From Membranipora membranacea (Eukaryota > Bryozoa > Gymnolaemata > Cheilostomatida > Membraniporidae): 64,000 nt of DNA. Where the stretch lies: contig OU612073.1 of assembly GCA_914767715.1 (NCBI GenBank), forward strand, positions 6,262,001-6,326,000, in the 5' to 3' direction. The notes below the pieces were generated by a model. It was given only the letters and a program-made list of their open reading frames with translations, did not search any database and had not been told where the DNA came from. Each line of letters begins with the position of its first letter. Position 1 is the first letter of the stretch. Of this stretch, positions 1 to 64,000 are shown one piece after another. The translations under genes were made by a program, and so were the position numbers.

Positions 1-56
1 GATGGCAGGACAATGAAATGACATGTAAATACATAAAAAATGATTAAGATAATAAC

Positions 57-3000
57 CTGGCTCAGGGGTAGTAGTTGGTAAGGTTGTTGTGCTTGTTGTT
101 GTGCTTGTTGTTGTGCTGGTTGATGTTGTTGGTAACATTCCGACCTCAACAGCTGAAAGGAGACATAAAAACGGAATCTCTCTAATTATGATAGCAATAC
201 AAAATATGTACCTGGCATATGGTGTTATTCTGTCATCTATAAATTCAAATGAATGCTTGATCCCTCTTTTTCATTTTAGATCCTAGATCCCTCTTTTTCA
301 TTTTAAATTATCTATCACAATGAATATATCAACAATTTAGATAAATAGTCATATTCTCATAGCACTTATTAACACAGAAATCAGGTAGGTGTGATATGTT
401 GAGACATTAGTTCTATATTCAAGTGTTGTGTAAATTTGAATAACTTAAAGACTACCTGGTTGCCTGACTATAACATGCATTGGTCCATGGGTAGCCTTTT
501 AGGGTGAGAAAAAGAACTTACATGTTTTCCAAGTAACATTCCAGCCACTGCGCACAACACTTCCATCAGTATGAAACAATAAGTTCATCTGGTTGGAGAG
601 CCCAATCACTGTTGCATCTGTTATGACTCCAGTGAGTTGTCTTAGTAAGCTTCCCGTTGGAGTGTCATATACCTTTACAATATCAACATTTTGATGAAAG
701 ATTAACAAAAATTATTGAACACATGAAGATTCTCATAATACAATGTAAAACGGCCAACAACTGGTTTGTGATTTATAAGCAATATAGTGATAAACATACA
801 TTGACATAGTCAAAGCCCCTCTCCACATTGAAGTAGATAAAACTTATTGCCACATAGTAACCTCCAGGGACAGAAATGTCGTAACGACAGTTTAGTCTGT
901 TATCGTAGAGATTAGGATAGTTAGGTGAGGTTAACCAACCACTCAGTCCTTCAAAGCTTGCGCTGTTGCATTCTAGTGAAAATAAAACAGTGATAAAGCA
1001 ATATATCTAAAAAGTAAAAACATATGCTTTGTCTGAGAAGTAAAGGCAGTGCACCTGTTCAGAATCTCAGAATATAATAGGAAAAAATCTAGTTATAATA
1101 GCTGAATCATGATTCCTTCATTATTATAAAGGCCAAATTCTTATGAAAATAAAATCATGTTCCTCGTAGGATAAATAATTGGGTCAACTAAGACAGGCAG
1201 AGAGTGGAAGAATTGTCGTTAGATATTAATACCCACACACTAACTAAAACAGAATATTGGGCTAATCCGATATTCTGCTTTTATTTTATGACAATTCTGC
1301 CACTCTCCGCCTGTTCTAACTGATCCCATGAAGTTATCTATCCTACAGACAATATGGTTTTGTTTCCATTAGATTTTGCTCTTTTTCTATCAAACCCATC
1401 CAAATAGTGTGAAGGGGAACTCAGTGTAATAATTTACATTAGGGGTCCAAGATTCAGATAAGATGGAAACATGATTGGATCAAGGGGTTTGATCGGATCC
1501 ACGTATAGAGTGCATCCTTTATTGTTTGTTTGGCACAATGTAGAAGCAATAATTAGAAGTGAGTATAGGGGTGCCAAGAAATTACATGCGATGTCTTTTT
1601 GTGTAAAATAGCCAGGATCACTATGATGACAATAGCTTTATAAAATTACAAGCGAAAAGTTTGTTGCGGCTTGTTGATGAAATGTCTTGCATATGAAAAT
1701 AACCAATTTTATAGCTAGTTACCTGGCTCAGGGGTAGTAGGACGAACAGTTGTTGTTGGTATTTCTCCAGCATAATCAGCTAGAAAGGATAGCAAAACAA
1801 ACTTCAATCTGCAATATTGTCATCTCATCTGAGTTATTAAAAAAGGTGTTTATTGTCCTATTATTCATCTACTTCCTTTCTGATCTTTCTCATAATAACT
1901 CATTGAATTTGAAAATATTCTACAATCATTCTTTTTAACTCGCAATATTCATACATTTCTCAGTAAATGCAATATATCCCACTACACTGGTTATTACATT
2001 CTCAACTAAGAGGAGAAAAAACTCACATTCTGTCCAGGTAATATTCCAGCCCCTGCGCACAGTACCTCCACTTGTATAAAACAGCAGATTCATTTTGTTT
2101 GAAAGTCCTATCACTGTTGTATCTGTCATCCTTCCGCTAAGTCTTCTCAATAATAACCCTGATTGAGTGTCATATACCTATGACATATTTAGACTTTCAA
2201 TGACGGAACGATCATAATCATTATTAATATAAGCGGAACAATGATACTACATAATTACCCTTGTGATTAAAGTGAAAAAAGAAACAACTGTTATGCAGAG
2301 GGTCGGTATCTAGTTTTAGTAGTATATACATACATAAACATAATCGCAGCATCGCTGGGTGTCAAGGTCCTTAACAGTTATGGCAACGTAGTGACCTTCG
2401 GTTACAGAAATGTTGTAACGACACTGTAGCCTGTTATCATATAGACCAGGGTAGTTAGGTGAGGTTAGCCATCCATTCGTTCCTTCAAAGCTGGCACTGT
2501 TGCATTCTAATTGATAGAAAATAGAGATCAAGTGACATGTGTGAGAGAACACAAGGCAGATCAGGATAATGTACTGATGAATTATTCACATATACTGTTC
2601 TCACTTGTTGTGGGTGGTAGTTGTTTCAACATGCTTTCAAATTCAGCTCCTGATTTGTTGTGAAATTTTCTTATACTTATTTAATCTTAGTAAAGTAAGT
2701 AAACCGAAGAGTTATTTTATCATTCATTTTCGCATTAGAGCACTACTTCTCTAATTTTGAAATACATGCACAGAATTATAAATCAAAATCACACGGCCTG
2801 TTATTGGCAGCAAGCATAGTTTTACTAATAAACCTAGACAGAACACTATATGGAGCAGTAGCATTGAGGCACTGAGGCATTTAATTGTGAGCGACATAAC
2901 TACATTGGAAGGTGTAGAAGCAATGATGCTATCGCTGTCCAAAATCCAGGTTTTTTGTCAATAACTCGATCAATTTTGGTCGGATTTTGAGTTTGAAAAT

Positions 3001-6000
3001 TATAATAGATTTAGCAGCTTGCCCTGAACAGTTTTACGCATAACAATCTTTTTGAGGAAGAAATATCATCAAGTTGATAACAAGAAGCTGCTGATTGTAA
3101 AGCAATTTTCAAATTCAGAATCCGATCAAAATTGATCTAGTTATGAACAAAAAACCTGTATGATGGCCAGTAAATCAATGATAGCATCATCGCTACTACA
3201 CCTTCCAATGACGCTACGTCGCCCCACAATTAAGTGCCTCAATTCAGCTGTATATGGTGTCTCGTCTAGGTTTATTATTAAGTCTATGGCAGCAACTAAT
3301 AAGGAACAGCGAATCTGGCAAGCGTTTGATTACACATGGCATTTGTAGCGGATAGGCATCGATCCACCATATTCAGTTTAACAAAGAATTTACTTTGACT
3401 AGGCTACCAAAATCAGAAATATCTTTGACTATGTTGCCTTTGACCAATACAGCATTGTGATAACTTTTGGTCTTAGTTTAGCAGCCTCGTAACTTTTCTA
3501 GGCAATTCATGGCTAGGTTTACTGTTATACTTCTGGTAGATCATCAATTAGTTTTAATCTGTCGCAGGGGATATAATATACTCTAGACACTTCTAGACCT
3601 TGGATATTTGATCATTGAAATCAGTTACATCATTCAATAATGTCCTTGTGCAAGTTAGTAAATTTATTTTGGTTTTTGGTTTTCCTAAACACTTTGGTAA
3701 AAATGTAAGCAATTCAATGATATCTATGGTCTCATATGATATCTAGGGAATGCAAAGACAAATTTGCATCCCAGTTCCTATCTTATAGAAATAGTTACCT
3801 GGCTCAGGGGTAGTTGTAGGTAAGGTTGTTGTAGGCAACTGTCCGGGTATGTCAGCTTAGAAAAATAATAAAACAACAGCAGCTCTTCAATCAACATTAT
3901 GACACATATCTGTATGGGTTTTGAATCCAAACATTTACATTGGCATTAGCACTCAAACTACTCACAAGATTATCATGCCAGTGCGATTCATCTTTTGCGC
4001 TTGTGATTTCCAACTCAATGAAAAATATTGTATGTTGCACAGCTCAAAAATATTGCTCCAAATGATAGAAACGCAAAAATTGCTCCAGAGCCAATCACTT
4101 TTGTATTGTGTTATGATTCAACCCACACTACCACACTCACTGGTTTGCGGGAAAAAGTTACTCCACATGTTTAAATAAACTTACATCGAGTCCAAGTAGC
4201 ATTCCAGCCAACGTCAGTACTGCCACCATTAGTATGGAACAACAGATTCATCTGATTTGAGAGTCCAATCACTGTTGTATATGTTAGGATTCCACGAAGT
4301 GTTCTCAGTAAGATGCCTGATCTAGTGTCATACACCTATGGTAAGTATATAGATAAATGATGTAATGAAACAGTGATACCAACTACATGAAATTTCAGAT
4401 ACTGATATAATGGTCTATAAAAAAACTTATCAATCACAGGGTAAGAATCTATACATTGGCGATAATGTAACAAAACATACATTGACATAGTCGCAGCATC
4501 CCTGTGTAGCAAAGGTGCTGAAAGTTATTGCGACGTAATGGCCCTCAGGAAGAGAAATATTGTAACGACAGTCCATATTGTTACCATAGCGACCAGGGTA
4601 ATTGGGAGAGGCTAGCCAACCACTCATTCCCTCAAAACTTGCACTGTTGCATACTATAAGAAATAAAGCAGATAACTACATATTATTTTCACATGATGAC
4701 AAGGTCCCAAAAAAACTCACTTACAATTTCTTGGCCAGTGTGGTGAGATGTTTAATAATCTTAGCATTACAAGATGGTGGTTTTATTTTTCAATTAATAT
4801 ATTATTTTAGCAACTGATTGTTTCATTTTTCCTATTAATCTGTATCTTATTTTTTATGAATGTTTATTTTTGTCCTATTAGGCTATCGGGCAAAGTGATT
4901 GTCCAGGAGGTTTAAGCCAAATTAATCAATATATGCTATTGGCTGTTTAAAAACATTATCATCATCTGAAGGTGCATGACGTGGCCTACCTTGCTGCATT
5001 TTCCTTGAGATTGGTTATAACACATTATGTTTCACAGCCATCACCTTGGAAGAGCCCACAACTCAACATTGGAATTCATCAAAGCACGCAGAAAAATGTG
5101 TAAACTAGGAAACAAGCCATGCAAATACTCATGCACCGTGTGAAATCCAACTCTGTTAACAGCACAAAGGGACAGTGTACTCACGATCAGTCAAATAGAT
5201 AGTAACTATTTACCTGGCTCAGGGGTAGTAGTAGGAAGAGTTGTTGTTGATCTATACTCATCAGCTGAAACAGTTTCAAAACAAAAGTTGCAGTGATGAT
5301 ATATTCATGACCTATTACAAAATCCAGCTCACTTTATTGCTTTATAATTCGGCTTAAAATCGGCTAAAATCTGCACCCTGTTTCGAAGAATGGGTGGCAA
5401 AATAGTTTGTGCCTTAAGGGCAAGGCTGCAATGTCTACGTAAATTTGCTCTCAGTTTGTAGGCAGGTCGCAGAACACCTGGAGATCCAGCAAGTCCCAGA
5501 AAGCAATGGACTGTAGTGGGGTTCGAACCCACGGCCTTCAACACTTGCATGCTGAAGTGCGGCGCATTAACCAACTGAGCCACCTTCTTCTTGAATGGTA
5601 GAACTGATTTTTTTTTCAATCAATATCTTCTTCTCCTGCCATTCCTCATAATAACCATGTTTCCCTTGTTTCTTAGCATTTACCATGTATTTTAGTATTT
5701 GACTCTAATATTTGAACAATAACTCAAGTGAGAGAAAAAATACTCACATTCTGTCCAGGTAACATTCCAGCCACTGGCTACTACATTTCCATCAGTCTTG
5801 AACAGCAGAGTCATTTCGTTCGAGAATCCATGTACTGTTTCATGTGCTATTACTCCGGTCAGCCTTGTCAGTAATATGCCAGATGGAGAGTCATATACCT
5901 ATAAAATATTTTAAGTTGCAATAATGAAACTTTAATAAACCTGTTAATATAATTCTTATACTATCTTTACTAACAAACTTGTACCGTGTAGATCTGTTTT

Positions 6001-9000
6001 GACAATAGCCAAGCAGATCACTGCATTTGCTAGATATGATAACATGATGTCACTGACCACCAGCATCCATCATGAAAAGCTTGAAACATGATCAGTTGAC
6101 ATCAAATGCCAAAATTACATTTTAATCATCATTACAAGACAATTTTGAATTATACTCACTTCCAAATAATCAAAGTTGTGTTCAAGGTTCATATCAACAA
6201 CAGTGAGCTTCACATATTTTCCTGACGGCACCACAATGCTGTAATTGCAATTGTGATTGTTTTCATAGTCACTACTGGGATAGTTAGGAGATGCTACCCA
6301 TCCACTGGCTCCTTGTAAGTTGGTGCTGGTACACTGACCGTCTGTAATGAAACAAACAAAACAGTTTTTGACCGAATAAGTAAATGCAATAAATGATAAT
6401 TGATATTCTCAACAGATGACTATAACATAACACAAAATTAATGTAATTCACTCTAACCAACATCAAATTTTAGCCTGGTATCACAATTGCTAATGGTAGG
6501 CTATTTCAAGGTATTAGAACAATCATTTACCAAGCGGATATAGAAAACTTTATCAAAGTGAAAAGTCATGAAAACAACGTAGTATATGCAGAGATACTTA
6601 AGGTCATGCCTCGCCTAGGTTACTAACTTGAGAACTGCCAGTCCATTCTACAATCTAATTGTAGCTATTTCTTGTTTGGTAAATTTCAAACCCTCAATTT
6701 TCTTTAATATAACTTATTATGATAGCGATTGCAATTTTAAAAATTTAAGCCACTAGTGCTTATTATCTTCTGATTTCTGAATTCATGAAGCAACTATTTT
6801 AATTCCAGTAGAGATTTTGATTCAAAACTTGGGAATACACAAAAATGATATGTTGGTAGGTAATGCCAATGCCATCGATTGCATTCCATAACATTAATGA
6901 ATTTACCCAAAACAAATTTTGGCAAGGCATAACCTAGAGATTGTTAGTGGATTGAAAAACTGAATGTACACATGTTTTCATTGTGTAGCAATATATTAGT
7001 GAACATGGGATAGGGTATTTTTAGCACATTATATATAACCAGAATAGATTACTATTGCCATGCTGATGATTGACCATAGAGTTATTACCATAGACAAAAC
7101 TGATGCTATTTTTGCACACATTTTTCACTCTAGAGTGTGTAATAACCATAGACAACACAACTATGTTGTTGTGTTTTTTGTCTATGGTTATTACACACTC
7201 TAGAGTGAAAAATGTGTGCAAAAATAGCATCAGTTGTTGTCCTACTTAATTATTGCGAAATCTACGACCACATGCAATCTGGTCGTTCATGGCTAGTGCA
7301 TGTTACATTATATTTATCATTGAGAGGATTAGAATCAGGGATGCAAGCTTCCTTTTTAGAGCACTCATAGCCGTCCTTTTCATAAAATTTTGTATGTAAC
7401 TCTATGTAGGTCATTTACGGGAAATTTATCTTGCATATTTAACCATTGCTTGCTACTTTCTGATGCCCCACTCCTTAGTCCGCTAGGGAGTTGGGGATGA
7501 CATTTCATTTTAGCATCTACTCCAGAGTCAACACAAATACAAAATAGTGGATCAGTCTGCTCAATGCAAACACGGCCGGGGCTTTATTGCCCGTCGGGCT
7601 GCCAGGGTAGCTTCTGCCCTTATGCCTGCCTTGGCTTCAGCCTTGGCGTGGTATCTTTGTTTACATTAACACAACTTCAGAAGATCTCTTCAACCAGAGC
7701 ACGAACATTCTCTCAGTAATTCTAAACCATATGAACCTTCGAATATTCACAATAATTATAATATTTCACATTTCATATTTATATTCTACATTTTTATCCA
7801 TGAGTGGTACTCAAACTGCAAACACAAAAATATTTTTCAGTGGCTATGGAACATTTAACCAGAATCGGACTTCACCTGTATAAAACATCACAACTAGAAT
7901 ATAAGCTAATATTAGAAATTCTAGGTGCTATGGGCTTTATTCCCATAAAAAAACAGGTTGGGTACCCCTATATCCTAGTCTAAAATGGCAAGGGGCTAAA
8001 CACGTGGGCATTCAATTGTCAAAATCACGAAGCCAGCCTTTTCATATTTTCAAATAGCCCTGTCATTCCAACACATTTGCCTTCAAAATAGGCCTTTTTT
8101 AGTTCCTTCGTGTAATTTAGAAGTTCAATATTACATGAAATAAAAGATTTAACTAACTAACTATCTTGCAGCCAATTTTTGTTTCTCCTATTAGAGTAAA
8201 CCAAAATCTCAACCGCAATCACATTAATGTGATAATAATCATAATTACCAGCCATATTTGCTGTCTCCTATCTTTTTTACTTCTATGTAACATACTCAGC
8301 GGGGATGTTTTGTCTGTTCATTATACTCTACTGACTATGATTTTTGACTACATGGTGTATAAGTAGCCTGCATCACTGTATTCCCTGTTCATCTTTGGTT
8401 GTTGCATGCATCGATGAGACCAGTAAGACAGTTGCCCGATAACTTTGGCTGCTATGTGGAAGCTTTGAAGCATAAAAAGAATTCCCTCTCAATTTTGGTG
8501 AATTTTCAAGCATGTATACAGTAGGTAGGCTACTGGAATTGGAGCTATTACTATAGAAATTGTTCCTGCAAAGTCCAAATTCTATAGGAGTCAATCAAAA
8601 AATATATCTTTAAACTTTAGAAAGTGTCAATGATGATTATTTCAGTCGTAAATCAGACCAGTTTGATAAAGATGACAGGCACATAGTAACGTTGATTGAT
8701 TTGTTGACACATTGTGAGATAGAAAGTTCCTCATTTAATCAGAATTTAAGTTCACACAGGCTGCTGACATTTAACCTATCCTGAACTTCCTCTTATATTA
8801 TTCAAGATAAGGCCTGAGGAATGTATGAGAAAGTTTGTAACAGTTAAATGTAAACAGCCAATGAGGTTTCAAAATCAATTGAATAAGGAACTTTCTTTTT
8901 TACGATGCATTGAATAACCATTTTGCTAGTCATTCAGCTGACATCCTTATCTAAGGGCCCTGGATTACAAATTGAATAATCATCATCAGATCCATCAAAA

Positions 9001-11224
9001 ACTTGGCAAAATTTTGAATGACTTTGTTCCAAAACCATGCTGACATGAATGCAGCGATGCCTAGATGCTCCATTCAGCTGCCAAAAAAACATGAATCAGC
9101 TGTTTTCTGACACTTTGTTTGCTGCAACTATGAAACTTAAACTGCAATTATAATGTACTTCCATCAAGGGACTTCGCTGCCAACACACTGCCGACTGTTT
9201 AATCATGGTCGACATATCATGAGAATACTGTAGAAATGGTGTGACAATAAGCTGTAGTGCCTCTTTGGTTACAGTCATGAGCCTTAAAAAGTATCCTGCT
9301 TGATGAAATTAGCCATCGAAGACTAGGAGTTATACCTCAAAACAGTTCAAAAATAACGAATATAAATTCACTCAAGGATTCTAGAGGTTGGAACAATGCT
9401 TTAAGAACTATTTACCCCATCTTACAAATTGCCAACCAGTAAAAAGCATATATGTAACCAAATATCATGCTCAGATCCTGCAATGGTGATAAAACCAGAA
9501 TGATTCCTGTATTGTCCTTCAACTTTTTTTAAAATGCAAGTGAACTTCATACAAAAGCAAACTAACTGCTCTCGCCAAAAATTACAAAGATTATAATATA
9601 GTAAGTCAATGTTGAACAATTTAATCCTAATAAGAGAAACTACATAGGTTGGAAAAAAGATATTAATCAGAGTCAGAATTGTTTGCCCCTTGTGCGGGAG
9701 CAAGCTGACCTTGACAGCCTTCCACTTCTTTTCCCTGCTTCACTGTCAATGTGAGATCTAATCAGTGATGGCTGCTGACTTGAACCACTGCTGCCACAGC
9801 TGGGCTTAGTCCAGCATAGCCACCAGTCAAAAATTTAAGTAGAGAGTTGTGGCATCAAAACATCTAGCCAGTAGTGATTGGTCAGGGTCAACTTCTGTCA
9901 TCACTAATGGTGGATGGCTGGGGAAGAAGATACTCCCTACTTTTTTGGAGCACATATAACTCCATGCAAAGCTACTGGCTAGATGTTTTGATGCCAAAAC
10001 TCTCCATTTAAATTTTTGACTGGTGGCTCTGCTGGGAAAAGCCCAGCTGTGTCAGCAGTGGTTCAACTATAGATAATGTACAATTTTTAATTTGCATATG
10101 TATATCACTGATATTGCTATCTTGACCTTAATATTAGCATTTGCGATACAACTGATAGCCATATTGATCCAAAAAAGAAACAATGACACATACCATAGTT
10201 TTTGTTGAGTGATTATCTTTTTACTCGGCATCAAGCCAGTTTCAACATTCTCAACACAGCACTTAGAGCTGCAGAAGTACGGAATTAAAATGCTATGCAA
10301 GAAGTAAGTAAGTCAGAATATGTTTGGGCTGTGAAGTCAATATTTTTACAATTTATAATCCAACTAATAAAATTGAAAGGATCATACTCTCAAGTACACA
10401 ACCAGTCGAGGCCTTAAAATATGCATTTTAGTTCGAATCCAACATTGATTTTACAGACATTTCATTTCATATACAGGGGTTGGCAATATGGAATAATGAT
10501 AAGGACCGAAAGAATTGAGTATCACTTACTCCTACCGATTTACTATGCTTACAGTTTCTCTCCAATTAATGTGGATAATTCCATAGAGTCTTAGCAAGAA
10601 AGGCTCTCTTGGGCCATATTTGGAGTTGCATGATGGATATTAATGGTCTATTGATGCTCGATTCATTAGAAAATCAAAAATTTGTTGCACACCTGACTGT
10701 GCGATGTATTGATTATATTGTATTGATTGTATTGATTACAATTAGGATTCAATATTATTGTATTCCTAGACCTTCTGGTATCTTTCTAGAAAAATTGAAT
10801 TTTTCGAATACCCATCAGCAATGTCACTCTAGTCGAGGGATGGGTAGCCGTAATGATTCGGGACAATTCTAATTATTCACTGAGAAATATCATTGAGTTA
10901 AAGTTAGTTATTATTTGTTTATGGTGCAATGGTTATGACTTCCAATTCATACTAATAAATAAAGGTTCTTGGTGCAAAACATGGAGCATATGTGCAGAAG
11001 ATGTGACCTTTCAGCCTGCAGGACAGGGCTTAGAGCAAGTGAATCTGTGCTCAACTATCATTTTACAATATGAAAAAGTTGGGCCAAATAATGAGATAAC
11101 GATAAAAAAATGATCAAAAATTGAAAGCTATATTTCCCTAATTGGTGTTAAATATTCAAGACTTACCGACATTGCTGATCCAGACACAGGCCAAAGTCAC
11201 CAAGGCTCGGCTCCTCCACGACAT
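57..11224 (-). CDS. Gene A: CUB-repeat mucin-like protein, 3' part outside the window
   Basis: Paralogue of gene B in the opposite orientation. Exons in transcription order: 11224-11167 (signal peptide), 6341-6160 and 5898-5748 (CUB1), 5264-5214 (linker), 4653-4481 and 4335-4185 (CUB2), 3855-3799 (linker), 2506-2334 and 2177-2027 (CUB3), 1779-1723 (linker), 972-800 and 672-522 (CUB4), 152-57 (Thr-rich linker). All junctions are GT/AG and phases agree (1, then 0/1/1 for each CUB-CUB-linker triplet). No stop or frameshift was seen in the exons. Exon lengths equal those of gene B except CUB2b (151 against 154 nt) and linker 2 (57 against 66 nt). CUB2 and CUB3 contain the CCDYV motif; CUB1 and CUB4 lack it. 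By comparison with gene B, the NIDO-AMOP-VWD-EGF-membrane part should lie to the left of base 57; that is inference. It could be a truncated 5' copy instead. Confidence 0.88.
1190..1318. mobile_element. Short foldback/MITE in intron, gene A
   Basis: About 26-bp inverted termini (GACAGGCAGAGAGTGG... against ...CCACTCTCCGCCTGTTC) around an AT-rich core of about 130 bp total. A diverged copy sits at the matching place of the right arm (22118-22238), so insertion predates the inverted duplication. No transposase is encoded. Confidence 0.65.
2755..3310. mobile_element. Foldback element, left arm only
   Basis: Two arms of about 200 bp (roughly 2790-3010 and 3100-3310) are inverted relative to each other: both contain the text read as CTCAATTCAGCTGTATATGG or its complement, a block around CAATGATAGCATCATCGCTA, and a block with GATCAAAATTGATC. 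The corresponding gene B intron (20254-20903, 650 bp) is 642 bp shorter than this one (2507-3798), as expected for an insertion after the duplication. Fragments of the same family recur near 11937-12120, 25880-25920 and 40600-40665. Confidence 0.7.
5334..5600 (-). mobile_element. tRNA-derived SINE in gene A intron
   Basis: On the minus strand the element begins with a tRNA-like head: an A-box-like segment (GTGGCTCAGTTGGTTAATGC) and a B box (GGGTTCGAACCCC) 36 bp further on, followed by about 180 bp of non-tRNA body. The ends do not pair as an acceptor stem, so it is not a working tRNA gene. The right-arm copy is at 18676-18925, so the insertion is older than the inverted duplication. Confidence 0.8.
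6772..9312. other. 2.5 kb segment present only in the left arm (gene A intron 1)
   Basis: Arm-to-arm comparison is continuous up to about 6771 and again from about 9313, while the right arm joins the two points directly near 17392. The extra DNA explains why gene A intron 1 is about 4.8 kb and gene B intron 1 about 2.3 kb. No clear terminal repeats or target duplication are visible at the ends, so it may be a deletion in the right arm. It contains a perfect hairpin (7099-7234) and a short GC-richer block near 7570-7660. I see no gene in it. Confidence 0.7.
7099..7234. repeat. Long near-perfect hairpin
   Basis: The two halves, each about 60 bp, are reverse complements with a short loop around 7157-7165. 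The arm contains the palindrome CTCTAGAG and ends at ACTGATGCTATTTTTGCACA and its complement. A further partial copy of the arm text lies just upstream (7070-7095). Looks like a small foldback MITE or a replication-derived palindrome. Confidence 0.85.
9782..10065. mobile_element. Foldback MITE with ~105-bp inverted termini (left-arm copy)
   Basis: Starts GAACCACTGCTGCCACAGCT and ends with the inverted equivalent; arms include CATCAAAACATCTAGCCAGT and its complement around a unique core of about 85 bp. The right-arm copy (16721-16946) keeps one full terminus but has lost the outer part of the other, the sequence jumping directly to flanking DNA. Shared by both arms, so older than the duplication. 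Confidence 0.8.
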
Positions 11225-11280
11225 CGCACAACACTCACTGGTCTCAGATAGGTATACCTGAAACACCAGTTTCACTAAGC

Positions 11281-11288
11281 ATTTATGC
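11281..11288 (-). promoter_or_regulatory. Degenerate TATA box of gene A
   Basis: At the position of gene B's TATAAAT (15500-15506), gene A reads CATAAAT on the minus strand, 57 bp or so upstream of its ATG. The surrounding sequence (GGGnATAAATGCTTAGTG) is otherwise nearly identical. Whether the base change weakens transcription is not visible from sequence. Confidence 0.6.
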
Positions 11289-12791
11289 CCTAGCCTAGCC
11301 AAACTACACTCTATGTGCATATTGCTCTAATGTAAAATTTGTTCCTACTGGTTGACTGAAGTCAAGCCAATAGCCAATCATAACATATTATAGTGTATGT
11401 TGCCAAAAAAAGATCATGCATATGTTTATTACTGTGTTAGACTGAGACCATCATCAAGGCCGAATGAAAATAACATTATTGACTTTCAGGTTATGTTGCA
11501 GTTGTTTACTACTACTGGAAATATCATCAACATTCCCCAACAACATTCAAAAACATTAGGTTCTCTTCTGAATGCAATTAGATCAAGTGTCAGCGACATG
11601 AACTCCGATTCACGACAACAACAAAGTGTTGCATACACAAACAATTGTAAGTGTTTTCTGAAGGAAACATTCTATTGATAGTATTATTGTTAACGGTCCT
11701 TGCAAATCCATTAATTATAACGAGTGAGGCTCATGTATCGCAAGTCAATTTGTCCCCAAACTCTATACATCACAATACAAAATTGAAATTTTTAACACCT
11801 GATATATACTGTGCCTAGCAAGCAGAGTGGCTGAGGGTAGCCAGCACTGAGTTGGTCATGTGAATATAGTGACAGCAGCGGCACCAGCAGCAAACCCTCC
11901 TGCAGAAGTTTCGCAGCATTGTACACCTTGAACAATACCTTACCATAGACCTAGACAGGGCACTTTACCGGTGTTAACATCCAGGCTCTGAGACATTTAT
12001 TGGTGGGTGACCCTAGGACATTGAAGTGTGTCATGGCATTGGTATTTTTATTCTCATACGATTTTTGTTGATCACTAGATCAATTTCGATCAGATTCTGA
12101 GTTTGAAGATTGCAGTAGATTATTTAGCATGTCACAAACAGCTTTGTCAGCTTTAGTGATTGCTCTCAATTTTTGGTGTTTAACTTTTTGTATTGGGTGT
12201 TGTCTTTGGGTTACTTTTGACTAGTGGATAATCTTGTTTTGATTTATTTCAGAATGAATAATGGTTCTGGATCCCCTGGTTACGTGGTCAAATAATGGCA
12301 GACACTCAGGTGGGCAAAAATTGCTGACATAATAAATTGTGATATAATTGTGATATAATTAACTTGTGATGTGAGACTGTCATTAACTCTACTAACAGGC
12401 AATTAATCAACAAGGCCTCAGTTTATCACATCTTATTCTCAATATGCTGGTATATCATTTGAACACGTTCCAGCATTAGATTCAGAATATTAAGGGAGTT
12501 ATGGGCTCTCAAACTTTTTAGGTACTTGAAGTCCATTGGCCGCCAATCAGCATTGGGAATCAGCGGGTTTAAGATGATGGTGTCATAGCAGGGTACATGC
12601 CTTCGATATCATTAGTCTACTGTATGTCTGCTGCTGTCTTTTTAGGTAATGTGCTCTTACAAGCAACATCATATTTATTGACTTCCGTTATCCACAAAAC
12701 TTCAGTTTTGTGTTTATGATGAACGCTTGTGTATAGAAAAACATAACCAGTGCCTCATATCATTTTTCAAAAAATGTTTTTGAAGAAAATT

Positions 12792-13245
12792 AGGACTGTG
12801 CATGATTAAAGAAAATTGATCTTAATCTTAATCTTGACATGTCCAGTTAATCTGCGATTACTCTTACTTTTAATCTTCTCATCTGGTTGATTACAGGACC
12901 ACTCACCGAAGAAGAAATCAAGCAATAACAATATCTTTTTTATAGATATGGACTTATGATAGGCTTTCCTCCCAAATATGAAATTTTTGTTGAGTGATTG
13001 AGTCATTATTTTAAAGCTACATGTAAATGTAATCACCTTTAGTTTTGTTTTTGGAAAACTTGATCAGACTTTAAAACCTTGTTCTTACAATCAGCATAGT
13101 CCTACATTTTTCATCTCGATATTGCATGTCCTCAGTGGCCTCAACAGCCAATAAAATAAAAAAAAAAAGTTAAAATTTAAGATTAAAATTAATCTTTGAG
13201 TTAATCGCGTTAATCTTATAAATAACGCGATTTTTTCCCAGCCCT
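12792..13245. mobile_element. Probable hAT-like MITE in spacer
   Basis: Termini AGGACTGTGC... and ...CCCAGCCCT are imperfect inverted repeats of the AGGGCTGGG type. The 8 bp outside are AGAAAATT on the left and AGAAAAAT on the right, 7 of 8 matching, the length of a hAT target duplication. The interior carries matching AATCTTAATC and AATCGCG-rich subterminal repeats and no ORF of note. Confidence 0.55.
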
Positions 13246-13284
13246 AGAAAAATAGAAGAAATGGCTGAATCACAGTCCTGTGTG

Positions 13285-13460
13285 CTACCAACTATGTGTA
13301 GTATAACCAGTTGAGGGTGTGCTATTTATATTTTTTGTCTGATATGAAATCTTGAAATCAATTAAAAATTAAAAAACAGCTTACTTTACCCATACATCTC
13401 CAACATACATCAATGAAATTGAGTAAGCTTCAGCAGCTTGGGTGGCCGAGTGGATAGTGC
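13285..13460 (+). repeat. Dispersed repeat with tRNA-like head, copy 1
   Basis: About 165 bp nearly identical to 49255-49420. It runs from GTGCTACCAACTATGTGTAG to a tRNA-like A box (GGGTGGCCGAGTGGATAGTG). No B box follows; the tRNA-like part breaks off into the polypurine tract. Probably the junction of two SINE or MITE fragments. Confidence 0.7.
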
Positions 13461-13493
13461 GCTGGGCTCAAGCAGGGGGATAATGTTCTCGGT

Positions 13494-13584
13494 GGGAGGG
13501 GGAAAAGGGGAAAAGAAAAAAAAAGAAGAAAAAAGGAGAGAAAAGGAAAAGAAGGGAGGAAAAAAAAGGAAAAAGAAAGAAAAA
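13494..13584 (+). repeat. 91-nt uninterrupted polypurine tract
   Basis: Only A and G for 91 bases, mixed GGGG and AAAA runs. Polypurine mirror-like tracts are known in general to form triplex DNA and stall replication forks. Its location in the spacer of a large palindrome is notable. Confidence 0.9.
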
Positions 13585-14380
13585 TAATTGCTAATCTGCT
13601 AAATTCCCATCAATTTACACGCATTTATCTACCAGAACTCAGGATTCGGTTTTCTTCCAAGCTTTCTACGAATTCTATATTGAGTTGTCTTCTCATGTTG
13701 TATGGGGAGAGAACTCTTCCATATCTGTTGTGCATATTTTTGAGGATTTTGGTGTAAACCTCTCTGGTGTAGCTATGGATAGGTATGATCAGGATCATTA
13801 ACAGCTTCTCAACGGTCTATTTTATCTTCAAGACATTAAAGTTTAGTGGAATATGTCATATCATGATCTGAAAGGAGAATTATGGACAGATGACAGTTGT
13901 TGAAAATACAGCTTAGTCTTTGAAACTAAGAACGAAATGTTCTATGCAACTGCTAGCTTAGTCGGGTGAATCAGCTTACATTAGTTCTGCGTAAATATAA
14001 AACTATATTTGGCAGACTAATCTTGAAATACAGGACTGTGGCTACCCTCAGCCACTCTGCTTGCTAGGCACAGTATATATCAGGTATTGAAAAATTAAAT
14101 TTTATATTGTGATGTATAGAGTTTGGGGACAAATTGACCTGTGAATAGTAAAGTTTAAGCTCATGAGCCTCACTCTTTATAATTAATGGATTTGCAAGGA
14201 TCGTTAACAAAAATACTATCAATAGAATGTTTCCTTCAGAAAACACTTACAATTGTTTGTGTATGCAACACTTTGTTGTTGTCGTGAATCGGAGTTCATG
14301 TCGCTGACACTTGATCTAATTGCATTCAGAAGAGAACCTAATGTTTTTGAATGTTGTTGGGGAATGTTGATGATATTTCC

Positions 14381-15270
14381 TTATAGTCCAGTAGTATGTA
14401 TGTTTATATTTGGTCTCAATCTCTGAGAAATAAAACTGTCTCTGTAGGGTGCTCTGTAAAAATTATTAAAACTGTTGATTCTGTAAAAATAAATAAAATG
14501 ATAAGACCATAAAAAAAATACTATTACTTTTGGAAGACACTATTTAGGTATTTGATACATTCTGCTCTAAAACATTTGGCACGGATCTGCACGCGGAACT
14601 TGACTGATTGATATCTGCCTGACGGCAGCTGGTTAAGACGGAGTAGTGGTGCATCTTCGGTGGCAATCATACGGAGGCTCTTTACTTTCAGTATATTAGA
14701 GTAAAGGTCGTCTACGGGTGTGAACTATGAAGTGACTCTATGAAGGACTTGTAGCAGGTCGTTATTAGTTTCTCAGTGACACCGAGATGGTATAGCTTGG
14801 CGATTATATGTAGCCTTTGGCGAGCTTTCGCTGTAGTTTTCAAGGTGTTCAGAGTAAAATCCAGTTTGTTGGTAATAATGGTGCCTAAGTATGTAAATTG
14901 TTCTACCTGCTCAATTGAAGCATTGTTTACAAGCAGTTGTGGGTAGCTTGGGTTATCCCTTGCATTGCACATGACCATTTCTTTTGTTTTCTTTGCATTG
15001 AGTATTAGGTCATTATCCGCGCACCATGAGTTGATGGTATTAGACATTGTTTGAAGTTCAGATGGCTGGTTTTCTGTCAACAATTCAATGATCACAGTGT
15101 CGTCAGCATATTTTTCTAGTTTGATGTTGATTGTTGATGGCATATCGACAACATAAAAGGAGAATAGCAGTGGGCTGATGACACATCCCTGAGGGCTTCC
15201 AGTTGATGTAATAACTCGCTGTGTTCTATTTGTAAGGAAGTTATATAGCCAGTTGATGATGTTAGGATTG
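14381..15270 (-). pseudogene. 5'-truncated LINE with reverse-transcriptase fragment
   Basis: Minus-strand reading frame (from about 15270 to 14712) encodes the central and C-terminal part of a non-LTR reverse transcriptase: SPQGCVISPLLFSFY, then KYADDTVII (catalytic YADD near 15091-15113), then a WCADNDLILNAKKTKEMVM segment and the FTYLGTIIT motif. These signatures fit CR1/Rex-like LINEs. The preceding 5' half is missing, so it is dead. The left arm has an uninterrupted sequence at 11500-11525, which dates the insertion after the duplication. Followed by a 3' untranslated tail to about 14381. Confidence 0.85.
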
Positions 15271-15499
15271 ATTAGTAGTAAACCACTGCAACATAAACTG
15301 AAAGTCAATAATGTTATTTTCATTCGGCCTTGATTATGGTCCCAGTCTAACACAGTAGTAAACATATGCATGATCTTTTTTTGGCACCCTATACTATAAT
15401 ATGTTATGATTGGCTATTGGCTTGACTTCAGTCAACCAGTAGGAACAAATTTTACATTAGAGCAATCTGCACATAGAGTGTAGTTTGGCTAGGCTAGGG

Positions 15500-15506
15500 T
15501 ATAAAT
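15500..15506 (+). promoter_or_regulatory. TATA box of gene B
   Basis: TATAAAT 57 bp upstream of the ATG at 15563, within a block conserved in gene A (there CATAAAT) and functionally echoed by TATTTAA before the gene C start at 38362. Confidence 0.65.
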
Positions 15507-15562
15507 GCTTAGTGGAACTGGTGTTTCAGGTATACCTATCTGAGACCAGTGAGTGTTGTGCG

Positions 15563-15620
15563 ATGTCGTGGAGGAGCCGAGCTTTGGTGACTTTGGCCTG
15601 TGTCTGGATCAGCAATGTCG
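15563..15620 (+). CDS. Gene B exon 1: signal peptide
   Basis: 58 nt, phase 1 out, donor GTAAGT. Encodes M, a basic start (SWRSRAL) and a hydrophobic stretch ending ...CVWISNVG. The exon has the same length and phase in gene A (11224-11167) and at 38362-38419, which supports this ATG. Confidence 0.9.
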
Positions 15621-18600
15621 GTAAGTCTTGAATATTTAACACCAATTAGGGAAATATAGCTTTCAATTTTTGATCATTTTTTTATCGTTATCTCATATTT
15701 TTGCCAAGCTTTTTCATATTGTAAAATGATAGTTGAGCTCAGATTCACTTGCTCTAAGCCCTGTCCTGCAGGTTGAAAGGTCACATTTTCTGCACGTATG
15801 CTCCATGTTTTGCACCAAGAACCTTTATTTATTAGTATGAATTGGAAGTCATAACCATTGCACCATCAACAAATAATAACTAACTTTAACTCAATGATAT
15901 CTCTCAGTGAATAATTAGATTTGTCCCGAATCATTATGGCTACCCATCCCTCGACTAGAGTGACATTGCTGATGGATATTCGAAAAGTTCAATTTTTCTA
16001 GAAAGATACCAGAAGGTCTAGGAACACAATAATATGGAATCCTATTCTAATCAATACAATCAATACAATATAATCAATACATTGCACAGTCAGGTGTGCA
16101 ACAAATTTTTGATTTTCTAATGAATCGAGCATCAATGGACCATTAATATCCATCATGCAATTTCAAATATGGCCCAAGAGAGCCTTTCTTGCTAAGACTC
16201 TATGGAATTTCCCACATTAATTGGAGAGAAACTGTAAGCATAGTAAATCGGTAGGAGTAAGTGACACTCAATTTTTTCGGTCCTTATCATTATTCCTAAC
16301 ATATGCCAACCCCTGTATATGAAATGAAATGTCTGTAAAATCAATGTTGGATTCGAACTAAAATGCATATTTTAAGGCTTCGACTGGTGGTGTACTTGAG
16401 AGTATGATCCTTCCAATTTTATTAATTGGATTATAAATTGTAAAAATATTGACTTCACAGCCCAAACATATTCTGACTTACTTATTGCTTAGAATTTTAA
16501 TTCCGTACTTCTGCAGCTCTAAATGCTGTGTTGAGAATGTTGAAACTGGCTTGATGCCGAGTAAAAAGATAATCACTCAACAAAAACTGTGGTATGTGTC
16601 ATTGTTTCTTTCTTGGATCAATATGGCTATCAGTTGTATCGCAAATGCTAATATTAAGGTCAAGATTGCAATATCAGTGATATACATATGCAATTTAAAA
16701 ATTGAACATTATCTATAGTTGAACCACTGCTGACACAGCTGGGCTTTTCCCAGCAGAGCCACCAGTCAAAAATTTAAATGGAGATTTTGGCATCAAAACA
16801 TCTAGCCAGTAGCTTTGCATGAGTTATATGAGCTCCCAAAAAGTAGGGAGTATCTTCTTCCCCAGCCATCCACCATTAGTGATGACAGAAGTTGACCCTG
16901 ACCAATCACTACTGGCTAGATGTTTTGATGCCACAACTCTCTACTTGACAGTGAAGCAGGGAAAAAAAGTAGGAGGCTGTCAAGGTCAGCTTGCTCCCGC
17001 ACAACGGGCAAACAATTCTGACTCTGATAAATATTTTTTCCCAACCTATGTAGTTTTTCTTATTAGGATTAAATTGTTCAACATTGACTTACTATATTAT
17101 AATCTTTGTAATTTTTGGCGAGAGCAGTTAGTTTGCTTTTGTATGAAGTTCACTTGCATTTTAAAAAAAGTTGAAGGACGATACAGGAATCATTCTGGTT
17201 TTATCACCATTGCAGTATCTGAGCATGATATTTGGTTACATATATGCTTTTTACTGGTTGGCAATTTGTAAGATGGGGTAAATTGTTCTTAAAAGCATTG
17301 TTCCAACCTCTAGAATCCTTGAGTGAATTTATATTCGTTATTTTTGAACTGTTTTGAGGTATAACTCCTAGTCTTCAATGGCTAATTTAAAATAAGCACT
17401 AGTGGCTTAAATTTTAAAATTTCAATCGTTATCATAATAAGTTATATTAAAGAAAATTGAGGGTTTGAAATTTACAAAACAAGAAATAGCTACAATTAGA
17501 TTGTAGAATGGACTGGCAGTTCTCAAGTTAGTAACCTAGGCGAGGCATGACCTTAAGTATCTCTGCATATACTACGTTATTTTCATGACTTTTCACTTTG
17601 ATAAAGTTTTCTATATCCGCTTGGTAAATGATTGTTCTAATACCTTGAAATAGCCTACCATTAGAAAAGAAAGTGAATAGTGGGACATCAATTTTGATAC
17701 ACCCCCATCTTGATCAATGCCCAATCGTTTTGTGTTCACAAAGATATCGTATATTTCAATCAAAGCAATTGTGATACCAGGCTAAAATTTGATGTTGGTT
17801 AGAGTGAATTACATTAATTTTGTGTTATGTTATAGTCATCTGTTGAGAATATCAATTATCATTTATTGCATTTACTTATTCGGTCAAAAACTGTTTTGTT
17901 TGTTTCATCACAGACGGTCAGTGTACAAGCACCAACTTACAAGGAGCCAGTGGATGGGTAGCATCTCCTAACTATCCCAATAGTGACTATGAAAACAATC
18001 ACAACTGCAATTACAGCATTGTGGTGCTGTCAGGAAAATATGTGAAACTCACTCTTGTTGATTTAAACCTTGAACACAACTTTGATTATTTGGAAGTGAG
18101 TATGATTCAAAACTGTAATGTGATGATAATCAAGATATATTTTTGGCATTTTATGTTAACTGCTCATGTTACAAGCTTTTCATGAGGGCTGGCAGTCAGT
18201 GTCATCATGGTTTCACATCTCGCGCATGGAGTAATCTGCTTGGCTATTGTCAAAACAGATCTACACGGTCTTATTATGTTAGTAAAGATACTATAAGTAT
18301 TATTCTAATGTGTGCATCACCTTTTCATTATCGCAATGTAAAATATTTTATAGGTGTATGATCCTCCATCTGGCATATTATTGAGAAGGCTGACTGGAGT
18401 TATAGCACATGAAACAGTACTTGGATTCTCGAACGAAATGACTCTGCTGTTCAAGACTGATGGAAATGTAGCAGCCAGTGGCTGGAATGTTAGCTGGACA
18501 GAATGTGAGTTTTTTTGTCTCTCACTTGAGTTATTGTTCAAATATTTTAGTAAATTACTAAAATACATGGTAAAAGCTAAGAGACAGGGGAATACTCGGC

Positions 18601-21600
18601 AGGAGTCAGTTGGTTGATAAGCATGGTTATTATGAGGAATATCAGGAGAAAAAGACCAGTTCTAACATTAGAAAGGAAGGTGGCTCAGCTGGTTAGAGCG
18701 CCGAACTTCAGCACGCAAGTGTTGAAAGTTGTCGGTTCGAATTCCACTACAGTCCATTGACTACTGGGACTTGTTGGACCCCCAGGTGTGCTCCGACCTG
18801 CCTACAAACTGAGAGCAAATTTGTGCAGACATTGCAGCCTTCCCAGGCATAAGCTATTTCGCCACCCATTCTTCAGAATGGGCTGCGGATTTTAACCAAT
18901 TTTTAACCGAATTATAATGCTATAACGTAAGCCTGATTTTGTAAGCGGTCATAAATATACCATCACCGCAATAAACAACTTATGTTTTGAAATCGTTTCA
19001 GCTGATGAGTATAGATCAACAACAACTCTACCTACTACTACCCCTGAGCCAGGTAAAAAGTTACTATCTATTAGATTGATTGTGAGTACACATGTCCTTT
19101 CGTGCTGTTAACAGGATTTTCCACACAGTGCATGAGTCTTTGCATGGCTTGTTTCCTAGTTTACACATTTTTCTGCATGCTTTGATGAATTCTAAGGTGA
19201 TGGCTGTGAAACGTAATTTGTTATAACCAATCTCAAGGAAAATGCAGCAAGGCAGGCCAAGTCAAGATGATGATGATAATATTTCCAAACAGCCAATAGC
19301 ATCCCTTGATAAATTTGGCCTAAACCTCCTGAACAATCACCTTGCCCGATAGCCAATAGGACAAAAATAAACATTCATAAAGAAGAAGATACTGGATATT
19401 AGGATAAATTAAACAATCAGTTGCTAAAATATTTTAATTGAAAACACCTGCCGAAAAATTGCAAGTGAGTTTTTTTGGGTCCGTGTCATCATGTGAAAAT
19501 AATATATAGTTATCTGTTTTATTTCTTATAGTATGCAACAGTGCAAGTTTTGAGGGAATGAATGGATGGTTAGCTTCTCCCAATTACCCTGGTCGCTATG
19601 GGAACTATATGGACTGCCGTTACAACATTTCTGTACCTGAAGGTCACTATGTTGCCATTACGTTCAATGACTTTGCTACAGAGGAATGCTGCGACTATGT
19701 AGATGTATGTTTTTTACATTATTGCCTAAAATGATTTGAACCCTATGACTGATAAATTTGTATATGGAGTTAGACCATTGTATCATTATGAGGAAGGTTA
19801 TGTAGTTAGTATGATTGTTTTATTACACAATTTATCTATATATATATATAGGTATATGATACTAAATCAGGCATCTTCCTCAGAAGACTTCGCGGAAGGA
19901 TGATAACAGATACAACAGTGATTGGGCTGTCCAATACACTGAATCTGAGGTTTCATACTGATCGTAGTGGCATTAGCATTGGCTGGAAAGTTACTTGGAC
20001 TCTGTGTGAGTTTATTTTAACGTGTGGAGTAATTTTTTCCCACCACAGAATCATGTGTGTAGAAGTGAGTGTTGAATCATAACAGATCCAACAGTGATTG
20101 GCACTTTAGCTTTTGTACGCTACATATCGTACATATCCAACTTTCTGGCATGCGCATAAATATCATAATGTTTATTTATTTTTAAAGCTGATGCACCTGG
20201 ACAATTGCCGACAACAACAACGACAACAGTACGCACGACTACTCCTGAGCCAGGTAACGTTATCTATAAGACAAGTAGTGGATGTAAATTTGTCCTTTCA
20301 TTGAGTAGATATCAGATAAGTCTGTTCAACTGGAATGCTTATTTTTCTATTTAACAATTTATTCTTTGAAGTATCTTTCAACTGGACATTCATATTGCAT
20401 TAATATTAGAAAAATTGAACTTGAATGCACACATATAGCATCCAATTAACAATGGGATTTTGTTTTCTCTCATTATGCATGCAGAAAAAATACGAATCAA
20501 TTTCATATCGATTCAAGTATCTTGTATTCCGACTGGTTTGTGAGATTTCATATGGTGAATTAATGCCTAACGCTAATTGGGCTGCTGGTCCTTATTAATT
20601 GCCATTGTATTTACAGTTGAAACAAGCAAATTTCTTTACCATTGGTGAACCTAATATGAAACTTAAAATTCCCCCTTCAATCATGAGTCTTAATGTATTT
20701 TCTCACTAAGTAATGAAGATAATTGATTTTGGGTGTGGCATCAGTAATTTTCACAGCAAATTACAAAACAAGCGGTAGCTGAATGTAAGAAAATGTTGAA
20801 ATATCCACCACCTACACCAAGTGAAAACAGACATTTGATCAGTCAATCATCCAGATCAAGCTCACCTCCTCATGTTCTATTTACTCTGACTTTTATCAAT
20901 TAGAATGCAACAGTGCTAGCTATGAAGGCACAAATGGATGGCTAACCTCGCCTAACTACCCTCGTCTCTATGACAACAGACTACGGTGTCGCTACAACAT
21001 TTCTGTACCTGAAGGACACTACGTTGCCATAACTGTTAACGACCTTGACACCCAGGAATGCTGCGATTATGTCAATGTAAGTTTATTACTAAAACAAGAT
21101 ACTGACCCTCTGCATAACTGCATTTCTTTTTATCACCTTCATCACAAGGGAGATTATGTAGTGTCATTGTTCCGCTTTTATTTATAATGATTATGATCGT
21201 TCCGTCATTGAAAGTCTAAATATGTCATAGGTATATGACACTCAATCAGGGTTATTATTGAGAAGACTTAGCGGAAGGATGACAGATACAACAGTGATAG
21301 GACTTTCAAACAAAATGAATCTGCTGTTTTATACTAATGGAGGTGCTGTTAGAAGTGGCTGGAATATTACCTGGACAGAATGTGAGTTGTTTTCCCTCTC
21401 AGTTGAGTATGTAATAACCAGTGTAGTTGGATATTGCATTTACTGAGAAATGTGTGAAAATTGCATGTTAAACAATATGTTTTTAGAATATTTTCAAATT
21501 CAATGAGTTATTATGGGAAAGATCACGAAGGAAATAGATAAATAATAGAACAATAAAAACTTTTTTAATAACTCAGATGAGATGACAATATTGCAGATTG

Positions 21601-24600
21601 AAGTTTGTTTTGCTATCCTTTCTAGCTGATTATGCTGGAGAAATACCAACGACAACTGTCCGTCCTACCACCCCTGAGCCAGGTAACTAGCTATTAAATT
21701 GGTTATTATTATATGAGAGACATTTCATCAACAAGCTGCAACAAATTTTTCGCTTATGGTTTTAGCAAGCTATTGTCATCAAAGTGATCCTGGCTATTTT
21801 ACACAAATAGACATCACATGTAATTTCTTGGCATCCCTATACTCACTTCTAATTATAGCTTCTACATTGTGTCCAGTGAACAATAAACGATGCATTCTTT
21901 ACGTGAATCCGAACAACCCCTTAGGCCAGTCGTTTTTCCATCTTAACTGATTGTTGGATCCCTGGTGTAAATTATTTCATATTCACTATATCGGCGGAGT
22001 GTAATCGCACCAACTTCCCCTTCACACTATTTGGATGGGTTCGATAGAAAAAGGACAAATTCTAATGGAAACAAATCCATACTGCCTGTAAGATCAATCA
22101 CTTCATGCTGTCAGTTAGAACAGGCGGAAAGAGGCGGAATTGTCATAAAACAGAATAACAGATTAGCTCAATATTCTCTTTTAGTAGGTGTGTGGGTATT
22201 AATATTTAATGACAATTCTTCCACTCTCTGCCTGTTTTATTTGACCCAATTATTTATCATAAGGGGAAAATGGTTTTATAATTCATAAGAATTTGGCCTT
22301 GTTAATAATGAAAATATCATGATTCAACTATCATAACTAATTTTACTTTTAGATATATTGCTTTATCTCTGTTCTAATTCCACTAGAATGCAACAGCGCA
22401 AGCTTTGAAGGCCGGAGTGGATGGTTAACCTCACCTCACTATCCTGGTCACTACGAGAACAGGCTAGACTGTCATTACAACATTTCTGTTCCTGGAGGTT
22501 ACTATGTGGCAATAAGTTTTATCGACTTTAAAGTGGAGAGGGGCTATGACTATGTCAATGTATGTTTATCACTATATTGCTTATTAATCACAAATCAGTT
22601 GTTGGCTGTTTTACATTGTATTATGATAATCTTCATGTGTTCAATCATTTTTGTTAATATTTCATCAAAATGTTGACATTGTAAAGGTATATGACACTCC
22701 AACGGGAAGCTTACTTAGACAACTCACTGGAGTCATAACAGATGCAACAGTGATTGGACTCTCCAACCAGATGAATTTATTGTTTCATACTGATGGAAAT
22801 ACTAGGAGCAGTGGCTGGAATGTTACTTGGAAAACATGTGAGTTCTTTTTCTCAATCTAGAGTTATTCAAATTTTCACAATACTTAAATATAAAACTAAG
22901 GTTTCTCGGCATATCACACCTACCTTAGATCTGTGTCAATAAGTGCTATGAGAATATGACTATTTTTCTAGATTGATGATATAGGCATTGTGTTGGAGAT
23001 TTAAAATAAAAAAGAGGGATCAAGGATTTAAAATGAAAAAGAGGGATCAAGCCTTCATCGAATTTATAGATGACAGAATTACACCATATACCAGGTACAT
23101 ATTTTGATTTGCTATTATGATTAAAGACTTTCCGTTTTTATGTCTCATTAAGCTGTTGAGGTCGGAATGTTGCCAACAACATCAACCAGCACGACAACTA
23201 GCACAACAACCAGCACAACAACCTTACCATCTTCTACCCCTGAACCAGGTTATTATCTAAATCATCTTTTAATGCATTTAAATTTCATTTATTAAAAAGA
23301 AGGTGAAAACACACACTGTTATATTCCTAATAAAACCTTTCGTGATTTGTTTGCTTACAACATAGACATGAAACCATTGTCTCTGCTCACACTCATGTCT
23401 GATTGAAATATATAACATGGGACCAAACTTTTCATGAAGGATTCCTTTTATAAATTGTTCTCGCTTATCCAAATTTCTGATTGCTAAATCGTGATTTGCC
23501 ATTTCTGTTGATATCGCTCCCTAAATTTGATTTTACAAGGTTTGGTACCTATTCCCAAATATCACTGGTTTTCTGTTTTATCTCAATTAGAATGCAACAA
23601 TACCGGCTTTGAAGGCATGGAAGGATGGTTAGTCTCGCCTAACTACCCTGATCTCTACCAAAATGGGCTTGACTGTCGTTACAATATTACTGTACCTGAG
23701 GATTTCTACGTTGCCTTGACCTTCATCAACTTCGACACCGAGCAATGTTGCGACTATGTCCATGTATGTTATATCATTATTGTCTATAAAAATTACTACT
23801 AAATAAGATGAAATTGACGTTTTTGGAGAGTTGTCTGCCCATGTCACGTTTTCTATGCAAATTGAGAAATGTTTACAAAATCGGAAAATAAGAAGCTGTC
23901 TTCTCTTTATCCTAATAAGGCGTTGTATAATGAAAATATTTGAAAGAGAAGACAACTTTTATCTTCCGCAAAAATGTAGGCGATTTTGAAAAACACTAGG
24001 AAAACGTTGCATTGGTAGCTAGACAGCAATTCAAAACTGTTGGCACTGCTAAAAAAGTCCGAAAAACTTCCTAGTATAAACTCACAAAAAAGAGCAACGG
24101 TTCATCAATAAATCTATATTTTTGAAATGTGTCCTTCTTATCATAGGTATTTGACACACCATCAGACACTCTGCTAGGAACTTTCACAGGAAATATGAAT
24201 AATGGTAAAGTGATATACGGACTTTCAAATGAGATTCATGTGGTATTTATAACAGATGGGGACGGTGTTAAATACGGATGGAACATGACTTGGACAGCAT
24301 GTGAGTATTTAGATGGTTTATTGGGATGTGTATATGAATTGTTTGAGTGATTGCTTTTTTTATGCAATGTGGCAGCACAGGCCTTCAAGTTATCATCAGT
24401 TAACTATTTTGAAATACCAGCTGAAGTAATGCCATATTTTTAATTCAATAAATTTTTTTTTATCATGTTCGATGAATTCCATGGTGGTTCATCTCTATTT
24501 TTTAGCTGTCAGTGTCATGAACAACAAGCCACTTACTGTTTGCTCCCATTTTGATGAGCATGATCTTGGTTTCCCCTTTTGTTTATGAGTGTTTATTTTG

Positions 24601-27600
24601 GTCATTCTCATGCTTTTTAAGTTGGTTTGGTTTTTGGTTGGTAAGCCTGATCCACCAGCATGCCAAGGTTATTTGGGTACCAGGAATATCCAATTTAGTG
24701 CCTTTTGCCAGCTTTCGAGAATGAAATTAAAGAAAAAAACATTTTGACTGTTTTAACTATTCCAATAAATTTTGGGCTCAGGTGTCCCGATGTCCTGCAG
24801 AAACAGTATTTGAGCACAGGCTGTTAAACATTGGAGACATCATGATACATTGAAGTTTATTACTTTAATATCAGTAGTATTATCAGTATTATTACTTAAC
24901 ATAACATAGCTTCAAGATTACCCAAAGATGCATTGCATGTTATAGTCAGGCAGTTACCTATGATAAAAACTATTCAGATTTGCATGGTAAAAAAATTCAA
25001 TGCTCTACTTGGCATAATCTATCATATGTAACTGCCTGTCTATAACATGCATTGGTCTTTTCCAGTTATGTTAATGATTTTTTTAATTTCAGCCAACAGA
25101 AAGGGAAGTGTTTTCACTTGGGCAGAGCCTGTTGCCTGGAGATCTGAGAGACTCTACCCATGGGGTAATACTGCAGAAGATTCTAACCTGCTTGATGAGA
25201 GAAGATCCCACAGTGAGATGAATTCCTGCAAAACTTTGAGGCTTAACGGAAGAGTTGGTGCCCCATTCTTCAATCAAAGATTTTATAGTATCAATGTGAG
25301 TCTGAAAACCTGTTGTGACAAAGTTGTTGACAGTTTACCTCTAAAATTTTACACTAAAAGCTTTATGTATGATTTTCTGCTTTAGTTTTTCCTTTTGTTC
25401 TCCAATAGGTATGTGACAATGGGATGCTACAACTCAATAATGATCGGAGATTATCTTACCCTGCTGTCTTTGACACTAACCCTTGGTATGACGACGTTGC
25501 GATTATTGCCCCCTTCTGGGCATACTCCGATGAGTATCTCATGCAATCGCTGGCAGATGATTTTCCCAAGGTCACCGGTAAAGTGTACTATCACAAATAT
25601 CAGGCTAGTTACAGATCTAATACTCAGACACGAGACGTTCTCGCCCGCGCCAAACTTGATGTTGAAAACTCAGGCATGTCTATGTTATATTTGTACTCAG
25701 AAAACTTTAATGTATTGTAAAACATTTATTGATCCAATGATATCAGCTTTCCAGTGGAAAAGAAGATCATGTGACTTAATGTCAGACATATGCTTTGCTG
25801 ATGGTTAATTCAGTTATATGAAGATACAGTGCAGAAAACCACCAATAGCAATTGAATCATAAGCTTTTCCACAGACTATAATAAACTACATAATAAACCT
25901 AGATAGGTCACCATATACAGGTAAAGTGAGAGACCTAATTGCGACGTCATTTTCTTTTGAATGTCTCTGGAAAGGCTGACCGATTCTGTTATATATATAT
26001 ATCATAATTTGCCTCTGTAACAGGTGTTGGAGTTGTTGAGTTTCATCCTAGCTGGGTTCTTGTCGTAACATGGGTCAATATAGCTCCATTTCAAAACTGG
26101 AGATGCCGTTCCTCAAATTTTTACTCAAGATACAACAGCAACAATCAAGACTACTTGTCCACCTTCTACAACTACAATTCTCAATATAATGATCGGTGCA
26201 GATATCAGGCTGAGCAATCAGCTAAATATGTAAGTTATCAAAACGATCTATGATGTCTTTGTAAGAGCAAGGTGTTTGATAACTCACATCACTACACATC
26301 CTTGACTATTCAAGTTGTGGTAGCCCTCCCCACATTTGGTATCATTTTGAATGTCTTGGTCTCAGTTAGCCCTGTAGGAAAACCTTTAAATAGTCTTATT
26401 ATTTCAGCTTTTCTCAACCATCATTTACCCTGACTCTGCCCTATCCTAAAACCACAAAACTCATCCTTCTTACATCAAGGAAGTGTTCTATTAGTAAAAT
26501 TAAAGCTGTTCAGGAGCCATTGAAAACTATTTGTGACAGTGACATGTTTGCTGGAGAGGTCTCATTCCACCACCCTTCTCCCCCCCCCCTAAATAAGACA
26601 AGACAGGACATGTTTACACCTATGAAGTACCTTCATTTTAGAGCAGGCTCCCTTGAAGTTGGGACAAATCTTTGAAAAATATGATATTTGGCATGTGATA
26701 AGCCAAAATATTACCCAGCAACATCCACAAGTGCTACTATGGCTTAAAATACTCAAAGATTTGAAACCCTAAATATTGCCATTAAAAGTGGTCCAGTCAT
26801 GACTATCGCTCGATGAAATCAAAGCAAGCTGTCGATAGTGAATATATTATGATTAATAATTTATTTTGGTATTTATTTTTGTATAGCTGAATCACTTCCA
26901 AGCAGTTTTCATCACAGATGGTGTGTATTCGTTTGTAAAATTCAACTACCCCGAGGAAGGAATCAATTGGGCAACTCCTGGAATTACATCAGCAAATTCG
27001 CAAGCTGATATAGAGCAAATATTGGGAAATGGATATGGCTTGTTTCCAATGGCGATTGGAGGGTTTTCTTCTGGTGACTACAATACAGGGGCTGAAGTGA
27101 AGAGAGAGTATGTATACAGCAATAATCGAATTCAGATGATGGAAATAGACAATCTACCTGGCAACTTTCCAGGTAAACTAAAAACCCTCCAAAATACCAG
27201 ATCGCATATTACATATTATATTTATAATGTAATAGAAACTTTTTGAGCTAATTAATTAGGAATATACATCAATAATCAATGCTGTAATATCTGATAAGGC
27301 TTTAGTAAAAAAATCATAAAACACTACATTACCAGGAACAACCCAATTTTTCTTTTAAAAACGAAGTTCATCTTATCAACGAGTGCTAACCTACAATTTA
27401 TCGAATATTATGTTAGACGAAAGAAAAGGCGAATGGTTATTCAGAGTTGAAGAGTCAGTTGGAGCTCGCTCAGCTGCTTCTAATTGTGATCAATGGTTGA
27501 GAAATCAGGATATTCAGGTGTACAAGGGCTATAGCTTGGAAAACCCATGTCCAACGAATACCTGGCAAGCTTTATGGGACCGTGCGTAAGTGACATAAAT

Positions 27601-30600
27601 TTCATTACAGTAGTGTAATTTATGTGTCCTCGAAAAATTAAACTAGAGAATATCAAGCTGATTATCTATGACAAAAAATATCATATTTGCCATAGAAAAG
27701 TCAAACTTGGCAGACTGGCCCTGAAAAATAAGAGAGTCTTGTGATAAGACCATGAGGAGGCGAACTCCTTTAGTGTAATATTTCACATTTTGCTGGTGTC
27801 GTTTAGATTTCAGTCCCACTCTTCCCTTGGAGATTCCACTCGCTGCTACCAGTCAGTGTTCGCATCTGCAGATGGACTAAAACAGCGATGCTGCTACAAT
27901 TGGGACCGGGACTCTGATGATTACTCCTCACTTGTTCTCGGCCAACCGTTTGGTGGACATGTTGTGGACACAGTAAGTCTAAAGAGGTGGTATTATTTTG
28001 ACATGATTTATGTATTGCTGTAGATTTTCAAGTTTTTCTAGATCTGCATTTCATCATTACTACCTGAAGAATTTGATTATGTTTTAATCGTAGAGAAATT
28101 CTGAGGATGAGCTATATGGATGGCAGGCATGCTGTGTTGAATCTATTGAGATGTGCGGACAATTCTATAAGGGTAGACCTTTTAGTGATGGTGACAATTA
28201 TGACTTTGTAACTTTGCGTAAGTTTTGTATACACTCGATTCCAAATTAATAGTTTATTCTTGATGAAGCAGATTTAATTATCTACTTGTAGTGATAACTT
28301 TGATGATAAATAACACTTCCGTGTTATTGATTTATTTTTTAAGGACCATGGTTTGGTGATCCACATATAATAACTAGTGATGGACTGCCATACACTTTCA
28401 ACGGACTTGGAGAGTATTTGTTCACCAAAGTTGATGATGGTGACACAATCATACAAGCAAGGACTGAGAGAGTTGAAAGAGACAATGGAGGTATTTTAGT
28501 CAGTGCAATTCATCAGTCATTGTAACGATCCGAGTATATCTTCAAGTTTCTCATTTTGCAGCGAAGAATCGCTGCGTCAATAAATTGGCTTTAATTTCTT
28601 ACAGGACAAGCAAACATATTTTCCCGAATCATAGACCACTCCTTGTTATTGTGATAGCATAGAACAAATCGGACCAACAAAATTCTTAATCTACAGCAAG
28701 GGAATACTCTGCTAGTCTTAATTCTTATTTCAGATTTGGGGCAGGCTACATATTTCAGTGCAGTTTGTATCCAGAACGTCGGTCTACCCAAAGTGCAGGT
28801 GCAAATTGACAAAGGTGACATAGCCTCCACAACTGTGGAAAACCAGCTTCAGCTGATCATCGATGGAAAGATGACAGACATCTCTCTCATAGAGCAGGAT
28901 CTCAACACCACACAAGAGCTAGAACACGTCACCTCTGATATTCTCTTCAAGAGGACCAATATGAGCCTTACAATATTCTTCTCATCAGGAATAACTGTCG
29001 AGGTAGAATCTAAAAATGTAAGTAACCGACTGTCCTGGCAGGCTTGTTTGCTAGAAGATCACTCAACCCCATTCATCTAAGTCTCATATTCACAAACATG
29101 GTAAGAATAGAACTATCGTCAGATACCTGTGACACTATGATGTAGTCATTCATATGTGCATGATCAACAATCATCCTTGCAATGACCAGTATTGATCTCG
29201 TCAGGAGAGATCTATGACAGGTAGTGACACTTGCAACATTTATGTTTCCTACAATTATGGGCGATCAAACCCCACAATATCCCGTATTAATCATTATTGT
29301 TGTTTTAGAAAATGCTGACCATAACACTCGGTTTGCCTGCTTCACTTAAAGGCAACACAACTGGATTGACTGGCGTATATGATGATATTAAATCAAATGA
29401 TTTTACTTGGCCTAATGGAACTGGTTACATATCTGTCAACTCTTCGGAGAGTGATGTATTTGACTGGGCAAGTCTATGTAAGTTTAATGAACCTGGTCAT
29501 CAACTATCATTGAGGGCACGAATTGCTAGGTCTTTGTTTCAGTATGCAAGCTGAAAGTATCAGCTATATGTGAATTACATAAGTAAGTGTCTTAGATAGC
29601 AGATTATTAAAAACATTTAATTTGTTTGCAAGTTCATTTATCAAAACTGGACAGAAATTCAACACTTGTTTTCTGTTTCAAGGTGTTATGTCTAGATCTG
29701 ATTCTATCATGTATACTGGCTGGTTAGTCAATTGTTTCCATTTCTTCATTCTACCAGTTGCCGTGTCTGAATCGGAATCCATCATGTACTACACAGAAGA
29801 TAATACTGATTGGTGGACATACAACAACAACTCATTTGTACCAATATTCGCTGATGAAGTTGATAACTTGGTCTGGAGCTCAGATGAGTTCAAACAGTCA
29901 GCATATGATGTGTGTGATAACGATACAGCCTGTCTTTATGATGCCTTCGTGACTAGAGACATTGCAGTAGCAGAGAGTAGCAAAGCAACAGCTGTGGGAA
30001 GTTCAGAAGCCAATGCCCTTCTCAGTAAGTTAGGCTGTGCGTGTTATTTGTGCCAATTTTGGAGGTATTTGCTTCTGAGTAGTTGAAATGCAATGACAAG
30101 ATTGAGCATGAAAATAACTCTGAAGACTAATGTGCAACTTTATTTTCCTTTACCAGCCCTGCGCTTTCACTTGTGTTTTGTTTGTTACTATTGCAGAAAA
30201 CTTTGCACCCACTATCACCATTGCATCATCTGTGTTAATAACTGTCGAGAAAGAGTTCAATCTAACTGGGTCCACTAATGACTCAAATGGTGATGAGGTT
30301 ACTGTATCAACAAACTTACCAGGAGCCTCAGTGATATCATATGGCGATGAGTTTACGATCACAGCTACAGTCACCAACATAACGAACTTCCGCTTGTCCA
30401 TAACTGCAAAGGTAAGACAACTTTGTTAATGGGTGTCTTTTCTAGCGAGTGTGCATTTTCAATTGTACCAACCAAGTTCTGACAGATGCTTCAGTTTGCA
30501 TTTGCCAATATTTAATATGAAGTTGTCTGCTCATTCATTAGGACACTGCGATTAGATTCCCCCAATTTTGTGGTAGTTATACCACTGCTGAGTAATGCAT

Positions 30601-33600
30601 TTTAAACTTTACCAATCAAGTACTGATAGCTTGCCTCAGTTTGTATTTGCCGATATATAATATGAAGTTGTCTGCTCATTCATAAGGACCCTGTTGGTGC
30701 TGCAGCTTCCCATACACCACTTGCAATGTTGTGCAGCTGCGCAAATAACGGAACATGTTTGGAGTTGTCTCCTGATGTACAGGCGGATATAGACCAACAG
30801 TAAGTTGAGGCTGAATCTAGTATGTTACATTACAATCATCTATCCATAACTGTCAGGGTTCGACAAATAACAATGAGTAATCGCCATTCTCAATGTGAAT
30901 ATTCAATCGAAGTTGCCTCATCCCTTATGACATGCACTCAACACTGGCCCCATTGCAAGTTGAATTGATCGAAGACAAGGCGATTGATTGCTTGTTTAGG
31001 TTACTACTGCCCCAGACCACATCTAGTCTTTGACTAATTCTACACATCTTTACTTCAGTTTTGTGGTGCTGGACTGTGTTTGCCCTCAGGGGTACACTGG
31101 ATCTCTTTGTGAGTCAGATCTGGATGCCTGTGCTCTGGTAGCTTCTCCTTGTTATCCTGGGGTTCTCTGTGAGGATTTGCCTCCCCCAGCTGATATAGAC
31201 GGACTGAGGTATGTTCACATTTTCCGATATAGAGATGATTCTTTGTCTCTGTCTTTTGTTATATCACCGTCGGGGATTGATGCTCCTCTATAGTGATTTA
31301 CAGCTCGTCTGTACAGTGATAGGTGGAGCAGTAGTCAGTGACAGCTGAATGTCCAAAGAAAATTTACAGAATTAAAGAGACAGTTTTTAGGAACAGTTTA
31401 TAGCGCTTATTCGATAGCTTTGTGCTGAGAACTTAGAAGTGATTAAAAATATTAACTATGGAAAGACCAATTAGGGAGATAAAAACATTGCCTATCCAAC
31501 CAAATTGGTTAAGCCATGTTCAGTTGATAGTGCTTTATCCTAGGAGTAATTCAAGTTAGTCTGAATGCATACTGCCTCCCCTTGCGCCTCGATCTTATCA
31601 ATTCAAAATATTGATATGCTAAAATCGGTAAATATCACCTTTGCCATGAGGAACCATGTAGCTGTACATTTATATATTTAAAGTTGTGGAGACTGCCCGG
31701 CTGGTTACACCGGAGATGGTAAAACATGCTCCGATATTGATGAATGTGCTTTAGGCAGCTGTGATCAATTTTGTCTGAACACACCGGGCTCCTTTGTATG
31801 TACCTGTAATACTGGATACGAAATCGATACTGATGGATCAACATGTAATGGTAAACATTTAGATTTTATTCATGTAACATCAAGGTCCTCGACCACATCA
31901 CCAATCAACATCCATTTCCACTTGTTATCCGCCAATGACAATCATATCTCCCAGTTGCAGTAAAGGCACTATCAGGGAGCCGACAATATATTTTTTAATT
32001 TGTCTACAATTTGCAATTTGTAGCTGGAGGATCTGCAACACTAACCAAGCACACACTAACCTTCCTGCCACCCCCTCCTACACTGATCGCACCTGGTAAC
32101 TCTTACTAAACAACCGAAATATATTGATACCTGTTATTCTTTGCAGCATATATTCTATTTATTATACATGCTAGGTTGTGAAGGTGGAACCGATTATTAT
32201 TTATTTTAGATTTTGATGAGTGCAGCATATTAAGACCATGCCATCAAATTTGCAACAATACTGTTGGTGATTTCCTTTGTGCATGCAATGAAGGATTTGT
32301 TTTGGCTGCTGACGGGAGGAATTGTGAACGTGAGTTATGTTTAACACTGATTATTCTTTTATTTCTCTAAATCTGTAGCACAATAATACATTTTGCAATA
32401 AGATGACAATGATTCCTCATCAAAGATACTATCGCTAATTGCCAATCAATGGTTTATCTCCCCCGCCCCCAATCGCCCTTGTATGGATGGGGGAAACTTC
32501 CAAAGGCTATTTTAATGTTACCATGGGTACATGTGGTAAATGATGATACTTTTCTAACCAAATATTCTCTTCCTTCTCAGAGTATAGAGAAGAAATAATA
32601 CGCTTAAAATCAAGATTGACACTTTTTTTAAAAATCTTCCAGCTGCGAATCCATGTGCTCTACCAAGCCCGTGTGATGATGTCAAAGGCTACTGTGACGT
32701 TGTCAATGGGACAGATTCTTGCTCTTGTAAGAAAGGATATTCTCTAGCAGTCAATGATAGCACATGTGAGGATATTGATGAATGCACTCAAGGTACTGAC
32801 GCTTGTGCCCAGACCTGTACCAACACTATTGGAGGATACACATGCAACTGTACAGCTGGATATATATTGACCAATGATGAACTGGGATGTGATGGTATGT
32901 GTCAACATTGCCAAACATCTGATGAGTCTTGCTCTGGCCTTTTCATCCCATTCAACACAATGAGATGAAAAATATCAATTCATCTTTTGTTGTCATATTT
33001 TGTCACTCCTAAAAATTATGAATACCATTATTTCTCTTAATATATTTTAGATATTAATGAATGCTTCCAAGAGATCTTCCCATGTCATCCTTCGGAGCTA
33101 TGTTCCAATACCCCAGGGTCATTCAATTGCACATGCTCGGTCGGTCAAAAACTAAAAGATGGCAGATGCCATGGTAATGCTATTATTTCTCCAATACACC
33201 ATATTTTAAAATAGTTTTCCCATCAGCGGCTGTGAGATAGCTATCGTATAAAGATGATTGTAACTAACTTATGTCACAAAATGTCAGCAAGCCTCAATTG
33301 TTACTTTTAGACTGAATGCAACACACATTGGTACATTCATCAATTATATCCTGCCCTGAATCTCCTATTGATTACAGTAATCAAGTTTACAGATCCTGTT
33401 GAGCCTGTGACCGAAGATGTTGAAGAAGAGGTTAAGGCAAACTCCGTAGAATTCATCATTCAATCAATGACTATAGACCAGGTAGGTAATTTGTATTTGG
33501 AATCGCATTAATTGAAGAAAAGAAATGCTTGCCCATCATCCTCTTTCAATGACGGTCCTGCATGACCCATTCAGTATGTTTTTATCTTTACGAGAAATTT

Positions 33601-35947
33601 CCACTTTTTCCTGTTTACTGTCATCTTATTCCCACTCTAGAATTATCTTCCCTTGTCCAATCACAGAAAACGAGGGGACAAATTCCAATTACAAATATTA
33701 TTCAGTTGATGAAGTCACAGTGCTGTCAATATTTTAGCGTTTATCAATGTGAAATACTGTGTATTCCATAATGGTATTTTGCATGTCATAGTCCCGTAGG
33801 ATGTCAAATTAAAAGTTTCTGGAGTCAGATAGAGCCAATCAGCATATAGCGAATTCTCTTTAGAGAAATAGGCACTCTGTTGGTCAACTGTGGTCACAAT
33901 CCTGCATTGAGTCATGCTTATTTCTACTATAATGGCCTGTCATGTCAACACTCAACACAGTTTAGCTATCTCGTTCTTCTCTCTGCATGACATTCAAATT
34001 ATGGTAGTTACATCTCATATGACCGGGCTGAGAATTTTACTTCGACCTACAGAATCCTCCTTTGAATCATGCAATTATCCAAGCAGAAGCTGCCTTCAAA
34101 TTGCCTATTTCTGTGTCAGGGAAGAAAACAATTAAATGCTACTATTATGGCAAATGTAATATTTACAACCATAATACTTCTTGCTTACTTCCAGTATACT
34201 TTGAGAAGGGAGATTCAATTATTTACCAAGCTAGCAGGTGCAGCAACTGACATTTGTAGAAATAACTCATGTGATATAACAATGGTTGCATCGGAAGCTT
34301 CAAGAAGGAAGTAGGTACAATGGTTAATGAACGATATACGCAAACAATTTTGAAAGTTTAATTCTGTTTCGGCTTTTACTATGCAGTACACTAAATGATA
34401 TTTTTTTAAATCAAAGATATCTTGCCATCTCAGAATATTTTGATTTTTTGTATCTTCACCAATATTTTGGTGTCTACACCAAGAAATAAAGCGTGGTTTA
34501 TATCATAACTTATCATCATTGTCATTGCGAGCTGGATTGTTAAATCTGAATTTGAGCTTGTGAATTTATATGATGTCAGCAGCAGACAAAGATAGAAAAA
34601 GCAGCATGTGATGAAGTTAAAGTGATGCCAATAAATGACTTACTTTGAAGGAAGCGGTCTACAGAGATGATATTCCATCAGGAGTACTTCGCCAGACTGC
34701 CAGGTTTCCCATCTGCAAATACGAATGGTGGCATCGAAATGGCTATTTACTGCAAGATACCGGGTGTCGGAGTAATGTCAAATGGAGATTTGATCTCAGT
34801 CCTGGTAGCTATTGTAACAGATATCCAGAATGGTCTTGGTATGTTCAAACACTTTCAATGATTAATTTTTAGACCGATTTGAATAAGCAGTGTATGAGAA
34901 AGAAATATGTTGCTGTAAATACATTCACTATTGAAACATCTTTTTATTGCCTAAGTGTTTGGACATCGCAGTAGTATTGGATCGGTTTTGTTAACACAAA
35001 AGTTTATGATATATGCCGTAATTTATTTACATAACTGTCTAATGCCACGATGCCTGATTAATTTGAAGCGTCATGGCCTATTGCTCCAACATCCCAAATC
35101 TTGAGGCTTATTTGAATGGTTTTGAGTACTGGACAACGAGGCAATGTTATATGGTGGTATGCAGTGATTGTTCATGCCATGAGATGCATACAAAAGCTCT
35201 AGGGTCTTCCAGTGAATAAGATAATTTATTCGGAGTTGTGCAATCATTATTGTGTCAAGCAAACCTATGACCTTCAGCCTCTGATATTATTTCAAGGCAT
35301 ATCTGTGATAGCGGTGAAAGCTTTCAATGGCGCTGACGACGCTGACGAGAAAACAACAGTATTCATCACTGCAAATGCAACAGCTACAACAGATCCAGGC
35401 CCGCAAGAATCTAGTCCAGATGATTCTGTTCTTAAGTCTGCAGTGATCGGAGCTTCAGTTGGCATTACCCTCGTAATCATCTTGGTTACTGTTCTGATCT
35501 GTAAAATGAAAGGAGGGTGAGTTACAATCTGTATAAATTCGTTGTTACTGACGATGGCTGTGTTGATGTTTTTCCATGACATTGATTTTGTATTGAATTG
35601 TTTTGGGTTACTTTCAATACAATACAGGTACCCTTGTGCATCATGTATTCTGTGTAGACTTTGTTTGATCTCCTTTTTGATACCAATGCGTATCACCAAA
35701 GCTCAATAAGTTGAATAATGGGCATGTTGAACATGAATAGGTTTATCTGTTTTGGTATGACTCAAAGCCGGAGACCCAAGAACCCTCAAATGACCTGTTA
35801 CATTTTATTTTTAGCAAGCACCAGGTATCGATTCCCCCCTCTAACACGACAGAAGCTGATCCAGGGTATTTGTATGTAACTTCTACACCAAAAGCTCAAA
35901 AGAAAGCTATTTCACCATCAGAAATCCCTATGGAAGTTGTGGAGTAA
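15563..35947 (+). CDS. Gene B: five-CUB, NIDO-AMOP-VWD-EGF membrane mucin-like protein (complete)
   Basis: Hand-built model, 39 exons, 6222 coding nt, 2073 residues; every junction phase agrees. Exons: 15563-15620, 17914-18095, 18354-18504, 19002-19052, 19532-19704, 19852-20005, 20188-20253, 20904-21076, 21231-21381, 21626-21682, 22387-22559, 22687-22837, 23153-23248, 23591-23763, 24147-24300, 25093-25295, 25409-25673, 26024-26229, 26887-27172, 27417-27585, 27807-27972, 28094-28217, 28344-28490, 28734-29017, 29309-29477, 29758-30024, 30197-30411, 30687-30799, 31059-31208, 31684-31850, 32024-32095, 32210-32329, 32643-32894, 33051-33173, 33378-33481, 34195-34310, 34651-34838, 35297-35516, 35815-35947. 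Residues: signal peptide 1-20, CUBs to 654, NIDO 655-974, AMOP 975-1127, VWD 1128-1416, EGF block 1489-1820, membrane span about 2005-2025. The order NIDO-AMOP-VWD-EGF-membrane is that of MUC4. A surface adhesive or barrier role is inferred. Weakest calls: exons 35-37 and the GC donor after exon 17. Confidence 0.88.
16721..16946. mobile_element. Foldback MITE, right-arm copy, one end truncated
   Basis: Same element as 9782-10065. The left terminus and core are kept; homology stops at about 16946 where the sequence passes straight into DNA that lies 100 bp beyond the element in the left arm. Confidence 0.75.
17914..24300 (+). CDS. Gene B exons 2-15: five CUB domains with Thr/Pro linkers
   Basis: Each CUB is split into a first-half exon (182 or 173 nt) and a second-half exon (151 or 154 nt); a linker exon of 51-96 nt follows CUBs 1-4. 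First halves carry the CUB core (SPNYP, a second Cys in DCRYNI-type context, then DYV); second halves begin V-Y/F-D and end GWN-V-T-W. Linkers are rich in Thr and end in TPEP; the fourth (23153-23248) is the longest, with repeated STTT. The linkers are probably O-glycosylated. CUB2, 3 and 5 contain adjacent cysteines (CCDYV); CUB1 and CUB4 have neither. CUB modules bind proteins or sugars in many families; the ligand here is unknown. Confidence 0.92.
18676..18925 (+). mobile_element. tRNA-derived SINE in gene B intron
   Basis: Counterpart of 5334-5600. A box GTGGCTCAGCTGGTTAGAGC and B box GGTTCGAATTCC, then a body containing CCTGCCTACAAACTGAGAGC. No proper acceptor stem, so not a functional tRNA gene. 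Confidence 0.8.
22118..22238. mobile_element. Short foldback/MITE in intron, gene B
   Basis: Right-arm copy of 1190-1318, with termini AACAGGCGGAAAGAGGCGGA and the complement of ...CCACTCTCTGCCTGTT. Confidence 0.6.
25093..27172 (+). CDS. Gene B exons 16-19: NIDO domain
   Basis: Encodes residues 655-974. The start [10 protein letters not shown] and the following [20 protein letters not shown] segment fit the nidogen extracellular (NIDO) fold, as do [27 protein letters not shown] and the later [20 protein letters not shown]. Exon 17 ends at 25673 in CAG followed by GC instead of GT; continuing in phase 1 to the acceptor at 26023 joins NS to GVGVVEF, exactly the expected NIDO motif. NIDO occurs in nidogen, alpha-tectorin and MUC4; its binding function is not well defined. 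Confidence 0.9.
27417..28217 (+). CDS. Gene B exons 20-22: AMOP domain
   Basis: Residues 975-1127. Cys-rich AMOP signature: NCDQWLRNQ, then [15 protein letters not shown], then TRCYQS, RCCYNWD and GWQACCVES with EMCGQFY. AMOP (adhesion-associated domain in MUC4 and other proteins) normally lies between NIDO and VWD, as here. Phases run 1-2-0-1. Confidence 0.92.
28344..30411 (+). CDS. Gene B exons 23-27: VWD domain and following segment
   Basis: Exon 23 opens with [12 protein letters not shown] then [10 protein letters not shown], the classic start of a von Willebrand type D domain. Exons 24-26 give the beta-rich body and [20 protein letters not shown], matching the GLLG/NDF end motif, then the acidic [12 protein letters not shown] segment. 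Exon 27 (72 residues, no Cys, Thr/Val rich) looks like a small beta-sandwich. The GDPH motif is at 28355-28366; in some VWD proteins this site is cleaved between Asp and Pro. Confidence 0.9.
30687..33173 (+). CDS. Gene B exons 28-34: EGF-like repeats
   Basis: About six EGF-like modules over residues 1489-1820. The first spans exons 28-29 (CSCANNGTC then [13 protein letters not shown]). Exon 30, exon 32, the second half of exon 33 and exon 34 start with the calcium-binding D-I/F-D/N-E-C motif, preceded or followed by C-x-N-T-x-G-S/G-F/Y hydroxylation-type motifs. Exon 31 (24 codons) is a Pro-rich insert between EGFs and is phase 1-1, so skippable. The block probably forms a stiff calcium-stabilised stalk. 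Confidence 0.9.
33378..35947 (+). CDS. Gene B exons 35-39: juxtamembrane region, membrane span, cytoplasmic tail
   Basis: Exons 35-37 encode about 135 residues without clear family; placed where membrane mucins often have a SEA or related autoproteolytic module, but I see no GSVVV-type site. The exon 36/37 junction creates SRRKKRS (residues 1892-1896 for RRKKR), a furin consensus. Exon 38 carries a Thr-rich stretch, then the membrane span [20 protein letters not shown], then KMKGG. The 48-residue tail contains GYLYV, a possible YxxPhi sorting motif, and ends MEVVE before TAA at 35945. Exons 35-37 rest on phase and splice sites only. Confidence 0.78.
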
Positions 35948-36092
35948 ATCAGATGCACTCTGAGTGTTAATTATCATAAATGTTCAAATGCATATCATGC
36001 ATCCGTATGGTATCGCTTCAGCCGTTGAATATATATATATCACATAATACAAATCATTACCATGTCTTAAACGTTTGATGACTTTTCAGTTG

Positions 36093-36098
36093 AATAAA
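36093..36098 (+). terminator. Polyadenylation signal of gene B
   Basis: AATAAA 145 bp after the stop codon, the first canonical hexamer downstream. Cleavage would be expected about 15-30 bp later. Confidence 0.6.
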
Positions 36099-36383
36099 TA
36101 TAAGCATCTCTGCAGTTATAAAACCAAATAACTAATTTCTATAGAGAAAAGGTATTTCATTATCTTCGTAGACAAAAAAAATGTTAGGGAAAGCAATATT
36201 TGGTTAGATTTTTGACAAAGTTTGGCTTTCTTTGTTGAAGCGATGTTTTAAATTATGCAATCAATATTAGTCATTATTATTTTTGATTATATTAGATTTT
36301 ATTATTTATGCATAGTTAATTTTTCTTGTCACTCTACCCCAAATACAAAAGGCAAACAAAGCAAGCTATTATTATAACAGATG

Positions 36384-37052
36384 TTAAAGACTTTGTTTGA
36401 GGCTGCTCTTTTGTGTCGCATCTTATTCTCCATATTTTATTCTATCATGTGAGCGATTTTCAGCTTTAGAATCCAAATATTGAGGAAGTTATGGCATCTC
36501 AAACTTCCAAGGTGATTGCCTTCAATCGGCATTGGGAATAAGCGGATGTTTCCCCTGGGGTACGTCACAACCATAGACATGTGTTTTGTCTATGGTCATA
36601 CTTATTAAGAGTTATTAGTTAATACACTAATAATCACACAGATAAGATGATGATCAAAATTCAGACATGGGTGGGAATCCATACCTATAGGCAACGACGC
36701 TACCATCATGCCACTTGGACCAACTAGGTTAGCCAGCAGACAATATAGCTAAGTTTTAGCGGCGTTGCCTGCAAAGCCATTTGGACCTGGGTTCGAAACC
36801 GTTACAGAACTGAACATTTTGATCAACATATTTATTAGTGTATAGTAATAATTATGATGGTTGTGACGTACCCTCGGGATTGCCGGCTGATTCTTACTGC
36901 GGATAAATTGCCAATTGCCGTCACCTTGGAAGTTTGAGAGGCCATAACTTCCTCAATATTTGGATTCTAAAGCTGAATATCGCTCACATGATAGAATAAA
37001 ATATGGAGAATAAGATGTGATACAAAAGAGCAGCCTCAAACAAAGTCTTTAA
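36384..37052. mobile_element. Foldback element with ~190-bp inverted arms and TTAA ends
   Basis: Begins TTAAAGACTTTGTTTGAGG and ends in the exact complement; the arms continue as inverted copies through GCATCTTATTCTCCATATTT, the GAGGAAGTTATGGC block and GTGACGTACC. TTAA lies at both outer ends (36384-36387 and 37049-37052), the target duplication typical of piggyBac-type elements, although TTAA may also be part of the termini. The centre has two inverted tRNA-like pieces, one with a B box GGGTTCGAAACC near 36790. No transposase. Confidence 0.75.
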
Positions 37053-38280
37053 GAATAATACTGTAAAACCAGTGCATCGTGGGTTTATGTATTATGCAGT
37101 GTATTATGTAAATCTACAGTGGTCCCTGGTGTGTATTAACATGATCCTTTATGTTTGAGATTAAACATTTGGTGGTTTAGACTGAATTTGGTTGACACAT
37201 TGTGATTGGTAGGGTGATTAGCAAGACACTATCAGGATAAGCCAATAATTCCTGGTCATTGTTGCCTACAAATTCTACTGTAGAATAATCCCTAATAAAC
37301 TCAGTATGATGTTAATGATGATTTTGACCAGTGGGCTGCCTTTCTACGGATTGCCAAAATTATTGACAAACATTACACACAGGGTACACAACTCTTATAG
37401 ACAAATTATCTCGTCGTTATCCTGATGCAAAGACCATATGTGTATACCAATAGTACATATTGCCTGTTGTAACAAATGTAATTACACTCAGGTCACAGTT
37501 AAGCTTATACCCAATGATCACAATTCTTACATTTGCAAAGCTTTGTCACTTTGTTGGTTAATGTATCATCATGATATCTTACCATTGTCAAAAACTGTAA
37601 ACGACATGTCATGAGATAATACGGTGCAACTCCTACTGTTTAATCAAAGTCAAAAACGTTCAGAAGTCATACACAATAATATGGGTGTCATATGAAATCA
37701 GAAAATGCTAATAGGAATGAATTCTGAGTATAGCCCGTAATATATTCCTCATTAATTATAGTTTTTTTATCTTTTATTTATTTTTTAATAATTGTAATAA
37801 ATTTATCACTACATTTTTGTGGTTTATTCACATCAAATTTCATGGTTTGATAGGGAAATGTGTGAAAATGGAGTTGTCTGCTGAATGTCAATGAGAGGAA
37901 AACTCCTAACTAATAAAAAACCTACCATGTATGGAGGAAGAAGATAAACTTGATGAAGAACAGCTTGTGTTACAAAGTGAGCTCACTAGCCACTTCTTTA
38001 ATTTGCTTGCTTATTTGCACAAACAGGAGAAAACCCATGGGGCCATTTAGAATCATAGGAATACACATACTCAATACAGTATTATTTTAATTTAATTCCC
38101 CCGAATATACAGAGAATTAGCATCAAATCCTCTAAATTGATTCTAACTTGTTCTAAGGTAATCCCTTGGATGAATGCAATTGGCATCTTTTTGAGATACA
38201 ACATTGTGATTGATTTTTACTGACTTTAAACCAAGCAATGATTTGGTCATTATATGGGACAGCTCACATACATGTTAAGC
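37053..38280. other. Intergenic, nothing recognised
   Basis: AT-rich sequence between the foldback element and the gene C promoter. No ORF, RNA gene or repeat structure that I can support. Confidence 0.6.
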
Positions 38281-38291
38281 CTAGGTGAGGC

Positions 38292-38298
38292 TATTTAA
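38292..38298 (+). promoter_or_regulatory. TATA-like box of gene C
   Basis: TATTTAA 64 bp before the conserved ATG at 38362, close to the spacing of TATAAAT in gene B. Confidence 0.45.
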
Positions 38299-38361
38299 GA
38301 TAGCAGCAAAACTTCATTCAATCATACTTTGAAATCACCTTTTACATAAATGTTCAAGACA

Positions 38362-38419
38362 ATGTTGTGTATGAGCCGAGCTTTGATGGCATTGACCTGT
38401 ATCTGGATCATATTTGTTG
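38362..38419 (+). CDS. Gene C: signal-peptide exon of a third paralogue
   Basis: 58 nt, donor GTAAGT, phase 1 out, identical in length and phase to exon 1 of genes A and B. The peptide aligns as M-x3-SRAL-x2-L-x-C-x-WI-x2-VG with gene B. An in-frame ATG 12 nt upstream (38350) is an alternative start. No CUB-type exon was found between here and 62 kb, so either intron 1 is very long and filled with transposons, or only the 5' end survives as a remnant. Confidence 0.7.
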
Positions 38420-39571
38420 GTAAGTTGATACCATAATTTATAGAAAAAAAATCAAGCTTTTTATCGTGCTCATCATATACGTATACATTAAATGAGATTT
38501 ATTTGAGTGAATGCATTTTTCCAGTTTATGAAACTTTGTCGTAGTTTGAATGAAATAGGCAGAAGAAAATTTGGAAAAGACAAAGTAACCTTCTTAAAAG
38601 GTTTAAAAATGTTACAAATCTAATCTTCAGGGAATTCCAGGTTGAAATTGCATTGTGGGATTTGTTGAAATGGCAATTAATTCACAAAGTAAACTTGTAG
38701 AGAAGTCTGCTCGTATCAGACCAGCACAAATTGAAAAATTTCAATTGAATTATGTCAAACTTCTTATGGGCCTAGTATGATATTGTATGGTCTTAAGACC
38801 ACTGTCTTGGGGCAATTACCAACAACATTTTTGATGTTTCAATTGCCTCTTACGCCATTTTTCGGCTGGATATCTTTCGCATAACACATGAGCAAAGAGT
38901 TCAATGAGTGCCTCACTTTTCAGCAAAGAAACCCAACTGTCAGAGTCTGAAAAACTTAGATATGCCAGCTTCGCATACTTTCCTAACATGCTAATGACAT
39001 GATACGGGGATATGCGGTAGCGCTGTCTCTCACCAACCACCTCATGCAATGATAAAACATATACAATGTAGAACCCAGGACTTTAGTCTTGACTTGTGTC
39101 AACTGCATCAAACTCTTGACATCCCACTAATCACATATCGATAGTGTGAATATTTGGGATATGTAGTAGTGCTGCGGCTGACCTCTTCAACTGGGTACAC
39201 ACTTTTTTCCTACATCAAATTTGTCTCACGTCTAGGCTGCTTTTTGTCTTGTTCTCATTGAGATGTAGTGCTGTCGCTGACCACCTTTTAAAATGATGTG
39301 ATAGAATATCTTGTTAAAATCATACATATATCATACATTTCACTTACCTAACCGATTGGGAAATAATTGCAGGTATGCTGCCACGCTGCCGCTGACATGA
39401 TTGCTACAACCGGGTACACTCTAAGTTTTAGATTCAGCACGTTGTTCTACCCTAGATATACCCTTGTTTAACATTTCACTTATTATAAGCGATTTTGAGA
39501 AAAATTGCGATATGCTGCCGCGCTGCCGATCTTCCGCTGACATGATTGCTACGGACATTCCGAGTGGATCG
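38420..39571. other. Non-coding region with degenerate GCTGCCGCTGAC repeats
   Basis: From about 39000 to 39560 a loosely repeated unit of roughly 100-150 bp recurs about five times, marked by GCTG(C/T)CGCTGAC and, in later copies, CATGATTGCTAC. The rest (38420-39000) shows nothing recognisable. Confidence 0.5.
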
Positions 39572-40016
39572 GGTTCCAAAACCTTTAATAAACAAGTTAA
39601 GCCAAAAAACTTAAGTTTTTGGGAAAAAACTTAAGTTTTTAAGATCTTTCAAAAAAACGGCCAAGTATGATTTTTGAGCTAGCCAAGTCCCAAAGCCTAT
39701 ATAAAACAAGTAACATCAACAGACTTAAGTTTTTGGGAAAAAAATTTAATTTTCAAAATTTTTCAAAAAAAAGGCCCAGTATGATTTTTGAGTTCTCTAA
39801 GTCTTGAAACCTCTTAAAAAAACAAGTTAAGCCAATAAACTTAAGTTTTTGGGAAAAAATTAAATTTTTAAAATTTTTCACAAAAACGGCCCAGTATGAT
39901 TTCTGAGTTCTCTAAATCCCAAAGCCTATATAAAACAAGTTACATCAACAGATTTAAGGTTTTGGGAAAAAATAGAATTTTGAAATTTAAAAAAAAAACG
40001 GCCAAGTATGGTTTTC
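39572..40016 (+). repeat. Tandem satellite, ~114-bp unit, about 4 copies
   Basis: The marker GTATGATTTTTGAG recurs at 39665, 39779, 39894 and (GTATGGTT) 40006, a period of 112-115 bp. Each unit also has CTTAAGTTTTTGGGAAAAAA and AAACAAGTTA. The same satellite lies inverted at 46164-46440. Confidence 0.9.
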
Positions 40017-40668
40017 CCATTTAATATGTGGTAGGAGTAAAAAGGTATAAAAAAAAACTCGTTACATAGCGGCAAACAGATGGTGAAAACTACATTGGGC
40101 ATGAAACCTTGGCTAGCTAAAGTTGCGTTTTATAAAAAAATTGTTAAGTTTATATTAGCTAGACTCAAAATTTGCTATTTGAGGCGTGCAAAAGTAGAAA
40201 TTTTTCTGCTGCAAATACTTTCCTCTTCTAGGGTAAATGCCATCGATTAATACCAGCAATTATTTTCCACCAAATATTGAAAGACAAGGCAATGATTATT
40301 CTGTATTCCTTCTTGATATTTGCAAAAAAGAGTTCCCTCCAGTAGCCTACAATTAATTTTACGTTTAGCAGAAAATACCTGTTTCGAGGAAATAATCTCT
40401 GTTAGTGTTTATTTCGGATAAATGTACACCATACAAGTTGAGAAGAGTAAGCTCATTCTGTGCTGAAAGGGCAGTACGTCCAGCCTGATAAATCCTAGAA
40501 GTGACCAGAGGAATGAAAAATAATGGTAGCTGCACACTGTTATAGTAATTTTGATCATATTGTTATATTAATTATATGTGTGGATTATAAACTGAATTAC
40601 TCATAGCTGTCAATATTCATGTTTGATGGTGTATTGTCTAGATTTATTATTAAGTTTATGGTCTAGAC
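40017..40668. other. Intergenic, mostly featureless
   Basis: AT-rich. Near 40600-40660 it holds a short piece of the foldback family seen at 2755-3310 (TATTATTAAGTTTATGGTC), into which the hAT element has inserted. Confidence 0.5.
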
Positions 40669-43619
40669 CAGCTGTGGGCAAACTGCGGCCTTTTTGCCGG
40701 TGCGGCCTAATGGTCAATCTTATGCGGCCTAATTGGGGCCTTATGTCTGTAAAAATTATTAGGTATAAATGTTGTATTACTCGTACGCATCATGTATAAA
40801 TAGGAGCACTACTTTGTTAGGACCTCCAAACTTTTGACCTTTCTGTTCCATTTGTGTAGCTAAGCAACAAACATACAAGCATGTTAGGGGAATTCCCACG
40901 CCACCCCACTCAACAAATCACAGCGGGGATACCAACTACTCTTGATCAGAATTGCTCCAAGCGTGACATTACTTGACGTCACAAAACTTCAACTAGATTT
41001 AGTAGGCCTATATCTGAACAGCAGTCAAAGAATTGCCATTTCGAATATTATGGCAGCTGCCAAAAGAAAAATATCAGAGCAAAATCGCCGATTCAATGAC
41101 GATTGGACAGACGAGTTTTTGATGATTGGGAATGGTGGGAAGGGTATGATGTGCTTGGTCTGCAACGATGTCCTCAAAACGTTGAAGCGAGTGAACGCAA
41201 AGTCGCATTACGCATCAAAACATGCTGGTACATATGACCAGATGGCACCAGAGCTCAGGCGGGAGCGAGTTGCTGCCTTACTTCAACAACGAAGGCGTCA
41301 GCAGACAATGATGAGGGGCCCAGTAGAGAGCAATGAAAAGGCTATGCTAGCCAGCTACAGAATCACTCATTTGATGATGAAAAGAGGTAACTGCTAGTTT
41401 AAATACTTAATGGATATATATATATATTTCCGCTGTTCAAAGACCATGTTATCAGCATTGTAATTGTTTTTTTAATGCATAATTAGGGATGACTAAATAC
41501 TCAACTGATCAAAATTCTGCACAGATTGTTACTTAAAAGATGAAATAATATTTCATCTTTTTAATTTACACAATACGTACATACTACTACTCATGTTATG
41601 AGTACTAGTATGTATGGATTGTATAAATTCAAATTCAAGTACAAATTCAAATTTTATCCAGGCAAACCATATATGGACGGAGAGCTTATCAAAGACTGTA
41701 TCACTGTTGTTGGCGATACAATCCTTCCGAACGGAGAAGCGAAGGATACGATGAAGTCAATTTCTCTTTCTCGGAGATCTGTTACAAGAAGGGCCGAGGA
41801 GTTAAGCCGAAACCTACAACCTCAGCTGGCAGAAAAAATCAGGACATTTGTGTCTTTTTCTCTTGCATTAGACGAGTCCACTAACATCGTTGATACAGCT
41901 CAGTTAGCAATATTTATAAGAGGTGTTGACAGTACCCTTGCAGTAACAGAACGGATGTTGTCACTCCAAAGCATGAAGGATACCACCACAGGGGCTGATA
42001 TCCTCCGAGAGGTAAAACATGTGATTGAAGAACATCAGCTAGATTTAACCAAACTAGTGTCCATAGCCACAGATGGAGCTCCAGCAATGAAAGGTACAAA
42101 CTACATACTCACTTATACCTGCACTATACGTATATATGGCGATAGCATAGATAGCCAAATTAAATTAGCCTATTAAAATATTAGGAGTTACCTCATTTGT
42201 AATTAGAAACAAACAACTCCAAATAGCTAATTGATATTGATAATGTTAATAGGGAGGGTGGGAGAGTATATCCCTTCCTGATGTTAAAGTCATCATGTAT
42301 TGTTTATCCTGACTCACGATAACAAGATACATATTATATTACCATATTAATTTCCAAACATGTCAATTTTGATGCATAATTTTAAACTTATATATCATGG
42401 AAAAAACCTTTATTTTACAGGAGTTAGAAATGGTTTCACTACACTGCTGCTGAATGAGATGCGAGAAAACGGGATATCCCCTTTGCCTCAGACGTTCCAC
42501 TGCATCATTCATCAGGAAAATCTCTGTGCCAAAACCCTTGAGTTCCAGAATCTTATGAGTGTCATAAACAACATCGTCAAAGACATCAGACGTAAAGGGT
42601 TGAAACATCGGCAGTTCAGAAAGTTTCTGGAGGATATTGATTCAGAGTACGAGGATGTCCCATATCACGCAGAAGTACGTTGGCTATCAAGGGGCCGGAT
42701 GATGAACAGAGTCTATGATCTCAAAGATGTGATAACCGAGTTCTATAGAGCCCAGGGGTCCGATATAGAAGAATTCAACGATGAACAATTTATCAATGAT
42801 TTTGCATTTGCGGTAGACATTATCTCACAGCTCAATTCTTTGAACACAGGACTCCAAGGAAACAGTAATGTCATTGCCGATCTTTACCATCATGTTGGCG
42901 GTTTCAGCGGTAAGCTTGGTATCTGGATGAACCAGTTTATGGACGGAGAGCTAGACAGCGATTCATTTCCTCATCTGTTTAGCAGAGAGGATATGAATCT
43001 GATGTTAGACAGCTACTCCCAACTCTTAGGAAAACTCAGAGATGAGTTTGAGGCATGCTTTGCCGACTTTAAAAAGCACAGTGATGATCTCTGTATGTTC
43101 ACCGCACCACTCTCTGTCAGCACTGTACCTACTAGGCTCAGCATTGAAGTCATGGATCTGAAACACAATCTCGTGTACTCCCCATTATTTACACCTGGGT
43201 CAGATATAGTGAAAGCATATCAATCTCTGCCGCTAAGATATTCGAGGCTAAGAGGTTTTGCTGCTAAATGGCTAGCCATGTTTGGTAGTACGTACAGGTG
43301 CGAGAAATTATTCTCGACAATGAAGTATGCTAAGATCAAATTCAGGTCAAGGCTGACGGATGAACACCTAAGAGACATTCTCGTCATATCCGATTCAGAT
43401 ATTGAGCCAGATTTTGATGCACTCATGAAAGATATGGACCAATTCCAAAAGTCCCATTGACTGAAACATGTGATATATGTAAATCCGTTCTAATCAGTAC
43501 AAATAAACAGTACCAACTAAAGCCTCATATTCCTTATTATTCCTATATAAAAATTGCGGCCTTTTTAGTTGAGCTTGGCCAAAATGAGGCCTTTTGCTAA
43601 AAAAGGTTGCCCACCCATG
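40669..43619 (+). mobile_element. Complete hAT transposon
   Basis: 2951 bp bounded by a perfect 8-bp duplication GTCTAGAC (40661-40668 and 43620-43627). Ends CAGCTGTGGGCAA and CATGGGTGGGCAA (inverted) fit the CAGnGGTGGGCAA termini of Charlie-like hAT elements; subterminal GCGGCC motifs lie near both ends. Carries a three-exon transposase with no disabling change, so it may be recently or currently active. Confidence 0.93.
41050..43460 (+). CDS. hAT transposase (602 aa, three exons)
   Basis: Exons 41050-41386, 41662-42093 and 42421-43460 join in phase 1 with GT/AG borders to a 602-residue frame ending TGA. The N-terminus has a BED-like zinc finger (MCLVCNDVL, then H-x4-H in SHYASKH). The middle shows FSLALDESTN and VSIATDGAPAMKG, the catalytic acidic motifs of hAT nucleases, followed by FHCIIHQENLCAK. 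The end (FGSTYRCEKLFSTMKYAK, then RSRLTDEHL) is the hAT C-terminal dimerisation block. Closest in type to the GTF2IRD2/ZBED5/FAM200-related group. Start at 41050 gives MAAAKRKI; an upstream in-frame ATG at 40942 is less likely. Confidence 0.92.
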
Positions 43620-43627
43620 GTCTAGAC

Positions 43628-44549
43628 CCTAGACCATGATAGACCATGGATAGAGCACTATACATTTTTGATGGTGTGTGACATATTTTCAAAACCATGG
43701 TGTACAATGCAGAATCAATGTCACAAGATTCATGCTAAAACTGTTGACTCTCTTTGAAGGTATTTAGGTACGCTGGCATTGTTGCAAGTTGTACTAATGG
43801 AAGCATTTAATTCATTATACCCGTACTTGCCAAGTCTCCAGATTTAGGAGTGACCCTCCATTTTTACACCTATCTCCAATTATTGTAATTCTCGCTATTT
43901 CCTCCAGATTTTAGAGAAAACAGCCCGGGTATTGCAATTTGTTGGTAGCTATCCAAGCACTTGTTGATAAGTTACTGGTAAGGTCTGTGCACACAAAATT
44001 AAAAGGAATCGTACTATTCAACCACTGACTGTCATTTGTCAACAATATAATGTAGCTAGTAAAGTGCATACAAATAGAAAGATAACAATGCCCAAGGTCC
44101 ACTACCATTCTAAATATTAAACAAATTTCAAAGAAAAGGCCGACTCGGGCCCCAGGGACTAACATGCATTTACTCTGCCAATGGAGTGGTCGATACCGGA
44201 AATTATTTCTTATTCATTCATTGCATATCAGTTTTATTTGATAAACACTTATTGCAAAACAAGAGGATATGACATGAAATCAGCCTTAATATCATCAACA
44301 ATGCCGCATACACTATGGCATATAAGAAATTTACATGGATGGTCTTTTGAAATACCCACAAACAGCACATATAACATTTAGTAAATGCATGGCGATATTA
44401 CAATGACTCTGCTCTGTCAAACCAGTCAATCGATCACACAATAGTTTAATGATATCAGAAGGATTTACCAAATCTTGAATTTGCTGCACCATTGTCAAAA
44501 CACAGATGTATGTATTGGCTATGCAGTAAAGACACTTAATTTCCTCCAC
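43628..44549. other. Intergenic, nothing recognised
   Basis: No supported gene or repeat beyond the duplicated CTAGACC text next to the hAT insertion. Confidence 0.5.
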
Positions 44550-44759
44550 TCACCTCCTCAGAGCAGAAATAGAGTCATAAGTATCTCGTGTAAGCACACA
44601 TGACTTACAAAGAAACGTGATTTCAGCTCCGCTAAAATAGTGGTGCTGAGCATTTGACATGTTACATGTGACATGCAGCCAATAACGGCAATTATCACAC
44701 TGTATTTGTCTGCTGACATGGTTACAGTTGCACTGACGGATTTGAGGAGGGTCAGACAT
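44550..44759 (-). CDS. PHD-finger peptide, probably a transposon ORF fragment
   Basis: From an internal Met (MSDPPQIRQCNC) the frame encodes a PHD-like zinc finger: C-x-C, CDNC, the aromatic-rich RYWLHVTC with its His, and FLCKSC, giving a C4HC3 pattern. About 69 residues. Such PHD fingers occur in ORF1 of some CR1-group LINEs and in chromatin proteins; the short length and repeat-rich surroundings favour a transposon remnant. It is followed by no clear partner ORF. Confidence 0.55.
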   Translation of the reverse strand: MSDPPQIRQCNCNHVSRQIQCDNCRYWLHVTCNMSNAQHHYFSGAEITFLCKSCVLTRDTYDSISALRR

Positions 44760-44954
44760 TTTGTGAAAAGATGAGGACACTGATAGGAAATTTATCAAGA
44801 TAACTGAACTTAAGATCATGAATGCACAACAGGAAATGATGGTCAAGTTCTTCCTTTGTTAATCTGCTAATCACTATGGTTGTTGTCAACATCATGTCAA
44901 TTCTAGTAGCTATTGGATTGAAAGAATAGCATTAAGTCAAATTAAGTCATATAG

Positions 44955-45040
44955 TTACCCATATAACTGTGGATGAATGGATAGCTTTGCATACTGTGAT
45001 GCAGTAGGCACAGGTTCAAATCTCAACAATGGCCGACCTT
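44955..45040 (+). mobile_element. tRNA-like SINE head
   Basis: TGTGGATGAATGGATAGCTT resembles an A box and GGTTCAAATCTC about 45 bp later a B box. Without matching stems it is best read as a SINE, not a tRNA gene. Confidence 0.5.
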
Positions 45041-45484
45041 TTTTACGTTTTATCATCATGGTAATCGTTACCATCATTTGAATCGTGAGTTGTCAACACA
45101 TTCAATGCCCCCCTCCCCTTCTACGCATGAACCATAACGAATATTATATAATTATTAGAAAACGAAGAAAAAAGGTGTCTAGAGCTCTCCAAGCTAACTC
45201 TATTCAACTAAAGAGTTGACCTCATGACCATTGATTTCTTTGTCCCTCGAGGGGTGGTACCAGCATAGTTATATAATATAATACAAACGTTATTCATCCA
45301 ACCAGTATATTATGTGATACCAATGACGTTGTGATTTACATAAGATATGCATGAATAGTTGTTTGTGTCAGTCAGGTAAAAAGATGACAATAATATGTTA
45401 TCACTTTAAAAAAATTAGATTAGCCAAGCATGTTCGACTGAGAGATTGTTGAGGTGGTATAAGACTGTTCAGCCGGTGGATGGG

Positions 45485-45660
45485 TTATTCTCAATATTCG
45501 CTGCATAGCTGGATGGCTGACGTGGTATGCCAGCTCTGTTTAGCCTCTCAGTGTAGGACGTGATTGTTGGATAGATATTCGGAAGACAGAGGCTTTGGTG
45601 GCGTTCTAGTCGATCCTTGGCAATCTGGGTGGTGTATGTAAACCATGCTGGGCATGCATA
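45485..45660 (-). pseudogene. LINE reverse-transcriptase C-terminal fragment
   Basis: On the minus strand one frame reads CPAWFTYTT...DRLERHQSLCL followed by SYTERLNRAGIPRQPSS, the pattern of the thumb/C-terminal part of non-LTR reverse transcriptases (ACPVW, RLERIQKRAL, AGIP-L). No upstream domains are present, so it is a short dead fragment. Confidence 0.6.
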
Positions 45661-46163
45661 TGTTTAAATAGGTAAAATTCTTGCCAGAACAAATTTTACG
45701 AGTAAACCTGATCTTATGCCATGTCGCTTTAATGTTAATAACCCATAAAATGTTGCTCAATACTGGAATCCACATTTTGGGTGGAGTGTAGGTGGTTATC
45801 TATTGGAACACCCAGTATTTGAGCCGATGGTGTTTGCTCGATTACCCCGTTAGTTGCAAGTAAGTGATGCATTTTTTATGGAAAATTTGTATGAAAACTG
45901 GATATTACATGAAAATCACCATTATTCAGAGTTGTCCTGACTCACAAAATGTGAAGACAACTTCTTCATAGCAATAAATCGGTTGAGAAGTTACTAGGAA
46001 ACATCAAGATACAACATAAACTTCATAGTAAACCAGACATGACTCTAGGCAAATTGATTGTGTAGCTAACAATGGGGTAATCTTCGATTTGCTATACACA
46101 ATCCAGTTGCCGAAATTCAATGTCAACTGTTACATTAGTTGTTATCATATTCTACTTTGACAA

Positions 46164-46440
46164 GGAGAACTCAAAAATCATACTTGGTCGTTTTTTTGGA
46201 AAGACATTTAAAATAAAATTTTTTCTCAAAAACCTTGTTTGTTGACTTAACTCGTTTTTTAGAGGTTTTGGGACTTGGAGAACTCAAAAACCATGCTGGG
46301 CCGGTCTTTTGAAAAAGTTTGAAAACTTGAGTTTTTTCCCAAAAACTGAAGTTTGTGGACTTAACTTGTTATTTAGAGGTTTTGGGACTTGGAGAACTCA
46401 AACATCAAACTTGGCCGTATTTTTTGAAAAATTAAAAAAA
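46164..46440 (-). repeat. ~114-bp satellite, inverted block
   Basis: GGAGAACTCAAAAATCATAC-type marker at 46164, 46277 and 46391 (period 113-114). It is the reverse complement of the block at 39572-40016, so the two blocks face each other across 6.1 kb that includes the hAT transposon. Confidence 0.88.
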
Positions 46441-46504
46441 ATAAAATTGTATCACAAAACTATAAGATACTAGATAAGTCTCGGTAAATATACAGCCACT
46501 AAAT

Positions 46505-46695
46505 AATCGATTGATTTGGCCAGTCTAAGCCACTTTTATTTTCTCTACAGCATGCACATTAAACTCAATATTTATGTAATTGATTGGGCCAGTCTGGACC
46601 ATTTTTTGAATCGATAAGAATCTTGCTCAATTATTGAAGGTCTTTAACTTGACAAAAGTTGTTCTTTGGATTGATTGGGCCAGTCTGGGCTGCAT
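46505..46695 (+). repeat. Three spaced copies of TTGATTGGGCCAGTCTGG
   Basis: Near-identical motifs at about 46511, 46581 and 46670. A short degenerate tandem repeat; function unknown. Confidence 0.6.
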
Positions 46696-46699
46696 TTAA

Positions 46700-47805
46700 A
46701 TCATCCATGATAATAGTTCAATTTTTTATCCCTATCAAATATTTTATTCATGTCCTGTAGCAAGCCAGCGGATTGTTCTCACAAGGTGAGTTAAATTGTG
46801 GTATTTTATAAAATATTGTTTCCTGTGCGATGAAGAGACCTGTTTTTCTGCCAGTTAATTTTCTTCAAAAATAAAGTCTCAAGAGGAATACTCACCAATG
46901 TTGGGGAAACACTAGACATCTAGGTCATATGTGAGATTATAAACCCTCAATGCTATTGAAATATTCCACTGCTTATAATTTGTTGATTTTTACACAGATT
47001 GATACATGTGTATCAGGGAGGGATGTGTAGGAATACCAAGTCACTCTAAGACCAAAATTTCTAGCTTATGCTAGTTCAAAATGTCAGTAAGATTGATCCA
47101 GAAGTAGCTAATCTCCAACAATATTATCATGCAAAATAACTGAATCGATATGAAGAGCAAAGACTCAGCGTTCTGAGCTCAGATTTTAAGCCATTAGTTG
47201 ACAAAATACATTTGAAATTCAACCATACTCAAGGACCATCAGTAATATCCGTCTTACGGTTACATGTCTGACAGTTGGAAAGATCAGATGCAGTTAATTA
47301 AGTGAAAATACTGAGCAAAACCTTAAATTTACAATAGTCGATGCACCATTTTTCATACAAATTCTTCAGGCCAGAAGCAGCTATTAATGTAAGTTGTTAT
47401 TGCACGGACAATATTTGATTGCACGATATACTGATCACATTTTATACTTTATTACTATATGTTCTATAAAATTCATTGATTGTACCAAGTTTTGGTGGTC
47501 ATATTTAGAAAAAAACAGGGTGTTAAATTCTTACATTACATGTATGGGGACATAACTCCTATTCTGGCCTATGCGCTACAGTGAAAAAGTGAATATCGCA
47601 GTGACGTTTTGTCACTGAATTAGAGAAGACGCTCTAAGCCAGTAGTTTCCAGTCATAGAGTATTTATATGTTTATGGGTAAAATAGACAAAATGTAAAGT
47701 CAATCATATTATTTTAGTCAACCTTTTTCGTTTTTTTTAATGGCACTTCTGAAAAAAAATTTTCTTGAAAATGAGTAAGATGCCAATAGTGTATTGAAAA
47801 AAAAT
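46700..47805. other. Intergenic, nothing recognised
   Basis: AT-rich DNA without supported ORFs or repeats. Confidence 0.5.
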
Positions 47806-47810
47806 CCGTC

Positions 47811-47960
47811 TCCACCGGGATTCGAACTCGGGCCTCTCGCACAACAAGCATGTTATAATCGTGGTATATATAAAAATATTATATCATTCACATTCACCTC
47901 TTTGCTTTTTTTTATCACAACCGGGAATCGAACTAGGGCCACATGCGCTGTGAGCCCTTA
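47811..47960 (-). mobile_element. Two tRNA-derived SINE heads (minus strand)
   Basis: B boxes are visible as GGGATTCGAACTCGGG (near 47818) and CGGGAATCGAACTAGGG (near 47924), both reading on the minus strand. The first copy contains TGTTGTGCGAGAGGCCCGAG uninterrupted, and is the empty-site equivalent of the copy split by the MITE at 50271. Confidence 0.75.
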
Positions 47961-49200
47961 AAACTACACAGTGAGACACTACATGACACAATGATACAAA
48001 CGGAGCTACTACTATGTTATAATGCTGTTATGCTAAAGCATGATAACGAATTGTCTCATTTGTCTCATTTTGTCTCTTTTGTTTTATCTAAGAATAACAA
48101 TTTTCTTAATTTATTATTTATTGATAAATCTTTAAAATATTTATTATATCAGTTTTTATATGTTTTTCTGAGAAAATACAAGCTTGAGAAAAAATAATCT
48201 TTTATTCTCAACTTATATATATCCTTCAGAAATTATTAAATTTGTTACCATTGGTATTGAAGTGTGGAGATAGGAGCTCCTTATTTAAATCTTGTTGTGT
48301 CCTTTCTGTGAACTATTTACAAAACTTCCTCTACCTGGACCATCACTCACTACTACTGAAAAGCAGGCTTTCTGTGGAACAGGGTAAGAACATGTTGTTA
48401 TGTTATTGAGATGATTAATTCTTGGTTGTGTCAAATAAATTCTAAGTACAAGTTGATCAGTTAGTGGGCAAGGAGTTGGGTGCTGTCCAGGGAATGGGAT
48501 CAATTCAAAAGAGTATGCCTAAGGTCAAAGTGTTCAGCTTGAGGTGTTGTCTGAATTGATCAATTCCCAGTTCATGCAGACCTTATTCTAGTATGTACCC
48601 TCAGTCCATTGTTCTACTACTACACCACCTGGAAACCAGTGAATCAACGATCGAGTCACAGTATTTCTAAGTAACTCATCAATCAATTCTAGTCCACTTT
48701 CATTGCAAAGTTGTATAGTATCTGTACATTAACACAGGCCTAGGTGGATGGCTCAAATTATTTATTATTTTGTTCACAGCTGATAATTATGCCCAAAAAA
48801 GGCCCCAGCGATGAGGACTGGTAGAGGCGACTTCAGGTGTATACCAAGGATTCAAAAGCTATGAAACAAGGCATGGCTCCGAGGAAGGACAATAGAAGAA
48901 TCTACACCAAATATATGGCCATTGCCACATGCCCCAAACAAGGAAAGTCCACCTTGCTGAGGGGTCTCTGTGGTGAAGCAATCCACTGCAAATGTGGATA
49001 CCACGACAAAATAGTAAGTTGGTGATATACTCTCATTTTATTACTATAATGTATTGCATGACCTACCCACCTACATGGTGATAATCATTTAAAATTGCAA
49101 CTTACTAGAGACTTGTACTGAACTATGTAAGAATTATGAGTAGTGTAATATTAAGAAGTATACATTTTCCCCTTAAACTCCTGTGTCATCATAGAGTTGA
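47961..49200. other. Intergenic with one unassigned ORF
   Basis: A plus-strand frame around 48790-49018 (MPKKGPSDEDW, one in-frame stop, then a Lys-rich, Cys-containing stretch ending CKCGYHDKI before a possible GTAAGT donor) looks like a degraded exon or transposon piece. I do not recognise the family. The rest shows nothing. Confidence 0.35.
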
Positions 49201-49204
49201 AATT

Positions 49205-49252
49205 AATTTACGGATATCCGTGGTCCGTGATTGCTAATATATGCCACTGCTG
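49205..49252 (-). mobile_element. Solo end of a hAT-like MITE
   Basis: On the minus strand it reads CAGTGGCATATATTAGCAAT followed by CACGGACCACGGATATCCGT, matching the start of the complete element at 54235. The other end is not present nearby. Confidence 0.7.
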
Positions 49253-49254
49253 CG

Positions 49255-49420
49255 TGCTACCAACTATGTGTAGTATAACCAGTTGAGGGTGTGCTATTTA
49301 TATTTTTTTGTCATGAAAGCTTGAAATCAATTAAAAATTAAAAAACAGCTTTCTTTACCCATATATCTCCAACATACAGCAATGGAATTGAGTAAGCTTC
49401 ATTGGTCTGGGTGGACGAGT
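49255..49420 (+). repeat. Dispersed repeat with tRNA-like head, copy 2
   Basis: About 165 bp nearly identical to 13285-13460 in the palindrome spacer, including the closing GGGTGGACGAGTGG tRNA-like motif. Confidence 0.8.
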
Positions 49421-50245
49421 GGTAATTGTATATAATACGTAATTGTAAATAATATGTAATTGTATATAATACAATTGTATATAATAGGTACAATACAATT
49501 ACGTATTATATACAATTACGTATTATATACAATCATGTTTTATATTCAATTTTATATTATATACAATTACGTATTATATACAATTACATATTATATACAA
49601 TTACGTATTATTCACAATAACGTATTATTCACAATTGCGTATTATATTCAAGTACATATAATATTCAATTAAATATTATATACAAATATATATTATTTAC
49701 AATTATATTTCATATACGATTAAATATTCTATTCAATTATATTTCATTTACAATCATATTATATACAATAACATATTATATTCAATTATGTATTATATAC
49801 AATGATATATTATATTCAATAATATATTATAAACAATTATATATTATATTCAATTATATATTATATACGATTGTATATTATATTCAACAATTTTAAATAG
49901 AACTACATATTATATACAATTATTTAATATATTCAATTATATGTAATATACAATCATATATTGTATTCAGTTATATATTATATACAATTATATATTCTAT
50001 TCAATCATAATATATAAACACGAGCATGTATAATATACAATTATTTATATAAATATACAATCATATATAATATACAATCATATTATATTTATATTTATTA
50101 TATGCAATTAAATATCATATACAAGAATATACTAGTATATTCAATATACAATTATATACAATTTTATACATCATTCAATATACAATTTTATACAATATTC
50201 AGTATACCATTATATACAATATACAATTATATATAAATATACCGC
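49421..50245. repeat. AT-rich minisatellite of TATATTATATACAATTA type
   Basis: About 825 bp built from diverged 15-20-bp units combining TATTATATACAATTA and TATTCAATTATA. The first 50 bp run in the opposite sense (ACGTAATTGTATATAAT), so the array starts with a small inverted junction near 49480-49510. Almost no G or C. Confidence 0.93.
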
Positions 50246-51130
50246 AATTATAACATGCTTGTTGTGCGAGCAGACCTGCCAACCCCTGAGGGGGGAATTG
50301 GAAACTGCTCTTCGGGGTAAAATATGAAGCCCCTAGGGCATGGTATGGGCCAACAAATTATGCTAGGCTGCCATAATTGAGCATGTGAAGTTGCTGCCTG
50401 AAAGTGAATTCTGCACATGTGAGTTAATTGGTACCAACAGTAACTGGCGGGTTTGTAACACAACATGGTATGTAGAGTGAGGGTTATGATGGTGAGGTGG
50501 TAGCAGAGTGGAGATGCAACTCTAGACGGTTGATAAGACGTGATATATTGAATGGTGAGACATGAACAGTTGAGACATCAAATAGTACTAAAAGAAATAA
50601 TGAATTTGTTACATGGAAACTTGTTTACATTCACAATGCCTAACTGTAGGAATGCCAGTAATATTGTATTCTATTGTACTGTACACACTGTGTCTCACAT
50701 ACCGTATCATACTGTGTAAAGTATTCAACTTAAAACAAATTCAGAATTATGAAATCAATCTTGGAGCATGTTATATATCACCAAAGTCAGCTGATAGTTT
50801 ATTGGCCCCTGAACATAGTGCTAGCCAATCATACTCTTAGAGACAAATTTATCACTTAAACAAAAGGTTTAGCTTGCCTCACTAAAAGAGTAAGACAGGA
50901 AAGCAACATACCAAAACAAAAACAAACTTGAGAGATACAAGGAGCTAATGTCAGATTGGCAAGACGACTTTTATAAGCAGCAGAGAAGGTTTTGAAACAG
51001 GTGAGAGGGGGAAAGTCGTGAGACGAGCGTGAGAATCGTGAGAAAAGGGGAAATTGTGAGACACACGTCAAAGTCATGAGACTTGGCAGGTCTGTGTGCG
51101 AGAGGCCCGACAAAGTTCAAATCCCAGTGA
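50246..51130 (+). mobile_element. tRNA-derived SINE split by a hAT-like insertion
   Basis: The pieces 50246-50270 and 51103-51130 join, after removing the insert and one TGTGCGAG, to the same sequence found intact at 47811-47870 on the other strand. B box is AGTTCAAATCCC. Confidence 0.8.
50271..51094. mobile_element. hAT-like non-autonomous element, 824 bp
   Basis: Perfect 12-bp inverted ends CAGACCTGCCAA / TTGGCAGGTCTG and a perfect 8-bp target duplication TGTGCGAG (50263-50270 and 51095-51102). No transposase frame. The uninterrupted SINE copy at 47.8 kb confirms the insertion boundaries. Confidence 0.92.
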
Positions 51131-53190
51131 GGACAGATTTTATTTACAAATAATCTTTTTTACTTCTTTGTGGTTTAACTTGTTTTGTTTCGGTACTGAC
51201 ACCCACTTGATCATTAAACTTAAACACCTGGAGTATTTCGCACAGCGCTTTGCAAGTTTCAGTATATATACCTGGCTGTAATCACTGAAAATAATTTTGT
51301 TGGTGGAGTTCTGCCACATTATAAGACAACAATACTCAGGCTGTCTACCTCATAAGTGGCATGGAAAGGACGTACATTTTAGTTTGCACTTATAATGACA
51401 TAGCCAATTGGCCATCCATCATAAATTCAATCGACAACTTGAGTGTATATCATCCACATTCCACACCCCTGATATTGTGGCATTTATGATCGAGGCATTT
51501 CTAGTTATTTTTTATCTAGGATTTAAAAAAGACCATATGTGGTGGATTTTCCACCACAGCTGAACATTCAAAATAAAATTTCATGTTTCATGAGTTGTCT
51601 TCCCTTTTTATCATTTATAGTAACTGGCAAAATCCCTCCCCAATTTATCTTGCCCGATAAATATGTGCAAAGTATCTCCATATCCCTTCCCTCCCCTCCC
51701 CAATTTATCTTGCAGGATGAATAAGTTAATAGTTTGTCCATATCCCCCCCCCCCAAAGCCAGCCCCAAAGTCAGGTCAATTATATTCCCAGCCCAGATAG
51801 AGTCGGCGTAGTCTTTACCTTCCCCCCTCAGATAGAGTCGGCGTACTTGGTATATTCACAGGCAGATAGAGTCGGTGTACTCGATACATTTCCATTTAGA
51901 TAGAGCCGGCGCACTTGTTTTAGAGAGTCTGCATACTCAGCATAAATAGGCAATGTGCATGGTTGCAGTGGCGGGTATCGCCGGCTTAGGGTAACCCCCT
52001 CAAAATCCTCTACACATAGACAATTAGTATAATTGGCTGACGCTAGATGGTAAGGATGGATGCAAGGCTGATACATTTTATTTGACTTGATTCTTTATGC
52101 CATAATGAACTACAGGAAAAAATGTCTTACAATACATTTCGTTTCGCTGTTCTACCAACCGCCATGGTAATACGCTTCAAAGAATTGCTCATTGATTTTA
52201 GGTCTGATGAAAAAAATTCTTGACTGTTTACCATATGGATCTAGCAATTGATTTATTTATTTATTTTATTTATTGAGGTTTTCTAAAAGTTTATAATTAA
52301 AGGAAATTAAAAATAACTTGTTGACCTCAATGAAACCTCCAACCTGGACTGAGTTTTCAGCATCCTCTTCCTCTGCTAAATTTCTATCCATTTTGTTCTT
52401 TGAATGATAAGGAAGACGAAAACGAAACTGGAACAATTTCACACATGACTGTTGAGTATTTTTCTAATGCGATCAGAGATTATCATGTTTGCTATTTGCG
52501 GAGCAAGGGTTTATTGTGCAAATTAAAACAAAGATCTCCTGCCAATATCACTTATCTATGTTTTATCAGTGAGCGTATAAAGAGGTGATGGTGTTATTCA
52601 TCCCATCATGCTTATACACAAAGTTTCAAAGTAAACTTAGTATACAGCATTGGCTTCGCATAGGGCAGGAACTGTCTGGAATATCTGCGCTTGTTTGAAA
52701 AATTATAGCTCCATATAAATAAGTGCTAAAGAGCTGCAGTCTGGGTACCCTGGCTAGATTAGGCCAATTTTTAATCTCTCAATAACATAAGAAATTTTCA
52801 CACAAACTCCTACTCCCCTCTTGCTCTTCTGACTACAGCAAACACCTGCACAGGTTCATATCAGCACAGCAAAATTATTAATATCCTTATCTATGTCAAT
52901 ATACACAATGTGTTATCGGATTGAATTCTTTAAAAGCATTTAGGCACAGATAAAAAGTGGGTGTTACCTCAGAAGGAGAGTAGAGCCTATCACACATTTC
53001 ACGTGATGATACATCATATTTATGGTATCATTCGATCGTAGTCTGCTGTCTTGGTCGCAGGTGTATTATTCCAGCCAGCTAAGGTCTACACACACGAGCG
53101 GTTGCTTTTAATATAGCGAGGTAAATACTTTGAATGAGTTATTTGCAGGTATCCGATTGTTTTTGTTTTTATGCTAGTTTGTTGTAACTT
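51131..53190. other. Intergenic with minor tandem repeats
   Basis: Two copies of a ~61-bp unit with CTCCCCAATTTATCTTGC (51636 and 51697) and four degenerate copies of AGATAGAGTCGGCGTACT (about 51796-51915). The remaining sequence, including a 62-codon frame at 52400-52588, is not recognisable. Confidence 0.5.
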
Positions 53191-53559
53191 GGATTTTTTT
53201 TTTAAACGTTTATTGACAAGCAATCTTCATCATTAAAATGATGTTCTTCCTATTGTGCCAAGATAAAACAAATATGAATAAATATGGAATAGATAAATAA
53301 CGAAGAAATATGGATGATAAAGACTAACAATGAAAATGGTTATGTCTTAGACATGTAATACATGAACGCATATTGTCGGAATAACTTTAAATTGTTTGCA
53401 GACCTGATATGTTGCGGAAGGCTATTGAAAATTATAGAAAGATTGCAAAGAAAATTGTTCGATGGAGGTTTTAGATAATGCGTGTCCCTCATCTGAAAAC
53501 GATGTATATTAAATGAAAACTGTTCACATATATAACATGGAGCCAATATAATAAGTATT

Positions 53560-56243
53560 TTATAGCCATAAATGGCAGAGAAATAACTGGCAAGCTGTGG
53601 TAAGGGGGAGAAGATTTAATGATCTTGAAAGATCCTGTGTTGATATCAGATGCCTTGGAATGAAATGTACAAAGGCCCGCTTCTGTAGTAAAAATATTGG
53701 ATTTGTTATGTGAGCAGGGGCTAAGCTATAGTAAATATGAATACCATAGATTAAATAACAAAAAATGAAATGATGGTAAAAGGTCATCGCCGCATTTCTT
53801 CCAATACAAAATCTGCATTGCTGAAAATGTGCAAGATTAGCCTTTAGCTTTTTTGAAATATATTCAACATGATCAGTCCATGAAAGTGTGTCGTGTATCA
53901 TATAGCCAAGGAGTTTAGTTTTGGCTTGTATCCCAAGTTCAGATCCAGAAATTGATAATGAAAACTTTGTGTTGGGTGATGCATTACAAAGAAGATAGTG
54001 TGATTTTTTTGTGTTGATCACCATTTTTTTTGACTTACACCATTGGTTTATCTCACTGAGATCAATATTGCAAGATCTCCCTAACTGAAAAATGTTATGG
54101 CTTGTGGCGACAAAAGTAGTATCATCAGCGTAAACATTGACAGTAGTGAAAAGATGTAAGTTTAAAAGATCATTGATGAATATAGAAAATAATGTTGGGG
54201 CAATGATTGAGCCTTGAGGGACAGCTTTCCGAATCAGTGGCGTATATTAGCAATCACGGACCACGGATATCCGTTAACCAAAATCTGTGATTACCCTGTG
54301 CAAGCCAGGCTGAATAGCTCAGTGTGTAGAGTGTCTGCCTGGTAATCACTGTTTATTAAGAATGTTGTTGGTCCAAATAATGATGGCGGATTTTTTTTCA
54401 AATGGGTGCTTTATAACTGGAGCATTTTTACTTTTCCCAAGGGGGGTGTCTTATAAATGAGGAATTACGGTACATACAGAGTTTGACTTTTGACCTTGAG
54501 CTGGACAAGCCAATCAAAAGCCCGGTGTATTGACACACACCCACACCCTCCCGCCACGCCTACGGCGTGTGGATCGGGCTGCGCCCGATCATTATGCTCA
54601 TCTCTAAAAAGTCAGTGACTGAAATTTTTTTGAATATACGCCCCTGTTCCGAATAGGTAGTAATGTGGAATTTAACTGGTTGAATGTTACATATTGTTTT
54701 CTGTCATTTAAAAAATAAGCTAGCAGTTCATGGGATGATCCAGTTATGCCATATCTAGACATTTTCTGAAGAAGTATAGCATGATCAACACAAACAAACG
54801 CTTTTTTAAAACCCAGAAATATTATAGAAATGTAATAACCTTGAGATTTATAGTCTAGACAATCACTAAATATCTTATGCATAGCATCTGCGCAAGAGAA
54901 ACCTTTTCTGAAACCTGACTGTAAATTGTATAGGATTTTATTTGATTCCAAATATGTCTGAAGGTGAATATTGATGTGTTTCTCAAAGATTTTGGATAAA
55001 ATTGGTAAAACTGATATTGGTCGAAAATTGGATTGAACATTTCTATCACCACCTTTAAAAATAGGTGTGACTCTAGCTGATTTCCATTCTTTTGGGAAAA
55101 CTCCTTCAACCTAAAATCTATTTATCATGTCAGTAAGGATGTCAACAATATAGGGGAATGTTATTCTCAGTATTTTCACTGAAATATTATCAGATCCAGT
55201 AGATTTATTGTTTGAGATACTAGACATGTATTTAATACAGTCTGATGGTGTCAAATGCGGAATAGGATTCATTTTCGCTTTTCGCAATTCTTGCATGAAG
55301 AGTTGGCAATTTACTACTCAAAACATCTGCAATAGTAGTGAAGTGAGTGTTCAAAGCCTCTGCATTTAGGTCCGACACTAAATCAGAACATCGTGTCGGA
55401 TAACGTTCAAAGCATCCAATAACGGTTTTGTATTTTTTTTTTTCTTTTTCTTACAGATCAAGTTTGTTACTAGATTTCTTTTGATACGATAGTTAACCCA
55501 ATCCTTGCCTGATTTGAATGTATCCCGCAACTTCATCTCCCTTCTCACTTCATCATCCATCCACATTGGCAGGATTTTTGACTTAACAAATCCGGATTTT
55601 ACTTTAACTAGTTAGTTGACAAGTTCCATCAAAATTTCGTTCCAGTCAATATTACTAAAAACTCTGGGGATGTCAACATCTGTGAAATGACAACAATCAT
55701 TGTATGTGATCTTTGTCCTCTCTCTAGGTACTCTAAATCCCTTTCCTAGAATTCTTGATGTATAAATAAGGAAATGATCAATCAGCGAATAATTTAGAAC
55801 TTAAGTGTCATAAAACTGTTCCAAGAAACTGGTTTAGATGGAGGCCTATAAACAAAAGGGACAACGAATTTTCTCTGACAATCTGGTTTGACAACTAAAC
55901 TTATGCTTTCAGGCATGGACTGATCAAGCGATGGTAAAAGTTGATATTTTATGTAAGTTTTTATATAGCATAGAAGACCCCCACCAGCCTTCTCAGGTCC
56001 GTCATTCCGAATCATATCGTATCCAGGAATAGTGTAAAAATTGTTCTTTTCATTCTGAATTATGAAATTCTCAGTTAAACAGAAAATGAGAAAATCTTCA
56101 GTTTGTAAAATGCTCTTTCCCTCATCAAGCTTACCGGCTAAACCTCTAATATTAAATTGAGCAATATTGAAAAATCTTATAGAGTTAGACATCGATATGT
56201 TTTTCAAAATGACATCTAATTTGTTCTGAGGGAAGTAAAACAC
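53560..56243 (-). pseudogene. LINE ORF2: endonuclease and reverse transcriptase (disrupted)
   Basis: The N-terminal frame (56243-55794) has FNIAQFNIRGLAGKLDE, the IPGYDMIRND motif, AGGGLLCYIK and FVYRPPS, typical of an AP-like endonuclease. Further frames (about 55566-54604) give the reverse transcriptase with NNKSTGSDNIS, the FRPISVLPILSKIFEK segment, LQSGFRKG and DHAILLQKM. After the MITE insertion the frame resumes with VYADDTTF (54112-54141) and the thumb. Several frame changes and a missing stretch after the endonuclease show it is not functional. Confidence 0.85.
54235..54646. mobile_element. hAT-like MITE inside the LINE, 412 bp
   Basis: Ends CAGTGGCGTATATT and, inverted, CAGGGGCGTATATT; flanked by a perfect 8-bp duplication TTCCGAAT (54227-54234 and 54647-54654). 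It carries a tRNA-like A-box segment (GAATAGCTCAGTGTGTAGAG) and a GC-rich hairpin near 54550-54592. It splits the LINE reverse transcriptase just upstream of the YADD motif. Confidence 0.9.
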
Positions 56244-57424
56244 CTCTCTGGTTGATGGCTGTTAAAAGTTGTGTTGGATTAATGAACTTAACCCTAAAAG
56301 TACGAAGAGGCTTACCATTCTTCTGGAGCCTGATAGTTGTTGCTCCGGGTAACTGACTTTGCACTTGCTCCTCCAGTTCTGCATCAATGACATACAGTGG
56401 CACACCTTAAAGCATAGCCACATTGACAGCATGTCTTGGGGTTAATGGTCTTCCTAATATGGGAATCCCCAAATGATGTTGTTTTCCATTTCTTTATCAT
56501 AGCGTCAGCTGCTGCAGGAGAATCCATCTGGATCATAATACGTGGATTGTCTGAGTTTAATTTGATGGACTAATTTTTTCGATAAGAATGGGTCCATACT
56601 CCTGGTTTATCGTCCTTCTCACTAGGTCATGAGAGAATCCTGTAAATGTTTGTGATGTTTTCTGGATAGAAATAACTATGTTGTTATCAGGTTTGAATTC
56701 TGTAGTATTCTTGCGTTTTTCTGTGTTAAGGTGTAGCTCCACAGGCCTACGTTTCATCGGTAGTTGCCTACCCACGCGACGTGTCGGGACAACTCCACCA
56801 GCTACACAGGCCAACGCGTAGGTTGTGCAGTGCAAACGATGCTATATCATTGACCAATCATATTGCACTAAAAAAATTATTGTAATTGTAATAGAATATG
56901 AGAGCCAATCAGAAAGGAGGGGTGTGATTGTATTGACCAATCAATGAAGCGTGGGCAATGAAGCGTTGGCACAAAGACCAACATGCTGGTGTGTCTATAC
57001 CGATGCAATATAGGATAACCAACGTTGACCTATGACGTCATTCGTAGCGTCGGTTAGCTGTTACAGACATAACGTAGGCCTGTGGAGCTACACCTTTACT
57101 TTGAGGTGCTGGGGTAGGCGGGTGTCTTTGGCGATTTCGTTTGGTCGTGTTGGTGGGTGGTGATTTAACTTTGGAGTTGTCAACATCTTGCCATACATTG
57201 TGATTTGTTGTTGGAGGAAGTTCCATTAAATTAGTCTGTTGTTGTGATGTTGTGGCGGAATCAGATTGTTGATTGTTGTTTACATTATTTTGAAATTCTG
57301 ATCTTCTTTTATTTCTATTACTCATCCAATCTGTCATCGCAGTGAACTCCCCTTTTAAATGCTGATGGATAGCATCTTCTGCCTTGGCTAACCTGTTTAG
57401 AATGATTTCTTGCTTTTCACTCAT
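56185..57424 (-). pseudogene. LINE ORF1 (MITE-interrupted, frameshifted)
   Basis: Starts MSEKQEIILNRLAK, with a helical N-terminus and a Gln/Asn/Pro-rich middle, then is split by the MITE at 56729-57095. Past the MITE come TEKRKNTTEF and FTGFSHDLVRRTI, then a shift near 56570, then a segment with CCQCGYALRC and GATTIRLQKNGKPLRTFRV, similar in layout to the gag-like RNA-binding part of jockey/CR1 ORF1. The reading frame on the two sides of the MITE is compatible once the insert and one TTA are discounted. Confidence 0.7.
56729..57095. mobile_element. Harbinger-like MITE, 367 bp, TTA duplication
   Basis: Perfect inverted ends of about 25 bp (AGGTGTAGCTCCACAGGCCT...), flanked by TTA on both sides (56726-56728 and 57096-57098). 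A 3-bp TTA/TWA duplication is typical of PIF/Harbinger elements. No ORF inside. Confidence 0.85.
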
Positions 57425-57430
57425 GAGCTG

Positions 57431-58367
57431 CTAGAGACTCAAACTATTTACATATTGAAGTATCCACTGTATGTCAAACACTTTAACTCATGATACTGGA
57501 ATGATTCAAGTTCAGGCTATTCATCACACATGGCATAATATAGGTTACTTGCTCAGGTCGAGATAGTGGTATTCCACAACCAACCACTACCAGCAACCCG
57601 CCTAATTTTGTTCTTCAGATATTTTCCGATCGAAAAATGCTAGAAAAAAACTCATTTATGTTTCTGCTTTAGACGTTCTATATGTATCATTCACTTTGAA
57701 TGTTAATACAATGCTCAGTCTTTAATTTTTTTCTGATCATCATTCAATCCTAAATTTCTAGTTTTTGTTAAAATATTTGGTTTAAAAACTCGATTGTAGA
57801 AACCTCAATGATTATCAGCCTCCCAACAAAAGGGTGTTGTACTGTATTTATTAACTGGAATAAATCACTATATCTGCCAAATAAAATAGTGTATAATAAT
57901 GAAAACTGACTTGTTAATCACTACTTTCCCTTCTCGTATGAAAACTGTAATGGTTCATCAAAAGTATTGAATTATCTGTTACACCCAGAGAGGGGTATAG
58001 AATATTTGACACTCTTCAAGGAGAAACTCCCATATTATTGACAATTAATTTTTCACTCGTGTTTCTACCAAACATTTAACTCTTGCATTGAAATTCTTGA
58101 AAAGAGATTTGCTTTCTCTCAAAATTGAGGAGAAAACTCTCCTTATGTCTTTGGTATCCAGTTTTCCATTCTAATGTATCCCAAGTGAAAATGTATCAGA
58201 TATTTGACCAACTTATGGCCGAATACCCAAGATAACAGATACCCGTCTTTTATTCATTGTTGCTCATGTTTTGTTTGTCTGTTTGTTTACTCCGTACCAA
58301 AAATATTTTTTTCATGTTACTCAAATTAAATGATTTATGATCAATGTCATTTATATAATGTTATTAT
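57431..58367. other. Intergenic, nothing recognised
   Basis: May include the LINE 5' untranslated region next to 57430. No other supported feature. Confidence 0.5.
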
Positions 58368-60422
58368 CAGTGGTACTTTTGTAAGGGACAATGAAGTGGA
58401 GCTCTTACTTATTTATATTTTTTAATTCATCAATCAATCCTCCCAGCCGGCAAGGTTTAGCCAGCAACCTTCTGTAGAGGTTGCCAATGGGCAGCTTATT
58501 GTTAGCCAATATCCTCTGACATCACCTGTCTTTGATAGGTATGCCAGAGGGAGCCAGATATCCCAATTTCCCAGCAACAGATATAATTTGTTGTAGATGC
58601 TTCTGCTTTTATTTTCTTGCCATTGGCGGTTGCAGAAATAACTTTTCTGGACTGACAACACATAGCCAACACTCAAATATTAATTTATTTACCATCTATA
58701 AGTATGGCTCCAGCATGAGAACAGTATACTCCCCATTGTTTTGGACAGGGCTCTCAACCACTCAGGTTTAGCCCAAGTTACTCAGATTTTTGGGTTCAAC
58801 TCAGGCTATTCAGGGGATTTTAGAATGTAAGCTAAAAACTCTGATTTTGCTCGTTGGCAGAGATGAATGATATATAAGCAATGCTAAATGTTGCCTTACA
58901 ATAATTTATGCCATATTATTAATGAATGATCCAGTATTAGATTCTAGTTGTGATAAGCTATGTAAATAATACTGCACTGTCTATAGCTATACTAATAATG
59001 CCTCTCACTGCACTCACTGTAATAATACTCTCACTGCACTGCCTATTCAAGTCATTTCTAAATCAATGATCAAACAATGATCCCAGAGATCCCAAGAGAG
59101 TTTTACACCTTTGAAATACCACTATGCGACATGCTAATATCAAAACTCAGGTTTCGAATCCTCCCAGGCTGAGAGCCCTGCTTATCCAGGGAGTAAAAAA
59201 AATTGAAGTGGAGCTCAGCTCCACTTCAAGAAGGGTGTTTATAACCAAGTGGAGTTGAGCTCCACTTACTCACTGTACAAAAGTACCACTGGTAATAATG
59301 TGAAAACATGGCTAAGCTAAAGAAAATTTAAAGCACCATGAGTATGACCATGATCAAGGTCAAGGTCAAACTAATGCTAAATTTTTTTAAACTTAGCCAT
59401 GTTTTCACATTATTACTACAATATTTAGTGCAATCTGTCAATGGAACAGGGAAAAAGTCAAAGCTCAAAGTGCTGAAGATTAGAGCTAAAACAGCAGAAG
59501 ACAACTACTGAAACTATACCGAGAAGTACCTGGCCATCCAAAAAACCAAAAAAAACAAAACCCGTGGCCGTGTGAACAGGGCTAAGTGCCACCAATAAAG
59601 TATTTGATCAGTATGTATAACCAAGGCCCGATTTCAGTCATTTGAGAACTAAGAGCAAAGCTTTATTATTGACAAGTATGAAACTGCAATCCATTCAGTC
59701 GTTGTGAATCCAAAAAATGTTTACCTGAGGAATCGATAATTACTAAGCGATGCATTGTTTATTACTTTGTAATGCTGTGCTTCGTTTCACTTTACAACAC
59801 GAGAAGTTTTGTCTCAAACGATCAGAACCGACTATGCTGTATCGCTTGTTTTAAGAGCATACTCAGAGTCGATGGGCTCTGACCTTTCACCTGGCGACAT
59901 CAGTGACATGTCCCTGTTGGTTTTGGCTGGTTGATTGATTTATTACATATCACAGACAACAGTACATGTTGCATGTACGTACTGGCCTTAAAATTAGACA
60001 TTAACAAGAATTGGAAGAAATTCAGAGCTCTGTTGGATTGTTTAAAACAAATGATCATTTAAAGTATGTACAAGGTGGCGAAAAAAACTATCTCTGCCCC
60101 ATGCTCCTCTATATTTAATGGTTGGATATCTTCCGGAGGGGCATTGACTTCGTTTGATTGTTTGTTACTTTTCAATCAAAGTATCAAGATTGACCGAGAG
60201 TAACGTTATTGTGCTGTTTATGCTCAGGGCGTTTTACACCTCTAAAATACCACTATGCGACATGCTAATATCAAAACTCAGGTTTCGAATCCTCCCAGGC
60301 TGAGAGCCCTGCTTATCCAGGGAATAAAAAAAATTGAAGTGGAGCTCAGCTCCACTTCAAGAAGGGTGTTTATAACCAAGTGGAGCTGAGCTCCACTTAC
60401 TAACTGTACAAAAGTACCACTG
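58368..60422. mobile_element. hAT-like composite element, 2055 bp
   Basis: Starts CAGTGGTACTTTTGTA and ends TACAAAAGTACCACTG, flanked by a perfect 8-bp duplication GTTATTAT (58360-58367 and 60423-60430). The last ~200 bp are duplicated internally at 59119-59292, and that inner copy is followed by GTAATAAT. A 25-bp perfect inverted repeat (GTAATAATGTGAAAACATGG... near 59293 and its complement near 59393-59417) lies next to it. A further TIR-like pair CAGGGCTCTCA occurs at 58745 and, inverted, near 59169 and 60300. No transposase frame was seen. A short Lys-rich frame near 59460-59595 ending in CACCAATAAAG looks like a retro-copied 3' end but is unassigned. Confidence 0.82.
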
Positions 60423-60430
60423 GTTATTAT

Positions 60431-62116
60431 ATATTTCTAATGATTTGTTTTCAACTTGAAATTGTGTTTTACATGGTAACTCGATTTATCATTGACTTCG
60501 ATATTTGTGATGCCTTTTCGAGATTAAACTCAGAGTTTGCTTTATCAATAGCAAAATTAAAGTAAAACAGTTATCGTAACAAAAGAGCTATACCATTTAT
60601 TATCAAAATATACTGTGCACAGTAGTCATTAAAAAGGAATAGAATATCCACTCCATAAAATGTCTGAGCGCCTTCAACAGAATAGAGCGTGATGTGCTTT
60701 TGAGGGCCCTACAAAAAGAGCTGCTCTTTTTTGCTTTCCAACTGCTTTTTTATTTTTTTATGTTGCAGGGGCTTACAATAATTACAAATCAAAAGCTACA
60801 ACTACAATTTAATTAGTTAAACAATGCAATCTCCTTCTTGTCAGAAATTGCGATTGATTATGATTCTATCAACAACAATACGGCCCTTATTTCGTAATCA
60901 AGATCACATCATCAGGATTTTCATACCAGAGCAGTGGTTTCTTTGAGTTAGTTTGAATTTGGGGCATATTGTCACTGTAATAAAATGATTCAAATGCGAG
61001 TTGTATTCTATCATCAGAAACTGCCATTTTGTTTGCATAAGGATGCCTTTAAAGGACAGGGAAAAGCACTCATACTGAGTATGGGCTAAGTGACATCACA
61101 ACTGGCTTCAGATATAACTGATGTGCAATTAAATCTGACCAGTGGCAAAATGGGTACGGCTTGGGTGACAAAAAATCCTAATGAACAGGGTCATTTTAAA
61201 AAACTTACAATAATGACCATCCATCACAAAGATTTGCTCTATAGGCAAAATCAATAAAAAAACTTTTAATCGAAATGACTTTAAAATGAGATTTTTTATA
61301 CATATGAGACCTTCCAAAATAATCAGAGTCATGCAGTTTTTCATCATAACGTACACCGCGATGGGAATAACAACACAAAAATTAAACAATAAATAAAATA
61401 GTTTGAACCAAGGACTTTATCGATATAAATCTTATAATAATACTGGTACATTATTTGTAAAAGTTTATGTTATAGGTCCACATCAATGGGGATAGCAAGT
61501 TCCACTGGTTCTTTATTATCAATCAATTTATATTTATACGACGGTGAGAGTTTGTGACCTCCCAAGGCTTTAATCAGAATCCTAGACAATACTGACTACA
61601 CTTTATTACTTATTGTATACACAGAAGTTGAACAATAAACAAAAGAGTCTAAACCAAGGTTTTATCGCCTTAAATCTTAAAATAATAGTACTGATTCATT
61701 ATCAAATATTTTTGACAAAACCGTACAATCCAGGAAGTTTCGGTCTTGAATTGTTTAAATTCCTACTTCACATTCTTAGAATTGAAATTAAACATCATTT
61801 CATATTGTTATTCATTCCTTTGTGGTTATGCAGTATATTGTTTGATCGACCTTCTCCTAATACCCATGAAAAGACTTGGCTCTTTTCATATATCATTGTA
61901 TACCCGGTTTTGCTGTTTGAGCACTTGAATGAAAAGTACAATGGGTGCCACAAAAAGATTTAGCCTATAGAAAAAACAGCCCGCACAAGCCAATGTTCAG
62001 TTTTCTTATTGCCATTCACAGGCAATTTTTGGAGCACATAAGTTCCCTTTTTGGGAAATTTCAGTAATTTAGATTATCAGATTAGTAGCAAACTGTTATA
62101 GATGACAGTCTGAATC
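60431..62116. other. Intergenic with one 85-bp direct repeat pair
   Basis: About 61380-61470 and 61625-61715 share AACAATAAA, AACCAAGG, TTTATCG and TAAATCTTA in order, roughly 245 bp apart. Otherwise AT-rich and without supported genes. No TATA box is evident before 62117. Confidence 0.5.
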
Positions 62117-63245
62117 ATGAGGTGCCTTTGGATAAACCTGCTACTGTTTATATGCAGTTTTGACAGAACGCAAGGAACTACCACTCAATGGACAACAGAA
62201 ACAAGCACCACAACCCGAATACCATCAACTACTACTTTCCAAGCATCTTCAACCACTAGTACCCAGCATTCCACTTCCACCACTTCACAAACTACAACCC
62301 GAGATTGGACAACTACCGGCTATACTACTCCTTCCACAGACCAAGCATGCACCGTCAGTGAGTATTACTCATATTTTGAATCAGCCTTGCTTATACCAGT
62401 CAAATAGTTTGCATGTCGTATTACATAAGTGGTGAATTGACCTGTAAGTCTTTCATTAAAAGATGTTGGGGATATTTTTGGGTGGCAATGTTGTTATTTG
62501 TGCAAAAGGCCATCACGTGAATGATACAAGTCTATATATGTGGTGGCTGTCACCGGCCACTGCAGCAGAAGCATAGTAGCAGTGAGACTTACTGCTAAAA
62601 TCTTTCTTTCACTAGCCTCTAGATGGAAGTCTCATGAAGGTTTTATCGCTGGTGGAGTATCAAGCTCAACTGGGCAGCATTCTACTATCACTCAGCCAAC
62701 TTCTACTACAACTCAGCCAACTACTAGTACCCCACACACTTCTAGTACCACCCAGCCAACTACTAGTACCCCACACACTTCTACTACAACTCAGCCAACT
62801 ACTAGTACCCCACACACTTCTAGTACCACCCAGCCAACTACTAGTACCCCACACACTTCTAGTACCACCCAGCCAACTACTAGTACCCCACACACTTCTA
62901 GTACCACCCAGCCAACTACTAGTACCCAGCAAACAACTACTAGTACCCAACAGACTACAAGCCCATGGACTTCCTCTACTCCTCTTACTACAAACAGCAA
63001 TCCGCAGACAACACTTACTAGCACATCAGCCACAATTACAACAACTCTTTCTTCCACCGTCATGTCACCTACAACAACATTATCTACATCTACATGGTAT
63101 ACTTCTACTGGATATCCTACTAACACTCCTCAATCTTCAACTACAGCAGATGATCAGACAACTACGACTTCAACGAATCCTTGGACAACAACAAATTCTT
63201 CAACATTAGCTCCAGCTCATACAACATGCTCAACCAGTTATGCGG
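62117..63245 (+). CDS. Gene D: secreted mucin-like protein, 5' part
   Basis: Exon 1 (62117-62357) starts MRCLWINLLLFICSF, a clear signal peptide, then Thr/Ser-rich sequence ending QACTV; donor GTGAGT, phase 1. Exon 2 (62616-63245) begins SRWKSHEG and continues as a Thr/Ser/Pro domain with five 13-residue repeats of the TSTPHTSSTTQPT type (39-bp units, about 62723-62917); it ends CSTSYAG at a GTGAGT donor, phase 1. So far 290 codons; the rest lies to the right of the window or in exons I could not see before 64000. Dense Thr/Ser predicts heavy O-glycosylation and an extended shape. Similar phase-1 borders suggest it could splice onto modules like those of gene B; that is inference. Confidence 0.85.
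62723..62917 (+). repeat. 39-bp coding tandem repeat, 5 copies
   Basis: Unit ACTAGTACCCCACACACTTC plus TAGTACCACCCAGCCAACT encoding 13 residues; copies are almost identical, with one Ser-to-Thr change in copy 2. Near-identity suggests recent expansion and likely length polymorphism. Confidence 0.95.
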
Positions 63246-64000
63246 GTGAGTTTATTTTCAGTTAAAAAACCGATTAAGTTGAGCTGATCTCTGAATATCG
63301 AAAACAATGAATGGTAATAGGCAAAAGTCAAATTGCGTATTGTGCTGTTCTAGCAACAAGCCCTTAAAGTGGCTTGACCGGTATATAAGGCCCAGTCAAC
63401 GTAAAGCGATCACCCAGCCATATCAAATTCAAATGGGGTTAGCAGCATTCAAATTCCTCCTGCTTTTTCGGAAATAAGATGAGCATTTTTTTTAATGGGA
63501 ATTGTATGTGCTAAAGCAAAATTGTGTGATACACTTGCCCTATAAAGTTTTATTCCAAAAATCGCATCGGAAAGTGGTGAAAATACATAATAATTGCCCA
63601 GTCCCAATGATTTCAAATCATCCGCTTCAAATTTTACGGGCTCTTATTGGTCAATTTTGACGTTTATGATTGATGTGTTAGAGGTTGCCTAGATACCGTT
63701 GTCAAGATTGAAATTGGCCGTTGTACACTGCGTTTCATACCCAAGAATTGTCTGACAATTCTGTACAATTCTAGAATTGTCAGACACTGACCTATATACC
63801 ATTACCCAACCAGCAACCATTATTGTGTAATTAACCCTGCCTGCTAAATAAATTACTTTCATTATTGCTATTGTATAGTCATAGTATAAGCCTTTACAGT
63901 TCTAGTCAATATCATACAATTGGATTGACATTGTATTCAATGAGGTTGTATTTAGATGACCAGGCAAGATATGCTGTAATGAATAGATATTTCTGTGTAA
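63246..64000. other. Probable intron of gene D, no exon recognised
   Basis: Contains a short inverted repeat TGTCTGACAATTCT ... AGAATTGTCAGACA near 63745-63786 and nothing else I can support. Confidence 0.5.

What the first reader, a model, noticed from the sequence alone, without database searches (positions are those of the whole stretch)
1..23304. Giant palindrome carrying two divergent copies of the same CUB-mucin gene
At least 11.8 kb of the left arm is the inverted copy of 14039-23304 around a 2.2 kb spacer. Both copies keep open exons, matching splice sites and phases, yet differ by substitutions and by several transposon insertions or deletions, so both have been maintained for some time. 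Head-to-head duplication puts the two promoters about 4.3 kb apart.
Basis: seen in the sequence. Interest (0 to 1): 0.75.

Follow-up and report, generated by a model that had tools for sequence, protein, structure and literature searches.

The report
Mirror-image mucin gene pair, patchily homogenised
A stretch of a sea-mat (bryozoan) chromosome carries two complete, mirror-image copies of a large mucin-like cell-surface gene that have drifted apart in some parts and seem to have been copied back into likeness in others, a known kind of duplicated gene pair seen here in unusual detail.

Summary
The palindrome is real and larger than reported. The window is chromosome 9 of a 339-Mb assembly whose sizes fit the bryozoan Membranipora membranacea. 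Fetched flanks show arms of about 26.7 kb (window -14849 to 11843) and 24.6 kb (14039 to 38610) around a 2,195-bp spacer, with no N in 184 kb. Each arm holds one complete 38-exon gene: signal-like peptide, five CUB domains with threonine-rich linkers, NIDO, VWD with GDPH, C8-3_MUC4, EGFs and a likely membrane anchor. Both are open end to end (2,045 and 2,049 residues); over the first 34 exons dN/dS is 0.18. Misjoined alleles are unlikely, though no reads were seen. Neighbouring paralogue D is about equally distant over six shared segments (A-D p=0.49, B-D p=0.16), whereas A and B are not (p=1.5e-9), pointing to arm-to-arm gene conversion rather than constraint. This is a new member of a known kind: an inverted duplicate pair partly kept alike by conversion, within a local cluster of four related genes. 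Expression and function are untested.

The parts
1..11843 (-). Left arm (arm A) of the palindrome inside the window; it continues leftward to window position -14849 (C9:6247151)
   Evidence: Inverted BLAST blocks
11844..14038 (.). Spacer, 2,195 bp; its right part (about 13442-14040) matches eight other places in the genome at 92-95%
14039..38610 (+). Right arm (arm B) of the palindrome
1..11224 (-). Gene A inside the window: exon 1 (11224-11167), CUB1-CUB4 and four Thr-rich linkers; it continues to a stop codon at window -12728
   Evidence: 13 exon pairs in the window, 34 exon pairs, last 4 exons
15563..35947 (+). Gene B, 38 exons, 2,049 residues: signal-like peptide, CUB x5, Thr-rich linkers, NIDO, VWD, C8-3_MUC4, EGFs, hydrophobic segment, tail
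6157..11843 (.). Low-divergence island I, arm A side (5' flank, exon 1, intron 1, start of CUB1): 2.8% of 2,808 noncoding columns
   Evidence: HMM; change point A6151/B18104
14039..18098 (.). Low-divergence island I, arm B side
25390..25945 (.). Low-divergence island II, arm B side (NIDO exon x2 and its 3' intron); partner A -2366 to -2921; 2.1% of 291 noncoding columns
27781..30414 (.). Low-divergence island III, arm B side (exons x6-x12: end of the AMOP-like part, VWD, C8); partner A -5000 to -7623; 2.5-4.6% noncoding in two pieces; synonymous differences about 6 of 134 sites in VWD
14381..15251 (-). Insertion in arm B of a high-copy repeat with a reverse-transcriptase-like open frame (resemblance recalled, not searched); A has the empty site near 11517-11531
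6765..9305 (.). 2,541-bp insertion in intron 1 of gene A with an internal palindrome (7093-7241); absent from B
19739..21089 (+). Among the least alike stretches of the pair (end of CUB2 and following introns): 19-26% noncoding divergence; CUB2 dS 0.57

Best explanation
A whole gene for a membrane protein with five CUB domains and a MUC4-like core, with its flanks, was duplicated as a head-to-head inverted copy (the structure is shown; the copying event is inferred). Both copies stayed complete and under purifying selection (shown over 34 exons). The arms drifted apart to about 11-23% at noncoding sites, while gene conversion between the arms reset some tracts to about 3%: the promoter-exon 1-intron 1 end next to the spacer, and much of the NIDO/VWD/C8 core (pattern shown; conversion is the inferred cause). 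The expected result is two genes with nearly the same promoter and core but more different CUB heads (inferred; expression not examined).
For: Inverted arms with collinear order of 38 exons. Over the first 34 exons both frames are open, 1,694 of 1,827 aligned residues identical, dN 0.035, dS 0.192; the last four exons are open in both. A 3-state model of noncoding divergence (3.3/10.9/22.7%) is preferred over 2, 1 and 4 states (BIC 10367, 10393, 10827, 10432); window variance is 49.8 against at most 14.9 in 2,000 shuffles. Outgroup control: rounded synonymous differences A-B by segment 20/198, 12/93, 6/134, 11/108, 27/99, 36/122 (p=1.5e-9), while the same six segments against D show no significant difference (A-D p=0.49, B-D p=0.16). 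Against C they do differ (A-C p=0.015, B-C p=3e-5), but C is farthest in NIDO and closest in the first EGF segment, the reverse of what constraint on the islands would give.
Against: Only one genome was examined, so donor and direction of conversion are unknown. Island I is almost all noncoding and has no outgroup, so constraint there is not formally excluded. Distance to paralogue C is uneven (A-C p=0.015, B-C p=3e-5), so rates or further exchanges do vary between segments, though C is near saturation and only 12 of its exons were used. Shuffling columns ignores regional variation in mutation rate. No reads, alternate haplotype or transcripts were inspected.
Confidence: 0.85

Rival explanations
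1. Assembly artefact: two alleles of one gene, or a folded read, joined as a false palindrome.
For: Palindromic misjoins do occur (general knowledge); no read evidence was available here. The genome note reports 62 missing or mis-joins corrected and 17 haplotypic duplications removed by hand.
Against: A folded read would give near-identical arms; these are 90.0% identical over 20,600 aligned columns. Synonymous divergence of 0.19, up to 0.57, is in my judgement far above alleles, and is very uneven. No N in 184 kb, so no scaffold gap at the spacer; HiFi 66x, contig N50 7.0 Mb. Each copy has its own insertions.
Confidence: 0.04
2. The islands are not converted but constrained: promoter, intron 1 and the NIDO-C8 core evolve slowly for functional reasons.
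For: Promoters and core domains can be constrained; dN in the NIDO-C8 segments is low (0.014-0.022). Distances to paralogue C do vary by segment.
Against: Synonymous sites show the islands too, while distance to paralogue D does not differ significantly over six segments (A-D p=0.49, B-D p=0.16), and C is farthest, not closest, in NIDO. Noncoding windows inside island III are 2-8% divergent against 10-23% just outside it. Island I has 2.8% of 2,808 noncoding columns yet tolerates 14 gap openings and a 2.5-kb insertion in A.
Confidence: 0.08
3. Two separate duplication ages: the outer arms are old, and the inner part was duplicated again recently.
For: One sharp change point at A6151/B18104 (log-likelihood gain 132.6 against at most 10.0 in 200 shuffles).
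Against: Further islands lie inside the outer arms (A -2366 to -2921; A -5000 to -7623; several shorter ones), collinear and with no extra copy seen there.
Confidence: 0.05

Closest known systems
Inverted-repeat paralogue pairs of Caenorhabditis (F44E5.4/F44E5.5; CBG13231/CBG13232), Zhao et al. 2007, PMC1803023 (abstract and passages read)
   Same: Head-to-head paralogues; in CBG13231/CBG13232 the central 5' part stays identical while the far part of the genes has diverged; gene conversion proposed as one mechanism
   Different: There the structure was followed across three species and the arms are 2,207 bp at the F44E5.4 locus; here arms are about 25 kb, one species only, and islands also lie far from the centre
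Primate sex-chromosome palindromes (PMC3723533, PMC8981503; abstracts in search listing)
   Same: Long inverted arms, arm-to-arm conversion
   Different: Those arms exceed 99% identity; here 90% overall with islands at about 97%, and nothing here ties chromosome 9 to sex
hsp16 and hsp70 adjacent inverted paralogues of C. elegans (PMC3966223, passages read)
   Same: Adjacent inverted paralogues with inferred conversion
   Different: The hsp16 module is 1.9 kb and described as 100% identical; here large genes with patchy likeness
Mucin4-like proteins with N-terminal CUB domains in sea anemones (PMC9080433, passages) and coral skeletal mucin4-like proteins with N-terminal TSP1 (PMC4890752, passages)
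   Same: NIDO, VWD and related core with extra N-terminal domains
   Different: Here five CUBs with Thr-rich linkers and only a sub-threshold AMOP; tissue and role unknown
'Mucin-like protein' of the bryozoans Watersipora subatra and Bugula neritina
   Same: 46-55% identity over 47-65% of the query
   Different: Five proteins were fetched: two begin with Ser/Thr-rich stretches, three are short or perhaps truncated at the start, and none lists a CUB domain

Membership tests
Inverted duplicate gene pair with arm-to-arm conversion | Two long arms in opposite orientation around a short spacer | tested here: met
   Arms about 26.7 and 24.6 kb, spacer 2,195 bp
Inverted duplicate gene pair with arm-to-arm conversion | Arms more alike in tracts than age or constraint explains | tested here: met
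   A-B synonymous divergence uneven (p=1.5e-9) while A-D (p=0.49) and B-D (p=0.16) are not significantly so; A-C and B-C are uneven but in the opposite sense; noncoding HMM. Met for coding islands; island I has no outgroup
Inverted duplicate gene pair with arm-to-arm conversion | Likeness within species exceeds that between species | not tested
   No close relative with this locus was at hand
Sex-chromosome-type palindrome | Arm identity above 99% | tested here: not met
   90.0% over 20,600 aligned columns
MUC4 mucin | NIDO domain | tested here: met
   PF06119 E=4.3e-22
MUC4 mucin | AMOP domain | tested here: inconclusive
   Not listed at E<=0.1; E=0.55, 10.8 bits against cut-off 25, at the expected place
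MUC4 mucin | VWD domain with GDPH motif, C8-3_MUC4, EGF domains | tested here: met
   PF00094 E=4.3e-12, PF23263 E=9.1e-9, EGF families; GDPH read in both proteins
MUC4 mucin | Transmembrane segment and cytoplasmic tail | tested here: inconclusive
   A hydrophobic stretch and short tail are open in both copies; no membrane predictor was run
MUC4 mucin | Long Pro/Thr/Ser-rich mucin region | tested here: not met
   Only four Thr-rich linkers of 17-32 codons, read by eye; hence called MUC4-like core, not filed as MUC4
Allorecognition locus of a colonial animal | Extreme allelic polymorphism and linkage to fusion outcome | not testable with these tools
   One assembly only; no cross or population data

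The most novel reading that the evidence does not exclude
The mosaic is adaptive: conversion keeps one shared promoter and one shared membrane-side core in both genes, while the CUB heads (CUB2 dS 0.57, CUB4 dN/dS 0.61) escape conversion and diversify, so the mirror pair serves as a small generator of different receptor or mucus heads on a common chassis, possibly for self/non-self or microbe recognition in a colonial animal.
Probability: 0.08. Interest if true: 0.75.

Novelty: new member of a known kind. Interest (0 to 1): 0.42.

Why it matters
It gives a dissected case, in a phylum with few annotated genomes, of how an inverted duplicate with 25-kb arms ages: likeness is patchy along the arm, with an island some 16-19 kb from the inner arm ends, and conversion can be told apart from constraint because further paralogues lie next door. 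Neither copy looks degraded, so the pair offers a test of whether promoters next to the centre of such pairs are homogenised in general.

Tried and rejected
Misjoined alleles or folded read: rejected as unlikely on divergence, separate insertions and absence of N, without read evidence. Constraint as the cause of the islands: rejected for the coding islands by the D control, not formally for island I. The C control is uneven (A-C p=0.015, B-C p=3e-5); C is near saturation, only 12 of its exons were used, and the trend runs against constraint, but B-C is lowest in the first EGF segment (0.48 of synonymous sites), which could mean some exchange with C; not followed. Origin of the high CUB2 divergence from another CUB repeat: exon c2b of A and B is as unlike (0.77) as c2b is to the CUB3 and CUB4 copies (0.72-0.78), but the trees still pair A_CUB2 with B_CUB2 (support 94-100), so an ectopic CUB-to-CUB copy was not adopted. 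First exon model of x5: my first acceptor added 11 residues of intron in B and gave an apparent frame change in A; comparison with Watersipora proteins pointed to another acceptor, and A is then open. The B protein used still contained those 11 residues. GC-biased conversion: noncoding GC is 0.336 in the low state and 0.344 in the high state, no support. Noncoding columns still contained the last four exons, found later. Rfam (gathering thresholds) and tRNA scans of the window: nothing. Paper searches with bryozoan and palindrome or conversion terms (7 of 7 listed, 10 of 585 listed) showed no such bryozoan case in the listings.

Of the 120 proteins listed (of 309), five were fetched and read. 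The second protein search (CUB part) gave 8 hits, none with a bryozoan name; one of them bears no species name.
Full report
WHERE THE WINDOW LIES. The window is G000:C9:6262001-6326000 of a 339,339,785-bp genome in 18 contigs; C9 is 25,735,955 bp. The published Membranipora membranacea assembly is 339.4 Mb with a chromosome 9 of 25.74 Mb, built from 66x HiFi reads, 10X and Hi-C, contig N50 7.0 Mb (PMC10290214, first of three parts of the text read). The species is therefore inferred from sizes. Protein hits agree: the two best hits, and the highest identities over about half the query or more, are bryozoan (four Watersipora subatra proteins, one Bugula neritina). Below, positions outside the window are counted on its own scale: position p is C9:6262000+p.

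THE OBSERVATION. Self-comparison of the window shows a chain of inverted blocks. Adding 40 kb on the left and 20 kb on the right extends the left arm to -14849 and the right arm to 38610: about 26.7 and 24.6 kb around a 2,195-bp spacer, 53.5 kb in all. The window plus wider flanks, 184 kb, holds no N. The arms are 90.0% identical over 20,600 aligned columns. In a search of the assembly with window 9000-16000, the non-repeat part of the inner arms matched only the two arms; that search scored 40 of 2,238 first-look candidates, so more distant or missed copies are possible.

TWO COMPLETE GENES. Thirty-four exons of gene B were modelled by splice sites and phase and mapped on arm A; after one acceptor was corrected, 34 of 34 pairs agree in phase and both frames are open, 1,827 and 1,831 codons. 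The last four exons are also open in both, ending at the same stop codon, for 2,045 and 2,049 residues. Each CUB is two exons, and the CUB and linker modules begin and end in phase 1, as expected of shuffled modules. One GC-AG intron (after exon x2) is kept in both copies. Over the first 34 exons, 1,694 of 1,827 residues are identical, dN 0.035, dS 0.192, ratio 0.18: purifying selection, no sign of a pseudogene.

WHAT THE PROTEIN IS. Pfam finds five CUB stretches, NIDO, VWD, C8-3_MUC4 and EGF families in B. The GDPH motif, where MUC4 is putatively cleaved (PMC8660890, abstract in search listing), is present in both copies. AMOP is only suggested (E=0.55), and there is no long mucin region, so I do not file it as a MUC4 mucin. 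CUB on a MUC4-like protein is not new: sea-anemone mucin4-like proteins can carry N-terminal CUB (PMC9080433, passages), and a snail protein (P0126) lists CUB, NIDO, VWD and C8-3_MUC4. A basic stretch before the last extracellular part looks like a furin site (recalled motif, not tested).

A CLUSTER, NOT ONLY A PAIR. tblastn of B exons over 184 kb finds two more relatives: C (+, about -43.9 to -24.5 kb, ten CUB half-exons) and D (+, about 75.0 to 93.0 kb, four CUB half-exons). The order is C(+) A(-) B(+) D(+). A and B are each other's closest of the four: dS to D is 0.5-1.0 and to C larger or saturated. Whether more copies lie elsewhere in the genome did not complete.

THE MOSAIC. In the window, noncoding divergence is 3.3% of 2,822 columns inside A6290/B17964 and 15.0% of 3,299 outside. 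The best change point is at A6151/B18104, gain 132.6 log units, against a maximum of 10.0 in 200 shuffles. Over the whole arms a 3-state hidden Markov model fits best (3.3, 10.9 and 22.7%; BIC 10367 against 10393 for two states, 10827 for one and 10432 for four). In the two-state fit the main low islands are A 11843-6157 (promoter side, exon 1, intron 1), A -2366 to -2921 (NIDO) and A -5000 to -7623 in two pieces (exons x6-x12), with several shorter ones. Synonymous divergence follows: VWD 0.046, NIDO 0.105, C8 0.109, but the two EGF parts 0.33 and 0.38 and CUB2 0.57; CUB1 (0.127) and CUB4 (0.123) are also low.

WHY CONVERSION. If the islands were simply slow, paralogue D should be closer there as well. 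Synonymous differences A-B across six segments are about 20/198, 12/93, 6/134, 11/108, 27/99 and 36/122 (chi-square 49.9, p=1.5e-9), whereas the same segments show no significant unevenness for A-D (chi-square 4.4, p=0.49) or B-D (8.0, p=0.16) (counts rounded). The more distant C is uneven (A-C p=0.015, B-C p=3e-5), but it is farthest in NIDO and closest in the first EGF segment, the reverse of constraint on the islands; it is near saturation and rests on 12 exons. CUB exons were not in this control because D has too few. Island I has no outgroup and rests on the contrast with the gene's other introns. Insertions in island I (2,541 bp in A, 871 bp in B) are unshared, so they came, or were kept, after the last homogenisation there (inference).

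COMPARED WITH WHAT IS KNOWN. In C. briggsae the pair CBG13231/CBG13232 is 59.6% identical overall but 100% over the first 297 nt next to the inverted centre (PMC1803023, passages): the same shape as island I. Adjacent inverted paralogues with conversion are discussed in PMC3966223 (passages). Primate sex-chromosome palindromes exceed 99% identity (PMC3723533, PMC8981503, search listing), which this one does not. I therefore file it as a new member of a known kind. Its distinct points are size, apparent age, two intact large genes, and low-divergence islands far from the centre.

LIMITS. One assembly, no reads, no transcripts, no second haplotype, no second species. Searches of the whole genome for further relatives did not complete. 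Shuffles treat columns as independent. Function in the animal is unknown; links to skeleton, mucus or recognition are guesses.

Noticed in passing
11282-11287 (A, - strand) and 15500-15505 (B, + strand), 58-63 bases before the start codons: A TATA-box-like TATAAA in B reads CATAAA in A, inside an otherwise nearly identical promoter-proximal stretch; it could make the two promoters unequal. Start of transcription unknown.
   Followed up: partly
Window -43.9 to -24.5 kb (L017, L009, L010) and 75.0 to 93.0 kb (L014, L018): Two further genes of the same kind, C and D, both on the + strand, flank the palindrome.
   Followed up: partly
19532-20005 and 4653-4185: CUB2 is the least alike domain of the pair (dS 0.57, dN 0.135), and CUB4 has the highest dN/dS of the segments measured (0.61).
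   Followed up: partly
31059-31850 (exons x14, x15) against C at -27346 to -26355: B is closer to C in the first EGF segment (0.48 of synonymous sites) than in the others (0.68-0.81); possible exchange with C.
   Followed up: no
62114-63262, + strand: Open frames with a signal-like start and a long Thr/Ser/Pro-rich repeat; could be the first part of gene D or another mucin.
   Followed up: no
40888-43457, + strand: Long open frames (169, 203 and 369 codons) resembling a hAT-type transposase (recalled resemblance; not searched).
   Followed up: no
53563-56261, - strand: Reverse-transcriptase-like open frames of a LINE-type element (recalled resemblance; not searched).
   Followed up: no
49422-50250: Array of overlapping direct and inverted repeats.
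   Followed up: no
2815-3288: Fold-back element (inverted repeat of itself) in a part of arm A that has no aligned partner in arm B.
   Followed up: partly
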